Part shown: one piece after another, positions 1-57,485 of the stretch
Numbering within the stretch: position 1 is the first letter of the stretch
Layout of the letters: every line of letters starts with the position of its first letter
Origin: Lacihabitans soyangensis
Lineage (GTDB): Bacteria > Bacteroidota > Bacteroidia > Cytophagales > Spirosomataceae
Assembly: GCF_024343775.1 (NCBI RefSeq)
Contig: NZ_RJUF01000013.1
Coordinates: 1-57,485 of the forward strand
Reading direction: 5' to 3'
DNA: 57,485 nt
The notes under the pieces: model-generated
Told to the model about the DNA's origin: nothing
Seen by the model: only the letters and a program-made list of their open reading frames with translations
Databases searched by the model: none
Translations under genes and position numbers: made by a program

Positions 1-412
1 CCTCAGCCAATGTTCATGACGTAAACTATCTTGGAATGATAGACAAAAAAGAACAACTTGCAGGTTATGAGTTAATTGCAGACAAAGGTTATCTCTCATT
101 GGGCTATCAAACATCTCTTTTTGAACAAGACAAAATCAGACTAATAACACCAATTAGAGGTAATATGAAAGAAAGAGTAGATGTGTGGAATAAGTCTTAT
201 CGATATATTAGAAAAAGAATTGAAACACTTTTTTCACAACTCTGTGATCAAATGATGTTTAAAAGAAACTACTCAAAATCATTAGATGGCCTGCTTACAA
301 GAGTCGTTGCAAAGGTAAACGCTGTAGCTGTTTTACAATTCATAAATATGTCAAACAATAGACCAATAAATCAGTTGAAGCATGCCATGTTTATTTAAAC
401 CGCACAAGGGGT
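1..412 (+). mobile_element. right end of an IS982-type insertion sequence (partial)
   Basis: The window opens inside a transposase gene of IS982 type. After its stop codon the sequence AACCGCACAAGGGGT (398-412) follows; read in reverse it starts ACCCCTTGTGCGG, which looks like the outer end of an IS982-family inverted repeat (these commonly begin with AC and a run of C). The left end lies outside the window, so neither the inverted repeat pair nor a target duplication can be confirmed. The family assignment rests on the protein; the exact right boundary is inference. Confidence 0.45.
3..398 (+). CDS. IS982-family transposase, C-terminal part
   Basis: The reading frame is open from the first codon in the window (position 3), so the N-terminus and probably the first catalytic aspartate are cut off. 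The visible part begins SANVHDVNYL, then has LIADKGY, which carries the second catalytic Asp of the DDE fold, and RKRIETLFSQLCDQ, which carries the catalytic Glu in the RxRxE..FSQL context typical of IS982 transposases. The C-terminal RNYSKSLDGLLTRVVAKVNA helix region is also standard for the family. It would catalyse cut-and-paste movement of the element. About 131 residues are visible of a usual 290-300. No frameshift is seen in this part, so the element may be intact upstream. Confidence 0.8.
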   Translation, partial: SANVHDVNYLGMIDKKEQLAGYELIADKGYLSLGYQTSLFEQDKIRLITPIRGNMKERVDVWNKSYRYIRKRIETLFSQLCDQMMFKRNYSKSLDGLLTRVVAKVNAVAVLQFINMSNNRPINQLKHAMFI

Positions 413-478
413 TGATATACTTTTATTTGGTGGCTTGAGTTTCAAAATAAATTCCTTGATCAAAAATTTTCAAAATGA

Positions 479-922
479 ATTTCTATCGTATTGGTTAATT
501 TTTGTGGTTGGCCAATTTCTGAATTATTTGTTACATACAAAAAGGTATACTATTTAAGCTATGAGTAAGATTCGAAAAGCGGTAAAACAATAGATGGAAA
601 AAGTGTAGGACAATGGTATTTTTATTATGAAAACGGTCTTCCATATTTGTTTGGTTCATATGTGGATAGAAAAGAAGTTGGTTTATGGTATGAATGGTGT
701 GAAAATGGTAATTTAAAAGAGATTTTAAATTTCGTTGATGGAAATTATATACCTGTTTATTTCGCAACAGAAAGTGGTGAAGTATTAATGAAAGAAAGTA
801 CTTGGATAAGATTTGAAAAATTTTGTGCAGGAGGGTTTGATATTTTCGAAACCTCTTATAAAGAAGGTGTTTTAATAAAACATGAAAAAGTAGGCAGTGT
901 TAATTATTTAAGTTTTGAATAA
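479..922 (+). pseudogene. broken MORN/YwqK-like repeat protein
   Basis: One reading frame from 479 to 922 is interrupted only by a TAA at 566-568. After the stop it reads GKSVGQWYFYYENG followed by GLWYEWCENGNLKE, a pair of MORN-type repeats (G-x-W-x-x-[YW]-x-x-N-G) as found in YwqK-like antitoxin or immunity proteins. Before the stop the same frame reads ELFVTYKKVYYLSYE, which resembles the later segment ETSYKEGVLIKHE, suggesting it was once coding. No ATG lies in this frame between the stop and the repeats; only a TTG at 647 could start a 91-residue product. I read it as a decaying gene next to the insertion sequence. The function is unknown; MORN-like families often accompany secreted toxins, but no toxin is visible. 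Confidence 0.4.
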
Positions 923-947
923 ACTAGATTGTTAAATAGCTTTAAAG

Positions 948-1232
948 ATGATTTATTTGAAAGAAGCAAACGATAATTTAAGGGAAATTCTAACCAAGTT
1001 TCGTGAGGATAAAAAGGGCAAACATATTAGTGAGCACATTATTGCCTCTGAAATAGCACTCTCTCTCTCGGATTTATTCTTGATTAATGGAAGGGAAATT
1101 AGTAGTGAAGAAAAAGAATGGTTCAGGGCTGGAATTTATTTAGACTACATTTTTGGCGGAAGTCCTTGGGAAGAAATTCTTGTTAGATACAATAAAGTAT
1201 GTTTGGAATTGCAAAATCTTGGACAGCTTTGA
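948..1232 (+). CDS. hypothetical protein, 94 aa
   Basis: A small soluble, acidic and largely helical protein with no motif I recognise. It starts at ATG 948, 26 nt after the MORN-like remnant, and could be co-transcribed with it. Features visible are a charged N-terminal helix (NDNLREILTKFREDKKGK), a middle segment SEHIIASEIALSLSDLF and a tryptophan-containing C-terminal part (EWFRAGIYLDYIFGG). No signal peptide or membrane segment is present. Its place beside an insertion-sequence end and a MORN-like remnant fits accessory DNA such as an orphan immunity gene, but that is only context. Coding quality is reasonable; the function is not assigned. Confidence 0.5.
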   Translation: MIYLKEANDNLREILTKFREDKKGKHISEHIIASEIALSLSDLFLINGREISSEEKEWFRAGIYLDYIFGGSPWEEILVRYNKVCLELQNLGQL

Positions 1233-1373
1233 TCTAGTGCGAAACAAATAATATTGTTGAGAAACTAACGTAGTTTTGAAAAAGAACGCATGAAATTCTT
1301 ATCTCCGACTATAAAGAAATTTCGGTGTTGAATTAATCCTATGCTCTCTATCTGACTATGTGTTTAAAATAAA

Positions 1374-3590
1374 TCACCCCAAAACCTCCACCGCACCCAG
1401 CACATTTTCAGACAGATTTTTGAGCCATTTGAGTTGTTCTATAATTACTTTGGCCTCTTGAAGTTTGCTTCGCATTTCGGTGGACATGGTCATAATGCCT
1501 GATTCTATTTCTAGGTTTCTTTTCAGATTAAGTTCCGCATATTTTTTTTCTAAAATCTCGAAGGCTTCAAAACACTTGTCTGGGTTTTTAGCCACACTTT
1601 TTCCTTTCAAAATAGCTATGGCATTTTGCAGGTTTACACAAATGTAATCCATGATAGTTTCAAAGCTTTCTGAGGTATTGGTAGTTTTATGGCTTTGAAT
1701 ATAAGCCGAATATGCCGCTATTCCGGAAAGAAAACTATGATTTAATAAAACGGCAGCATAGATATTGCTCACCTGGTTTTTCTTTGATTTTGGCTCCTCT
1801 TGCAATCTTTGAAATGCTCCGTTCAAATTGCCATTTTTAATGAAAGCATCTTTGCGAATCAATCGGTAAGCCGTGTCAGCTTCTTGTTTCGTTCTGTAAA
1901 GGTTATTAACTGCTTTCAGGTAGTTGAGATTCGCAATTAGGGCTTTTCGAATGGCATCTTTGATATTTTCTTTTTCCCAAACCGGCCAAATAAAATACAT
2001 GGCAAAAAGTGAAATCAAAACGCCAACGAAAGTGTAAAGTCCACGGTTAAGAATGATTTCGATGGAGTCGTTTTCGTTTAAAACGTATAAAAGCAAAATA
2101 CTGATTGTAATTCCAGCCGAAGCAATTTTATAGTTTTTGTTGATAAACGAAAAGCCAACCAATAAGGAAATGGCCGCCGTGGTGCCATAAACTACATTGT
2201 TTTCGACAAAATAAACCAATGCCAAGGTAAAAATCATCCCTAGGATAGTGCCCGCCATGCGGCTTTTGGCCCTATTTTTTGTAAGGCCATAGTTGGGTCT
2301 GAGAATCACCATGGTGGTTACAATAATCCAGTTGGTGTAGGTGGGGTCAAGTGCCTGGCCTATTATAAAACTCAACAAAAAGGCCATGGTCAGTCGAATG
2401 GAATGCCTAAAAATAACCGACTCGGTGTTAAGGTTTATTTTGATAGTATTCCAAGAATAGTTTTGAGTGGTGATAAATTGGCTGTTTCTTTTTGGTACCA
2501 ATTGTGACTCTTGCAACAGGTTGTTATAGATGTTGTCTATCAGTTTTAGCTTTTCTAGCTCTCTTTGTTCGTGGTCTAACAAGTTTCTCATCATCAGAGC
2601 ACCTTCACGAGCTTTAGGGAGTTTTACAGCATCTACGTATGCTTTTATACTTTCTTCTGCATTGATTTGAGCCTCATCAAGCTTCGACTCTAACCGAAAC
2701 GGTTTACTGTTTCTAAGTGCTTCGCTAAGTTTTTGTAGTTCATCGGCCACGAGACCAGAGGTTTTTTGAAATGGTAGCAGAAGGTGTGTATATTCCCCCA
2801 ATTCCTCTTCAAATTCGTCAAAATCAGGGTTCCAAGCAATGGCCATTTCGTACAGATCTATCATTTCTATGAAAAGCAAGTAGAGTTTTCTGTTTTCAGA
2901 GGTTGATAGTAATTTAGACTTTTCTGACATCAACATACTCCGAAGTAACTCGTGGTTTTCGTTGATTGCACTTTGGGTTTTCAGCAACCTATACTGTAAA
3001 TCGGGAGTGTTTGTCGTGGCATTCCATTTGATATCATCACTCATTTTCAGGTAGTTGGACGTCAGCTCTATGCATTCTGCCAATAACAACTGGATGTGCC
3101 TTTTCTGAAAAATAAACTGGCTTAAAGCAGAAACAATTATACAGACAATTCCGCCAAGGCCTACTAGTTTTAGGATTTCTAACTCAGGTAGCGAGTATTT
3201 ATGCAACATAAAGCCCATTACTACCGCAAATAGACCTGCAAAACCAATCATAGACCCACGAAAACCAAAAACAGAGAGCATGGAGGAAGCAAAAACGAGT
3301 AATGCAAGTATTGGAATGCGGATGTAATCAGGAAAATTTACCGACAATAAGAACCCTGAGAGTACTATCAAGCCCAATGAAAGGCTGTAAAACATACCTA
3401 TGATTCTGTTTCTGTTGGTGCCTTCTATGTTTGAAAAGTAGGCAAACATTACTCCAACCACAATAGACATACCAGCCGGGTAATTATCTGTTGAGAATCC
3501 CCAATAAATAGGCAAAACCAACAAGACACTGACAATGCTAGCTCTGAAAAAATCGAATGAGTTGATATGTTTGTTAAGCTTTTGGGGCAA
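1374..3590 (-). CDS. FUSC-family inner-membrane protein
   Basis: A 738-residue membrane protein with the layout of the FUSC/YccS group: a first block of hydrophobic helices (about residues 15-170), a long soluble helical region (about 175-410), a second membrane block (about 415-545) that contains the typical NWIIVTTMVILRPNYG and RMAGTILGM segments, and a C-terminal soluble helical domain. Members are related to aromatic acid efflux proteins (AaeB) and fusaric-acid resistance proteins, but most Bacteroidota copies have no known substrate. It starts at ATG 3590, 148 nt from the divergent gene at 3739, so each probably has its own promoter in that gap. No partner periplasmic adaptor gene is adjacent, so a complete efflux system is not shown. 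Confidence 0.8.
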   Translation of the reverse strand: MPQKLNKHINSFDFFRASIVSVLLVLPIYWGFSTDNYPAGMSIVVGVMFAYFSNIEGTNRNRIIGMFYSLSLGLIVLSGFLLSVNFPDYIRIPILALLVFASSMLSVFGFRGSMIGFAGLFAVVMGFMLHKYSLPELEILKLVGLGGIVCIIVSALSQFIFQKRHIQLLLAECIELTSNYLKMSDDIKWNATTNTPDLQYRLLKTQSAINENHELLRSMLMSEKSKLLSTSENRKLYLLFIEMIDLYEMAIAWNPDFDEFEEELGEYTHLLLPFQKTSGLVADELQKLSEALRNSKPFRLESKLDEAQINAEESIKAYVDAVKLPKAREGALMMRNLLDHEQRELEKLKLIDNIYNNLLQESQLVPKRNSQFITTQNYSWNTIKINLNTESVIFRHSIRLTMAFLLSFIIGQALDPTYTNWIIVTTMVILRPNYGLTKNRAKSRMAGTILGMIFTLALVYFVENNVVYGTTAAISLLVGFSFINKNYKIASAGITISILLLYVLNENDSIEIILNRGLYTFVGVLISLFAMYFIWPVWEKENIKDAIRKALIANLNYLKAVNNLYRTKQEADTAYRLIRKDAFIKNGNLNGAFQRLQEEPKSKKNQVSNIYAAVLLNHSFLSGIAAYSAYIQSHKTTNTSESFETIMDYICVNLQNAIAILKGKSVAKNPDKCFEAFEILEKKYAELNLKRNLEIESGIMTMSTEMRSKLQEAKVIIEQLKWLKNLSENVLGAVEVLG

Positions 3591-3738
3591 GATGCTGAAA
3601 TGTTTTTCTCAAAAATAAAACATAAAAAAACATATTATCGCTTTTTTAGAAAAAGGCTTGGTAATCTTACGTTTTGGTAAGAAATATTACATAAATACTG
3701 AAAAAAATGTTTCTATTTTGTGCATAAATATTTAAAAC

Positions 3739-4191
3739 ATGACAAATCGCTTAGCAAAAGATTACTGGCTGGTTGGAATACAATTCTTTTTGTTTTTCCT
3801 ATTTCTTTTTCCAACGAACTACCATTTAGAGATACCCGCTTTTTTGCAAATTCCGAGTTTGATTCTGGCCATTGTGGGCTTGATAATTGTTCTGGTAGCT
3901 TTATTCAATCTCGATAAAGCCTTGACGGCATTTCCAACGCCTAAAAATAATTCTGAATTGATAACTTCTGGCGTCTACAAATGTGTGCGACATCCTATGT
4001 ATACCGGTATATTGTTAACTGTTTTCAGTTTTGCTTTTTACTCTGAGTCTTTTTCTAGACTGACTATTTCAGTACTTCTCATGATTTTGTTTTATTTCAA
4101 AACTAACTACGAAGAGCAGAAACTCTTACAAAAATACCCTGTATACAATGCCTACAAAGCCCGAACAGGTAGATTTGTTCCGAGATTTTAG
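3739..4191 (+). CDS. isoprenylcysteine/phospholipid methyltransferase-like membrane protein
   Basis: A 150-residue protein with three or four hydrophobic helices and the motif SGVYKCVRHPMYTGILL followed near the C-terminus by NYEEQKLLQKYP and the closing YKARTGRFVPRF. The R-H-P-x-Y and E-E-x-x-L elements form the S-adenosylmethionine site in the ICMT/PEMT methyltransferase fold. In bacteria such proteins are rarely characterised; substrates may be lipids or small hydrophobic molecules. ATG 3739 opens directly before the first helix. The stop overlaps the stop of the convergent gene at 4188 by 4 bp. The family is clear and the substrate unknown. Confidence 0.75.
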   Translation: MTNRLAKDYWLVGIQFFLFFLFLFPTNYHLEIPAFLQIPSLILAIVGLIIVLVALFNLDKALTAFPTPKNNSELITSGVYKCVRHPMYTGILLTVFSFAFYSESFSRLTISVLLMILFYFKTNYEEQKLLQKYPVYNAYKARTGRFVPRF

Positions 4192-5162
4192 GAATTCATT
4201 TTTACTACTACTTTACCCAAGTGCTTGCCTTCGCTGAAATAATTAATTAACCTTGGAATTTCCTCAAATCTATAAGGCCCATCAATTTGTATTTGTATTT
4301 TCTTTTCTTTAATTAATTCCAAAACCTCATTCAGGCCCTTGTTGGGTTTTAGTGCCAACACTTCCAATTTTTTAGTTGAAAAAAGCGAGATAATTTTTCC
4401 CAACAAATAAACTCCCAAAAGTCCTTGTATTCTGCCGCCAATGGTGATGTATTTCCCACCAGAACTTAAAGACCTCAGATAGGAAGAGACTGGTTTGTTT
4501 GTTTTACAATCCAAAATGATATCATACTTTTCGTCGTTTTGGGTAAAATTTTCCTTTTTGTAGTCTATCAATCTATCATAGCCGAGATGCTTTAAAAACT
4601 CAATTTTCTCGGCTGAATCTACTCCAGAAATTTTGCAATCAAACTTTTTTGCCAACTGAAAAGCGAAATAACCTACTCCTCCACCTGCACCGTTAATGAG
4701 GATTTTTTGACCGTTTTTTAAACCACCTATTTGTTCGAAAGCTTGCAAAGCCAAACCAGCAGCGTGGGGGATTGCCGCTGCTTCTTCCATGCTTAAGAAA
4801 TCAGGTTTTTTAAGAAGAGCGTTCTCGTTGATACAACAAAATTCGGCATAACTACCGAAACCAAAATCCGAAATATCGCCAAAAACGGCATCACCTTCTT
4901 TAAATAATTGTACTTCGGAGCCAATTTTAACTATAATACCAGCTAGTTCTATGCCAGGTGTAGGATTTTTTGGTTTCCAAAAACCAAACATCAACCTATA
5001 CAAATAAGGTCTGCCGGTTACCAAACTCCAGTCAAAATCATTGATAGTGGTTGCGAACACTTTTACCAAAACTTCGTTGGGTTGGGGTTCGGGTGTTGGT
5101 ATCTCGGCTACCTCAAGAACCTTTTCAGGATTTCCATAATTTTGGTATAAAAGGGCTCGCAT
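4188..5162 (-). CDS. zinc-independent alcohol dehydrogenase / quinone oxidoreductase-like
   Basis: A 324-residue medium-chain reductase of the quinone-oxidoreductase branch. The N-terminal GroES-like domain (MRALLYQNYGNPEKVLEVAE) is followed by a Rossmann domain with GAGGGVGYFAFQLAK as the NAD(P)H-binding glycine motif and ISGVDSAEK after the second strand. The catalytic zinc cysteines of true alcohol dehydrogenases are absent, which fits an NADPH-dependent quinone or enone reductase. I chose ATG 5162 because the alternative in-frame TTG at 5186 lies in AT-rich leader and adds eight residues before the usual family start. Neighbours give no pathway hint. The substrate cannot be predicted. Confidence 0.8.
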   Translation of the reverse strand: MRALLYQNYGNPEKVLEVAEIPTPEPQPNEVLVKVFATTINDFDWSLVTGRPYLYRLMFGFWKPKNPTPGIELAGIIVKIGSEVQLFKEGDAVFGDISDFGFGSYAEFCCINENALLKKPDFLSMEEAAAIPHAAGLALQAFEQIGGLKNGQKILINGAGGGVGYFAFQLAKKFDCKISGVDSAEKIEFLKHLGYDRLIDYKKENFTQNDEKYDIILDCKTNKPVSSYLRSLSSGGKYITIGGRIQGLLGVYLLGKIISLFSTKKLEVLALKPNKGLNEVLELIKEKKIQIQIDGPYRFEEIPRLINYFSEGKHLGKVVVKMNS

Positions 5163-5232
5163 ATTTTCAAAAATTATATAACCCAAAACTATAATTTTAT
5201 TTTTTTTAACTGAAAGAGTTTTTGATAGATGT

Positions 5233-5622
5233 TCAGTTAGCTGTTTCAGTGGCTTCTATCAAGGCTAAATATGCTCCTGCCGGATCTTGAATTACGGCAA
5301 ACATATCTTTGCCCATTTTTCTTGGGCCGTCCATTGTTTTTCCTCCCAGTTTTTGACAGTTCTCTAAACTCTCCCTGAGATTTTTGACAATCACATAGTT
5401 TAGCCATTGAGAGGGAATGTTGGCATTGGAGCCTTTTTTATGGCAAATACCTGCTATGCATTCATCACCTGGTTCAAGTGCGTTGTGCACATTGTAGTCT
5501 ACGTAATCGGCTACTGGTTGCTCGCTAAATGTCCAACCTACCACCGAGCCATAGAATTCCTTAATCTGCTCGGCATTTTCTACCGTCAAATCGGTCCAAA
5601 GTATTTTTCCTTTTGCTTGCAT
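5233..5622 (-). CDS. VOC (glyoxalase/bleomycin-resistance fold) protein
   Basis: A 129-residue single VOC domain pair starting KILWTDLTVENAEQIKEFYGSVVGWTFSEQ, the usual first beta-alpha-beta module with the F-Y-x-x-V-x-G-W pattern, and ending in DPAGAYLALIEAT, the usual last strands. The middle has a short cysteine-containing stretch (GDECIAGICHKKG). Proteins of this kind bind divalent metals and small hydrophobic molecules; many Bacteroidota copies are unassigned glyoxalase-like proteins. It lies 70 nt upstream of the dehydrogenase on the same strand, so a two-gene transcript is possible. Function beyond the fold is not supported. Confidence 0.75.
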   Translation of the reverse strand: MQAKGKILWTDLTVENAEQIKEFYGSVVGWTFSEQPVADYVDYNVHNALEPGDECIAGICHKKGSNANIPSQWLNYVIVKNLRESLENCQKLGGKTMDGPRKMGKDMFAVIQDPAGAYLALIEATETAN

Positions 5623-5747
5623 TTGTTCTTATGTATGAAATGTCACATTTCCTTTAGGGTTGCTGACCTAGTTTTGTGATATAAATAATTCTGGATTCAA
5701 TTTAATATTTAATGATTCTACAATTGAAGTTTTAAAGTTTATTTTTT

Positions 5748-5767
5748 ATATGAAAATATCGTCATAT
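5748..5767. promoter_or_regulatory. candidate ArsR operator 1 (ATATG-N10-CATAT)
   Basis: A perfect inverted repeat ATATGA-N8-TCATAT spans these bases and overlaps the -7 promoter box of arsR at 5765-5772. The same ATATG-N10-CATAT layout recurs at 6122-6141 before the next gene. An ArsR dimer bound here would block the promoter, the usual mode for this family. The palindromes are seen directly; their role is inference. Confidence 0.55.
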
Positions 5768-5772
5768 ATTTG
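5765..5772 (+). promoter_or_regulatory. -7 promoter box of the arsR gene (TATATTTG)
   Basis: TATATTTG matches the Bacteroidota -7 consensus TAnnTTTG and lies 33 nt before the arsR start codon at 5805. No convincing TTG -33 box is seen at the expected distance. It overlaps operator 1, consistent with autorepression. Confidence 0.5.
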
Positions 5773-5804
5773 AATTAATTTTATTTCCGATTTGTTGGTC
5801 TTTT

Positions 5805-6104
5805 ATGGTACAAGAAATTAACTTAGAGAAATTCGAGAAAGCGGCGTTTATCCTCAAAACGGTAGCCCATCCGATGAGATTGGCCATTGTTGAGTTGTTG
5901 AATGCCAATGAGTCACTTTCGGTAAATGAGATTTGTGAGAAACTGAATAGCGAACAGTCGCTCGTATCCCACCACTTAATTAACATGAAACTAAAAGGTA
6001 TTTTACAGTCAAGTAGAGAAGGGCAGTTTATTAATTATTCTTTGAAATTGAAAGAAATCAATAACTTGCTCGATTGTGTAGAAAACTGTACCTGTCACTT
6101 TTAA
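5805..6104 (+). CDS. ArsR-family transcriptional regulator, likely sulfur-responsive
   Basis: A 99-residue winged-helix repressor. It has the ArsR core: LKTVAHPMRLAIVELL (helix before the HTH), VNEICEKLNSEQSLVSHHLINMK (recognition region) and a short wing (GILQSSREGQFINYSL). It lacks the ELCVCDL metal site of arsenic sensors. Cysteines are C44 in the HTH region and C91, C95 and C97 in a Cys-rich tail (DCVENCTCHF), which could form thiol or persulfide sensing pairs as in the BigR/SqrR subgroup. It heads the sulfur gene cluster, and two matching palindromes flank it, so it is probably the cluster's repressor and responds to sulfide, persulfide or a related signal. The signal is inferred from gene context. 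Confidence 0.8.
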   Translation: MVQEINLEKFEKAAFILKTVAHPMRLAIVELLNANESLSVNEICEKLNSEQSLVSHHLINMKLKGILQSSREGQFINYSLKLKEINNLLDCVENCTCHF

Positions 6105-6121
6105 TATTTTTTTTAAAGACT

Positions 6122-6141
6122 ATATGATAAAAACAACATAT
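6122..6141. promoter_or_regulatory. candidate ArsR operator 2 (ATATG-N10-CATAT)
   Basis: A second ATATG-N10-CATAT palindrome with the same spacing as operator 1, placed between the arsR stop (6104) and the TauE start (6196). It would let the regulator act on the downstream genes separately from its own promoter. Seen directly; function inferred from the repeated architecture. Confidence 0.5.
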
Positions 6142-6195
6142 ATTCATAAGTCTATGGTTTAAGTAGATTACTTTGTTTGAATTTTGATTGGAATA

Positions 6196-6993
6196 ATGGA
6201 AATAATTGGATTTTTCGGTGCTCTAATAATGGGCGTATCGCTGGGTTTAATAGGAGGTGGGGGATCTATACTCACTGTACCTATTTTAGTCTACCTTTTT
6301 CATGTGGACCCTGTTTTGGCTACGGCTTATTCGCTCTTTATTGTTGGATTTACCAGTTTGTTGGGCTCTAGCAGTCATATTAGGCAAGGAAACATCCATT
6401 GGCGAACAGCCTTGGTTTTCGGTATTCCATCTATCATAAGTGTGTATATCACTCGGCAGTTTCTGGTGCCACTTATACCGCAAGAGATTTTTAGTGTTGG
6501 TGATTTTCTGATCACAAAACCGGTTCTGATGCTTTTGGTGTTTGCGGTTTTGATGGTCATAGCCTCTTACTCCATGATTAAGCCGGGTAAGAATCAGGTA
6601 GAAGGAGCGGTAGAGGAAGTAGATTATAGGTATTTACTGATTCTACTCGAAGGCTTGGGAGTAGGTATGATTACAGGTTTTGTAGGTGCTGGTGGAGGTT
6701 TTTTGATTATACCTGCTTTGGTACTTTTGGCCAAACTACCTATGAAAAAAGCCGTAGGTACTTCATTGGTTATCATTGGGCTAAAATCACTTATTGGTTT
6801 TATGGGTGATGTGAATGGCAATTCACTGATAGACTGGAGATTCCTAGCCATTTTTACGTCTATTGCCGCTTTGGGTATTTTCTTGGGAAGTCATTTTTCT
6901 AAGAAAGTCAAAGACGAGAAACTCAAGCCTATTTTTGGATATTTTGTCTTGATTATGGGTATTTATATTTTAGTAAAGGAACTGATTTTTTAA
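6196..6993 (+). CDS. TauE/SafE-family sulfite/organosulfonate exporter
   Basis: A roughly 265-residue polytopic membrane protein with two homologous halves, each starting with a glycine-rich helix: GVSLGLIGGGGSILTVPIL near the N-terminus and GMITGFVGAGGGFLIIPALV near residue 155. These repeated G-x-G-G-G-x-[FL] segments are diagnostic of the TauE/SafE family, which exports sulfite, sulfonates or related anions. I chose ATG 6196 rather than the in-frame TTG at 6184, because it leads straight into the first helix. It lies 30 nt before the persulfide-dioxygenase-like gene, so sulfite made by that enzyme is a plausible cargo. Substrate is inferred from context. Confidence 0.85.
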   Translation: MEIIGFFGALIMGVSLGLIGGGGSILTVPILVYLFHVDPVLATAYSLFIVGFTSLLGSSSHIRQGNIHWRTALVFGIPSIISVYITRQFLVPLIPQEIFSVGDFLITKPVLMLLVFAVLMVIASYSMIKPGKNQVEGAVEEVDYRYLLILLEGLGVGMITGFVGAGGGFLIIPALVLLAKLPMKKAVGTSLVIIGLKSLIGFMGDVNGNSLIDWRFLAIFTSIAALGIFLGSHFSKKVKDEKLKPIFGYFVLIMGIYILVKELIF

Positions 6994-7023
6994 TTTGAAA
7001 TTAATAGAAACCAAAATAAAGCT

Positions 7024-8442
7024 ATGCTAATAGAACAAATTTATACGGGATGTTTGGCTCAAGGAGCGTACTATGTAGAGTCCGAGGGCGAATGTGTAAT
7101 CATCGATCCACTCCGTGAGGTTAATCAATACATTGAAAAGGCTACAGAAAACGGAGCGAAAATTAAGTATATTCTCGAAACACATTTTCATGCAGACTTT
7201 GTGAGTGGTCATTTGGAGCTTTCAAAAAAAACTGGGGCTACCATAGTTTATGGCCCAACAGCCAAGCCAGATTTTGAGGCATTAATAGCCACAGATGGTC
7301 AAATCCTGGAAGTGGGAAAGCTAAAAATCAAGGTTTTGCATACACCAGGACACACCATGGAGTCCACCACTTATTTGTTGTTTGATGAAAACGGCAAAGA
7401 GTATTGTATTTTCTCTGGTGATACTTTGTTTATTGGTGATGTGGGTCGTCCAGACTTGGCACAAAAATCTGACCTAACGATTCATGATTTAGCTGGTTTT
7501 CTTTTTGATTCATTGAGAAACAAAATAATGACCTTGCCAGATACGCTTTTGGTATATCCTGCCCATGGAGCGGGTTCGGCTTGTGGTAAAAACATGAGCA
7601 AAGAAACCTATGACACTTTGGGCAACCAAAAGATGTTTAACTATGCTCTACGTGCAAATATGAGTCGTGAAGAGTTTATCAAGGAAGTAACGGATGGCTT
7701 AGAATTGGTGCCACCGCCGTATTATTTCCCTAAAAATGTAATGATGAACAAGACAGGTGCAAAGGACGTAGACATGGTAAAATCCCAAGTGCAAGCTCTT
7801 TCGCCAGCCGCTTTTGAGGCTGCTGCCAACGAAACTGGTGCTATTATGATTGACACTCGTCCGCAACAAACTTTCAAAAACGCATTTGTGCCAAACTCTA
7901 TTTTTATAGGTATCAAGGGTGATTTTGCTCCTTGGGTAGGTACACTTTTGACTGATATTGAGCAGCCTATCTTGATTATTGCCGACGAAGAAAATCGAGA
8001 GGATGTAATAACAAGACTTTCAAGAGTGGGTTATGACAACATCATTGGCTACTTGGATGGTGGTGTAGAGGCTTGGACAGCCGCTGGAAAAGAAACTGAC
8101 AGCATAGAATCCATCAGTGCTTTAGAATTTGCTGAGAAATTTAAGGCAGCGGAAGGCAAAATATTGGTAAAAGACGTAAGAAAACCTACCGAATATTCAG
8201 CAGAACATGTGGATGACGCCATGAATATTCCTTTGGCGAATTTGAGCAAGAACATGACCGAATTCTCAAAAACAGAATCCAATTACTTGCATTGTGCCAG
8301 CGGTTATAGATCAATGGTGGCGGCGTCTATCCTCAAATCCCGTGGTTTTGACAACGTAGTTGATGTGGCTGGTGGTTTTAAGGCTATTGCTGAAACTGAC
8401 GTTCCGAGAACTGATTTTGTTTGTCAAACCAAGATGAAGTAA
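7024..8442 (+). CDS. MBL-fold persulfide dioxygenase-like protein with two rhodanese domains
   Basis: A 472-residue fusion. Residues 1-235 form an ETHE1-type metallo-beta-lactamase domain with THFHADFVSGH (H54, H56, D58, H63), a later HTPGHT histidine motif, SGDTLFIGDVGRPDL and the typical PAHGAGSACG. Two rhodanese domains follow (about 260-360 and 370-470). The first lacks a catalytic cysteine (it has IIADEENRED at that place), while the second has the active-site loop HCASGYRS with Cys424. The enzyme family (Blh/CstB-like) oxidises glutathione or other persulfides to sulfite and moves sulfane sulfur. With the ArsR repressor and sulfite exporter before it, a sulfide/persulfide detoxification or oxidation role is well supported. 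Lack of a signal peptide indicates a cytoplasmic location. Confidence 0.9.
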   Translation: MLIEQIYTGCLAQGAYYVESEGECVIIDPLREVNQYIEKATENGAKIKYILETHFHADFVSGHLELSKKTGATIVYGPTAKPDFEALIATDGQILEVGKLKIKVLHTPGHTMESTTYLLFDENGKEYCIFSGDTLFIGDVGRPDLAQKSDLTIHDLAGFLFDSLRNKIMTLPDTLLVYPAHGAGSACGKNMSKETYDTLGNQKMFNYALRANMSREEFIKEVTDGLELVPPPYYFPKNVMMNKTGAKDVDMVKSQVQALSPAAFEAAANETGAIMIDTRPQQTFKNAFVPNSIFIGIKGDFAPWVGTLLTDIEQPILIIADEENREDVITRLSRVGYDNIIGYLDGGVEAWTAAGKETDSIESISALEFAEKFKAAEGKILVKDVRKPTEYSAEHVDDAMNIPLANLSKNMTEFSKTESNYLHCASGYRSMVAASILKSRGFDNVVDVAGGFKAIAETDVPRTDFVCQTKMK

Positions 8443-8471
8443 GAAAATTTTTAAGGGTTAAATAGTAATCC

Positions 8472-8511
8472 AATAATTGGGGTTCAGTCTCTGTACCCCC
8501 AAATTATTTTT
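8472..8511 (+). terminator. candidate intrinsic terminator after the persulfide dioxygenase gene
   Basis: Arms AATAATTGGGG (8472-8482) and CCCCAAATTATT (8497-8508) can pair with one bulged base and are followed by a T-rich run. The hairpin sits 30 nt after the stop codon and would split the sulfur cluster into an arsR-tauE-dioxygenase unit and a yeeE-to-porin unit. The gap 8509-8639 holds AT-rich leader with no clear promoter box that I could identify. Confidence 0.5.
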
Positions 8512-8639
8512 CTAATTTTCGCAATAGTATCATTTCAAGAAAAAACATTATTAATTCACCCAAATCCGTTTTTTTGAATTTAACCTTTCATCCAACTGTT
8601 TTTTATAAGATTATTTAAACCAAAAAAAAATATAACATT

Positions 8640-9212
8640 ATGTTGGAATTTATAAAACAGCCCTGGCATTGGTCTATTGCCGGCATATTCATCGGCCTCA
8701 CGGTGCCAGTTCTCTTGATTATTGGGAATAAAAACTTTGGAATTTCGTCTTCACTCAGGCATTTGTGTGCTGCATGTATTCCTGCCAATATTCCTTTGTT
8801 TAAGTACAATTGGAAAAACGAAATGTGGAATTTATTCTTCGTAGTTGGCGTGTTATTGGGTGGTTTCATTGGTACTTTTTGGCTCGGAAATGATGCCGAA
8901 ATACAAATAGCACAGAGTACCATTGACGATTTACGAGTTTTGGGTGTAAGTGATTTTTCAAATCTAATGCCTGCTGATATTTTTAGTTTTGACAATCTTT
9001 TCACACTCAAAGGCTTATTTTTCTTCGTGATTGGAGGTTTTTTGGTGGGTTTTGGGACAAGGTACGCTGGTGGTTGTACCTCAGGACATTCCATTATGGG
9101 TTTGGCTAGTTTACAATGGCCTTCATTGGTAGCTACCATATTTTTTATGTTGGGTGGTTTTGCCATGACGCATTTCGGCCTTCCATTAATTTTTAACCTC
9201 ATTAACAAATAA
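8640..9212 (+). CDS. YeeE/YedE-family sulfur transporter, first half
   Basis: A 190-residue membrane protein with about four to five helices and the family signature GTRYAGGCTSGHSIMGL, in which Cys146 corresponds to one of the conserved cysteines used by YeeE/YedE proteins to hand thiosulfate-derived sulfur across the membrane. Full-length homologues are around 350-400 residues; here the protein is a half-size copy and the next gene supplies the second half, only 3 nt away. The pair likely works as a heterodimeric importer of thiosulfate or sulfur compounds. It opens the second transcription unit of the sulfur cluster. Confidence 0.85.
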   Translation: MLEFIKQPWHWSIAGIFIGLTVPVLLIIGNKNFGISSSLRHLCAACIPANIPLFKYNWKNEMWNLFFVVGVLLGGFIGTFWLGNDAEIQIAQSTIDDLRVLGVSDFSNLMPADIFSFDNLFTLKGLFFFVIGGFLVGFGTRYAGGCTSGHSIMGLASLQWPSLVATIFFMLGGFAMTHFGLPLIFNLINK

Positions 9213-9215
9213 GAC

Positions 9216-9689
9216 ATGAAAGAAGATAAAAATCCGGTGTGTGATGCACCAAACGAACTTATTCAAAAAGAGAGTTTTTTGTCTAATATCAAATACCTGA
9301 TAGTGGGTACACTTTTCGGTATTGTGTTTGTAAAAGCCGAGATTATTTCTTGGTTCAGAATCCAAGAAATGTTTAGAATGCAGAGTTTTCATATGTATGG
9401 GGTCATTGGAACCGCCGTAGTTGTGGGTATGATTTCTTTGTTTATCATCAAGAAATTCAACATCACAACACTTAATGGAGAAGAAATAGTGATAGCCAAG
9501 AAGCCATTTTCTAAGGGTGTTATTTATGGTGGGTTTATGTTTGGACTCGGTTGGGCCATTACTGGAGCTTGTCCGGGGCCATTATTTGCCCAAATTGGCT
9601 CTGGCTATTTGGTAGTTATAGTGACTTTCCTAAGTGCCATGGCCGGTACTTGGACCTACGGCTTGCTCCAAAAAAGCTTGCCGCATTAA
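9216..9689 (+). CDS. YeeE/YedE-family sulfur transporter, second half (DUF6691-like)
   Basis: A 157-residue membrane protein whose motif GLGWAITGACPGPLFAQIGSG (about 111-131) is the counterpart of the GGCTSGH motif in the preceding gene; Cys119 is the conserved cysteine. About four helices are visible. The start ATG 9216 is 3 nt after the previous stop, which indicates translational coupling. Half-size YeeE/YedE pairs of this kind are frequent next to persulfide dioxygenase and ArsR genes. The transported species (thiosulfate, sulfane sulfur) is inferred from family and context. Confidence 0.85.
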   Translation: MKEDKNPVCDAPNELIQKESFLSNIKYLIVGTLFGIVFVKAEIISWFRIQEMFRMQSFHMYGVIGTAVVVGMISLFIIKKFNITTLNGEEIVIAKKPFSKGVIYGGFMFGLGWAITGACPGPLFAQIGSGYLVVIVTFLSAMAGTWTYGLLQKSLPH

Positions 9690-9710
9690 TCGTTTAAACG
9701 ATTCAACCTT

Positions 9711-11390
9711 ATGAAAAATAATAATGCAGCTGCAAGAAGAAGTTTTTTGAAAAATTCGCTATTGTCTGTTCTAGGTTTGGTAGTTACACCATTGGCCAAG
9801 GCTGAAGAAGGTTTGACGTTAGAAACTGCAAAACTAGGTAATACCATTACTTTTTTGATTACTTCAGACATTCATGCCCAGGTAAACACCCACGACGAGT
9901 TTTTCTTTGAAAACGGCAAAAATGTTTTTAAGAAAAGAGGAGGATTGGCTGTTTTAAAAACCATGTTGGATACCCTGAAAAAACAAAATCCTGAGCATAC
10001 CATTGTCTATGATGGAGGAGATTTTTTTCATGGCCACGCATTGGCCACTGCCACAGAGGGTGAAGCATTGATACCCATTTTTAACAGTCTTGGGTACGAT
10101 TTGATGCTACCTGGCAACTGGGAGGTGGTTTATAAAAAGAAAAAAATGCTCTACGATATGGGGCATTGTCATGCGGCCAAAATATGTGCAAACATGTGGC
10201 ATTCGGCTGATGATGAGGCCAAAGGAGAGTTAGTTTATCCACCTTTTTGGATAAAATACATCAATGGAGTGAAAATTGGCGTGATTGGCTATACCGATCA
10301 CTTGGTGCCGAAACGTCAGTCGCCGGCTTATAGCGAAGGCTTAAGGTTTGAACATCCCGAGGCCAATTTGGCTAGATATGTGAAATATCTAAAGGAAGTT
10401 GAAAACTGTGATATTACCTTGGTAGCCGCACATATAGGATTGGCTCAGCAAGTTGGATTGGCTAATAATCCTGCTGCAGAAGGTGTAGATTTAATCATCG
10501 GTGCCGATACGCACGAGCGTTTGCGAAAGCCTATTCAAGGAAAGTATTGCCCGGTGATAGAGTGTGGCTCATTTGGCTCTTTTGTGGGTAAGCTCGACTT
10601 GATCATTGAGAATCAAAAACTCAAAGAATTTAAGTATGAATTGCTCGATGTTGATCCAACCAAATACAAGCCCAATAAGGACTTACAAAAAGTTATAGAC
10701 GATGCCATGAAGCCACTAAAGGCTGATTTGTCCAAAGTGATTGGTTATTCGAAAACCCCATTAATGCGGTACTATGTAATGGAAACTCCTATGGATAATT
10801 TCATTACCGATGCTCTAAAATGGAAATTAAAGCCTGATATTGCATTATCGAATGGATTTAGATTCTGCCAGCCTTTATCGACGCCAAACGCTGACGGTTT
10901 GATACCCATTACCAGAGAGTTTTTGTCAAATATGTTGCCCGTTAATGGAGAAACCAAAAGTGGAATTGTAACAGGCAAACAAATAATGGAATGGGCTGAA
11001 AAAGAGCTTCAAAATGCCTTTGCTACCGATCCATCAAAGCGTTTCGGTGGTTGGTTTGTACGGTATTCTGGCATGGAAATGAACTTTACGACCAAGAATG
11101 CATTTGGCAAACGTGTAAATTGGATAAAAGTTGGCGGCCAGCTACTGGATATGGAAAAAGAATATACCATAGTGGCGTGTGAACGTGATGGCGATCCGAA
11201 GGATACGCTTTGTAGGTTTGAAAATGTTAAAAATCCAACAAATCGCAAAATTATGTTGCATGATTTGATGGAGGAATACTTGAATGTACACTCACCGATT
11301 TCACCAAAACTTGAAAAACGGGCAACTGCTACGGACGAACCCGATACTTTGTTGACGCAACTTCGTGGTTATGATTATGAGTTTATGTGA
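9711..11390 (+). CDS. SoxB-like periplasmic metallophosphatase-fold hydrolase (Tat-exported)
   Basis: A 559-residue protein of the 5'-nucleotidase/SoxB family. The N-terminus carries a twin-arginine signal (ARRSFLKNSLLSVLGLVV), as SoxB does. Metal-site motifs are ITSDIHAQ (D53, H55), YDGGDFFHG (D104), PGNWEVV (N136), VAAHIG (H241) and GADTHER (D266, H268). The GNWE motif sits between the GNH[DE] of ordinary nucleotidases and the GHWE I recall from SoxB. The C-terminal domain with GGWFVRYSGMEMNFT and KEYTIVAC resembles the SoxB C-terminal segment (GGDMVRVGG...). SoxB releases sulfate from SoxY-bound thiosulfonate, but no soxYZ or soxXA is near, so the substrate carrier is uncertain; a nucleotidase role is the alternative. 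It lies between sulfur importers and a TsdA-like cytochrome. Confidence 0.75.
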   Translation: MKNNNAAARRSFLKNSLLSVLGLVVTPLAKAEEGLTLETAKLGNTITFLITSDIHAQVNTHDEFFFENGKNVFKKRGGLAVLKTMLDTLKKQNPEHTIVYDGGDFFHGHALATATEGEALIPIFNSLGYDLMLPGNWEVVYKKKKMLYDMGHCHAAKICANMWHSADDEAKGELVYPPFWIKYINGVKIGVIGYTDHLVPKRQSPAYSEGLRFEHPEANLARYVKYLKEVENCDITLVAAHIGLAQQVGLANNPAAEGVDLIIGADTHERLRKPIQGKYCPVIECGSFGSFVGKLDLIIENQKLKEFKYELLDVDPTKYKPNKDLQKVIDDAMKPLKADLSKVIGYSKTPLMRYYVMETPMDNFITDALKWKLKPDIALSNGFRFCQPLSTPNADGLIPITREFLSNMLPVNGETKSGIVTGKQIMEWAEKELQNAFATDPSKRFGGWFVRYSGMEMNFTTKNAFGKRVNWIKVGGQLLDMEKEYTIVACERDGDPKDTLCRFENVKNPTNRKIMLHDLMEEYLNVHSPISPKLEKRATATDEPDTLLTQLRGYDYEFM

Positions 11391-11436
11391 AATAAAAAAT
11401 TCTAATAAAAGATAAGTATAGTATTGATTAGTAAGG

Positions 11437-11462
11437 ACCTAGCGTCTTTGCGACCTAGCGGT
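11437..11462. repeat. short ACCTAGCG direct repeat of a dispersed element type
   Basis: ACCTAGCG occurs at 11437-11444 and 11453-11460 separated by TCTTTGCG. The string resembles the intergenic element near 27308 (read in reverse, CTTTTGCGTCTTAGCG). Such CTTTGCG..TAGCG strings are scattered between genes in many Bacteroidota. It lies 16 nt before the cytochrome gene and no role is evident. Confidence 0.4.
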
Positions 11463-11475
11463 AAAACATTTAAAG

Positions 11476-12501
11476 ATGAAAAACGAATTTGTAATTTTCA
11501 AAATACTCAAGTCAGTGCTTTTAGCTCTGGCCTTATTGGCTTTTACATTTGTTATGGTCTTTATCACTGGTACATCTGAGTTTTTTTTCAGTAAAAAAGA
11601 TAATGTAGAGATAGCAAAAGACACCGTAATTTATCAAAAACCACTTTGGCAAGCCATGAGTATGGATGCCTTGGTGCACGAAAAAGACCCCGAATTGATA
11701 AAATATGGTAAAGAACTCATAGCCAACACCTCCGTGTATCTCGGCCCAAAGGGCAAGGTTAGGGCGATGTCTAACGGCATGAATTGTCAGAATTGTCACC
11801 TTGACGCCGGCACTCGACCTTGGGGCAACAACTACGGAGCAGTATTATCAACTTATCCGAAGTTCAGAGGTAGGAGTGGTTCGGTTGAAAATATTCAAAA
11901 ACGAATAAATGATTGTTTTGAAAGAAGTCTAAACGGTCAAGCTCTAGATACCAATAGTCGAGAAATGTTGGCTATCAAGAGCTACATAGAATTCATTGGG
12001 CAGTTTGTGCCGAAGGATTCTATACCTGCAGGAACGGGAATTACGAAGGTGAAAAATCTTAAACGTGCAGCAGATCCCGTGAGAGGTCAGCTGGCGTATG
12101 AACAAAAGTGCGTAAGCTGCCATGGGCAAAATGGCGAGGGTGTTATGAATGCCGAAGGAAATGCCTATACTTATCCGCCTTTGTGGGGGCCACACAGCTA
12201 TAACAGTGGGGCTGGGCTTTACCGCCTTTCCAGATTTGCGGGTTATATAAAGTCTAACATGCCATTTGGGGCCACTTATGATAAACCGCAACTCAGCGAT
12301 GAGGAAAGTTGGGACATAGCGGCATATGTCAATTCGCGACCAAGACCAAGCAAAGATTTGAGCAAGGACTGGCCAAAAATATCAGCCAAGCCTGTGGATC
12401 ACCCTTTTGGGCCTTATGACGATGGTTTTTCGGAAGAACAGCATAAATTTGGACCATTTAAACCTATAGAGGATTTCAAGAAAGCCAAAAACAAAAAATA
12501 G
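11476..12501 (+). CDS. TsdA-like dihaem cytochrome c (putative thiosulfate dehydrogenase)
   Basis: A 341-residue protein with an N-terminal membrane anchor or uncleaved signal (about 12-32), then two haem sites: CQNCH (C104-H108) followed by LDAGT, and CVSCH (C212-H216) followed by GQNGEGV. The flanking motifs YPPLWGPHSYNSGAGLYR, a NMPFG segment (Met262) and IAAYVNSRPRP are characteristic of thiosulfate dehydrogenase/tetrathionate reductase TsdA. Cys147 in the KRINDCFERS segment matches, as I recall, the place of the unusual cysteine haem ligand of TsdA enzymes; Met262 is a candidate ligand of haem 2. It would oxidise two thiosulfate to tetrathionate in the periplasm and pass electrons on. 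It follows the SoxB-like gene by 85 nt. Confidence 0.8.
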   Translation: MKNEFVIFKILKSVLLALALLAFTFVMVFITGTSEFFFSKKDNVEIAKDTVIYQKPLWQAMSMDALVHEKDPELIKYGKELIANTSVYLGPKGKVRAMSNGMNCQNCHLDAGTRPWGNNYGAVLSTYPKFRGRSGSVENIQKRINDCFERSLNGQALDTNSREMLAIKSYIEFIGQFVPKDSIPAGTGITKVKNLKRAADPVRGQLAYEQKCVSCHGQNGEGVMNAEGNAYTYPPLWGPHSYNSGAGLYRLSRFAGYIKSNMPFGATYDKPQLSDEESWDIAAYVNSRPRPSKDLSKDWPKISAKPVDHPFGPYDDGFSEEQHKFGPFKPIEDFKKAKNKK

Positions 12502-12529
12502 ATTCTAAATACGTTTTAAAATACTCATC

Positions 12530-12949
12530 ATGAAAAAAATACTCTTCTTCTTCCTTATTGCAACATCTTCGGTTTTCGCCCAAAAAATAGATGACGGTAG
12601 CAAACATAAAACCGTTTTTCAATTCGTTTCCGGAGATACTTTGTCGCAAAAATCACTCATCAACAATCTAAAAAACTTCAAAGAAGGCTGGCCAAAGTCA
12701 CAAGTGGAGGTGGTTTTTCATGGAAATGGTATTTTTATGGTCATGACCGAGAAAACTACTTTTGCAAAAGAACTTCAGAATTTTGTCGAAAAAGAAGGTG
12801 TCAAAATGGTGGTTTGCGAAAACACCATGAAACAGAAAAAAATCAAGAAAGAGCAACTCTTGCCTTTCATGCAAACCGTGCCTATGGGCATTGGCGAAAT
12901 CGTGATAAAACAAGAACAAGGCTGGAGCTATATTAAAGCTGGTTTGTAA
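12530..12949 (+). CDS. periplasmic DsrE-family protein
   Basis: A 139-residue protein with a signal peptide (MKKILFFFLIATSSVFA, cut near residue 17) and a DsrE/DsrF-like fold: VVFHGNGIFMVM for the first half, and VKMVVCENTMKQKKIKKEQL for the segment that bears the conserved cysteine (about residue 99). Cytoplasmic DsrE-like proteins carry sulfane sulfur on this cysteine. The secreted forms in sulfur clusters are thought to act as sulfur carriers or scavengers. It sits 28 nt after the TsdA-like gene and before a porin, which places it in the same operon. Sulfur-carrier function is inferred from family and context. Confidence 0.75.
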   Translation: MKKILFFFLIATSSVFAQKIDDGSKHKTVFQFVSGDTLSQKSLINNLKNFKEGWPKSQVEVVFHGNGIFMVMTEKTTFAKELQNFVEKEGVKMVVCENTMKQKKIKKEQLLPFMQTVPMGIGEIVIKQEQGWSYIKAGL

Positions 12950-13014
12950 GTCTGGAAGAGGGCTTTTACCATACTCTTATTCTGTTTTTTACTCTATAGT
13001 GTTTATTACTTTCT

Positions 13015-14376
13015 ATGAAATTTATCCTCACTTGTTTACTGGTGTTTGGTTTTTTCTTTGCCCAAAGTCAAGAAACAAAACCTGATACTTTTTCCTTAAA
13101 ACGAATTTTTACCAAAGGCAATTTAAAAGGTTCTATTCGACAATTTTCGATGTTTACAAATAACTCCGAAGGCCTGACTGATTATTATGCACTTGCCATA
13201 GGAGGCGGTCTGAACTACGAGTCAAGGAGATGGAAGAACTTCCAAATCACCTTTGGTGGTTTTTTTGTACATGATTTGGCCTCCAGTGACTTTTCCAAAA
13301 TAGACCCCGTAACCAATACCATCAGTAGATACGATGCCGGACTTTTTGATGTTCTTGAACTTAACAATAGCCTCATTAGTCGGGTTGAAAAGTTAAATAT
13401 CGAGTATTTCTTCAAAAAATCAAGTTTGACTTTTGGCAAACAAATTATAAAATCGCCCTTGGTAAATCCGCAAGATGGCCGAATGACCAGCTCGATGATG
13501 GAGGGGATTTATGGTGACTTTAACCCCACAAAAAAACTGCACCTAGAAGGTGGTTGGTTGTATCGTTCTAGTCCTCGGTCAACGTTCGAGTGGTTTAAAA
13601 TTGGTAATTCCATCGGTACTTATCCAATGGGCGTGTCTGTGGATGGCAAAAAGTCGAATTATTTGTCAAAAGTTGATTCCAAGGGTTTGTTGATAGTTGG
13701 GGGTAACTATGCATTTTTGAAAAATACCAAACTCACAGCCTGGAATTATCTGATTGAAAATGTGAGCAATACCTCTTTTTTTCAGTGGAATCATACCTTA
13801 CCAAGGCGTAAAATTTATTATGGTTTGCAATTGATTAGTCAAAAGGCTTTAAATTTTGGCGGAAATACGGATCAAATCAAAACCTATATGGCTGCTGGCA
13901 GTAAATCACTTGTTTTGGGCTCTAGTTTGGGTTTAATTTGGGGTAAAAACAATTTCAATCTCAATTATTCAAGAATTACTGAAAAGGGCAGGTTTCAGTT
14001 TCCAAGAGAGTGGGGGAGAGATCCTCTTTTTACTTTTTTGCAGCGTGAACGCAATGAGGGCTTGGGAGATGTGCATGCTTTTACGAGCAATTTTTCGAAA
14101 AGCTTAGCAAATAAAAAGCTTCAGTTGGACATAGGTGCAGGTAAATATGTATTACCTGACGTAAAGAATAGTAGACTTAACAAATACGGCATGCCTTCTT
14201 ATTCTCAGCTAAATGTTGGTATGAAATATTCGCCAATAGGTATGTGGGACGGTTTAGATTTTCAAGTTTTGTTTGTAAAAAAATGGAACAACGGCGAACT
14301 TTATAACGATGAAAAGTACCTTATCAACAAAGTAGATATGAGCAATACGAATGTGATTTTGAATTATAGCTTTTAA
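13015..14376 (+). CDS. outer-membrane porin, OprD-like
   Basis: A 453-residue protein with a signal peptide (MKFILTCLLVFGFFFAQSQ), many amphipathic beta strands with aromatic girdles and a terminal aromatic residue (VILNYSF), the mark of an outer-membrane beta barrel. The segments RFQFPREWGRDPLFTFLQRER and SKVDSKGLLIVGGNY match the OprD-family porin pattern used in Bacteroidota annotation. It ends the sulfur cluster, 65 nt after the DsrE-like gene. A role in letting thiosulfate or tetrathionate cross the outer membrane is plausible but unproven. Confidence 0.7.
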   Translation: MKFILTCLLVFGFFFAQSQETKPDTFSLKRIFTKGNLKGSIRQFSMFTNNSEGLTDYYALAIGGGLNYESRRWKNFQITFGGFFVHDLASSDFSKIDPVTNTISRYDAGLFDVLELNNSLISRVEKLNIEYFFKKSSLTFGKQIIKSPLVNPQDGRMTSSMMEGIYGDFNPTKKLHLEGGWLYRSSPRSTFEWFKIGNSIGTYPMGVSVDGKKSNYLSKVDSKGLLIVGGNYAFLKNTKLTAWNYLIENVSNTSFFQWNHTLPRRKIYYGLQLISQKALNFGGNTDQIKTYMAAGSKSLVLGSSLGLIWGKNNFNLNYSRITEKGRFQFPREWGRDPLFTFLQRERNEGLGDVHAFTSNFSKSLANKKLQLDIGAGKYVLPDVKNSRLNKYGMPSYSQLNVGMKYSPIGMWDGLDFQVLFVKKWNNGELYNDEKYLINKVDMSNTNVILNYSF

Positions 14377-14483
14377 AAAGTTTTTTTAGGTGAATATTAC
14401 GGTTTTTTTTTCGTGGGTTTTGAAATTCAAATATAGGATGAGTTATGTTGAAATTTTCGACTGAAAGTTATTTTAGGAGTTTT

Positions 14484-16532
14484 TCATCTCGGTTGATAAT
14501 TCCGAACTGCATTTTTCAAGATTTCCTCTTTATCTAAAGTCATTCTTTTTGGTTTTTTGGCGATATAACTCTCTATCTGATCACTAAAGTGTGGGCTGGC
14601 TTCGTTCGTGGAGTTGCCATAGTTGAGCATCGTTTCTATTTCTGGCAAACCCGTTTTTGAAAATCTTGCTAAGGCAATATAAGATTCTCCTTGCTCTACT
14701 TTTACTTTCCCGTCTTTGTAAGGTCTTGCATGAGAGGCTGTCAACACATCGGGCATTCCCCACATCGGTTTTTCGATGTTACCTCTCACCAATTTTTGGT
14801 AATCGCCCAATAAGATTTCGGTATTTCCAAAGTGCGTCATCATATATTCTTTGGTCGATTTTAGAGCTTCTAAAATACTCTCCTTGCCGATTTTTGGCCT
14901 ATTGTTGTAGTCTATGGTTTTTATGTTTTTTCTAAGTTCATAAAAAAGAATCAAAAAGGCAGCAGCCCCTTTACTATCTACATCCGTCTTTCGGTCCCAT
15001 TTCTGAATTCTATCTATAAGTGTTTCTAAATCAGGGTATTCTTTTGGGTTGAGTTGGTATAATTCGTCTATTTCAACCGAGAACTTTAAATTCTTTGGAA
15101 GTTGATTGTCATATTTTATTCTTTTGAAATCCTCATAACTCAGTTTTTCATAGACACCTATAAGCTCTTCAAAACGCTCACTACGATTGTTTTGTAGGGT
15201 TTCATAGCCCATTGTTGGGTCAAAATCTTTGTTATTAAGGTTTTCTTTTTTATCTGTGGCGTTAAAAGGTGAGTGGTTGGTGTTGAACAAGTAGCCACTT
15301 TTTGGATTCAAATATTGTGGTAAGTCTTTAAGCGAATGGAAAGCGGTTGTTAGCGTTTTTGAGGTATTTCCAGGCACTGTATTTTGCCAATCATAACCTT
15401 TTTTTCTGAGAGGAATTTTCGCATTACTCACGTAAAAAATAGTGTCGTTTTTGTCGGCATACATGGTGTTGAACATTGGTATGGCCACCATTTCCATGGC
15501 TTTTCGAAACTCAGAATAGTTACGGGCTTTGTTCATTCTGTACCATTGTTCCATGCCTCTGATGTCTTGATTTGCCCCCATTCTCATCGAAAAAGTGCCT
15601 TTGGCATTGGTTACTGTGGCTCCGTATTTGCTCCAATAGGCCTTCTTTTTTACAGGAATATTTATTCCTTTTATATTCACTTTTAGTTTGATGGTTTTTT
15701 GTTCCAGATCTAGCCATTGTCCATCATATTTGTATTGGTTTTTGTTGGCTGGGTTTATTTCTAGCTGGTAAATGTCTATTTTGTCGGGGTAATTTACTGT
15801 GTGAGCCCAACCAAGGTTTTCGTTTACGCCCAAGGAAATCACTGGAGAACCTGGGAACATTCCACCTAAAATATTGAGGCCTTCTTCACTTACCAAATGT
15901 GCCTCATACCAAGCCACTGGGCCTTCCAAGGGCTGATGTGGGTTAATGTTTAGATATGTTTTTCCATCCGTAGTTTTTGATGACGAAATAGCAAAGGCAT
16001 TGGAACCTGCTGCTTTAAAATTGTCAAGTGTTTTGTTATTTCCTTTAAAAAGACTTCCCAGTTCACGGTCGGCACCAGAAATCACACACAAAGAAAACGT
16101 TATGGAAGTCATATAATCTTTGGTGGTGATAGGAAACGATTTTTTGACCAAAACTTCTTTCGGGTGACTCTTGGCGTAGGAATTGATACCTTCCACATAT
16201 CCCGAAATCAACTTTTTAAAGTCTTCGGATAAATCGGTATCATATTTTTCATCCACAATTTCTCTACATCTCAGCAACTGAACAGCATAGTCCGCGGCTG
16301 CTCCGTCTTTTCCTTTGAGCTTTCCCAGCATGCCTTTCCCAATTAACATCGTTAGTTGCATAGTTTTGAAATCGTCTTCTGCATTGGCGTAGGCCAAGCC
16401 ATAGGCTACTTCGGCATCGGTTTTTGCAAAAATATGTGGTACACCCCATTTATCTCTGACAATAGAAATGTTTTCTGGGTTTATTTGTGCAAAAGAAGCA
16501 ATAGAAAACAAAAAGAAAAATAAGAATTTCAT
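14484..16532 (-). CDS. penicillin acylase-family (Ntn) hydrolase
   Basis: About 682 residues. A signal peptide (MKFLFFFLFSIASFA) is followed by the alpha subunit region (NPENISIVRDKWGVPHIFAKTDAEVAYGLAYANAEDDF in overlapping parts, typical for the family), then GSNAFAISSSKT, in which Ser177 is the autocatalytic N-terminal nucleophile of the beta subunit. Later GWAHTVN and a conserved asparagine region (GYETLQNNRS) follow. Family members cleave amide bonds in penicillins, acyl-homoserine lactones or cyclic lipopeptides. I chose ATG 16532 rather than 16574, because it begins the signal peptide. The gene lies 87 nt downstream of the CotH-like gene. The real substrate is unknown; quorum-signal or antibiotic turnover is only one option. 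Confidence 0.85.
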   Translation of the reverse strand: MKFLFFFLFSIASFAQINPENISIVRDKWGVPHIFAKTDAEVAYGLAYANAEDDFKTMQLTMLIGKGMLGKLKGKDGAAADYAVQLLRCREIVDEKYDTDLSEDFKKLISGYVEGINSYAKSHPKEVLVKKSFPITTKDYMTSITFSLCVISGADRELGSLFKGNNKTLDNFKAAGSNAFAISSSKTTDGKTYLNINPHQPLEGPVAWYEAHLVSEEGLNILGGMFPGSPVISLGVNENLGWAHTVNYPDKIDIYQLEINPANKNQYKYDGQWLDLEQKTIKLKVNIKGINIPVKKKAYWSKYGATVTNAKGTFSMRMGANQDIRGMEQWYRMNKARNYSEFRKAMEMVAIPMFNTMYADKNDTIFYVSNAKIPLRKKGYDWQNTVPGNTSKTLTTAFHSLKDLPQYLNPKSGYLFNTNHSPFNATDKKENLNNKDFDPTMGYETLQNNRSERFEELIGVYEKLSYEDFKRIKYDNQLPKNLKFSVEIDELYQLNPKEYPDLETLIDRIQKWDRKTDVDSKGAAAFLILFYELRKNIKTIDYNNRPKIGKESILEALKSTKEYMMTHFGNTEILLGDYQKLVRGNIEKPMWGMPDVLTASHARPYKDGKVKVEQGESYIALARFSKTGLPEIETMLNYGNSTNEASPHFSDQIESYIAKKPKRMTLDKEEILKNAVRNYQPR

Positions 16533-16619
16533 ATAATAAGGTTGATAAGCGATTAGAATTAGAAATATACGCATTTCTATCCTTTCAGTTGCTGTTTTAA
16601 CCCTTTAAAATGAAAATTG

Positions 16620-18026
16620 TTATTTCACAAAGGCATTTACGGCATTGTTTCGAGTCACAACATGTGTTTTCAGAATAGGTAAAGCAGCCGTAAATTGCGA
16701 AACGTTGGTCAAATTAGAATAAGGAGCAGCCTCTTTCTCAGAACCATTGACAAAGGGCGTTATCAAATTCGTGGCATTGTCAAAAAGTGCATTCATTTTG
16801 CTAGTAGTAAAGGTGTTATCGTTAAACTCCTTTACGTAAGCTTTGTATTTTGCATAATATACCTGGTCTTCCGAAACATATTTTATCAGAGGCCAGGTGG
16901 TAGCTACTCCCGAAAGGTTGAGTTTTACGCGTTCTTGGCTCGTCAGGGCTTCGTTGTTGTCCCAAGGTATCCAAAGCAATTTTTGCGTGGAATGATTGTA
17001 TAAATAATGGTTGTGGGCCATACCGCCATAGGTATCCCAGTTTACAAGTGTCGTGTTCACGGCCAGCCATTTCACAAACTGATCCATGTTCATGTATTTT
17101 TCTAGATTTGCTCGCCAAGCAGCTGCGTCTGAGGTGCGATTTGAGGCGTTTAGGGCAGTAATAGCTCCTTTTACGTCTGAAAAATCCGCCTCGGTTTTGT
17201 TGTTTTTCTTCTCAAAAGTAGCTTCCGAAAAACTCGTGAAGTTAGACTCTGGCTTGTATATATTTCCAGCATCTTCGCCCAGTTGTTTTTTCAGCATGGT
17301 ATCATCCACTACTTCAACCATGGTGTAGACGCCGCAGTATTTGTGACCATCGCCGAAGTCGATATAAACTTTATAAAATGACGTTTGAGCAGCAGGAATT
17401 CCTGCCATTCTGAAGATATCCGCGGTCACTTTTTCTCTAATCAGTGAATTGTCTTTTACACCAGCCGAAAACGATAATTCTTTGAATCCGTAAAATCTCT
17501 GGTCGTTGATTTCGGGATGGGTATCTTCATATTTATCAAAGTTTAGTCTGAATGGAAGCTTGTAAATGCCTGATCTCCAAGTAGAACTCAAGGTAGAGTT
17601 TCCTTTCAAGCGAAAGCCAACATTTTCCCACTTTTTGCCATTAAATTTTATACTCGTTTCCACATATTCAGGTTCTTCCCCAAAGCTTGGTACCGCTCCT
17701 CCGTTTCCACCAGGAGGTAATCCGCCACCACCTTGTCCGCCGCCGCCAGGCTGTGTTCCTCCACCTACTCCAAAAGTACCCTTACTTTTGGCTACCATAT
17801 CAGCTTTGATGGCTTCCCAATTGGTTTTTCCAATTGTGATTTCTAGGGTATTTACTTTGTCTTGAGGAAAAACAGTGTTGTAGTCGGGCTCAACATCATT
17901 GCTATGGCTAGCTTTTGTCCAATCGGGATTGGTGGCAACAGTTTCAGGGTCCACGTCATCAGTTGTGTTTTTGTCAACGCATGACAACAGCGAAAGAATC
18001 AAAAGGGCATTAAGAAGATATTTCAT
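16620..18026 (-). CDS. CotH-kinase-fold lipoprotein
   Basis: A 468-residue lipoprotein: LLILSLLSC gives a lipobox with the acylated cysteine near residue 16. A linker includes a Gly/Pro-rich tract (about 100-125, repeats of GGG and PGG) and is followed by a CotH domain with FKGNSTLSS-like FRLKGNSTLSSTWR, GFKELSFSAGVKDNSLIREK, ETSFYKVYID-like region and WIPWDNNEAL, which carries the acidic catalytic positions. CotH proteins are atypical protein kinases that phosphorylate secreted proteins in spores; in Bacteroidota they are surface lipoproteins with unknown targets. ATG 18026 was chosen since upstream codons read AT-rich leader. It lies 94 nt after the mutarotase gene. Confidence 0.8.
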   Translation of the reverse strand: MKYLLNALLILSLLSCVDKNTTDDVDPETVATNPDWTKASHSNDVEPDYNTVFPQDKVNTLEITIGKTNWEAIKADMVAKSKGTFGVGGGTQPGGGGQGGGGLPPGGNGGAVPSFGEEPEYVETSIKFNGKKWENVGFRLKGNSTLSSTWRSGIYKLPFRLNFDKYEDTHPEINDQRFYGFKELSFSAGVKDNSLIREKVTADIFRMAGIPAAQTSFYKVYIDFGDGHKYCGVYTMVEVVDDTMLKKQLGEDAGNIYKPESNFTSFSEATFEKKNNKTEADFSDVKGAITALNASNRTSDAAAWRANLEKYMNMDQFVKWLAVNTTLVNWDTYGGMAHNHYLYNHSTQKLLWIPWDNNEALTSQERVKLNLSGVATTWPLIKYVSEDQVYYAKYKAYVKEFNDNTFTTSKMNALFDNATNLITPFVNGSEKEAAPYSNLTNVSQFTAALPILKTHVVTRNNAVNAFVK

Positions 18027-18120
18027 ATTGAGGCGATTAGGTGTTCTAATTTTCAATACGCAACTAATTTCCCTTTTGTTATTTTTTTGTAAAAAAAATA
18101 TTAAGCCGTTCAGAGAAACT

Positions 18121-18453
18121 TTACACCAGTCCAAAAATCTGCTTCATCATTACCCATTTTTCGCCGGGTTTGGCCATGGGTAATGCTTGTTGAAATGTCC
18201 ACATGAAGTTTTCCCATTTCTGAACAATAGGATTTTCGGCATCGGCTTTCGATTTAGCCTCAAACGAAAAATCATCCACGGTGTCCATAATCATAAACAT
18301 TCGGGTGCCAATTCGGTAGATTTGCATGTCGGTTATGCCGGCTACTAGTATCGTTTCTCGAATCTCGGGCCAAATGTTCTCATGAATTTTTTCATACTCG
18401 GATATAGAAGCCTCGTCGTCTTTTAAATCTAGGGCAAAACAATATCTTTTCAT
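18121..18453 (-). CDS. rhaM: L-rhamnose mutarotase family protein
   Basis: A 110-residue protein with the RhaM (DUF718) pattern: MKRYCFALDLKDDEASISEY, then HENIWPEIRETI with the catalytic histidine, ITDMQIYRIGTRMFMIMDT and PIVQKWENFMWTFQQALP. The family interconverts alpha and beta anomers of 6-deoxyhexoses. It begins one base after the stop of the FucP-like transporter, so the two are co-translated and probably act on the same sugar, L-fucose or L-rhamnose. Naming as rhaM rests on family; fucose could equally be the sugar. Confidence 0.8.
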   Translation of the reverse strand: MKRYCFALDLKDDEASISEYEKIHENIWPEIRETILVAGITDMQIYRIGTRMFMIMDTVDDFSFEAKSKADAENPIVQKWENFMWTFQQALPMAKPGEKWVMMKQIFGLV

Positions 18454-18454
18454 A

Positions 18455-19705
18455 TCAAGCCGCTTTTTTGTGACCTACCAATCCATAATACAAAACCACT
18501 ATAAAACACACCAAAGGTACCCAGTAACCCACCTGAATGTTGTCGTTTGAATTGTCGATGATGTATCCCATAATAACCGGGAAAATGGCACCACCTATAA
18601 TGGCCATAACTATCAGAGAAGAAGCAGGTTTGGTGTTTTCTAGCATATCCTCTATTCCTAATGAGAATATTGTTGGAAACATTATTGACATGAAAAAGCC
18701 CAAGCCACCAAGGGCGATTACAACGTTTTTTCCATCCGCATAGATAGCCACTAAACTCAGAATGATACATATAGTTGCATAAATTGAAAGCAATTTTGAT
18801 GGTGTGATATATCTCATTAGAAATGTTCCTACAAACCTTCCACTCATAAATAGCAAACCGTAAACTATACTTAGATAAAAGCCAGCTGTTTTTTCGTCAA
18901 CCCCTCCACCTGAAATGGCCATTCTGACAAAAAAACTCGTTACACAAACTTGTGCCCCCACATAAAAGAATTGAGCGATTATTGCCCAAACTAAATGTTT
19001 TCTTTTTAAGGCACCGCTTATTGATCCTTCTTCTTTACCTGATTCTTCAATTTTAAATTCAGGGAATTTCAAAACCATAAAAAGTACCGCTATCACCAAT
19101 AAAAATCCACCCAAAATCATGTATGGCATTTTTACAGATGCAGCTTCTGAAGTCAAATAGGCTATTTTTTCAACTTCTGGTAAAAGATTAAGTTCCTCGG
19201 AAGAATACTCTTTGCCTGACAGAATGAAGATGGTACCCACCATAGGGGCTAAAAACGCCGCTAATCCATTGAAAGATTGAGCAAGATTCAGCCTTGTGGT
19301 GGCATCTTTGGCATCACCTAGTTTTGTTGCGTAAGGATTGGCGGCGGTTTCAAGTATGGTCAAGCCAATGCCTATAATAAATAATCCCAAAAGGAATATG
19401 CCATAAGTGCGTGAATTGGCAGCAGGAACAAACAAAAAAGCTCCCAAACTGAAGACCAATAAACCCAGAATTATGCCCTTTTTGTAACCAAATTTTTTCA
19501 AAACTAAACCTGCAGGAATTGCCCCTAAAAAGTAAGCCAAATAAACTGCTGTATCTACAAAAGTAGATTGCATATTGCTCAGCTGTAATGCTTTACGAAG
19601 GTGAGGGATAAGAATACCGTTGAGGTTGTTGGCAAAGCCCCACATAAAAAACAAGCAAGTGACCAACACAAACGGGACCAAGTAATTGGGTTTATTTTCT
19701 TTCAT
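18455..19705 (-). CDS. FucP-type sugar:proton symporter (MFS)
   Basis: A 416-residue major-facilitator protein with 12 predicted helices. The N-terminus NYLVPFVLVTCLFFMWGFANNLNGILIPHLRKALQL contains the FucP signature F-F-x-W-G-x-x-x-x-[LM]-[NI] and the glycine-rich ETAANPYATKLGD loop that is typical of fucose permeases. It would import L-fucose or a similar sugar with protons. It is the first gene of a minus-strand group with mutarotase, CotH lipoprotein and acylase. The latter two may be separate transcripts, given 87-94 nt gaps. No fucose or rhamnose catabolic enzymes are in the window. Confidence 0.85.
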   Translation of the reverse strand: MKENKPNYLVPFVLVTCLFFMWGFANNLNGILIPHLRKALQLSNMQSTFVDTAVYLAYFLGAIPAGLVLKKFGYKKGIILGLLVFSLGAFLFVPAANSRTYGIFLLGLFIIGIGLTILETAANPYATKLGDAKDATTRLNLAQSFNGLAAFLAPMVGTIFILSGKEYSSEELNLLPEVEKIAYLTSEAASVKMPYMILGGFLLVIAVLFMVLKFPEFKIEESGKEEGSISGALKRKHLVWAIIAQFFYVGAQVCVTSFFVRMAISGGGVDEKTAGFYLSIVYGLLFMSGRFVGTFLMRYITPSKLLSIYATICIILSLVAIYADGKNVVIALGGLGFFMSIMFPTIFSLGIEDMLENTKPASSLIVMAIIGGAIFPVIMGYIIDNSNDNIQVGYWVPLVCFIVVLYYGLVGHKKAA

Positions 19706-19793
19706 TTAGGGTTAAATTTTTTGCAAGGTAATTTTTTCGGGACAAAACTGGAAGAAAGGTCGCCTTTTTTTGATAAACACATAATTTATTAAT

Positions 19794-19892
19794 AAACACA
19801 TAGGAGCATAGAACACATAGAGACCTATGATAACTATGTGCCTATGTGTTTAAAAATATCCAAACCTATGATCCCTATATGCCTATGTGTTT
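19794..19892. repeat. CACATAGG inverted and tandem repeat cluster
   Basis: AAACACATAGG (19794-19804) pairs with CCTATGTGTTT (19841-19851) as an 11-bp perfect inverted repeat. In addition two 28-bp near-identical direct copies that end in GCCTATGTGTTT sit at 19824-19851 and 19865-19892 (three mismatches, 41-bp offset). The cluster lies in the gap between the divergent FucP-like and helicase genes and could fold into hairpins. It resembles dispersed intergenic repeats; no further copy is seen in this window. Confidence 0.6.
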
Positions 19893-19921
19893 CAAAAAAG
19901 ACAACCACTCAAAACTTTCCG

Positions 19922-19929
19922 TACCTTTG
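19922..19929 (+). promoter_or_regulatory. TAccTTTG -7 box abutting the helicase start
   Basis: TACCTTTG matches TAnnTTTG and ends only three bases before ATG 19933. If used, the transcript would begin at or inside the start codon and be leaderless. No clear TTG -33 box was found at the expected distance, so this is weak. Confidence 0.3.
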
Positions 19930-19932
19930 TAT

Positions 19933-21231
19933 ATGGAAAAAATCTTAGCAAAAATAGGCATTGAAGCATTGAATAAAATGCAGATAGCTACTCAAAAGAG
20001 TATTTTAGAGCATCCGAATACCCTTTTATTATCGCCAACGGGTTCGGGCAAAACTTTGGCGTTTTTGTTGCCTTTACTCCAAATTCTTAAACCAGTTGAA
20101 AATCAAATTCAGGCCATCATTCTGGTTCCGACCCGTGAGCTGGCTTTACAAATAGAGTCCGTTTGGAAAAGCATAGGTTCGGGACATAAAATAAGTGCTT
20201 TTTATGGTGGCCACAGCATGGAAGTGGAGGTAAACAGCCTTAAAAATCCACCGGCATTGTTGGTGGGTACACCAGGCCGAATAGCCGATCATTATACAAG
20301 ACATACCATAGATTCTAAACAAGTAAAAACCATCATTTTTGACGAGTTTGACAAGTCGCTGGAAATGGGATTTCATGAACAAATGCAGTTTATATTGGAG
20401 CGATTGCCTAAATTGAAAAAATACATATTTGTATCTGCTACTCAAGGAATTAGCTTGCCTAGTTTTCTGAATATCGACAGCATAAATACTATAGATTTTA
20501 TAAATGATGGCCAACGAAACCAAGGCTTGGCTTTGCGATATGTTAAGACCAACAACAAGATAAAATCCTTAAATATTCTTCTCGGACAAATTAGCCAGAC
20601 TCCGACCTTGATTTTCTGTAATCAGCGAGATGAGGTAGAAGAAGTGGCCAATCTGTTGACCAAAAACGGTATAAATTGCGGTGTGTTTCATGGTAAGATA
20701 GAACAGATTGACCGTGAAAAAGCTTTGATAAGATTCAGAAATGGAAGTGTAAGGTATTTGGTGAGTACCGACTTGGCTGCCAGAGGTTTGGATATTCCTG
20801 AGGTGGAAAACGTGATACATTATTCTATGCCTTTTCATGAGCAGGAGTTTGTACACCGTAACGGCCGCACCGCCCGAATGAACGCCTCTGGCGTAGCTTA
20901 TTTCTTTTTAGAAGAAGGACAAAGAACTCCGCAATACATTGCTCAGTTGCCCGAAGAGTTGGCTTTAGATCAAAGCCCCAAGGCTGTTACCAAAGAATCG
21001 TGGACCACACTTTATTTTAGTGGAGGCAAAAAAGACAAGATAAACAAAATAGACATTGTAGGTTTTTGTTTGCAAAAAGGCGGCATAGAAAAAGAAGCTT
21101 TGGGCAAAATAGAAGTACAAGATTTCGCCTCCTACGTGGCTATTGCAACACCCCAAGTTCCCTTATTCCTCAAAAACATAAAAGACCAAAAAATTAAGGG
21201 AAAGAAATTGAAGATTGAGGTGGCTAGGTGA
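19933..21231 (+). CDS. DEAD-box RNA helicase, DbpA-like
   Basis: A 432-residue helicase with motif Q (GIEALNKMQIATQKS), motif I SPTGSGKT, Ia PTRELALQ, Ib TPGRI, II as DEFD (a change from DEAD), III SAT, IV IFCNQRDE, V STDLAARGLDIP and VI HRNGRTARM. The C-terminal 75 residues resemble the DbpA RNA-binding domain (KDKINKIDIVGFCLQKGGIEKE). It likely remodels structured RNA, probably ribosomal RNA. I chose ATG 19933; the longer frame from GTG 19846 would read through the repeat cluster. DEFD in motif II is noteworthy but occurs in some members. Confidence 0.85.
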   Translation: MEKILAKIGIEALNKMQIATQKSILEHPNTLLLSPTGSGKTLAFLLPLLQILKPVENQIQAIILVPTRELALQIESVWKSIGSGHKISAFYGGHSMEVEVNSLKNPPALLVGTPGRIADHYTRHTIDSKQVKTIIFDEFDKSLEMGFHEQMQFILERLPKLKKYIFVSATQGISLPSFLNIDSINTIDFINDGQRNQGLALRYVKTNNKIKSLNILLGQISQTPTLIFCNQRDEVEEVANLLTKNGINCGVFHGKIEQIDREKALIRFRNGSVRYLVSTDLAARGLDIPEVENVIHYSMPFHEQEFVHRNGRTARMNASGVAYFFLEEGQRTPQYIAQLPEELALDQSPKAVTKESWTTLYFSGGKKDKINKIDIVGFCLQKGGIEKEALGKIEVQDFASYVAIATPQVPLFLKNIKDQKIKGKKLKIEVAR

Positions 21232-21238
21232 GTTTTAA

Positions 21239-21267
21239 ATGCTCTACGATGGTTCTACCATCGTTGG
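21239..21267 (+). repeat. left inverted repeat flanking the FRG cassette
   Basis: The string starting ATGCTCTACGATGGTTCTAC reappears inverted at 22735-22763 with two mismatches in 27 bases. It is itself a hairpin (CGATGGT-TCT-ACCATCG) and is followed by another small hairpin (TAATCG..CGATTA, about 21272-21294). It begins 8 bp after the helicase stop. Confidence 0.7.
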
Positions 21268-21373
21268 GGCTGTAATCGAGTTTTACCCGATTAAAGATAG
21301 GTAGTCCGAATGTAGATTATATATAAAATGATTGGAAGTCTTTATTATGAACTTGGTTTTAGGCAAGTATAAC

Positions 21374-21400
21374 TTGCAAGACACGGCACAACGGTATAAT
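21374..21400 (+). promoter_or_regulatory. sigma-70-like promoter before the FRG gene
   Basis: TTGCAA (21374-21379) and TATAAT (21395-21400) are spaced by 15 bp, near the classical -35/-10 form rather than the TAnnTTTG form used by other genes here. It lies 50 nt before the FRG start. It may be chance in AT-rich DNA, but it fits a gene of foreign origin. Confidence 0.3.
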
Positions 21401-21450
21401 AACTAAGAGCAGAATAAACCAACATAGAATTTAAAAATATTTAAATATCA

Positions 21451-22710
21451 ATGCCAAAAAGAAAAATTTCTAATCTAGACTTAAAAGTTAAACTATTTAA
21501 AGAGTATCTGGATAACGGAGGGGTCGAAAAAATCCTATTTAGAGATTTGTTGGATGATTTAATCAAAGTAAAAAAAGGATCTGACGGCAAAGTTGACCCA
21601 AATACTGTAAGCTCAGTAGTTAATTCCGCAATGTTAAACATTCTAGAATCTCATTTATCGCCTCCGTTTTTTCATAGAGAACATATTTCGGAATATAAAT
21701 CCACACTTCAGAAAAATAATAGTTTTGTTCAGGAAAATATCGATTCTGAGAAGCAATTCAATATGATATACAAAAAATATGTAGCTGAAAAAGATACACT
21801 TTTTCGTGGTCAAAGAGAAGCTAAATGGAGACTATATAGTAAACTTCAAAGATTATGGATTTTAGAGAAGCTTTATGAAAAGTACGACTTTAAAAATTTT
21901 TTAAAAAAATTAATTGAGTTAGGAAAAGAAAAGTATAGCATTAATATTCAAGAGTTGCTAAATGAAAATCATATTGACTCAACAAATTCTATCTCTGTAT
22001 TAGCTTATTTACAACACCATGAATGCCCAACCCCTTTATTAGACTGGACTTATAGTTTTCAGAATGCTTTATATTTCGCAATTGATGGGCTTGAAACTAA
22101 TAAAGGAACCATTGAAATTGATGATTATTTTAGTGTGTATTATGTTGAGGAGAAATACTTTGAGGCTGGAAGTTTTAGGAAAATTATTTTTGATGATCTA
22201 GACAAACAAGATGCTCTGGAAATGGCTGAAATGATAGAAATTATTTCAAACGGAGACGAAAATAAGAAAAAGGAAATGACTGAGCATTTTGCAGGGAGAA
22301 GAGTATTTGACAGAAATAAGTTAAATGGATCTGGTTTCATTTCACATATGACAAATATTGATTATTTGATCAACTTCCCAATTGGTTATTTCAGCGACAG
22401 AGATAAAGACACAGGCATATTATTCTCTCTTAATAACAGCAAAAACATCTTAAACCAAAAGGGCGTATTTACTTGGAGTGCGGATCCAAGTAAGCCAATT
22501 GAATTAGTAGGCGATGAACAATTCAAAGAGGGGAAAACTGAAGAGGATGCTAAAGGTTATAGTTTTTGCAGTTGCTTCAACATCCATAAGAGTTTGGAAT
22601 CCCACATTCGAAAACAACTCGATGCTGATGGCATTACTAAAGATTTTATATATCCAAGCCCAGATATTAACACTTGGGAGGTTTTCGAAAAATGTAAGAA
22701 AATGGAGTAA
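21451..22710 (+). CDS. FRG-domain protein
   Basis: A 419-residue soluble protein with an FRG domain: TLFRGQREAKWRLYSKLQR gives the F118-R119-G120 motif with the following conserved Q and W, and later LAYLQHHECPTPLLDWTYSFQNALYFA carries the H-x-x-x-P-T-x-L-x-D-W-[TS] motif that pairs with it. The domain is widespread and functionally little known; it is frequent in accessory and defence regions. Residues 1-110 and 240-419 give no domain I know. The gene is alone between a pair of 27-bp inverted repeats, with an E. coli-type promoter, unlike its neighbours, so transfer as a cassette is likely. A defence or toxin role would be inference only. Confidence 0.75.
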   Translation: MPKRKISNLDLKVKLFKEYLDNGGVEKILFRDLLDDLIKVKKGSDGKVDPNTVSSVVNSAMLNILESHLSPPFFHREHISEYKSTLQKNNSFVQENIDSEKQFNMIYKKYVAEKDTLFRGQREAKWRLYSKLQRLWILEKLYEKYDFKNFLKKLIELGKEKYSINIQELLNENHIDSTNSISVLAYLQHHECPTPLLDWTYSFQNALYFAIDGLETNKGTIEIDDYFSVYYVEEKYFEAGSFRKIIFDDLDKQDALEMAEMIEIISNGDENKKKEMTEHFAGRRVFDRNKLNGSGFISHMTNIDYLINFPIGYFSDRDKDTGILFSLNNSKNILNQKGVFTWSADPSKPIELVGDEQFKEGKTEEDAKGYSFCSCFNIHKSLESHIRKQLDADGITKDFIYPSPDINTWEVFEKCKKME

Positions 22711-22734
22711 AGAGGAACAGTTAGTTCTTCCAAC

Positions 22735-22763
22735 CGCAACGATGGTGGAACCATCGTAGGGCA
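22735..22763 (-). repeat. right inverted repeat flanking the FRG cassette
   Basis: Reverse complement of the left repeat at 21239-21267 with two mismatches (reads ATGCCCTACGATGGTTCCAC on the minus strand). It too is a hairpin with arms CGATGGT and ACCATCG. It begins 24 bp after the FRG stop and ends the 1.5-kb cassette. Confidence 0.7.
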
Positions 22764-22882
22764 TAGTTCTAAATATAGTCCAATAAATTAATTTAATACC
22801 AAATGTTACATAGATATTTAAATCTACAATCTATTCTGTCAGTCCTTCCTAAGCATAATGCTAGCTGAAACTCGTTATCTTA

Positions 22883-23806
22883 CTAATTTCCAGAGTTTAG
22901 AAGTTTGACTTCTTTCATTTCGTTCAATTGTTTAACGCTATCGATTTGTATATTCTCTTCCATAATGCATTTTGGGATCACTTTATGATTGATTAGTTTG
23001 TCTGTCCTGCTTTTAATGTAATGAATGTATTCTTTCCCTTGCTCTTCAGTTAAAACACCACTAGTTGTTTTATCTTTAATCTCTTGCATTATTGTTAAAC
23101 TTTCAAGTAGAGCTTGATTATGTTGTTTTTGTTTATAAAACTTATGGTTAGTGAAGAAGTCCCACATTTCTTTAAATATTAAAAATAAAGATTTTGCAGT
23201 TTCGGCAGTGGTTTGTACTGCTAAATTTGTATTGCTACCAGAATCCAATAAAATTATATCTAATTTATCATCCCCTTCTGAATAAATTTTTGAAATGGTT
23301 GTTACTAATTCTTTTAAATTAGTGAAAATGTCAGAGTAAACACTTGCATCCAAACTGTCTTCTTCGATTGTAATTTGAAAGATTAAAATACCTTTATTCA
23401 ATTGTGTTTCATTTTTTTGAAGCAAAATTTCATTTAAAAATAACTTTTTTGTGAGATTTAGTAATTGTACAAGTCCTTGATGTGTACTCCAAAACCTTTT
23501 TACCGGAACTTCTATAAAAAGATTGTACGGTATAGCTTTGGTAAAACACCTTGCAAGAAAAGACAAATTTTCCGAATCATAAATTTCGTCCAATTCTAAG
23601 TCAACCAAAATTTTCTTGAATTCTTTTTGGTTATTCAGTATATCATAATTGCTTTTTGATTGAAAGAGAATTGGAACTAATTGCGAAAAATTGAATAAGT
23701 TGTTGTCGGGCGAATCAAAAGATTGGTCAAATATTTCTATGAATTCAATAGAGTTTAATTTAGTAATTAAAAAACTCAATTTTTTTACAAAATCTAGTTT
23801 TTGCAT
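22883..23806 (-). CDS. hypothetical protein, 307 aa
   Basis: A soluble protein that I do not recognise. It is lysine- and glutamate-rich with mixed alpha/beta segments: an N-terminal helix (KKLSFLITKLNSIEFIEIF), a strand-rich centre (KGILIFQITIEEDSL, LDIILLDSGSNTNLAVQ) and a long charged C-terminal helix region (QALLESLTIMQEIKDKTTSG). The pattern LDSGSNTNL followed by a helix is common in effector-type or NTPase-like unknown families, but no Walker or catalytic motif is present. It faces the FRG gene tail to tail but lies outside the inverted repeats. A TAtaTTTG box on the minus strand at 23958-23965 could be its promoter. Confidence 0.6.
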   Translation of the reverse strand: MQKLDFVKKLSFLITKLNSIEFIEIFDQSFDSPDNNLFNFSQLVPILFQSKSNYDILNNQKEFKKILVDLELDEIYDSENLSFLARCFTKAIPYNLFIEVPVKRFWSTHQGLVQLLNLTKKLFLNEILLQKNETQLNKGILIFQITIEEDSLDASVYSDIFTNLKELVTTISKIYSEGDDKLDIILLDSGSNTNLAVQTTAETAKSLFLIFKEMWDFFTNHKFYKQKQHNQALLESLTIMQEIKDKTTSGVLTEEQGKEYIHYIKSRTDKLINHKVIPKCIMEENIQIDSVKQLNEMKEVKLLNSGN

Positions 23807-24134
23807 TAATTTTTTAGTCGATTATGTTAGTAATTAATATTTCTTATAAGTTGCCATCAATTCATAAATTCCCACAAAAATCGCAGTAGTTTTTAACTTG
23901 TTTTGATTCCCTTGATAAACTGATACGTTGTGAAGTGCCTACTTATTTTCTGATAAACAAATATACAAATCCATTACAAAAGAAAAAATTAATCTTACTA
24001 CCTAAAATTCAATATTTTTAGAGTCCTTTCTTGAAGTCTGCTAGGCTCAAAAAAAACTTTTAATTCACCCCCCCACTTATTCATATCAATTTCATAAAAA
24101 AGGCTTCACTTTGTAGTAATATTAGAATCCCAAT
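23807..24134. other. 328-bp intergenic region with divergent promoters
   Basis: AT-rich DNA between two divergent genes. On the minus strand TATATTTG (23958-23965, seen as CAAATATA on the plus strand) fits a -7 box for the 307-residue gene. A run of seven Cs at about 24067-24074 lies before the plus-strand gene. No hairpin, ORF or RNA gene is evident. Confidence 0.5.
23958..23965 (-). promoter_or_regulatory. -7 box (TATATTTG) for the 307-aa gene
   Basis: On the minus strand TATATTTG matches TAnnTTTG, about 150 nt before the start of the unknown gene. No good -33 box was identified, so confidence is modest. Confidence 0.35.
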
Positions 24135-25448
24135 TTGCGTAAAAAACAGATTGTGGAATACCTTTCGGCTCGATTAATCAGTAAACCACTTTTACTCAAT
24201 ATTTGGTGCTTTGTTGCGGCTTTTGGGGCTTATTTTTGCACCTACGCCTTCAGAAAGCCCTTTTTTACGGCCCAATTTGAGGGTTATGTGCTTTGGGGTA
24301 TGAGCCTCAAAAGCGTCTATATCATCATGCAAGTGCTGGGTTATATGAGCTCCAAGTTTATCGGCGTAAAAATCATCTCGGAGCTTCGGCCTCAGCAAAG
24401 AATCAAACTCATTATTTCGTTGATATCCATCGCGGGTTTGGCCCTTTTGTTTTTTGGCTGGGTACCAGCACCCTATAATCTGCCATTTTTGTTTATCAAC
24501 GGCCTGCCTTTGGGCATGGTTTGGGGTGTGCTTTTTAGTTTTTTGGAGGGACGGAGGTTTACCGAAATATTGGGTATTGGCTTGAGCATCAATATGATTA
24601 TGACCTCGGGTATTCTGAAGTCGGTCTATCTCTATATTCAAGCTTATAGTGGTTTCTCTGAGTTTTGGATGCCCTTTGTGGTGGGGGTTATCTTTTTGCC
24701 TGCATTTGCCGTTTTTGTGTGGATGTTGAGTAAAATACCGCCTCCAAACAAGGAAGAACAACAAGTAAAAGTCTCTCGCAAACCGATGAACAATGCCGAA
24801 AAAGTTAAAATACTTTCCAAATATGGTTTTGGAATCTTAACCATCATATTGGGGTATGCGTTTTTCACTACGCTCCGAGATTTTCGAGATAATTTTGCGG
24901 TCGAAATTTGGCATCAAATTGACAGCAATCATTCTAAATTGATTTTTGCGAAAACAGAAACTATTATAGCATCTGTAGTCATGGTGTTTTTGGCGTTTAT
25001 TGCTTTTTTCAAAAACAACCGCACGGCCTATTATGCCATCACCATCATGATTGTTTTTTCATTACTTTCTATATTGTTGAGTAATTATCTCTTTCGGGCT
25101 GGCATTATTTCTCCGCAAATTTGGATGACTACGCTGGGTATTGGCTTTTATTTGCCTTATCTGCTGATTCAGATTGCTTATTTTGAACGACTTATAGCTT
25201 ACCAAAGGATTAAGGGCAATGCTGGTTTCTTTGTGTATATGTGTGATAGCGTGGGATATTTGGGTAGTGTAGTCCTATTGTTTTACAAGGAATTTAGCAA
25301 GAAAAGTATAAATTATAGCCAGACACTTTTGGAACTGAGCGAAGTGACTGGCTATTTAGGAATTTTGTTGATAGCGACGCAGTTTTTCTTTTTTGAAAAG
25401 AAATATAGCAAACAAAAAGAATATGAGTTTAGCGAAACAATTGGTTGA
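24135..25448 (+). CDS. DUF5690-like MFS-type permease
   Basis: A 437-residue membrane protein with about 12 helices and an MFS-like layout (PFFTAQFEGYVLWGMSLKSVYIIMQVLGYMSSKFIG as helices 1-2 in overlapping segments, a charged mid loop around residues 200-225). It resembles the Bacteroidota family DUF5690. The start is TTG 24135: an in-frame stop at 24123-24125 and no ATG before the first helix leave this as the only reasonable choice. The 3' end overlaps the convergent TIGR03364 oxidoreductase gene by 20 bp. Position next to a phosphonate-type pair suggests it may import the substrate, but that is inference and the genes are on opposite strands. Confidence 0.7.
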   Translation: MRKKQIVEYLSARLISKPLLLNIWCFVAAFGAYFCTYAFRKPFFTAQFEGYVLWGMSLKSVYIIMQVLGYMSSKFIGVKIISELRPQQRIKLIISLISIAGLALLFFGWVPAPYNLPFLFINGLPLGMVWGVLFSFLEGRRFTEILGIGLSINMIMTSGILKSVYLYIQAYSGFSEFWMPFVVGVIFLPAFAVFVWMLSKIPPPNKEEQQVKVSRKPMNNAEKVKILSKYGFGILTIILGYAFFTTLRDFRDNFAVEIWHQIDSNHSKLIFAKTETIIASVVMVFLAFIAFFKNNRTAYYAITIMIVFSLLSILLSNYLFRAGIISPQIWMTTLGIGFYLPYLLIQIAYFERLIAYQRIKGNAGFFVYMCDSVGYLGSVVLLFYKEFSKKSINYSQTLLELSEVTGYLGILLIATQFFFFEKKYSKQKEYEFSETIG

Positions 25449-26577
25449 TTTTGGCTTCGGCATAACCCGCACTGGTGGTCATTCCTTTGCCGCCAATACC
25501 GGTTCTGATTTCGATATTTTCTGATATTTTATGCTCAAAAATCCCTTCGGGATGTTGGGCATAATAGCCTGCCCACGTTTGGGTATAACTTCTTCGGGGA
25601 ATGTTCAAAATCAATTCTGCCGCGTTTTTCATGAGGTCGTTGATATAATCGCTTACGCCTAATCCGAGATTTTCTACCTCACTCACTCCAGCATATTCGT
25701 GCGAGTCGCCCACGATAATACTGCCGTCAGGCAATTGCTTGAATAGTATGTGAATACCCCATTTTTTGAGTTCCAATAAATGATTGGGGGTTTTGAGTTT
25801 CGCAAAAGATGGACATTCCTCAAATGATTCGTATCTTCTGATAGTGAGGCCAGTAAGAATGTTGGCTTTGAGGTTGAATTGCTTTAAAGGCAGCGTTTTC
25901 ATTATCTGCAATTTGCTCACTATCAGGCCACTGTTTCGGTAGATTTCGGGAAACAATAGATTGAAAACATAACCGCTACAAATGATGACTTTCTCACTCA
26001 AAAATACCTCTCTGGCCGCTGTTTCAACTTTTACTTCTCCGTTTTGTTCTTCCACGTTGATGACGGCGGTGTGGTTTCTGTAGTCAACACCCAACTTCTC
26101 CACACAATAAGCTATCAGTTTGTAAATAAACTCCGAGGAGTTTACGCTGTATTCTTTCGGATAAAAAATAGAGCCTTTGATGTAGTCCGAATTTATGTCG
26201 GGGAAAAGTACTTTGGTGGCAGTTTTGGAAAGAACTTCTTGGGTATAGCCAGCTTTATTGTGTAGCTCGGCAACCTCATTTATTAAATTCAACTCCTCTT
26301 CGTCAGAGGCTATGTACACACTGCCGTTTTTAACCAATGTGAAGTCAGCCTCGGCTTGCAGTTCGTCAAAAATCTCCAAACTTCTGATACCGAACTTTTG
26401 CCAGTAAGCATCTAAGCCAGAAGGAACCACCTGACCGAAGTTTTGTATGGTGCTACCAACTGGTCGATTGTCTTTTTCGAGCAATAGTACTTTTTTGCCC
26501 ATTTTGGCTGCATGTAATGCATGGAAAGTGCCCATTATGCCTGCACCAACTATTATTAGGTCGTATTTTTTCATCAT
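25429..26577 (-). CDS. FAD-dependent oxidoreductase, TIGR03364 type (phosphonate-linked)
   Basis: A 382-residue DAO-fold flavoprotein with the Rossmann motif IIVGAGIMGTFHALHAAKMG and the following acidic end LLLEKD, a second FAD segment KVIICSGYVFN and a C-terminal GIGGKGMTTSAGYAE. The TIGR03364 family is known from synteny to accompany phosphonatase-like enzymes and is thought to oxidatively deaminate an aminophosphonate. Here it overlaps the phosphonatase-like gene by 4 bp (ATGA), a strong sign of coupled translation. ATG 26577 was used, with a second ATG at 26574 possible. Exact substrate unknown. Confidence 0.85.
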   Translation of the reverse strand: MMKKYDLIIVGAGIMGTFHALHAAKMGKKVLLLEKDNRPVGSTIQNFGQVVPSGLDAYWQKFGIRSLEIFDELQAEADFTLVKNGSVYIASDEEELNLINEVAELHNKAGYTQEVLSKTATKVLFPDINSDYIKGSIFYPKEYSVNSSEFIYKLIAYCVEKLGVDYRNHTAVINVEEQNGEVKVETAAREVFLSEKVIICSGYVFNLLFPEIYRNSGLIVSKLQIMKTLPLKQFNLKANILTGLTIRRYESFEECPSFAKLKTPNHLLELKKWGIHILFKQLPDGSIIVGDSHEYAGVSEVENLGLGVSDYINDLMKNAAELILNIPRRSYTQTWAGYYAQHPEGIFEHKISENIEIRTGIGGKGMTTSAGYAEAKINQLFR

Positions 26578-27290
26578 GATAAGTAACTTTTCAGTTCCGA
26601 CAAATCGGCTAACAGACCATCGTTTGGATAGCCTTCGAGTTGAGCTCGGCTGTGGGTGCCGTTACAAATACCGAGACTTAGGGCCACCCCAGCACTTTTG
26701 CCTGATTGTAAATCAGATGGTGTGTCGCCTATGTTTATGACATTTTTTATGTCACTGATGCCCAGTGTTTTTACTGCTTTTAGGATCATATTGGGCTGCG
26801 GTCGGCCTTTTTCTACTTCGTCAGAAGCTATCGAAAGGTCGATGATGCCTTTTCCTGAAGCATTAAAATATTCTGAATTGAGGCCTTCAAGCCAACCCAG
26901 TTTGTTAAGAATGATGTTTGTTACTTTTCTGTAAAAACCTGTTGTTAGGGCTATATTTATATGGTTTGCTCTTAGATACTCAAATATTTCAAGGCAATGG
27001 TCGGTGGGTAAAATGCTGTGCTTGAGGTAATGTTCTTCTAAAATTCTTGTAAAGTTTTCATAGCTATATTGTACGTTTTTGGCAAAATCTGGATGTGTAT
27101 CGCCTATTTTTTCATTCCAGAGCATTCTGAATACTTCTATTTTTGAATAACCCTGAAGGGCTAATATTCTTTCTTCGGTGACATCTAAGTTGGTGAATTT
27201 ACATGCTTGAGCAAAGCATGTTTCTACTTCTTTTTGGTCTCTGACAGTAGTGCCTGCCATGTCAAATATGACGAGTTCTATATTTTTCAT
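26574..27290 (-). CDS. phosphonatase-like HAD hydrolase (TIGR03351 type)
   Basis: A 238-residue HAD protein. The first motif is FDMAGTTVRD: D10 is the nucleophile and the usual second Asp is replaced by Ala (DxAGT), as in phosphonoacetaldehyde hydrolase PhnX. The cap has LQGYSKIEVFRML, in which K50 aligns with the Schiff-base lysine of PhnX. Further on come TTGFYRKV (motif II Thr), EKGRPQPNMIL with Arg in place of the usual Lys, and NIGDTPSDLQSGKSAG (motif IV). It would break the carbon-phosphorus bond of a phosphonate aldehyde. It heads a two-gene operon with the TIGR03364 oxidase, whose product would be its substrate. Confidence 0.85.
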   Translation of the reverse strand: MKNIELVIFDMAGTTVRDQKEVETCFAQACKFTNLDVTEERILALQGYSKIEVFRMLWNEKIGDTHPDFAKNVQYSYENFTRILEEHYLKHSILPTDHCLEIFEYLRANHINIALTTGFYRKVTNIILNKLGWLEGLNSEYFNASGKGIIDLSIASDEVEKGRPQPNMILKAVKTLGISDIKNVINIGDTPSDLQSGKSAGVALSLGICNGTHSRAQLEGYPNDGLLADLSELKSYLS

Positions 27291-27716
27291 TTTGTTTTTA
27301 CCAATACTTCGCTAAGACGCAAAAGGATAATTATCTTCCTCTTTGTCTTAAGACTCGTTGTTTTATATTTTACAAAAATATGGAACTGGATTTTTAGGGA
27401 GGTTAAGCCAGTGTTAAATTATAAATAGGGTTAAAGTTAGTAAAATAGGACTCAAATATACTTTGTGTGCCTTGCCAGGCGGGCTTACTTTTTTTCAAAA
27501 AAAAGTAACAAAAAAACACTCACAAAAAATGAGTCCTCATGGAAAATTTGAAATTGGCCTTTGAGTTTTTATCGGAATTGTAGATTTCAAATTTTCCAAA
27601 CGGACTTTTTTGTGATTATAAGGAAACATTTCTCATTATTTTTGTTTCTAATGAATCATTTAACACCTACTTAATGATTTGGTTATTTTGGGTTCGGAAA
27701 TTTGCAAAAAAAACGA
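27291..27716. other. 426-bp intergenic region with repeats
   Basis: Between divergent genes. At about 27308-27330 a TCGCTAAGACGCAAAAGG string resembles the dispersed element near 11437. At 27470-27510 a GCCAGGCGGGCTTAC stretch is followed by ACTTTTTTTCAAAAAAAAGT, a hairpin type common between Bacteroidota genes. A long inverted repeat at 27520-27615 is listed separately. No coding frame is supported. Confidence 0.5.
27520..27615. repeat. 96-bp interrupted inverted repeat
   Basis: The left arm (27520-27554) contains TCACAAAAAA, GTCC and GGAAAATTTGAAAT; the right arm (27584-27615) contains ATTTCAAATTTTCC, GGAC and TTTTTTGTGA in mirrored order. The inner 14 bp pair perfectly. The structure lies about 100 nt before the metallophosphoesterase gene. 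It could be a strong hairpin, a regulatory structure or a small non-autonomous element; no target duplication was identified. Confidence 0.6.
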
Positions 27717-28634
27717 ATGCAAAGACGTGGCCTTTTAAAAAGTCTCGGACTGATAACAGGTGGACTGGTTTTACCGAAAGAAATTTTAGCCAAAGAATCT
27801 CCTAAAAAGAAATCCATTCGGATTGCCCATATAACAGACACGCACATTCAGCCTCACATTGGTGCTGCCAAAGGTTTCGAGAAATGCCTTCATCATATTC
27901 AGAATTCAGAGCAGAAAGTTGACTTTGTAATTAACGGAGGGGATGCCATAATGGGCTCTCATCATGCTTCAACTAACAGTATCTCAAAACAATGGGAATT
28001 GTATAAAAGTGTTATAAATTCTGAGAATAAGCTGCCCTTTTACAATTGTGTGGGTAACCACGACATTTATAGAAAAAAAGACGATTTGCAGGGTTTTGAA
28101 GACGGTAAAAAGGAGGCCATGGATCATTTTGGGATGAACAAAACCTATTATACATTTAATGCTGCAAACTGGAAAATTATAGTTTTGGATAGCGTTCAAG
28201 GCAAACTAAATTTAAAGGGGTACCAAGGGAAAATAGATGAAGGACAATTGGATTGGCTTAAAAATCAACTCAAAGAAACGCCAAAGGAAACCCATATTCT
28301 ATTTGTTTCTCATATTCCCATTTTGTCTGCTTGTGTGTTTTTAGATGGTAAAAACTTTAAAAACGGTGAGTGGCGTGTTCCTGAAACTTGGATGCACGGT
28401 GACGCCGAAGATTTAGTAGAACTGTTTGCCAATTATCCCAATATCAAACTGGCCATCAGCGGGCACATTCACTTGACAGATAGAATTGAATACAATCAGA
28501 TAACTTACTGTTGCAACGGTGCCGTCAGTGGCAACTGGTGGATGGGCAATTACAAACAAACCAAGCCCGGTTATGCTCTTGTTGATTTGTATGAAGATGG
28601 CACTTTTGAGAATAAATATTTGAGTTATTCTTAA
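27717..28634 (+). CDS. secreted calcineurin-like metallophosphoesterase
   Basis: A 305-residue phosphoesterase with a Tat-like leader (MQRRGLLKSLGLITGGLVLP). The five metal-site blocks are visible: ITDTHIQ (D, H), NGGDAIMG (D), GNHDIY (N, H), SHIPI (H) and SGHIHL (GH-x-H). The spacing fits the class III cyclic-nucleotide phosphodiesterase/Icc branch. It probably hydrolyses phosphate esters in the periplasm or at the surface. I chose ATG 27717, five codons after the TTG at 27702, because the twin arginine then lies near the start. The next gene, 42 nt on, is another secreted phosphatase-type enzyme; together they may serve phosphate scavenging. Confidence 0.8.
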   Translation: MQRRGLLKSLGLITGGLVLPKEILAKESPKKKSIRIAHITDTHIQPHIGAAKGFEKCLHHIQNSEQKVDFVINGGDAIMGSHHASTNSISKQWELYKSVINSENKLPFYNCVGNHDIYRKKDDLQGFEDGKKEAMDHFGMNKTYYTFNAANWKIIVLDSVQGKLNLKGYQGKIDEGQLDWLKNQLKETPKETHILFVSHIPILSACVFLDGKNFKNGEWRVPETWMHGDAEDLVELFANYPNIKLAISGHIHLTDRIEYNQITYCCNGAVSGNWWMGNYKQTKPGYALVDLYEDGTFENKYLSYS

Positions 28635-28676
28635 AATTTTCTATTATTTTAGTTCCAAACTATTCAATCGCTTCTC

Positions 28677-29738
28677 ATGAAAAAAATATTACTTTTTGCT
28701 TTTATTTCTATACAGTGTTTTAGCCAAAAAACGGAGAATGTTTTTCTGATAACCTCTGATGGACTGCGTTGGCAGGATGTTTTTTCTGGAGCTGATTCAG
28801 CAATTATTTTTAATAAAACATTTACTCCTGATTCGGCCGAATCTGTGAATGAATTTTGGGCTAAAACACGACAAGAAAGAAGAGAGAAGTTTTTGCCTTT
28901 TATTTGGAAAACAGTTGCCAGCCAAGGCCAAATTTATGGCAACAGATGGATAGGTAATTTTATGGATGTCGACAATATTTATCGTTTTTCTTATCCCGGT
29001 TACAACGAATTGCTCACCGGATTTGCCGATGTTGAGATCAATTCTAACGATAAAAATTATAACAAGAATGTAACGGTTTTGGAGTATCTCTATAATCAAC
29101 CAAAGTTTAAAGGAAAAGTGGCGGCCTTCAGTACTTGGGATGTTTTTCCGTATATCATCAACGACAAAAGAAGTGGTATTCCGGTGAATTCTGGGCATGA
29201 ATTGGTGGAAGGCAAACTTTCTCCAAAACAAGAATTACTCAACGAAATCCAACAAATGGCTCCACATGCCAAGGCCGAGCGACACGATTTTATCACCTAT
29301 TTTCAGGCTAAAGAATATGTGGCCTTGAACAAACCCAAAGTGATGTTTATTTCTTTTGACGACACAGACGGCTTCGCCCATGCCGGTAAATACAAAGAAT
29401 ATCTACAGTCTGCTCATGCTTTTGATAAATACCTGAGTGACCTCTGGAATTACTGCCAGTCGCAACCACAATACAAAGACAAAACTACGTTTATCATCAC
29501 CACCGACCATGGTAGGGGAGACATCGTGAAGTCGGAATGGACCAGCCATGGCCAGAGAATCAGAGATGCCGCACAGATTTGGATGGCGGTAATTGGTCCT
29601 GATACACCTGCCAAAGGCGAAGTATCTACTAAGCAAAACCTTTTCCAAAACCAAATTGCCAAAACGCTGGCTGCTTTTTTAGGTTATAATTTTGAAAACG
29701 GTAAAGAGATAGGCAAAGTAATTGATGGATTAAGATAG
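28677..29738 (+). CDS. secreted alkaline-phosphatase-superfamily hydrolase
   Basis: A 353-residue protein with a signal peptide (MKKILLFAFISIQCFS). Motifs of the alkaline phosphatase/nucleotide pyrophosphatase superfamily are LITSDGLRWQDVF (metal Asp), SFDDTDGFAHAGKY (metal Asp and His) and TTDHGRGD with the final DH of the metal site. A nucleophile serine or threonine cannot be placed with certainty; YPGYNELLTG is a candidate region. It may act on phosphomonoesters, phosphodiesters or sulfates. It follows the metallophosphoesterase and lies in the neighbourhood of phosphonate genes on the other strand. Confidence 0.75.
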   Translation: MKKILLFAFISIQCFSQKTENVFLITSDGLRWQDVFSGADSAIIFNKTFTPDSAESVNEFWAKTRQERREKFLPFIWKTVASQGQIYGNRWIGNFMDVDNIYRFSYPGYNELLTGFADVEINSNDKNYNKNVTVLEYLYNQPKFKGKVAAFSTWDVFPYIINDKRSGIPVNSGHELVEGKLSPKQELLNEIQQMAPHAKAERHDFITYFQAKEYVALNKPKVMFISFDDTDGFAHAGKYKEYLQSAHAFDKYLSDLWNYCQSQPQYKDKTTFIITTDHGRGDIVKSEWTSHGQRIRDAAQIWMAVIGPDTPAKGEVSTKQNLFQNQIAKTLAAFLGYNFENGKEIGKVIDGLR

Positions 29739-30165
29739 ACTTCGATTGAATTGTTTTATGTTTCTTTTCAATAATACTAACCAAAGATATACTTATTAAA
29801 AACAGATTTTTCCAACGCTTAACTTGACTTTGCTTCGTGTGTTAGCCTTTAGTTCTTCATGCAGTGCCTGTTTCATAAATAATACGATTTCGGTTTTTCA
29901 TTATGTTTTCCAAATTCGTTTTCTGCTGACAGAGGTTGGTTTAAATACTTGCTAATTTATAAATATGGAGACTTTATTTCTGTAGTAAAATTTCAATTTC
30001 CTTACATATGGCTTGTACAGATATCATCAAAATTTTCAAAAAATCATCTTCATAATTCTTCGAGTAACATGCTCTACTTTACAAAGTAAGCCATCTGTTA
30101 TTCTTACGATTTCTAATGCTTTGGACATAATTTTTTATAAAAAAAGCCTAAAAATAGGTCCTTTT

Positions 30166-30207
30166 GTAAGAAATGAGTTAAAGAATGTAAGAAATGAGTT
30201 AAAGGTC
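30166..30207 (+). promoter_or_regulatory. 21-bp tandem repeat, candidate LytTR binding site A
   Basis: Two units begin at 30166 and 30187 and share GTAAGAAATGAGTTAAAG exactly. The period of 21 bp equals two helical turns, as known for LytTR-type regulators that bind direct repeats on one DNA face. The second unit starts 37 nt before the TAATTTTG box. A near-identical pair with the same period and same 37-nt distance lies at 52367-52408. Repeats seen directly; the bound protein is inferred. Confidence 0.7.
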
Positions 30208-30223
30208 TAGGTTGGAGATTTAT

Positions 30224-30231
30224 TAATTTTG
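30224..30231 (+). promoter_or_regulatory. -7 box TAATTTTG of the first LytTR gene
   Basis: Matches TAnnTTTG and lies 25 nt before ATG 30256. The usual -33 TTG is missing and the tandem repeats occupy that region, the typical arrangement of an activator-dependent promoter. Confidence 0.6.
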
Positions 30232-30255
30232 GTAAAACTTAATTGCCTGAAACTC

Positions 30256-30558
30256 ATGAAAAAACTAATCTCTTTTGGAAGTAGAAAAGAATTGGATCCC
30301 GAACAGGTTGACTTCCTGAAAGCCGAAATTAACTACACGCACATTTATCTCAACGACGGCTCAAGGATACTGTCTTCTACATCGCTAGGAATCCTCGAAT
30401 CACGTCTTAAGCCCTTTGCTTTTTGTCGCCCAAATCGTTCGCATCTGGTCAATGCACGATTTATAAAACGAACTACTGAAGATGCTCTCGTCTTACAGAA
30501 TAATGAAATTGTGAAAATATCAAGGAGAAGACAAAAAAGGATATTGAAAGCTATTTAA
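30256..30558 (+). CDS. stand-alone LytTR DNA-binding protein
   Basis: A 100-residue protein that is a single LytTR domain with no receiver: KAEINYTHIYLNDGSRILSSTSLG for the first strands, then LESRLKPFAFCRPNRSHLVNARFIK, which includes the highly conserved F-x-R-x-[NH]-R-S-x-[LI]-[VI]-N, and EIVKISRRRQKRIL for the last strand and helix with the S-R-R motif. LytTR proteins bind direct repeats. ATG 30256 was chosen over TTG 30229, which lies inside the promoter box. Its stop is 24 nt before the adhesin A start, so both are one operon and the protein probably activates its own operon through the 21-bp repeats. How its activity is switched is not visible; phosphorylation is excluded by the missing receiver. 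Confidence 0.8.
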   Translation: MKKLISFGSRKELDPEQVDFLKAEINYTHIYLNDGSRILSSTSLGILESRLKPFAFCRPNRSHLVNARFIKRTTEDALVLQNNEIVKISRRRQKRILKAI

Positions 30559-30582
30559 TTGCCCAATTATTTTATTGAAACT

Positions 30583-33500
30583 ATGAAAAAAAACTTCTAC
30601 TTACTGCTTATTATTTTTATTGGCCTTGGCCACGGATTATTGGCCCAAACCAAGACTTGGGTTGGGGGTACTGTTGGAAATCTTACAAGTTGGCATGAGC
30701 CAAATAATTGGAGTCCTTCGGGCGTACCTACCGCTACTGATGCTGTTTTGCTCAATAGCAATACAACCAACGACCCAATTATCAGCTCTGCGGCAGTCGC
30801 AAAATCTATCGATATTTCTAATGGAGGTTGTCCGCTTACGGTTCAATCCACAGGTAGTCTGACTCTATCTAATGTTGGAAACCCTATAAATATCAGTCAA
30901 GGGTCTATCACAAATAACGGAACAATAACTGCTACAAATACTAGAGCAAGCCAGCCTGGTAATGAGGGGGCTTTAAGAATGACAAACGGTAACTTTTATC
31001 AGTACGGAACATTAGAATTAATTGGAGGAAATACTTACGGAATTAGTATTTCTGGTGCTGCCCCTTGTGAAATTACCTGCTACTCAGGCAGTAATACCAC
31101 AATAAGTGGCACAGACGGTTTGAGATTTACCACTACCACTGCTTTTATAGATATGCGTGATGGTTCGGTCATGAATATCACTGGCACTACAAGGGGAGCT
31201 TTTCTGAACCCTGGTAAAGTACAAGTAGCGGGGAAATTAACCGTAAACGGTAACGTAGAACATACAGGACTAGATGGTCTTTTTCAAACCTCAAATTGTG
31301 GCAGTATTACCATTAACGGCAATTTAAGCATGAATAATCAATCAGTGATTACCAATCCGGGTTCATTTGTAGTTACTGGAAATCTGAATACAGGCAATGG
31401 ATTTACAAACAACGGCGTGGTCAAATATGGAACTACCTCAGGTAACCCAATTAATAACAGACGGGCGTTGGTTTTTGATACGAATAGTCCAACTGGGGTG
31501 TTTACCATCTCAACCTTGGCAGGAAATACCACCAATATTGGTGTTTTTAGCGATGCTGCTGCCACGGTTTCGGCTGGTACTTATACGGCTGCAACCAATA
31601 GATTTGATATTTTAGCTAGCTATGCGGAAGGAACTTATCCACTATACGCCAAAATGACGCAGATAACCTGCAACTACATTGTGCCATTTAATTTTACAAA
31701 AGTGATTGGTAGAAAATATGTAAAACCAACTGCTTCGGGAACTGGTGATGGCTCTTCATGGACAAATGCCTCTGCTGATTTGCAAGCCATGATAAACGCC
31801 TCTGGTGCTAATGATGAAGTTTGGGTAGCGGCTGGTGTTTATAAACCACAAAAAAATGCTGCGGGCAATGCTTCGCCATCTGATGCAAGGGATAAACTCT
31901 TCGTTATGAAAGCTGAGGTGAAAGTTTACGGTGGTTTTTCTGGTACTGAAACGCTTTTAAATCAGAGAGATTGGGTAAATAATAAAACAATTCTATCAGG
32001 TGACATAGACAACAACGATATAAATACAGACGGTAACAATATCAGTGAAAACCATACAGATATTGTTGGAAATAATGTCTATCATATTGTAGTTTTTGCA
32101 GGATTGAATAGTACCAATTCCAATAATATTTTGGATGGATTTATTCTGACAGGGGGCAAAACCTCCCCTTCCAGCACTTCTACCAATCAAACGGTAAATA
32201 CGGTGCCAATAAGCTCATTTAGGGGAGCCGCTATTTTGGTTTCTGTTGCTGGGGCTACCATTAAAAACTGCGTAATAACAGGAAATTCATCTGATGCAGG
32301 TGCATTTTATATAAACAATCAAAACGCTTGGGCAAATTTGGTAACTACCCTCGAAAATTGTCAGTGGCTGGGAAATACCAATTCGGGCACAGGTTTGATA
32401 TTCTTTCACAGAACTTTTATAAATATGATTAATAATGTGATGGCAAATAATACGTCGAACGGTGGAGTGCTGTATGTTTCGAGTAATAATCCAGTCGGAA
32501 ATGTCATCAATATTAATCATTTGACATTTTATAATAATACTTCAACAAATTCATCCCTTAGCCCTGTTCACTTCGAATCAGGTATAATAAATGTAAGCAA
32601 TTCGATAATTAGAAATGCGGCATTGACAAGTACCAATATTATTAACAATACTTCAACACTTACGATTTCAAATTCAAATATCTTGGGTTCGAATGTGAAT
32701 GGTTCTTGGAATGCCGCTTTCGGATCAAATGGTGGAAACAATATAGATATGCCACCATTATTCAGTAATACTGCCAGTATCATAGGTGCAGATAATAAAT
32801 ATTTTACTGCTGACGATGGATTGACGTTGACATCTTGCTCTCCGATGTTAAACAACGGCAGCAATGGATTAACCACCGATATCATGGGCAATACCCGCCC
32901 TTTTGAAACGACAGTAGATATGGGGGCTTATGAATTTCAATCAACCTCAACCTTACCCGCCGACGCTACGGGCGTATCAGTGAGTAGTAATTCAGTTACA
33001 TGTGGACAGTCTGTTACTTTATCTGCCAGTTGTGCAACAGGAACTGTAACTTGGTACAATACTTCATTAGGCGGAATAAGCATCGGCGTTGGTACAGGAT
33101 TAGCGGTGACAGTCTTAAATAACCCATCGGTTTATTATGTAGCTTGCGAATCAAGTGCTACGTGTGTGAGTGCAAGACGAGTGGCTACGGGTAGTATTAC
33201 AGTTACCTTACCTGCCGATCCAACCAATGTAACGGTAAGTAGCACAGCTATTTGTCCAAATACGATGGTCTCCTTGAGTGCCTCATGTGCAACGGGTATT
33301 CCTGAATGGTACAATGGAGCCTCAGCCCTTTCGACAACTACCCCGTTTACACCTACCGTTACCACAAATACAACGTATTCGGTGAGATGTAAAAATGGAA
33401 CTTGTTTGAGCAATCCTGTAAATTTACCACAGATAATTGTTTTGAGTACACCTACCGGTATAACTACAAGCATAAGAAATATTTGTGGCAATACCATACC

Positions 33501-34410
33501 CGCTATTACATTTACAGCTACTTGTGCTGTAGGAACTGTCAGATGGTACAACGCCCCAAGTGGAGGTGCTCTGGTAGGTACTGGAAGTCCGTTTGTAAAC
33601 ACACCTGTCAATCCCGTTCCCGGATTTAATCGTTATTATCCAAGTTGTTCAAACGGTACTTGTGAAAGTAATCGTAGTTCGGGTGAGTCTTTTGTTTACA
33701 CGCCAGTTCCGAGCAATGCAGTTGCCAGTCCAAATACCATTTGTACGCCTAGTAATGTTACTTTTTCTGCAACTTGTAGCAATGGAAGTATCAACTGGTA
33801 TACTAATCCAACAGGTGGGTCCTCTATTAGTACCGCAAGTTCCTTTATACAATCGGTTAGTAGTACGACCACTTACTATGCCGAATGTACCCATAATTTT
33901 TTGAGTGTATGTTTTACGGATAGAGTAGCGGTAACGGCTACTTTCGAGACTGCACCCACTAGCCCAACAGGTGTTTTGGCAAATAAAAACTTGGTCTGTC
34001 CAAATGGAAGTGTTTCTTTGTCAGCCACTTGTGCCTCGGGGACCGTGAAATGGTATAACGCTTCCACCGGTGGGACTTTGTTAGGTTCTGGTAGCCCTTT
34101 GGTACAGAATCCAACTGCCAGCATCACTTACTATGCCGCCTGCGAGTCTGGCTCTTGTACGCCAAGTGCAAGGGTGGCCACCGTACAAGTGGTAGTTGGG
34201 AATATTCAAAACTCGCTGACGATCACATCAACAATTACTGGAACGCAAAATTTCCTAGCTGGTCAGAGTATCAATGCCAGTAACGTGATAAACGCCCCGG
34301 CAAACATCAAATACTTGGCCAGTAACTTTGTTCAGCTTAATCCAGGATTCTCTGTTGGTTCTGGCTCAGTATTCGAAAGTAAAATTGAGAGTATTCAGGC
34401 CTGTCCGTAA
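30583..34410 (+). CDS. giant secreted adhesin A with beta-helix, five Ig-like repeats and coathanger end
   Basis: About 1275 residues: signal peptide (KKNFYLLLIIFIGLGHGLLA, cut near AQ), an N-terminal region of beta-rich repeats, a parallel beta-helix region with choice-of-anchor signature (LNNGSNGLTTDIMGNTRP, VDMGAYEFQ near residue 785), then five roughly 80-residue modules each with a C-x-N-x-x-[VS]-x-[FL]-[ST]-A-[ST]-C-x-x-G-x-x-x-W-Y pattern, and a C-terminal 3-coathanger-stack domain (NAPANIKYLASNFVQLNPGF). The coathanger end is probably the surface anchoring or T9SS-related part. Alternative TTG 30559 is rejected, since ATG 30583 gives the signal peptide directly. A hairpin terminator follows at 34471. 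It is coupled to the LytTR gene upstream and likely binds a surface or polysaccharide; target unknown. Confidence 0.85.
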   Translation: MKKNFYLLLIIFIGLGHGLLAQTKTWVGGTVGNLTSWHEPNNWSPSGVPTATDAVLLNSNTTNDPIISSAAVAKSIDISNGGCPLTVQSTGSLTLSNVGNPINISQGSITNNGTITATNTRASQPGNEGALRMTNGNFYQYGTLELIGGNTYGISISGAAPCEITCYSGSNTTISGTDGLRFTTTTAFIDMRDGSVMNITGTTRGAFLNPGKVQVAGKLTVNGNVEHTGLDGLFQTSNCGSITINGNLSMNNQSVITNPGSFVVTGNLNTGNGFTNNGVVKYGTTSGNPINNRRALVFDTNSPTGVFTISTLAGNTTNIGVFSDAAATVSAGTYTAATNRFDILASYAEGTYPLYAKMTQITCNYIVPFNFTKVIGRKYVKPTASGTGDGSSWTNASADLQAMINASGANDEVWVAAGVYKPQKNAAGNASPSDARDKLFVMKAEVKVYGGFSGTETLLNQRDWVNNKTILSGDIDNNDINTDGNNISENHTDIVGNNVYHIVVFAGLNSTNSNNILDGFILTGGKTSPSSTSTNQTVNTVPISSFRGAAILVSVAGATIKNCVITGNSSDAGAFYINNQNAWANLVTTLENCQWLGNTNSGTGLIFFHRTFINMINNVMANNTSNGGVLYVSSNNPVGNVININHLTFYNNTSTNSSLSPVHFESGIINVSNSIIRNAALTSTNIINNTSTLTISNSNILGSNVNGSWNAAFGSNGGNNIDMPPLFSNTASIIGADNKYFTADDGLTLTSCSPMLNNGSNGLTTDIMGNTRPFETTVDMGAYEFQSTSTLPADATGVSVSSNSVTCGQSVTLSASCATGTVTWYNTSLGGISIGVGTGLAVTVLNNPSVYYVACESSATCVSARRVATGSITVTLPADPTNVTVSSTAICPNTMVSLSASCATGIPEWYNGASALSTTTPFTPTVTTNTTYSVRCKNGTCLSNPVNLPQIIVLSTPTGITTSIRNICGNTIPAITFTATCAVGTVRWYNAPSGGALVGTGSPFVNTPVNPVPGFNRYYPSCSNGTCESNRSSGESFVYTPVPSNAVASPNTICTPSNVTFSATCSNGSINWYTNPTGGSSISTASSFIQSVSSTTTYYAECTHNFLSVCFTDRVAVTATFETAPTSPTGVLANKNLVCPNGSVSLSATCASGTVKWYNASTGGTLLGSGSPLVQNPTASITYYAACESGSCTPSARVATVQVVVGNIQNSLTITSTITGTQNFLAGQSINASNVINAPANIKYLASNFVQLNPGFSVGSGSVFESKIESIQACP

Positions 34411-34470
34411 TTTTCCTTTTTTAACTTTGTAGCCATGAAATTTTTTTAAAGCAAAGTAAGTAAAAAACAC

Positions 34471-34496
34471 AAAAAGTCCCCCGACAGGGACTTTTT
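34471..34496. terminator. bidirectional intrinsic terminator
   Basis: AAAAAGTCCC (34471-34480) pairs with GGGACTTTTT (34487-34496) around a CCGACA loop, with A and T runs on either side. It lies between the convergent adhesin A gene and the M1-peptidase/ABC gene and can stop transcripts from both sides. Confidence 0.85.
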
Positions 34497-34562
34497 GCAT
34501 TTCAAGAAACAAGCATGATTCCAAAAAAGATAAACCATCTTAAATAAATTCATCCCAATTAT

Positions 34563-37500
34563 TTACACCCCACTCTCAGACAAATTGGCCGTTTTGGTAT
34601 TGTCATCAGAGTGCCTGTCTATCAGCTTGTTGATGGGGTCAATTCCGGCTTTTTTAGGCTTCTCTTTTACTATGATGGTAAAAGTGTTGGCCTTTTTGTT
34701 CACCCTGTGTTTTTGAAGATACAGCAAGTTGGGCTCGCCTTTGATATCTTCACCATATACGCCCACGTCTATCCAGTCATTGATGGCGATGGGTTTTTCG
34801 GCACCAGAACTGTCCGCCCTGAATTTCTCGCTGGAGGTAGTAATCTTAACTTCAAAAGTCTTATTTTTCAATGCCTTGTATTCCACTTTCTCCGTTTTGT
34901 TCTCAAAAAGCGTGATGGTCTCAAACATGTCGGTGATGATGTTTTTCAAAGAGTCAGGTGTTTGAGCCTTGAAGTAGCCCAATAGATCATTGCTAGTCGG
35001 ATAACGCTTATTTTTAGAATCCGGACCCGGGTACTGCCAGTCTTTCAGGAAGTTTTTCAGTGCCAGATTGACCTTATCTTCGCCGATATAATCTTGCAAA
35101 GCAAACATGGCCAGTGAGCCTTTTTGATAATGAATATATCCCTGGCCTTCCACCATATTGAGTGGCTGTTCTTTTTTCCTTTCTACAGACCTACCCCTAA
35201 GATATCGGTCGAGTTCATATTTCAGGAACTTCTGCATCATGGCAGGTTTTATGGCGTGTTTCATGACCATTAAGGCCGAATATTGAGCCTGAGTTTCAGA
35301 AAGCATGGCGTTGCCTTTTACGTTGGCTTCTGCCACCTGATGTCCCCACCATTGATGACCCAGCTCGTGTGCAGTTACATAATATGGCATGTCGAGGTCT
35401 TCGTCGGGATCCGATATTTTTTGAATAAATCCTATGCCCTCGGAGAAAGGAACGGTATTGGCAAATGATTGGGCAAAGTCGGCATATTTCGGAAATTCCA
35501 TAATACGCATCTGGCGGTACTGATAAGGGCTGAAATTCTTCGAGAAATAATCAAAACTGGATTTCATACTGGACATCATTTTGTCCAGATTATACTCATG
35601 CCCTTTGTTATAATATATCTCTAGACTCACCGGTTTACCATCAGGAGCTATCCATTTGTCTTTTTTTACTTCGTATTTGGCAGAAACTATAGAGTAGAAA
35701 TTACACATCGGTACGTCCATTTTGTAATGGAAGTATTTCCGGTTTTTCTCTTCCCAAGACTTTTGCAAATAACCCGGAGCGATGGCCGTCTGGTCTTTTT
35801 CGGTACCAATTACCATCTCAAAGCTGATGTAGTCGGCATCATCCCCAAAAAGACTTTGTGATAGGCCAATCGGGTCGTTTTGCTCCATCATTCTTTCTTT
35901 TTCTTTGAGCTTATATTTCCTTCGGGTATCGTCATCGCCGATTTCGTAGCCATTGTTATAGCCGATGGAAGGGAAATAAGTATTATTGAAAAAAGTACCA
36001 TTATACACCACATTGGTGTTGGATCCCCCAGCCACAAAGCCTTTGGTCTCAAATATGGTTTTAAATGACATTTTGATGGAATCAGACGGAGCCAATGGTT
36101 TGTTGAGCGTATGAATGATATAGCCCTGTTTTTCATATTTCCGATTTTCTTTGGCACCACCCTCAAACTTCAGATAGGCCAGTTTCATCTTGTGTTCCAC
36201 ATCGTTTTGGATATGGATTTCACTGATGGGCTTGTCGGTTTTGTTTTTCAGCCAATAATAACCTTCAGCCGTAAAATCTCGGGTTGAAGGATAAATCTCT
36301 ACTTTCAGATTGACATCTACAATCTTCGGCTGAGGAAGTTTCTCAAATTTCTTCAACAATTGCTCATACGTCACCTGTTCTTTTTCTGACTCTTCCCGGG
36401 TTTGGTAGGTATTGATTTTGTTGGTATTGTAAAAAACATAACAACCTGTCAGTAAGGTAGAAAGCAAGGCAAAGATACCAAAAGTCAACACCGGTTTGGT
36501 TAGTCTGAGTTTTCCCACTTTTAGTCGGGTTTTCATTAAAGACTCTGAACCACGAACCGACAATACCACCGAAAGTACAAAGAAAACCACTACCATGGAA
36601 AGCCAGTAGAGTTTTAACCACGAGAATGAAGTAACAAAATGCCCAAACTTGTTCATGTCAGAATACCCACCCAATCGGCCGCTGCCAAACATAAACAAAG
36701 GATGCTGAATGCCCGCGGCTCCCAGGAAGAAGGTAACTAAAAAGAATACAAACATCATGGCGAATCCAATAAATTTGTTGTTGGACATCACTTGTACAAA
36801 AAACGAAAGCAATGTATATAACAAAACAAAAGATAAGGTACTGGTAAACATTGACTTAAAGTACAAAGGCAACTCAAAGTTAAAATATCCATGTGCGGCT
36901 TGAACCATAACACCCATAAAGATCAGTAAAAGCATGATGCTCAGATTGATGAGCATCATACCGATGAATTTGGCACTGAGGTTTACCCAGTCTTTTACAG
37001 GTGTGGCGTCAATAATTAAATGGATGTTGGAGATACGTTCTTTCCAGATGAGTTCACCCGAATAAAACACGATGATGATCAGGAAAAACATATCGAAGCC
37101 ATCTAACATACCTATCACATTGGCCGTAATGGGGTAGGAGCTGGTGCCGTACATTTTGTCGAAATAAAACGAGTCCACGATGATTTGGACCACACCCACG
37201 AATGCAATGGCAATAAACGGCACTTCTCTGATAACCATTCTGAAGTAAAACTTAGCCTGTGTCCACATTTGTGAAAGACTTGTGTTCAAGCCTGAGAATT
37301 GCATTACCGAAGGTATTTTTACCAATTCTGGCTTAATTTTTTCAACAATAGCTTCTGACTTATTTTTTCTTTTGAAAAGAGTATTTCTGACCACATTGAA
37401 GCTAAAGGAATAATAGGTGCCAATCAAAATCAATAGGGCGAGGCCGCACCATAGCAATCTGTTCCAAAGTAATACTCCTCCAAGCGGTACTATCTGAGAG

Positions 37501-38210
37501 TTTTTTTGTGCAGGAGTCCAATACTCAGTAAAAATACTAAAGGCCCGAACTCCAAACGGATCGAGCATGGCCGATAAGGTTTTATTGTCAATATCACTGA
37601 GCAAAGTGTCCGACACTTGGTACAATACAAAAAGTATAATTCCTTGGGTATAAATCACAATAGTCGAACGACTTAATGCTCCAGCCGCAAAGAAAATAGC
37701 TCCCTGAATAAACAAATTGCTGATGCCCCAAACAAAAAACGGCTGCAAATAAGACCAGGCATCGAAGACCAGCATTTCTTTTTCTTTCCAAGAAGGATCC
37801 CAAGGAAGAAATTTACCTATTGAATAGCCCGTCATAAAGGCCATCCAGATGGAGCAGTAAATGAGCACCATGACGATAAATGAGCCGAAGAATCTTCCGA
37901 AAAGGTAGTCGAACTTGGACATGGTAGTGCTAAACATGAGCGATTCGGTCTTGTGTTCAAAATCCCGCAAAACGGCCACGCCCATGATGGCGGAGGCAAT
38001 AAACGTGAAGAAGAACGTCATGATGATGGTCATGAATGCCAGGTTGTAGGGCGAGTTTTCTTTGATTTGTCCGCCAGCTATTCCGCCAATCGTGACGAAT
38101 TTAGAGGTGACTGCCGCGAAACAAAGCAAGAATAATATTCCGAAATAGATATAGGTAGCAGGTCGGTTTTTACGGTAAAAAAACTCAAACCTTATGATTT
38201 CTTTCAACAT
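34563..38210 (-). CDS. ABC-2 permease fused to M1-family metallopeptidase
   Basis: A 1215-residue fusion known in Bacteroidota. Residues 1-600 form two ABC-2-type permease units with about 12 helices (for example FFFTFIASAIMGVAVLRDFE). The C-terminal half is an M1 aminopeptidase domain: the zinc site is HELGHQWWG with H948, E949 and H952, and E972 in LSETQAQYSAL is the third ligand (19 residues on, one more than classical M1). The upstream ATPase gene 38229-39101 completes the transporter. The substrate is not known; peptide export or processing is one idea. Starts at ATG 38210, 18 nt after the ATPase stop. Confidence 0.85.
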   Translation of the reverse strand: MLKEIIRFEFFYRKNRPATYIYFGILFLLCFAAVTSKFVTIGGIAGGQIKENSPYNLAFMTIIMTFFFTFIASAIMGVAVLRDFEHKTESLMFSTTMSKFDYLFGRFFGSFIVMVLIYCSIWMAFMTGYSIGKFLPWDPSWKEKEMLVFDAWSYLQPFFVWGISNLFIQGAIFFAAGALSRSTIVIYTQGIILFVLYQVSDTLLSDIDNKTLSAMLDPFGVRAFSIFTEYWTPAQKNSQIVPLGGVLLWNRLLWCGLALLILIGTYYSFSFNVVRNTLFKRKNKSEAIVEKIKPELVKIPSVMQFSGLNTSLSQMWTQAKFYFRMVIREVPFIAIAFVGVVQIIVDSFYFDKMYGTSSYPITANVIGMLDGFDMFFLIIIVFYSGELIWKERISNIHLIIDATPVKDWVNLSAKFIGMMLINLSIMLLLIFMGVMVQAAHGYFNFELPLYFKSMFTSTLSFVLLYTLLSFFVQVMSNNKFIGFAMMFVFFLVTFFLGAAGIQHPLFMFGSGRLGGYSDMNKFGHFVTSFSWLKLYWLSMVVVFFVLSVVLSVRGSESLMKTRLKVGKLRLTKPVLTFGIFALLSTLLTGCYVFYNTNKINTYQTREESEKEQVTYEQLLKKFEKLPQPKIVDVNLKVEIYPSTRDFTAEGYYWLKNKTDKPISEIHIQNDVEHKMKLAYLKFEGGAKENRKYEKQGYIIHTLNKPLAPSDSIKMSFKTIFETKGFVAGGSNTNVVYNGTFFNNTYFPSIGYNNGYEIGDDDTRRKYKLKEKERMMEQNDPIGLSQSLFGDDADYISFEMVIGTEKDQTAIAPGYLQKSWEEKNRKYFHYKMDVPMCNFYSIVSAKYEVKKDKWIAPDGKPVSLEIYYNKGHEYNLDKMMSSMKSSFDYFSKNFSPYQYRQMRIMEFPKYADFAQSFANTVPFSEGIGFIQKISDPDEDLDMPYYVTAHELGHQWWGHQVAEANVKGNAMLSETQAQYSALMVMKHAIKPAMMQKFLKYELDRYLRGRSVERKKEQPLNMVEGQGYIHYQKGSLAMFALQDYIGEDKVNLALKNFLKDWQYPGPDSKNKRYPTSNDLLGYFKAQTPDSLKNIITDMFETITLFENKTEKVEYKALKNKTFEVKITTSSEKFRADSSGAEKPIAINDWIDVGVYGEDIKGEPNLLYLQKHRVNKKANTFTIIVKEKPKKAGIDPINKLIDRHSDDNTKTANLSESGV

Positions 38211-38228
38211 AATTTTAAGATTTGATTT

Positions 38229-39101
38229 TTACGATTGCAAAAATATTTTTGAGAAATAAACATCTTCTAAATCGGCATCTATGGCACTAAAAGTACCATC
38301 GGGATTTTGGTCAGCTAAGACATTGATTACAGGATTTCCGGCAATCAGTTTTTCAGAAATCACCTTAAAGTTGGCTTTGTATTCACTTAGCTCGTCTTTT
38401 TTTATGCGTTTGGTCCATACTTTGCCTGCAATACCATTCAGGGCTTCGTCTGGGCTACCCTTGAACAAGACTTCGCCTTTGTTAAACACCGCCATGTCGG
38501 AGCATAGCTCTTTTACGTCTTCCACGATGTGCGTTGATAATATAACGACCGTATTTTCGCCTAGTTCTGACAGTAAATTCAAAAATCTGTTTCTTTCGGC
38601 AGGGTCTAACCCTGCTGTTGGCTCATCTACTATTATGAGTTTAGGATTGGCCAAAAGTGCCTGAGCAATGCCGAAACGTTGCTTCATACCGCCGGAATAG
38701 CCACCCAGATTTTTCTTTCTTGCATCCCAAAGGTTGGTTTTTTGCAAAAGAGCTTCCACCACATTTTTCCTTTCAGAGGAATTGGTGATGCCTTTCAAGA
38801 CCGCTATGTGATTGAGCAGATTTAAAGCACTTACTTTTGGATACACCCCAAACTCCTGTGGCAAATAACCGAGCGTTTTTCTGATTTCGTCTTTTTGGGT
38901 CAGTACGTTGATGTCTCCTAAGAATATCTCCCCTGAGTCAGGCTCCTGCAAAGTGGCGATGGTACGCATCAAAGAAGATTTACCGGCACCGTTGGGTCCT
39001 AAAAGACCAAACATCCCCTGATTAATCGTAAGATTCACATCTTTGAGGGCATGTACGCCATTGCCATAAGTTTTGTTGAGATTAGTGATTGTTAAATGCA
39101 T
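38229..39101 (-). CDS. ABC transporter ATP-binding protein
   Basis: A 290-residue ATPase: Walker A GPNGAGKSS (about 35-43), Q-loop YLPQEFG, signature YSGGMKQR, Walker B LIIVDEPTAGLD, H-loop STHIVED. The C-terminal 70 residues resemble the additional domain of bacitracin/ABC-2 drug-type ATPases. It forms the ATPase of the permease/M1 fusion encoded 18 nt downstream. A TATATTTG box on the minus strand (39184-39191) could be the promoter, and a hairpin AAGGCT..AGCCTT lies in the leader at 39156-39175. Confidence 0.9.
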   Translation of the reverse strand: MHLTITNLNKTYGNGVHALKDVNLTINQGMFGLLGPNGAGKSSLMRTIATLQEPDSGEIFLGDINVLTQKDEIRKTLGYLPQEFGVYPKVSALNLLNHIAVLKGITNSSERKNVVEALLQKTNLWDARKKNLGGYSGGMKQRFGIAQALLANPKLIIVDEPTAGLDPAERNRFLNLLSELGENTVVILSTHIVEDVKELCSDMAVFNKGEVLFKGSPDEALNGIAGKVWTKRIKKDELSEYKANFKVISEKLIAGNPVINVLADQNPDGTFSAIDADLEDVYFSKIFLQS

Positions 39102-39183
39102 ATTTTTAATATTAGGGTAATAGAAATCAAAAGGTATTAGGAATTCTCTGATTCCAAGGCTTCAAAAATAGCCTTAACTTATT

Positions 39184-39191
39184 CAAATATA
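39184..39191 (-). promoter_or_regulatory. -7 box of the ABC/M1 operon (TATATTTG)
   Basis: On the minus strand TATATTTG matches TAnnTTTG and lies 83 nt before the ATPase start. No clear -33 TTG was found upstream, so moderate confidence. Confidence 0.4.
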
Positions 39192-39421
39192 AGAAATTAT
39201 TGATAAAAGGAAGTTTTTGTTGATAATCCACGGAGATTCCATTTTTAATTTATTTTCAATGGTTGTGGAGAAAACTATGTTGAAGAAAATGGCAGTTTCA
39301 AAGCTTATAGGAGTCATATTTTTAGGCAAAATTTCAGCTATAACTTCAATTGGTTAGTGTATAATTTGAATTATAAATTCCTAAAGAGATTATGCTACCG
39401 TTTACTTCAAAATAATTTTTC

Positions 39422-39453
39422 TTTGAGATTTGTTTTTCACTGATTTATATTTG
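39422..39453 (+). promoter_or_regulatory. promoter of hybrid kinase 1 (TTTG / TATATTTG)
   Basis: TTTG at 39422-39425 and TATATTTG at 39446-39453 are 20 bp apart, which fits the Bacteroidota -33/-7 arrangement. The start codon ATG 39479 lies 25 nt downstream. Confidence 0.6.
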
Positions 39454-39478
39454 CAAGCTTGCTCTTATGATCCCAGCC

Positions 39479-42265
39479 ATGAAAAAATTAAAAGAATTCT
39501 TAAAAGTACTAGTACTTTGCTCCATTTTATTTGAGGTTTATGCTCAGGAAGTTACTTTAGATAGTACTGTTAAATTCCCCTTGAATATTTCTACCAGTAT
39601 TGAAACGTTTCAAGACGCCTCTGGTTCGGTTTCATTGGAAGAAGTCCTAAAAAAATCTTTTTCCAAGCCTAACAAAGACCACTTTGTATTTCCTTATTCT
39701 GACAATATTTACTGGGTAAGGGTATCGTTAAAAAATAATACCTTCCATGTTAAGGAATTCTACTTGTTATGGTCCAACCCGCTGGTAGAACAGTTGGATT
39801 TTTACATATCGGATAGGGCCGATATGAAGGATTTTAAACATGTAGAACAAAAGATAATTACCAAGGAAAGAGACAAGAAGTTTATCGACCAAGATCCACG
39901 ATTCATTTTCAAAATAGAGCCGAATCAAACCCGTTATATCTACTTCAAACTTACCAGCAAACGTGGACATTACGGAGAGTTGCGACTACATACACGAGAG
40001 TCATTTCAGAAATTCAGGATGGATGATTTCGCAAGCCAGGGTTTTCTTAATGGTTTGATGTTTTTCAGACTTTTTTTGGTGCTGGTTTTGAGTTTTTTTA
40101 TCATTAAAGATCTATCCTTCAGGCTTTACTCCCTTTATACGCTTCTCAGGACATTTAATTATTGGGGTTATCTCAACATTGCCGGCCCACTTTTTACGGA
40201 CCAACCTGACATGGCCAAGAAAATTGATTTTCTATGTTATAATTCTGCCACTTTGGGTGCAGGTATATTTTTAATCGCCACTTTTACTGTTCAAAAACTA
40301 CCCAAAGTTCATTTGTATTTGGTCGGCCTTTTCCTGTTGTTCACGGTATTTTTCAGTTCGGTTATATTTTTCGATTACCAGTGGTATTGGTTGAAAGGTG
40401 GCGTGTATACGCTGGTTTTCTCGGCTGGATATTATATTTTGCTTTACATTTTTCTGACAGTTAAAAATGTCGCCTTTGCTAGATATTACAGCATTTTGTT
40501 TACTTTCGGTTTACTTAGCTCGTTTTTGCTCAATGTGCGACTATTGGGTTGGATAGAACTCAAACCTATTTATACACTTTCCTATTATTTCTTTCTAGCG
40601 GAGTTTGTCTTTTTTGTGATTTTCTTGGGAAGGATTTTCAGAAACACGGAGCGGAATAAGACTTTGACGGAGCGACAACTGAAGTTCAATATTGAGCAAA
40701 ACAACAAGCTCAAAGAACTCGATAACCTCAAGACTACATTCTTTACGAATATTTCACACGAAATTCGTACTCCACTGACCCTCATTACTGGTCCATTTCA
40801 GCAATTGGCCGAAAAATACCCTAGCGACAAGCTGATTCCGCTTATTCAACGCAATACAGATAGACTACTTACGCTCGTCAATCAAATATTGGACATCAGC
40901 AAATTGGAGGCTGGGCAAATGAAGCCCGAAATTGCCAATCATAACATTACCGAATACCTCCGTACACTTACAAGTTCTTTCATCTCTCTGGCAGAAAGTC
41001 GGAAAATCGATTTTGAAAGGTCCTTCAGTTCTACCGAAACCTATGGCTTTATAGATCGAGACAAGGTAGATAAAATAGTCACGAATTTGCTTAGCAATGC
41101 CTTTAAATTTACACCGCAAGGCGGCAAAGTGAGTTTTGAAAAGTATTTTGATGCGTCCAAAAAAAGGATGACCATCGTGATAAGTGATACTGGTATAGGA
41201 ATTGAATCTGAAAAGTTATCCAAAATATATGACCGATTCTATCAGGCGGATGATGCCCAAAATCGCAGTTTTGAGGGCACAGGCATTGGATTGGCATTGG
41301 TAAAGGAGTTGGTTGAGGTTCTAAAAGGTAAAATAACCGTGGAAAGTCAGAAAGATGAAGGAACTACTTTTAGTGTAGAATTGCCCATTGACAGGCTGAC
41401 ATGGAAAGATTTTATTGGGCCGATAAACGAAAATTCATATCAGAATACTGTTTCAAAGCAACAAGTACAGACGCCAACTGAAAATTTTGATTCAGAAAAT
41501 GATCAGATTCTGCTCATCGTTGACGACAACGAGGATATCAGGAATTACGTGCGGAGTATTTTTGAGATAGATTATAAAATAGTGGAGGCTCGAAACGGAA
41601 AAGATGGCGTAGAAAAAGCCATTGAGCAAGTTCCTGACATTATAATCAGTGATTTGATGATGCCCGAAATGGATGGATTGGAGTTTTGTAAGGTCCTCAA
41701 AGCTGATGCTCGAACGAGCCATATTCCGATAGTTATGCTAACTGCCAAAGCCAATGTGGAGAGCCGAATTGAGGGTTATGAGCTGGGTGCAGACGATTAT
41801 GTTATAAAACCCTTCAACAAGAATGAACTTCAGGCCAGGGTTAAAAATCTACTGGATGTTCGTGCCAAACTAAGACAAAAGTATGAAAGTAAGGAACAGC
41901 AAGAATCAGCTGAGCCAGATGCAAAAGTGAATGAAGTAGATGGGCGGTTTATTCAAAAGGTAATTGAAATTATTGATGAACATCTCTCAGACTCTCAGTT
42001 TGGTATAGATCAACTGGCTGATGAAATGCTCCTAAGCACCACCCAACTACGCCGCAAAATAAAAGTCCTGACCAACCAAACCATTGTGGAGTTTATCCGG
42101 AATCATCGCCTACATAAAGCAGCACAATTGCTGAGTCAAAATACCGGCACCATATCAGAGATTGCCTACCAAGTTGGTTTCGACAGTCTGAGTTATTTCT
42201 CCAAGGTTTTTCAGGAATCTTATGGGGTTTCGCCTTCGGATTATCGGGTGAGTAATTTGAAGTAG
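39479..42265 (+). CDS. hybrid histidine kinase 1 (7TMR-DISM, HisKA, HATPase, REC, AraC)
   Basis: About 928 residues: signal peptide, extracellular 7TMR-DISM sensor domain (DNIYWVRVSLKNNTF, SNPLVEQLDFYISD), seven membrane helices (about 195-390), HisKA with FFTNISHEIRTPL (phospho-His near 427), HATPase with NLLSNAFKF, SDTGIGIE and GTGIGLALVKEL, a receiver with DDNEDIR, Asp in IIISDLMMPEMDG near 724 and YVIKPF, and a C-terminal AraC DNA-binding domain (IAYQVGFDSLSYFSKVFQES). It is a one-protein two-component system for sensing an extracellular ligand, often a carbohydrate. ATG 39479 was preferred to 39467 as it begins the signal peptide. Its targets are unknown; adhesin genes on both sides are candidates. 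Confidence 0.9.
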   Translation: MKKLKEFLKVLVLCSILFEVYAQEVTLDSTVKFPLNISTSIETFQDASGSVSLEEVLKKSFSKPNKDHFVFPYSDNIYWVRVSLKNNTFHVKEFYLLWSNPLVEQLDFYISDRADMKDFKHVEQKIITKERDKKFIDQDPRFIFKIEPNQTRYIYFKLTSKRGHYGELRLHTRESFQKFRMDDFASQGFLNGLMFFRLFLVLVLSFFIIKDLSFRLYSLYTLLRTFNYWGYLNIAGPLFTDQPDMAKKIDFLCYNSATLGAGIFLIATFTVQKLPKVHLYLVGLFLLFTVFFSSVIFFDYQWYWLKGGVYTLVFSAGYYILLYIFLTVKNVAFARYYSILFTFGLLSSFLLNVRLLGWIELKPIYTLSYYFFLAEFVFFVIFLGRIFRNTERNKTLTERQLKFNIEQNNKLKELDNLKTTFFTNISHEIRTPLTLITGPFQQLAEKYPSDKLIPLIQRNTDRLLTLVNQILDISKLEAGQMKPEIANHNITEYLRTLTSSFISLAESRKIDFERSFSSTETYGFIDRDKVDKIVTNLLSNAFKFTPQGGKVSFEKYFDASKKRMTIVISDTGIGIESEKLSKIYDRFYQADDAQNRSFEGTGIGLALVKELVEVLKGKITVESQKDEGTTFSVELPIDRLTWKDFIGPINENSYQNTVSKQQVQTPTENFDSENDQILLIVDDNEDIRNYVRSIFEIDYKIVEARNGKDGVEKAIEQVPDIIISDLMMPEMDGLEFCKVLKADARTSHIPIVMLTAKANVESRIEGYELGADDYVIKPFNKNELQARVKNLLDVRAKLRQKYESKEQQESAEPDAKVNEVDGRFIQKVIEIIDEHLSDSQFGIDQLADEMLLSTTQLRRKIKVLTNQTIVEFIRNHRLHKAAQLLSQNTGTISEIAYQVGFDSLSYFSKVFQESYGVSPSDYRVSNLK

Positions 42266-42763
42266 ATTCCAAAGAGATTAAGATATTTCGCGATCTTTCT
42301 TTAGGTTTTTTATCTTGTTTAAACCTATTAATTTCTGAAATTAGTCGATGTCCATTTAAAACAATGCGAATTGATTTTTGTATTCAAATAGCAGCCTTTG
42401 AACAAGAATGAAACAAGCCAGAAGTATAGTTGTACAAACTTTAGTTTAGCTGAAATGAAAGAAATGAATCAAATCTCGTTTCTGTAAAAAGAGTACATTG
42501 AATATCGAATTATAAAAAAAATTATTAATTTTATCCTATTCGTCAAATCAAAATCCCTGAGTATTTGTTTCGGTTTCTATCGGAAAAATACGTAGTGATG
42601 CAGAACTGAAATGTATATTGAAATTTAAATATCGTGTGAGAAAAGCATGATTTTTAAAATTTAAGCATTTGAATGGAATCAATATTGAGATGACTGGTTT
42701 CTTATTTCGCAGATATGGAAACTGGTAAAATTTGCCCTAAAACCCAAAGAATATATAAACCCT
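42266..42763. other. 498-bp gap between the two hybrid kinase genes
   Basis: AT-rich region without ORF. A GAAATGAAAGAAATGAATC stretch at about 42453-42471 resembles the core of the 21-bp LytTR-type repeats but with a 9-bp period, so it is not counted as a site. No terminator hairpin or clear promoter was identified. Confidence 0.4.
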
Positions 42764-45517
42764 ATGTTTTTTTGTAAAAAACGAAAAATAACAATTGGAT
42801 ATTTTTTATTGTATTTCACGATCTCGAAATTTTGCCTTGCTCAGGACTTTGTCATTTCCAAAAGCACCAAACTACCTTATGATTTATCGTTAAAAGTTAG
42901 TTGGTTTGAAGATGCCACTGCCAAACTTTCTTTTCAAGAAGTAAAAAAACAAACGTTTATAAAACACGAAAAAAAGTCGGTTTTATTGCCATTTTCTAAT
43001 CAAGCCACCTGGCTGAAAATAGACCTAAAAAATGAAAGTTATCAGGACACAACTTTTTATTTATTCCTTGATAATCAACTTGTCAGAAGGACTACTTTGT
43101 ATATCAATAATCAAGCCGACAGTTTAGTTTTTGAGCCTTTTAAAGACAAGGGATTTAGTAATTTAAAATATCCTCACTTTCCGATTATACTCAAACCCAA
43201 GGAAAGCAAAAGTTATTATTTAAAATTTGAATCTGAAAGAGGTGCCTATTTTAAACTTCAACTTTATGGCTACAAAGATATTGAAGACCTAAATGGCTCA
43301 TACAAGATACGTTTAGGTGTGATTGTTGGCTTGACTTGGATGATTCTTTTTATTGTCTGCATCATAGGTTTTATGGTGATAAAAGACAGAAAGTCAAGGT
43401 CTTATGCGATTTATACTTTAGCTCGTGCATTCAGTTTTTGGGCATCTCTGAATATCTTAGGTAATTTTATCGGAACAGACCCTACAGTTTCTGAAAAGGT
43501 CACCTTTGGATTAATGAATATTTATCCAATCATGGGTTCTTTTTTAGCGTTGAATATTCTGCCTTTTGGAAATTTGCCGAGATGGGTAAAGCATACTATT
43601 TATGGTTTTATCGTCATCAATCTGTTTTTATTGCTTTTATTGTTTATAGCTTATGGCCCTGTTTTTCTGAAGCTCTTGGTAATACTAAATCTAATTAGCC
43701 ATTCATTTTTTTACACGCTTTTTATTTACACTTTAATCAAGAAAATAAACCAGTCTCCTTTTTATGCGATTCCTTTTCTATTGGGAAATGTTTCAAATGT
43801 CTTGTTAAATTTGAGGGTGTCAGGGATTCTACAATTTGAAAATATCTATGGAATCGCAATTTTTGTTGCACTGACTGAAATAGCTGTTTATGTGTATTAC
43901 TTAAGTCAAAATTTCAGAGCATCAGTAAAAATACAGGCGGAAAAACTACGAAATTTAGGTTTTGAGGCTGAGAAAGCCGCTAAATTAGAAGAATTGGATA
44001 AACTCAAAACTCGTTTTTTTACTAATATTTCGCACGAATTTCGTACACCACTTACGCTTTTGGTGGGTCCAATCGAAGACTTGAAGAAGAAATTTCCGCA
44101 AGAAGGCATTATTGATGTAATGCAGAGAAACCTCCAACGGCTGCAAACCCTAATTAATCAACTACTTGACCTTTCCAAATTAGAAGCGGGCGAAATGAAA
44201 CCAAATCTTCAAGAAGTTGATTTAAATAATTTTTTGAATCAATTAGTGGCTTCTTTTGAATCTTTGGCTCATAGCAAACACATTATTTTTAAGCATTCTC
44301 AACCCCATACACCCCACTTTGCTCTTTTCGATACTGATAAATTAGAAAAAATTGTTACGAATTTACTTTCAAATGCTTTCAAGTTTACACCTGAAAATGG
44401 CAGAATTGTTATCAAAATAGATTATTCGGATAATCAATTAATTGTACAAATTCAAGATTCTGGTATTGGCATCGAAGAAGCAAGATTGCCTCATATTTTC
44501 GACCGTTTTTATCAAGTTGAAGAACATAATAATTATGAAGGAACAGGAATCGGGCTCGCCTTGGTAAAAGAATTAGTTGATTTGCTTCAAGGAACAATTG
44601 AAGTGAGCAGCCAAAAAGGTGTTGGAACGAGGTTTGAATTAGTTTTACCTTTTACACCATTAGAAAAACTCTCGAATCCTGTTGTACAATTTGAAAGAAA
44701 GGTAAATGTAGATGAATCTTTGATTTCCGCCAATCCGAAAATTGACTCTCCAATTGAAGCCGATGGACAAAGCATCATGCTCATCGTGGAAGATAATCCC
44801 GACCTACGAAACTACATAGCCAGTGTTTTTGAAAACCAGTATCAAATCATAATGGCGGTTGATGGTGAAGATGGTTTGTCAAAAGCCCTCGAATTTATAC
44901 CTGACATCGTGATTTCGGACTTGATGATGCCTAAATTAGATGGCTTGGGTCTATGCGAAAAACTCAAAACCGATGAGCGAACCAGCCATATTCCTGTGGT
45001 GATGCTCACTGCAAAAGCCAGCCTATCGGATAGATTAGCTGGACTCGAACATGGGGCAGATGATTATCTTTCAAAGCCTTTCAATAAAGAAGAATTACAG
45101 ATTAGGGTAAAAAACTTAGTCAGTCAAAGACAACTATTGTTTGATAAATTCTCTGCTAAAACGTTAATTGAAAAGATAGAAGTAACAAAAGAGCCTACAA
45201 TTGAAGAAATATTTGTAAAGAAATGTCAGTCAGTTATAGATAAATACCTTGACAAAAGCGAGTTTGACGTAGAAAAATTTGCCGATGAAATGAGACTTTC
45301 TCCCGTGCAATTACGCCGAAAATTAAAGGCAATTACCGACCAAAACATAACCGAATTTGTAAGGAATTATCGTTTAGAAATTGCAGCAAAATTATTGAAA
45401 ACGAGCGATTTTTCAGTATCCGAAATTGCCTATAAAGTGGGTTTTGATAGTATGCCGTATTTTTCAAAAGTATTCCAAGAACGATATGGAAAAACAGCGA
45501 GCGAGTGGAAAGAATAA
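42764..45517 (+). CDS. hybrid histidine kinase 2 (paralogue of kinase 1)
   Basis: A 917-residue paralogue with the same order: signal region with hydrophobic leader, 7TMR-DISM domain (NQATWLKIDLKNESYQDT), seven helices (about 180-375), HisKA FFTNISHEFRTPLTLLVGP (His near 423), HATPase NLLSNAFKF, DSGIGIEEA and GTGIGLALVKELV, receiver VEDNPDLR, VISDLMMPKLDG (Asp near 719) and YLSKPF, then AraC domain IAYKVGFDSMPYFSKVFQERYG. It ends 186 nt before the second LytTR gene, with a hairpin terminator between. Sequence divergence from kinase 1 is substantial in the sensor part, which suggests different ligands. It may control the LytTR2/adhesin B unit downstream. Confidence 0.9.
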   Translation: MFFCKKRKITIGYFLLYFTISKFCLAQDFVISKSTKLPYDLSLKVSWFEDATAKLSFQEVKKQTFIKHEKKSVLLPFSNQATWLKIDLKNESYQDTTFYLFLDNQLVRRTTLYINNQADSLVFEPFKDKGFSNLKYPHFPIILKPKESKSYYLKFESERGAYFKLQLYGYKDIEDLNGSYKIRLGVIVGLTWMILFIVCIIGFMVIKDRKSRSYAIYTLARAFSFWASLNILGNFIGTDPTVSEKVTFGLMNIYPIMGSFLALNILPFGNLPRWVKHTIYGFIVINLFLLLLLFIAYGPVFLKLLVILNLISHSFFYTLFIYTLIKKINQSPFYAIPFLLGNVSNVLLNLRVSGILQFENIYGIAIFVALTEIAVYVYYLSQNFRASVKIQAEKLRNLGFEAEKAAKLEELDKLKTRFFTNISHEFRTPLTLLVGPIEDLKKKFPQEGIIDVMQRNLQRLQTLINQLLDLSKLEAGEMKPNLQEVDLNNFLNQLVASFESLAHSKHIIFKHSQPHTPHFALFDTDKLEKIVTNLLSNAFKFTPENGRIVIKIDYSDNQLIVQIQDSGIGIEEARLPHIFDRFYQVEEHNNYEGTGIGLALVKELVDLLQGTIEVSSQKGVGTRFELVLPFTPLEKLSNPVVQFERKVNVDESLISANPKIDSPIEADGQSIMLIVEDNPDLRNYIASVFENQYQIIMAVDGEDGLSKALEFIPDIVISDLMMPKLDGLGLCEKLKTDERTSHIPVVMLTAKASLSDRLAGLEHGADDYLSKPFNKEELQIRVKNLVSQRQLLFDKFSAKTLIEKIEVTKEPTIEEIFVKKCQSVIDKYLDKSEFDVEKFADEMRLSPVQLRRKLKAITDQNITEFVRNYRLEIAAKLLKTSDFSVSEIAYKVGFDSMPYFSKVFQERYGKTASEWKE

Positions 45518-45532
45518 CGTTTTGTATGTTTT

Positions 45533-45561
45533 GAGGAAGAAAAAACACAAAACGAGGAAGA
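45533..45561 (+). repeat. GAGGAAGA direct repeat with 21-bp period
   Basis: GAGGAAGA occurs at 45533-45540 and 45554-45561, again 21 bp apart. The sequence is different from the 21-bp repeats at 30166 and 52367 and it precedes a terminator instead of a promoter box, so the link to LytTR2 is weak. Confidence 0.3.
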
Positions 45562-45580
45562 GTTTTTAATATTTTTTTTG

Positions 45581-45605
45581 AGAGGGCAATTGCCCTCTTT
45601 TTTTT
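45581..45605 (+). terminator. intrinsic terminator after hybrid kinase 2
   Basis: The palindrome AGAGGGCAATTGCCCTCT (45581-45598) is followed by a run of eight Ts. It lies 64 nt after the kinase 2 stop and separates it from the LytTR2/adhesin B unit. Confidence 0.8.
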
Positions 45606-45670
45606 GTTCAAAATGAGGAATAGAAAGGCGTTTTTGTGATAACACCTGCCAGATGGTTATACACAATTTT

Positions 45671-45703
45671 GTAGAAAGTTTTAAACAATAAAATTTTTCT
45701 ACC
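45671..45703 (+). promoter_or_regulatory. GTAGAAAG / TTTCTACC leader element before LytTR2
   Basis: GTAGAAAG (45671-45678) can pair with the inverted TTTCTACC (45696-45703), which touches the ATG 45704. The same TTTCTACC motif lies directly before the adhesin B start codon and, as TTTCAACC, before the pseudogene start. It could be an RNA hairpin or a protein site that controls translation start. Inferred from position and repetition. Confidence 0.45.
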
Positions 45704-46039
45704 ATGAATAATCAACCCTTAGTGCACGTTGGAGGGCGAAAGAAATTTTGTCCATCAGAAATTATTCTCCTTGAAAGCGACATTAATTATACTCGCTTAC
45801 ACTTTACAGATGGTAGTATGCTTCTTACAGCTACCAACCTTGGCACATTAGAATCTCGCTTTTCCTCCTTCAATTTTTTTCGTCCTAACAGGTCTTGCAT
45901 AATCAACCTTGATTTTATGACCAACTACGAAGAAGAAACTGGCTCGATAAAAATGGAAAACAATGATACCATTCAGATTTCGAGAAGGAGAGTCAAGCCT
46001 TTCATAAACTTTTCGAACAAATACTTCAATCGAATCTGA
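45704..46039 (+). CDS. second stand-alone LytTR DNA-binding protein
   Basis: A 111-residue single LytTR domain with SDINYTRLHFTDGSMLLTATNLG, then FNFFRPNRSCIINLDFM with the conserved F-x-R-P-N-R-S and I-I-N, and IQISRRRVKPF. It is a diverged paralogue of the LytTR protein at 30256-30558 and again lacks a receiver domain. It lies 119 nt before giant adhesin B on the same strand. The start is ATG 45704. It probably regulates its adhesin neighbour; its binding site was not identified with confidence. Confidence 0.8.
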   Translation: MNNQPLVHVGGRKKFCPSEIILLESDINYTRLHFTDGSMLLTATNLGTLESRFSSFNFFRPNRSCIINLDFMTNYEEETGSIKMENNDTIQISRRRVKPFINFSNKYFNRI

Positions 46040-46045
46040 ATAAAA

Positions 46046-46158
46046 GAACTTTCGTGGTAGAAAGAAAAGAATATGGGGAGAATGAAAACCCTTGATTTCT
46101 TCCCTTTTCTTCATTCTTCTACCCATTAAAAAAACTTTCTACCAAAACCTTTCTACCT
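46046..46158 (+). repeat. adhesin B leader, duplicated at 51424-51524
   Basis: This leader begins near ACTTTCGTGGTAGAAAG and holds GAATATGGGGAGAATGA, GATTTCTTCCCTTTTCTTCA and two copies of CTTTCTACC (46135-46143 and 46149-46157) just before GTG 46159. About 90 of 100 positions recur at 51424-51524 before the pseudogene. GGTAGAAAG and the facing TTCTACC copies allow an imperfect long hairpin. Confidence 0.7.
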
Positions 46159-49100
46159 GTGAAAAAAATTATCCTTTTATCTATCATTTCGACAATCTCG
46201 AATTTTGCTTTTGCTCAATTCCCAAATTTGGCTGCTTCGAGCAATTCTCCTGTTTGTAATGGCAATACGCTGATTCTTTCAGCTACACACGATACCCCAG
46301 CAGGTGGTACAACAGTGGCTTATAGTTGGACTGGCCCAAATGGTTTTACAAGTTCTACTCAAAACCCACAAAGACCCAATGCCGCCGCCGTTGATGGTAC
46401 TTATACTGTTACGCTCACCTTATCAGGTACGCAAACGGGTACATTTACTGCCACTACAGCCGTTTTTACGGTTATTACTCCGATAGTTACAATGAAAAGT
46501 TATTTACAAGGCGATAATTTGAACGTAAGTAATAATTTTTGTGTAGGAAATAATATGACGCTTGAAGCAACAACCGATTATACTTCGGGAGTTAGCTATT
46601 CGTGGACAGGACCCAATGGTTTTTCGAGTACGCTTCAAGCCCCTACTATCTCGAATGTAACTGCTGCCAATGCTGGTAATTATCAAGCTACAATTACCTT
46701 TAATAATTCGTCCTGTGTATATGTTTCCAAAAGAAATTATGAGATTACGATTGGCTCACCCAGAGTTAGTATTAGTCAAAATCAAGTTTGTAGCGGTGGA
46801 AACGTAACACTCACACCAGTGCTTTCGCCAGCTTCGGCAACAGTAAGTTCTTACTTATGGGAAGGTAACAATGGTTTTACGAGTAATGCCAGTTCGTTGA
46901 CTATCAATAATTTACAAGAAAGGAAAACATATAAATTGACTGCGGTTTTTGGTGGCGGATGCAGCGGTACTGCGATAGCTTATGCAACCCCACAACCTAT
47001 GGTGCCTACACCGAGCGTTATTTCTCGTGTTTTTAATTGTAATGTCAATGTAGCGGCTTCGATGCCAAGTACATTTGCTCCAGCCGAATTGACCAATTAT
47101 AGTTGGACAGGTCCGGGTGGATTTACGAGCAATCAGCTTGCACCACAAGTTACTCAGGCAGGAGATTATACCTTTACAGGTACGATTTCGGGTGCTGGAT
47201 GCAACGATGTCTTTACCCGTACTGTTACAGTGCCACGCATCCCTTCCACTACAAATCCTATTTTAAGTGTGTCCCTTTTATCTACCACCGAATTTACTGG
47301 CGTTCAATCTTCCTTTTGTGATGGTATTGATGTGATTTTAATTGGCACAAATGCTGGCGACCAATTTAATACTATTTCTTATAATTGGACTGGACCCAAT
47401 GGTTTTAGCAGTGCACTTGCTACGCCTAAGATTCCAAATTTTAGTGCTGCCAAAGCTGGGGTTTATAGTTTAACCATTATAGGTACAGGCAATGCTTGTA
47501 GCCCAACTGCTACCGCTACCGCCTCGAATACTCTTTATGTTGGACACAATACTGCACCTTCTTTGACAGGTATCAGTTTTACAAACGTAAACGCACCAGG
47601 AACAGCCTTTTGTAGTGGAAGTACGGTTTCGATGACACCAACTTTAAATACAAACTCTAATAATTCTATCGGTACATATTCATGGACAGGACCTAATGGA
47701 TTTACAAGTACCCAAAGAGTACCGAGAATAAGCAATGTTTCAGCAGCCAACGAGGGAGTTTATAGCGTAACGGCAACATTTACAAATGGTTGTGTAGGCA
47801 CTGCAACCTCATCGGCAACATTGACGCTATCTACTCAATCTTCATTTAGTGTTACATCAAGACGAATTAAGTTTAATAATGCTACTGGAACATCAAATTG
47901 CTTGGGCTCAACGGTTGAACTAATTGCACAAACAGGTGGAAGTATTATCAATAATATTTCATGGACGGGACCAAATGGATTTTCATCAACTGCTCTCAGT
48001 CCGCAAATTTTTAATGCTACGGCAGCAAATTCGGGATATTATTATGCCACGATTGATATGGGTGGAGAATGCCCTGCTACCATAACCAGAGCGGGAAACC
48101 TTACCTTTTCAAATACTGGTGTTCTTCCTTTCGGGCTCAACCGAGTAAATACCGACCCTACAAGCGATAATCGCTCGATTTGTTTGGGCAATAATATTAA
48201 GCTCTTTGCGAGTCCATTGACATCAAGTTATTACCAAGCCACATATTCATGGTCGGGACCCAATGGTTTTACGAGTAATGACATTGCTCCGACCATCAGT
48301 AATATTGATGCTTCAAAATTGGGTACTTATTCTTTAAATGTAAATTATACCGATGGCTGTACAGGTTCAGTCGCTGTAACAACAACAATAAATACCAACC
48401 CGCCAACTTTTTCAATCGGAACAGTAGGTGGCAGTGCGTTTTGTAATGGTTCTCCTGTTTCATTCGCCCCGACGCTTGCATTAACAAATATTGATACCTA
48501 TTCATGGACAGGTCCAAATGGCTTTACGAGCAATCAATCGAGGGCAATCATACCGAGTGTTTCTGCGTCAAATATTGGGGTTTATACCTTAACTGTCAAT
48601 ATTGGGGGAAGTTGCCCAGCAACGGTTACAGCTACAACTAACCTTGCTTATGAAACTGCCCCAGCCACTACAACCATAAGATTTACAGAGCAAATCACAA
48701 ATCTTGCAGGAAGTAATCAATGTGCAGGTTCTAATATTATACTCTCACTTCCTAATTTAGTAACTTCACAAATTACATCTTATTCATGGTCTGGGCCAGG
48801 TGGATTTTCGAGTAACCTTGCAAGTCCCGTCGTAACCAATGCACAAGCAGGTACATATTCGGCAACGGTTACATATTTAGCTTGTGGGGTAGTTAGTACA
48901 GTAACTGCTACCGCCTCATTAACCAATACCAAAACGGTAACACTTGCAGCCAGAAATCAAGGCGGTGCATCTGCTTCAACCTTTTGCTCAGGAAGTAATA
49001 TCGAATTATTTATTGCATCTTCCAATCCAGTTTATGCACTGCCAAATTCGTATGGCTGGGCAGGACCTAATGGATTTAGTAGTACAGCAGCAACGCCATT

Positions 49101-51405
49101 GATAAGCAGTGCTACGAGTGCAAATGGGGGAGTTTATACGCTTACGGTTAATTTTGGGAATCCTTGTGCAGGTACAGTTACGGCTACGATAAATATTACG
49201 ATTGCCAATTATCAAGCCAATTTATTAGCCCGAAGAGCAGGACAATCCTCTAATGCCTTCACGTTTTGTAGTGGTTCTGCCGTTGAACTCTATTCTTCAA
49301 ATACGCCAAATAGTGGTACAATCAGTTCATATAATTGGACAGGACCCAATGGATTTAGTAGTACAGCCACGTTGCCTCAAATAGCAAATTTCCAAGCTAC
49401 TAATGCTGGTACATATAGCCTGACCGTAACTGTAAGTAGTGGTGCTTGTGCAGGAACTTATACAGCTACTTCCAGTTTAACATTTGGCAATCCAATTCAT
49501 ACTTTAACAGCAAATGCACAAACCGTCCAATGTCCTGGTGGAAACATTTCGCTATTTTCACAGGTGAGCGGTCAAAACTATGGAACTGGGACAACCTACA
49601 GCTGGACCGGACCCAACGGGTTTTCGAGTACAATTCAAAATCCAGCCTTGACCAACCTTCAATCTGTTAATTCAGGTATTTATACTATTACAATAAATTA
49701 TCCATTTACTTCTGGTTGTGCGGCATCAGGTACTGTAACAAATACGACAAAATTAGCCATCGGCAATACAGCAGCCAATATTTTGGCAGGACAAGACCAA
49801 ACGGTCAACGCCAATACCACTTTCCCTTTAAATATTGAATTATTAGGTGGAACATTTCCAATTTCTATGACTTTGAGTAATGGTTCTTCTTATGTTTTCA
49901 ATAGCTCAAACGGAAATCTTGGGAATGTTTTATCTATTAGTACCTCTCTTGCAAGTTCTCAAACAATTTCGATTTCGAGCATTACGAGTTCGTGCGGAAC
50001 TGGTTCAGGTACAGGTAGTGCAGCGATTACAGTGAATCAGCCTTGCTCGACATCTACAACAGCACTAAGTCGTATTCAAGGGGCAGGAACTACCTCGACT
50101 ACCTTTTGTACGGGAACTAATGTAGAATTGTATACATCATTTAATTCAAACCCATCGGGTGTAACGTATTCGTACAACTGGGCTGGACCAAATGGATTCA
50201 GTAGTACAAGTGCAACGCCTCTGTTAGCCAATGCCCAAGCGAGCGATTCGGGAACATACACCGTAACCGTTACTTTTGGTGGCTCATGTACGGGTACAGC
50301 CTCTTCTACCCGAACCATAACAGTTGCCAATACTGCTCTCAGTATCTATGGAAAAAGAGTTGGCTCACCAACTATTGCCTTTACATTTTGTAATGGTTCT
50401 GATATAGATTTAGTTACTACATTTACTCCAACTGCCCCAACCATTAGTTCCTATTCTTGGACAGGTCCGAATGGGTTTAGTAGCACTGCTAACGTGCCAC
50501 AGATACCTAATTTTCAATCAATTAATAATGGAACATATTCTCTTACCGCAGTTGTAACAGGTGAGTGTGTAGGCACTTATACAGCTACTGTTAATTTAAG
50601 CTCAACAAATACGATTACGCCAAGCATCGGTTTAAGCACTCTTTCTGTGCAATGCCCTGGTGGAGCGATAACCTTCTTCCCACAAACTAATACAGGCGAT
50701 TTTAGCAATGGCACAACCTACTCTTGGTCAGGACCCAATAGCTTTAGTAGTACTGCCAAAAATCCAGTTTTGACCAACCTCCAAGCTGTCAATAGTGGTA
50801 TTTACACCGTTACGATTGTGCATAGCTCAACGCATGGTTGTGCCAACTATACAGGAACTACCACCTTGACCAAAACATTGAGCATCGGCAATACAGCCGC
50901 CAATATTTTGCCTAACCAGAACCAAACGGTGGCTGCCAATACCAATTTCACTTTAAATATTGAAATTTTGGGTGGCACCTTCCCCATGACGCTGAATTTG
51001 AGCAATGGTAGTAGTTTTAGTGTTCCTTCCACCATTAGCAATACAGGAAACATTTTCACTGCCAATCTATCAGTTCCTTCTGCTCAAACCATCACGATTT
51101 CGAGTATGACCAGTAGCTGCCCAGCAGGTACAAACACAGGAAGTGCGGTCATTTCAATAGGAACACCTTGTCCGCTGAGTTTACCTAATCTTTCGGGTAC
51201 ATTTAATAACGGAGTAACTCAATACAGAGAAGCATCGGGCATTATTACGACCCAAGCAGGTACTGGTGCAATTTTAACGGTCAATAGCGGCGGAAAGCTA
51301 ACGCTTGATTCAGGCAAATCTATTTTGCTTCAACCTGGTTTTGAGGCAAAAACTGGTTCGGTTTTCAGAGCGTTTATTGATGGCTGTGGGGGAATTACTA
51401 ATTGA
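46159..51405 (+). CDS. giant secreted adhesin B with 16 Ig-like SWTGPNGF repeats
   Basis: A 1748-residue protein starting at GTG 46159: signal peptide (KKIILLSIISTISNFAFA), then 16 Ig-like modules of about 75-110 residues, each with the core [YI]-x-W-[TSA]-G-P-[NG]-G-F-[ST]-S followed by P-x-[IL] and a YTVT-like last strand. Two special blocks rich in NTAANIL..Q.QTV..NT (about residues 1205 and 1575) are near-duplicates that separate repeat groups. The end is a 3-coathanger-stack domain (GGKLTLDSGKSILLQPGFEAK). Secretion by the type IX system and surface location are likely. The close repeats imply frequent recombination. It is coupled with LytTR2, and a degenerate partial copy lies directly downstream. 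Confidence 0.85.
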   Translation: MKKIILLSIISTISNFAFAQFPNLAASSNSPVCNGNTLILSATHDTPAGGTTVAYSWTGPNGFTSSTQNPQRPNAAAVDGTYTVTLTLSGTQTGTFTATTAVFTVITPIVTMKSYLQGDNLNVSNNFCVGNNMTLEATTDYTSGVSYSWTGPNGFSSTLQAPTISNVTAANAGNYQATITFNNSSCVYVSKRNYEITIGSPRVSISQNQVCSGGNVTLTPVLSPASATVSSYLWEGNNGFTSNASSLTINNLQERKTYKLTAVFGGGCSGTAIAYATPQPMVPTPSVISRVFNCNVNVAASMPSTFAPAELTNYSWTGPGGFTSNQLAPQVTQAGDYTFTGTISGAGCNDVFTRTVTVPRIPSTTNPILSVSLLSTTEFTGVQSSFCDGIDVILIGTNAGDQFNTISYNWTGPNGFSSALATPKIPNFSAAKAGVYSLTIIGTGNACSPTATATASNTLYVGHNTAPSLTGISFTNVNAPGTAFCSGSTVSMTPTLNTNSNNSIGTYSWTGPNGFTSTQRVPRISNVSAANEGVYSVTATFTNGCVGTATSSATLTLSTQSSFSVTSRRIKFNNATGTSNCLGSTVELIAQTGGSIINNISWTGPNGFSSTALSPQIFNATAANSGYYYATIDMGGECPATITRAGNLTFSNTGVLPFGLNRVNTDPTSDNRSICLGNNIKLFASPLTSSYYQATYSWSGPNGFTSNDIAPTISNIDASKLGTYSLNVNYTDGCTGSVAVTTTINTNPPTFSIGTVGGSAFCNGSPVSFAPTLALTNIDTYSWTGPNGFTSNQSRAIIPSVSASNIGVYTLTVNIGGSCPATVTATTNLAYETAPATTTIRFTEQITNLAGSNQCAGSNIILSLPNLVTSQITSYSWSGPGGFSSNLASPVVTNAQAGTYSATVTYLACGVVSTVTATASLTNTKTVTLAARNQGGASASTFCSGSNIELFIASSNPVYALPNSYGWAGPNGFSSTAATPLISSATSANGGVYTLTVNFGNPCAGTVTATINITIANYQANLLARRAGQSSNAFTFCSGSAVELYSSNTPNSGTISSYNWTGPNGFSSTATLPQIANFQATNAGTYSLTVTVSSGACAGTYTATSSLTFGNPIHTLTANAQTVQCPGGNISLFSQVSGQNYGTGTTYSWTGPNGFSSTIQNPALTNLQSVNSGIYTITINYPFTSGCAASGTVTNTTKLAIGNTAANILAGQDQTVNANTTFPLNIELLGGTFPISMTLSNGSSYVFNSSNGNLGNVLSISTSLASSQTISISSITSSCGTGSGTGSAAITVNQPCSTSTTALSRIQGAGTTSTTFCTGTNVELYTSFNSNPSGVTYSYNWAGPNGFSSTSATPLLANAQASDSGTYTVTVTFGGSCTGTASSTRTITVANTALSIYGKRVGSPTIAFTFCNGSDIDLVTTFTPTAPTISSYSWTGPNGFSSTANVPQIPNFQSINNGTYSLTAVVTGECVGTYTATVNLSSTNTITPSIGLSTLSVQCPGGAITFFPQTNTGDFSNGTTYSWSGPNSFSSTAKNPVLTNLQAVNSGIYTVTIVHSSTHGCANYTGTTTLTKTLSIGNTAANILPNQNQTVAANTNFTLNIEILGGTFPMTLNLSNGSSFSVPSTISNTGNIFTANLSVPSAQTITISSMTSSCPAGTNTGSAVISIGTPCPLSLPNLSGTFNNGVTQYREASGIITTQAGTGAILTVNSGGKLTLDSGKSILLQPGFEAKTGSVFRAFIDGCGGITN

Positions 51406-51423
51406 AAATTAATATAAACAAAA

Positions 51424-51524
51424 ACCTTTTGTGGTAGAAAGAATAGAATATGGGGAGAATGATAAACTTTGATTTCTTCCCTTTTCTTCATTCCGCTGCT
51501 CATTTTTTTTAAAACTTTCAACCA
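51424..51524 (+). repeat. second copy of the adhesin B leader
   Basis: Shares GTGGTAGAAAGAA, GAATATGGGGAGAATGA and GATTTCTTCCCTTTTCTTCA in the same order with 46046-46158 and ends in AACTTTCAACCA directly before ATG 51525. It shows the whole leader plus adhesin start was duplicated. Confidence 0.7.
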
Positions 51525-52169
51525 ATGAAAAAAATACCTTTTACTGTCATTTCGACAATATTGAATTTTGTGTTCACCAAGTTTCCTAATTTGGTTGCTT
51601 CTAGAAATGCTCCAGTTTGTAACGGGAATACGTTAAGCCTTTCACTAACTCATGATTCCCCCACACTTGGGACTACAGTACAATATAGCTGGAGTGAACT
51701 AAATAATTTTACCAGTACAGCCCAAAAACCACAAAGATTCAGTTCTTATGCTTTTGATGATACTCATAGAGCAACACTTACACTATCTGGTACTCAAACA
51801 GCTGCTTTCACTGCCACCACAACTGTCCTTAAAACTCCTGTATCTTTTGTTGCATTGAAATGTTGTTTACAAGACTATCATCTGAACATCATTAATGATT
51901 TTTGTGCAGGGAATAGCATGTCGCTCGAAGTTCAAACTGATTATACCTCGGGTGTGAACTATTCATGGACAGGACCATATGGGTTTACAAGATCGGAAAG
52001 AGTTCCGAAAATAAGCAATATTTCAGCCACAAATGAAGGCTGCATAGAGCTTGATAGCAACCTTCTCAATAGGTTGTATTCGCACAGAAACAACAACTTA
52101 CCCAAGGTTTTTCATGAAAGTTATGGGGTTTCGCCTTCGGAATATCGGGAACAAGTGACGAAAAAGTAA
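51525..52169 (+). pseudogene. chimeric remnant: adhesin B N-terminus joined to a hybrid-kinase AraC tail
   Basis: A 214-residue frame. Residues 1-155 are a diverged copy of the adhesin B start (FPNLVASRNAPVCNGNTLSL, DYTSGVNYSWTGPYGF), then KISNISATNEG, which matches another adhesin B repeat. A +1 shift follows: the shifted frame at about 52056-52098 reads ATFSIGCIRTETTT, like the lost repeat end ATFTNGCVGT. The last 21 residues, PKVFHESYGVSPSEYREQ and on, match the C-terminus of hybrid kinase 1 (KVFQESYGVSPSDYR), with near-identical DNA (GGGGTTTCGCCTTCGGA). It thus joins a third adhesin copy to the tail of a third kinase by deletion. Product, if any, would be non-functional. Confidence 0.75.
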
Positions 52170-52366
52170 TAATGCGGGATGCGTATCAATGGTCAATATT
52201 ACTTTAGGTTTACCCTATATGTTTATCCACAAACATCTCAAGTCTCCATAATTAGCCATCTCAGACATTCCTGAAGTTATTTTTATTAAAATTCTGATAA
52301 CAAGTCCTTTAATGTCTTCTTCAGATAGATGATTCATTATATTCAGTTATCAGAAAATTGCATTTT

Positions 52367-52408
52367 GTAAGAAATGAGCTAAAGAAAGTAAGAAATGAGC
52401 AAAAGCGA
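52367..52408 (+). promoter_or_regulatory. 21-bp tandem repeat, candidate LytTR binding site D
   Basis: Units at 52367 and 52388 share GTAAGAAATGAGC and end in TAAAG or AAAAG. They match the units at 30166 and 30187 nearly base for base, have the same 21-bp period and lie at the same 37-nt distance from a TAATTTTG box. This is the strongest evidence that one LytTR protein controls both loci. Confidence 0.7.
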
Positions 52409-52424
52409 AAGCCTAGCGAATGTT

Positions 52425-52432
52425 TAATTTTG
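52425..52432 (+). promoter_or_regulatory. -7 box TAATTTTG of the SprB-like adhesin
   Basis: Identical to the box at 30224-30231 and equally spaced from the tandem repeats. The distance to the first in-frame ATG (52685) implies a leader of about 250 nt. Confidence 0.55.
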
Positions 52433-52684
52433 CTCGAACCAAGTCTTAGTTCAAATATTTGATATATAATATTCTTTCGTTTGGATTGGTTTTAGCATTT
52501 CAATCTCAGTTCACTATTCTTTTTTTGGTTTAATAATTGAGAATATTGCGGGGTGCAAACTTTAGACTCAGATGTACCGCTGGATAAAAAAAATATTACC
52601 TGAAAATAGTTATAAATGTGTATGATGTATATTTGTTTAATGAATTAATTTCTTGTGATAATTTAAAGAAATTTATTTCAGGCC

Positions 52685-55600
52685 ATGAAAACTAAAATTT
52701 TACCAAATGTTTCCAAGAGAAATAAATTGTTGCCTAAAACCTTCCTTCATTATAATTACCCTAACCTTAAAATTTTTATAATTATTATGTTAAAATTTGG
52801 ACAAAGCATTAATGAAAAATCGAGACTATGCAGCTTGATTCTGTTGGTGATAATCTTTTCAATTGGTGCATCCCAAAATGCAAATGCCCAGGCTGATTGC
52901 TCAAACCCCATTATTATTTGTGGTAATACCCAAGCTTATAATCCCAGTGGTGTTGGCGAAAAACTTGAGCAACTTGCCTGTGGGGGTATCGAACACAACA
53001 GCCTTTGGTTTGCTTTTCAAGCTAAAGCAAACGGTACGCTCAATTTTGTGATTAGACCTACTACGCTTCAAGGGCTACCAACTGTTGTTGACGTTGATTG
53101 GAGTTTATATCAATTGGCAGGAGCACCTGGTACTTCAAATTGTAATAATAAAACTCAACTTTCTTGTAATTTTGCAGGGTCTTCTACTGTGTTTGGTATT
53201 CCGGGTGCAACCGGAATGGCGACTCCCCCTTATACTGCCGCACAATTTAACTCTGGTATTGATGTCGTAGCAGGTACATGGTATGCTATACATATTGACC
53301 AGTTCTCAAATACCACACCGATATTATTGAATGTACAGTTTACGGGTAACCCTGAGAGTACCAATTTAAACTCAACTCCAGGTATTTTCGATAATCGACC
53401 GAATTTTACATCGACCCTTGCAAGTGGCTGTAGTGGTACATATAATTTCAGCAGCAGTTCATCTGCAGCGACCTCTGGGATAGCTTCTTATCTTTGGGAC
53501 TTCGGTGATGGCTCTACTGCAACCACTGCAAATCCGAGCCACTCTTATGTTACAACAGGTACTTACTTTGTTAATTTAACTGTTACAGATAATAATGGTT
53601 GCAAAGCCACCATTCGTAAAAAAATTATCTACAACATCACTCCTCCAACAGTAAATGCAGCTTCGATTTTTGTAACATCAGCTTGTTCTAATTCAAATAA
53701 TGGTGAAATTACTGTTGTAGATGAAGGAACCACTACTCTCGGAGTAACCGGTGGAACAGCCCCATATACATATGAATTAGTGTCACCATCGCCAATGATA
53801 AGAGCTGCACAGTCGAGTAATAAATTTACGGGATTACAGCCTGGAGGATATTTTATAAAAGTAACTGATGCATGCGGAAGGTCAGCTGTTAGTACGGTTG
53901 TTACAGTAAGTCAAGTAGCAACAAATAGCACCATAGGTTTGGGTATTCAAAATATACAATCTGCATGTTTGGGGAGTCCAACAGGAACTGCAACAATTTT
54001 CGCCAACGGTACAGCACCGCCTTATACAATGGCATTGGTGGCGAGTTCTCCAGTAACCATTGGTGCCTTACCAGCGGTTGCGAGAGACCCTATAACAGCG
54101 ACGTTTTATACCACTTTTGAGAATCTATTACCCGGGTTGTACACAGTAGAAGCCGTAGATGGTTGTGGAAAATCACGAAGAGCAACCTTCACTGTAAGTG
54201 TTAGTACAGCACCCACTGCTAATGCTGTTGCCTCCCCATCTTGTGTAGGCTCTGCAACGGGTACTGTAACAGTAACCGCTACTGCTGCCACTGGGTTATC
54301 GGCTAATGGTTCACCAGGCACTTTTCAATATGCTTTAATATCTCCTTCGCCTATCCTTAGGTCATTTCAGAACTCATCTGTATTTGAAAATCTACTACCA
54401 GGTACTTATACTGTTGCGGTAAGAGATAATTGTAGCAACATTGGTACTACAACGGTAACTGTTGGTACGGCAGTAGCACCCAATTTCGGAACTTCTTTTA
54501 CTTCGGCATCATGCCCAAATGGAAGTACCGGTACGATTGAAGTACAGAACGGAACAACCGCTGGTGGAGGAAGCCCTTACACTTATGCTCTCATTGCACC
54601 ATCGCCAGTTACGAGACCAAGCCAAAATGATAATGCTTTTACTAATTTACCGCCAGGCACTTATACAGTCCGATTGACAGACGTCTGCGGAACCAGTGCC
54701 AGAACTACCGTTACGGTTGCTGCTTCGTCTGCACCTTCATTTACGACAGCTGTAGGAGCCAGTTGTGCGAATCCTGCCGCTGGAACAATCACTGTTACAC
54801 CTGGGGCTTCCTCAATTGGGGCATACACATTTGAACTGATTAGCCCAGGTGGAGCTATCCGAGCCACTCAAGGAAGTAATGTTGCCAATACCAACAATAG
54901 TATTTTTACAAATCTTAGCCAGGGTTCTTATACTGTCCGAATGACCGATGGTTGTGGAGTTCCTGTCACTGGTACAGCCACCGTGAGTTCACCAACGGCT
55001 TTGGTATTTCCGACTGGTTCTGCAGCAGTAGCTTCGTGTTCAACACTTGGGTCAGGGCAAATAACTGTTGCTCAACCTACGACTGGCTTAGCACCATATA
55101 CATATGAATTAATATCTCCATCACCTATAACGCGAAGTTCTCAAAATAGTAGAATCTTTAACAATTTACCATCTGGCAATTATACAGTCCTTATAACAGA
55201 TTTTTGTGGTACGCAGGTAGATAATAGTGCTACCCCTATTAATGTGCCTGTTTCAACTGCTCCGACGTTAACAGTAACAAACTCCGCAAGTTGTGCAACA
55301 GCTTCGGGGACAATTACTTGTGTTGCTACAACCGCAAATCAGGGTGGAGGTACGTATCAGTTTGCTTTGATTGCCCCTTCGCCTGTTACTCGTCCCAATC
55401 AGACTTCTCCAATTTTTACAGGTTTGCCAGCAGGAGCTTATACTGTTCAGATAACAGACCAGTGTGGGCAGACAGGCACCAATACCACAACTATAGCTAC
55501 TGCCGGAGCATTTACGCCAGCAGCAGGAGGAAGTATTGCGAGATGTGATGGAGGAAGTGGCTACATTGGTCAGCTTATTGTAACAAATCCTCAAAATTTT

Positions 55601-57485
55601 ACATCTGGTGGGCCTATTCCTGTAGGTAGTGGTGGCGGACCGTATACCTATGCTTTGTATGACGCCACCAATACAACTCTCTTAGCTGGGCCTCAGGCCA
55701 GTAACGTTTTTTCTAATATTACTCCAGTGGCTGGCACTCCTACTCATACTATTCGAGTCACTGATGTTTGTGGAAATACAAGTACAACAACTGGGACAAT
55801 AAATAACCCCTCTGCAATTACAACTGCTACCATTAGTGCAACTACCGCATCTTGCTCAAGTAGTAATACAGGTGTTATAAAAGTGACAGTTCAATCTGGT
55901 GGTGGTTTACCTCCGTTCAGATATAGTTTGATTGATGCCGTAACATCGGCAGTAGTAATGGCTCCACAAACTAGTACCACTTTCACCAATGTACCTGATA
56001 ACGCCACTGGTTATTTAGTCAGGACAACCGATGATTGTGGCAACGCTGTTACGAGCTCTACTCCTCTACTTTTCCCTGCAGCTACTGCACCAACAGGTTC
56101 TGTAGTAACTACACCCTCATGTGTTTCTTCATCAACAGGAAGAATAGTTGTTACTCCTAGTGCGGGTGCAACATTTGCTGGAGGTACATTTAGCTATGCT
56201 CTTTATAATGCAGCAAATACAGTACTGGTAAGAGTCACCCAAGCCAGCCCTGTTTTTAATAATTTAGCAGCTGGAACTTATACTGTTAGAATAACGGACC
56301 AATGTGGAGCTTTGGGCACAGTTGAGGCCATTATAGATAATTCCGTACCTGCTCTAACGGCAACTGGGAGTATTTCCCCTACATGTAGCGGCGGCTCATC
56401 AGGAGTTATTGCAGCATCTGCTTCAGGAGGTTCATTACCTCGAACTTTTTCAATAGTATTACAGTCATCGGGTGCTATTATAGCAGGACCTCAGACAGAT
56501 AGTGTGTTTGCGGGTCTCGCAGCTAATACTTATATCGTTAGAGTAACTGATGCCTGCGGAACAATTTCCAATTCTGCGAATTTGGTTGTAGGAGACCTCA
56601 CATCTACTCCAACCCTATCTACAACCACAGCACTTGATTGTGATGGAGGGTCTGTATTGAGTGGCTATGGTGGTGGTGGAAGTGGCGGACCCTATACCTA
56701 TGGACTTTGCACAGGAACTGCCTGTAATTCATTTGGGACTTTTTCAACTGCAAGTACATTCACGATACCATCAAGTGGAACTTATCGAGTCGCGGTTCGA
56801 GACAGATGTGGGCTACAAACGAGTTCGCCTGATGTAGTAATAAATATACCTACAAAGGCCGTTATTACTGGTGTAACCAAAAGTAATACTTGTGGTGCAA
56901 CTAATATTACTGTAGCGGCTACCAATGTTCCAAATACGCCTTATTATAGTTTAGATGGTGGAAACTTTACCACTACAATCGGTAGCGTTCCCGTAGGGAA
57001 TCATACTATTAGGGTGTCAAATTTTAATGCAGGAACCTTTGAGTGTGCAAGTGATGCTTTTGCATTTACGGTAAGTTCTACACCATCAAATCCGACAGGC
57101 ACAAGCAATGTAAGTATATGTAATGGTGCAACTGCTTCATTAACAGCTGCTTGTGCCAATAGTTCGGTGGTTTGGTACAATGCAAGTTTGGTGGCCATTC
57201 CATTTACTGGCTCACCTTATGTAACACCAAATCTCACATCACCAACAACTTATAATGTTCGATGCGAAGATGGGGCTTGTCGAAGTGGATTTGTGACGGT
57301 TAATGTTACAATTAATAATCCACCAACTGCCCAGATTATAGGCACTACGAATTTGTCATGTTCTGTAACTTCGGTAACCAGAACCGCCTCAGGAGGTACA
57401 AGCTACCAATGGTCAGGACCAAATTCGTACTCGGCCAATACAGCAATGGCAACTATCACTACAGCTGGCACTTTCACCGTAACAG
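52685..57485 (+). CDS. giant PKD/SprB-like adhesin, 3' end outside window
   Basis: One frame stays open from ATG 52685 to the last base (at least 1600 residues). A second ATG at 52787 (MLKFGQS) is the alternative start; both lead to the signal SLILLVIIFSIGASQNANA. An N-terminal jelly-roll-like domain (CGGIEHNSLWFAFQAKANGT, WYAIHIDQF) is followed by a PKD domain (YLWDFGDGSTATTANPSHSY) and about 12 SprB-like repeats with the core [YF]-x-[YF]-[AE]-L-[IV]-x-P-S-P..F-x-N-L-x-x-G-x-Y-T-V-x-x-x-D-x-C-G. Near the edge one Ig-like module like those of adhesin A (VVWYNASLV) and a YQWSGPNS segment like adhesin B occur. SprB-type proteins are mobile gliding adhesins secreted by the type IX system. Transcription may be controlled by the LytTR-type repeats at 52367. 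Confidence 0.8.
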   Translation, partial: MKTKILPNVSKRNKLLPKTFLHYNYPNLKIFIIIMLKFGQSINEKSRLCSLILLVIIFSIGASQNANAQADCSNPIIICGNTQAYNPSGVGEKLEQLACGGIEHNSLWFAFQAKANGTLNFVIRPTTLQGLPTVVDVDWSLYQLAGAPGTSNCNNKTQLSCNFAGSSTVFGIPGATGMATPPYTAAQFNSGIDVVAGTWYAIHIDQFSNTTPILLNVQFTGNPESTNLNSTPGIFDNRPNFTSTLASGCSGTYNFSSSSSAATSGIASYLWDFGDGSTATTANPSHSYVTTGTYFVNLTVTDNNGCKATIRKKIIYNITPPTVNAASIFVTSACSNSNNGEITVVDEGTTTLGVTGGTAPYTYELVSPSPMIRAAQSSNKFTGLQPGGYFIKVTDACGRSAVSTVVTVSQVATNSTIGLGIQNIQSACLGSPTGTATIFANGTAPPYTMALVASSPVTIGALPAVARDPITATFYTTFENLLPGLYTVEAVDGCGKSRRATFTVSVSTAPTANAVASPSCVGSATGTVTVTATAATGLSANGSPGTFQYALISPSPILRSFQNSSVFENLLPGTYTVAVRDNCSNIGTTTVTVGTAVAPNFGTSFTSASCPNGSTGTIEVQNGTTAGGGSPYTYALIAPSPVTRPSQNDNAFTNLPPGTYTVRLTDVCGTSARTTVTVAASSAPSFTTAVGASCANPAAGTITVTPGASSIGAYTFELISPGGAIRATQGSNVANTNNSIFTNLSQGSYTVRMTDGCGVPVTGTATVSSPTALVFPTGSAAVASCSTLGSGQITVAQPTTGLAPYTYELISPSPITRSSQNSRIFNNLPSGNYTVLITDFCGTQVDNSATPINVPVSTAPTLTVTNSASCATASGTITCVATTANQGGGTYQFALIAPSPVTRPNQTSPIFTGLPAGAYTVQITDQCGQTGTNTTTIATAGAFTPAAGGSIARCDGGSGYIGQLIVTNPQNFTSGGPIPVGSGGGPYTYALYDATNTTLLAGPQASNVFSNITPVAGTPTHTIRVTDVCGNTSTTTGTINNPSAITTATISATTASCSSSNTGVIKVTVQSGGGLPPFRYSLIDAVTSAVVMAPQTSTTFTNVPDNATGYLVRTTDDCGNAVTSSTPLLFPAATAPTGSVVTTPSCVSSSTGRIVVTPSAGATFAGGTFSYALYNAANTVLVRVTQASPVFNNLAAGTYTVRITDQCGALGTVEAIIDNSVPALTATGSISPTCSGGSSGVIAASASGGSLPRTFSIVLQSSGAIIAGPQTDSVFAGLAANTYIVRVTDACGTISNSANLVVGDLTSTPTLSTTTALDCDGGSVLSGYGGGGSGGPYTYGLCTGTACNSFGTFSTASTFTIPSSGTYRVAVRDRCGLQTSSPDVVINIPTKAVITGVTKSNTCGATNITVAATNVPNTPYYSLDGGNFTTTIGSVPVGNHTIRVSNFNAGTFECASDAFAFTVSSTPSNPTGTSNVSICNGATASLTAACANSSVVWYNASLVAIPFTGSPYVTPNLTSPTTYNVRCEDGACRSGFVTVNVTINNPPTAQIIGTTNLSCSVTSVTRTASGGTSYQWSGPNSYSANTAMATITTAGTFTVT

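Follow-up and report, generated by a model that had tools for sequence, protein, structure and literature searches.

The window analysed here, 57,485 nt of Lacihabitans soyangensis, is a complete contig (C13) of the 5.65-Mb, 198-contig genome G000. It carries three surface-protein genes, two of them behind a stand-alone LytTR regulator gene, and each of the three operons is preceded by a pair of tandem units and a promoter-like box:

30166-30186, forward strand: operator site 1, unit 1 (GTAAGAAATGAGTTAAAGAAT)
30187-30207, forward strand: operator site 1, unit 2
30224-30231, forward strand: site 1 -7 box TAATTTTG, +37 from unit 2, without TTG at -33
30256-30558, forward strand: stand-alone LytTR regulator P0001, 100 aa (Pfam LytTR, E 3.8e-13, no other domain)
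30583-34410, forward strand: adhesin A, 1275 aa, with five Ig_7 stretches and a GCX_COOH C-terminal domain
45606-45626, forward strand: operator site 3, unit 1
45627-45647, forward strand: operator site 3, unit 2 (divergent)
45664-45671, forward strand: site 3 -7-like box CAATTTTG, +37 from unit 2
45704-46039, forward strand: second stand-alone LytTR regulator, 111 aa (Pfam LytTR, E 7.9e-17)
46159-51405, forward strand: Ig/PKD-type adhesin, 1748 aa, with a GCX_COOH C-terminal domain
52367-52387, forward strand: operator site 2, unit 1 (GTAAGAAATGAGCTAAAGAAA)
52388-52408, forward strand: operator site 2, unit 2
52425-52432, forward strand: site 2 -7 box TAATTTTG, +37 from unit 2, without TTG at -33
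52628-52635, forward strand: TATATTTG, an alternative -7-like box closer to the SprB-like ATG
52685-57485, forward strand: SprB-like surface protein (PKD_4, SprB repeats), truncated where the contig ends

Both regulators belong to the LytTR family (PF04397, cut-off 22.6 bits), P0001 with 49.9 bits and the 111-aa protein with 61.7 bits. P0001 consists of the LytTR domain only, with no N-terminal receiver domain; no kinase or receiver domain was found in the site 1 operon, and the P0001 system includes neither a ligand domain nor a membrane inhibitor. The neighbouring gene encodes a secreted adhesin rather than a transmembrane inhibitor, both here and in the sister genome G006. The LytTR gene and adhesin A are separated by 24 nt, with the starts corrected to ATG 30256 and ATG 30583, respectively. 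A PDB search by sequence returned no LytTR chain and two weak WhiA matches. G000 contains 49 LytTR domains, of which 28, by our own count, lie in open frames of at most 159 aa, and 26 of these 28 stand-alone genes lack the operator described here. Duplicated blocks occur in the neighbourhood (46043-46127 and 51420-51504, 87%; 42201 and 52102, 92%).

Exact GTAAGAAATGAG units occupy 30166-30177 and 30187-30198 at site 1, and 52367-52378 and 52388-52399 at site 2, with a period of 21 bp between paired units at both; the TAATTTTG box starts at 30224 and 52425, in each case 37 nt from unit 2. Period and distance to the box are those reported in the initial annotation. In the excerpted text of PMC7366714, the Bacteroidota housekeeping promoter has TAnnTTTG at -7 and TTTG at -33. 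This sigma-ABfr -7 box is matched exactly at sites 1 and 2; the -33 element is absent from sites 1, 2 and 3, whose boxes all lack a TTG in the stretch 17-27 nt upstream, in agreement with the earlier claim that both promoters lack a -33 element. The leader from site 2 to the SprB-like ATG (52685) measures 252 nt and holds a nearer rival box, TATATTTG, a perfect TAnnTTTG about 50 nt upstream of that ATG. Sites 1 and 2 are identical at 35/42 positions of the units and 8/16 of the 16-nt spacer, and at 20/60 of the 60-nt flanks on each side; given flanks so much less alike than units, the two sites do not stem from recent copying of one block.

The same architecture recurs at a third site (45606-45671), which lies 32 nt upstream of the second LytTR gene and whose box CAATTTTG is one base off TAnnTTTG. 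A weight matrix built from 32 of the 44 sites found across the family, with sites 1 and 2 in the training set and site 3 outside it, identified three sites in the window, at 30166 (55.9 bits), 52367 (48.8 bits) and 45606 (38.4 bits), and shuffled and reversed controls over 1.85 Mb of DNA never rose above 0 bits. The initial description of the promoter architecture was correct for both sites and incomplete in their count, having overlooked site 3 with its second LytTR-adhesin operon.

Taken singly, the GTAAGAAATGAG 12-mer with up to two mismatches occurs 9 times against 7.39 expected, no more rarely than by chance; chance is rejected because the paired, spaced arrangement is rare. Allowing up to three mismatches, G000 as a whole contains two such pairs (reversed control 0), and a search of ten genomes of the genus adds one more, in G006. 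Under a relaxed pattern, G000 has exactly three sites, all within the window and each with 0 mismatches; of nine sister genomes, G006 has one site and the other eight have none (reversed control 0). The G006 site (GTAAGAAATGAG...GATAGAAATGAG, period 21, box TACATTTG at +37) lies directly upstream of a LytTR orthologue 67% identical to P0001. The gene after this orthologue encodes an adhesin that shares 33% identity with adhesin A over 1146 aa. A spaced-pair search gave 17 places, four of them of this type (two in G000, one each in G006 and G053); the other 13 were mostly GTAAGAAGTGAG-like low-complexity runs, and at the six of the 17 loci or related ones that were inspected, no LytTR or adhesin gene stood in this arrangement outside G053. 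Among other 21-bp operators of G000, TAACACCTTTAA occurs at one place in the genus, and TTTCACAAAAAA at a single place, besides orthologous sites and weak matches. A scan of genome contigs returned four distant LytTR loci, which were not used, one of them in an Arcicella MAG (29%).

Repeats of this period are not confined to one motif. Within the 160 nt upstream of 123 stand-alone LytTR genes from ten genomes of the genus, a test that chose no motif found repeats matching at 12/12 positions in six regions at period 21 and in none at any other period from 13 to 32; at a threshold of at least 11/12 the counts were nine regions at period 21 and at most one at any other. At that threshold, 10 of 99 LytTR upstream regions carried a period-21 repeat vs 2 of 327 upstream regions of other genes not beside LytTR; one of these two is a simple repeat. 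The repeat sequence varies between LytTR orthologue groups and is conserved inside each group (CCGTCACTTATC/GCCAyTTATCG, for example, in seven orthologues). Among 168 LytTR upstream regions, sufficient DNA preceded 42 TAnnTTTG boxes, and repeats of at least 9/12 in the register of the window stood before 13 of the 42 at period 21 and before none at the remaining 12 periods between 15 and 27. The genus-wide periods and the orthologue groups together indicate that 21-bp operators before LytTR genes are general, with GTAAGAAATGAG being one dialect.

The full architecture was sought across the family as 29 fixed bases (both units, spacing and box) with up to three mismatches, yielding 44 sites in 23 of 222 genomes and none with the reversed pattern. 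In an order-wide sample of 390 genomes, six had matches, all inside the family, and the pattern was absent from the 311 genomes outside it. The unit-to-box register is kept across genera and the spacer varies; by comparative sequence evidence, the operator architecture is an evolutionary footprint. Random scatter of the repeats without promoter boxes, named in the initial annotation as the outcome that would speak against a regulatory role, was observed neither genome-wide nor across family or order.

Taking the first open reading frame of at least 80 aa as the downstream gene, LytTR comes first at 20 of the 44 sites, and at two further (tandem) sites a 104-aa reading frame precedes LytTR. By our own count, 17 of the other 22 sites precede surface-type genes: 12 by Pfam matches above cut-off (Ig_7, FG-GAP, beta helix, ricin lectin/PKD, PMP repeats, SBBP, PKD/SprB) and five by N-terminus only, three of which were run against Pfam (two without a family, one below cut-off). 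The reading frame with SBBP starts 819 nt from its site. The remaining five comprise a sulfatase, a TTHB210-like lipoprotein-type gene, a 104-aa reading frame without a family and two sites without a near reading frame; overall, four of the 44 sites have no LytTR, surface-type, sulfatase or lipoprotein gene downstream in the DNA examined or close by, or are ambiguous (L318, L324 and L287, with L322 lipoprotein-like). Inspection by eye of the DNA examined places a secreted or adhesin-like protein after 11 of the 20 LytTR genes that have the operator, and none after several others. LytTR-first and surface-type sites coexist in seven of the 23 genomes (G000, G108, G111, G114, G115, G195 and G213). 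In G108, G114 and G115, the surface-type sites precede homologues of adhesin A (937, 936 and 928 aa, Ig_7) starting 38-40 nt after the box, with GCX_COOH present in the one tested; these adhesin sites are the very design first proposed for site 2. Nine of the 23 site-bearing genomes have no listed site with LytTR as first gene, and another regulator may therefore read those sites.

The first four positions of each unit, left unconstrained in the search pattern, agree within a site (identity 0.758 vs 0.464 shuffled, 0/2000 shuffles; 32 of the 44 sites) and are identical between both units in 15 of these 32; these values still include the effect of relatedness among sites. Sites 1 and 2 both carry TAAG/TAAG and site 3 carries TTCA/GCGT, suggesting that one regulator reads sites 1 and 2 and another reads site 3. 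The 23 operator-bearing domains cluster in a tree built from 188 LytTR domains, a sample partly picked by operator presence (8 changes vs a shuffled mean of 22.0, 0/500).

We consider it likely that an autoregulated stand-alone LytTR protein activates promoters lacking a -33 element, both at its own adhesin operon and at a distant adhesin gene. Sites 1 and 2 would be operators of such a protein, most likely P0001, an assignment suggested by position and the shared tetramer. Two LytTR copies would bind in tandem to the units 21 bp apart, spanning about -69 to -31 relative to the start expected from the -7 box and so covering the place of the missing -33 element; the simplest reading of that position is that the activator replaces the -33 contact, with bound LytTR recruiting RNA polymerase to the TAnnTTTG box at a fixed distance. 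From site 1, this would express the LytTR gene and adhesin A and, with the regulator inside its own operon, activation would give positive feedback; from site 2, the SprB-like gene would come under the same regulator. Site 3 would be the same promoter type before a paralogous LytTR-adhesin operon, probably read by its own LytTR. We infer binding of sites 1 and 2 by P0001, together with activation, positive feedback, co-expression and switch behaviour. Against this reading stand the long leader and rival box at site 2, the eight sister genomes that have no site, and the 26 stand-alone LytTR genes of G000 that lack the operator. Near-identical sites before three surface-protein operons, and before LytTR or adhesin genes in relatives, make joint switching probable, and a self-acting regulator probably turns on sets of surface adhesins together. 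The initial proposal of a LytTR operator with self-regulation and shared control of a distant adhesin gains strong comparative support from the G006 orthologue, the relatives and the seven genomes with both kinds of site.

The same operator could instead serve a LytTR repressor, with a tandem dimer blocking RNA polymerase at the -33 region in negative autoregulation, as the overlap of unit 2 with the -33 place would allow. We think this unlikely, since a missing -33 element is what activator-dependent promoters would be expected to show and since characterised LytTR direct repeats upstream of promoters activate, as far as the excerpted accounts of SilA (PMC2766830) and LRS (PMC6193735) go. It is also quite improbable that other LytTR proteins, e.g. 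a response regulator, read the sites and the adjacent LytTR gene is merely a target: a paralogue in G000 could be the true regulator, given its many LytTR domains, and the nine genomes without a LytTR-first site would fit, yet 20 of the 44 sites stand immediately before a stand-alone LytTR gene and the operator-bearing domains cluster on the tree, even if that sample was partly operator-chosen. That the sites are merely a promoter block that was copied, or a chance repeat with no regulatory role, is disfavoured as highly improbable, since despite the duplicated blocks nearby the flanks of sites 1 and 2 have diverged far more than their units, the register is kept across genera with a varying spacer, and all controls returned 0.

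Returning to activation by a stand-alone LytTR protein, a broader version can be put forward tentatively: family-wide, sensorless, self-amplifying LytTR switches, each with units bearing its own tetramer, would control their own adhesin operon and reach distant adhesins through operator copies, with several insulated switches per cell choosing the surface coat. Little is known about the control of large secreted adhesins in Bacteroidota. If the proposal is true, a short DNA pattern predicts co-expressed surface proteins and their small regulator, and offers a model for how a regulator that has no sensor, no receiver and no membrane inhibitor could maintain a single surface state.

Among known systems, AgrA is a LytTR response regulator that uses direct repeats and controls its own locus. 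LytTR proteins, SilA-type response regulators among them, recognise direct repeats of 9-10 bp whose spacers measure 11-12 bp, and SilA-type regulators control their own locus, as is proposed here (PMC2766830, in part). Response regulators of the AgrA/AlgR type carry an N-terminal receiver domain; the operon here has no receiver domain and no kinase. The -7 TAnnTTTG of the Bacteroidota housekeeping promoter is common to the sites of the window, with the operator in place of its -33 element (excerpt of PMC7366714). The LRS (HdrRM and BrsRM of Streptococcus mutans), whose regulators autoactivate through direct repeats, offer further parallels in the excerpted text of PMC6193735: a pair of direct repeats, in most cases separated by 12 bp (21-bp period), lies just upstream of the promoter of their own operon, and the operators here, at period 21, fall within the 11-13 bp spacers of that arrangement; repeat sequences vary between systems while spacing is kept; and the regulators also reach distant targets, resembling the proposed control of site 2. 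By the same excerpts, however, LRS depend on a neighbouring gene for a membrane inhibitor of the system, where a secreted adhesin gene stands here, and their repeats lie about 10 bp upstream of -35, whereas the repeats here cover the place of an absent -33 element; two LRS-like operons of Bacteroides, with repeats 11 bp upstream of a -33-like element, differ in the same way (PMC6193735). A search of open-access papers found none describing this system. LytTR autoregulation itself is already known, and the system proposed here would be a new form of it.

The genome of L. soyangensis (G000) encodes 28 stand-alone LytTR genes (L037–L064), many of them lying directly 5' of long secreted proteins that end in GCX_COOH-like tails. 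In the window, the second LytTR-adhesin operon (LytTR gene 45704–46039, Ig/PKD-type adhesin 46159–51405, + strand) has two hybrid sensor kinases immediately upstream, and a repeated block precedes both its adhesin and a short ORF:

39467–42265, hybrid sensor kinase (7TMR-DISM, HisKA, receiver, AraC-type HTH)
42764–45517, hybrid sensor kinase (same domains)
46043–46127, 85-nt repeated block, 5' of the Ig adhesin
51420–51504, second copy (87% identical), 5' of a short ORF
51525–52169, the short ORF

At its start the short ORF is similar to the Ig adhesin, and at its end to the kinases' AraC tail (92% between 42201 and 52102); with the 85-nt block in front of it, it reads as a remnant of a duplicated adhesin-regulator block. 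In the family genome G111, an operator-linked LytTR gene (L309) is followed directly by a long protein similar in appearance to the hybrid sensor kinases.

A different 21-bp direct repeat, TTTCACAAAAAA, separates a LytTR gene from a divergently oriented neighbour of 573 aa, and is conserved in four genomes (loci L047, L110, L140 and L184). A second putative operator type is the inverted repeat AATACC-N8-GGTATT, present 5' of six of 168 LytTR genes; these six are other short LytTR genes (L052, L076, L111, L119, L131 and L186). TAnnTTTG lies at exactly +41 from this repeat in five of the six, and only nine distinct copies occurred in the 1.86 Mb of DNA searched. The usual association of LytTR proteins is with direct repeats.
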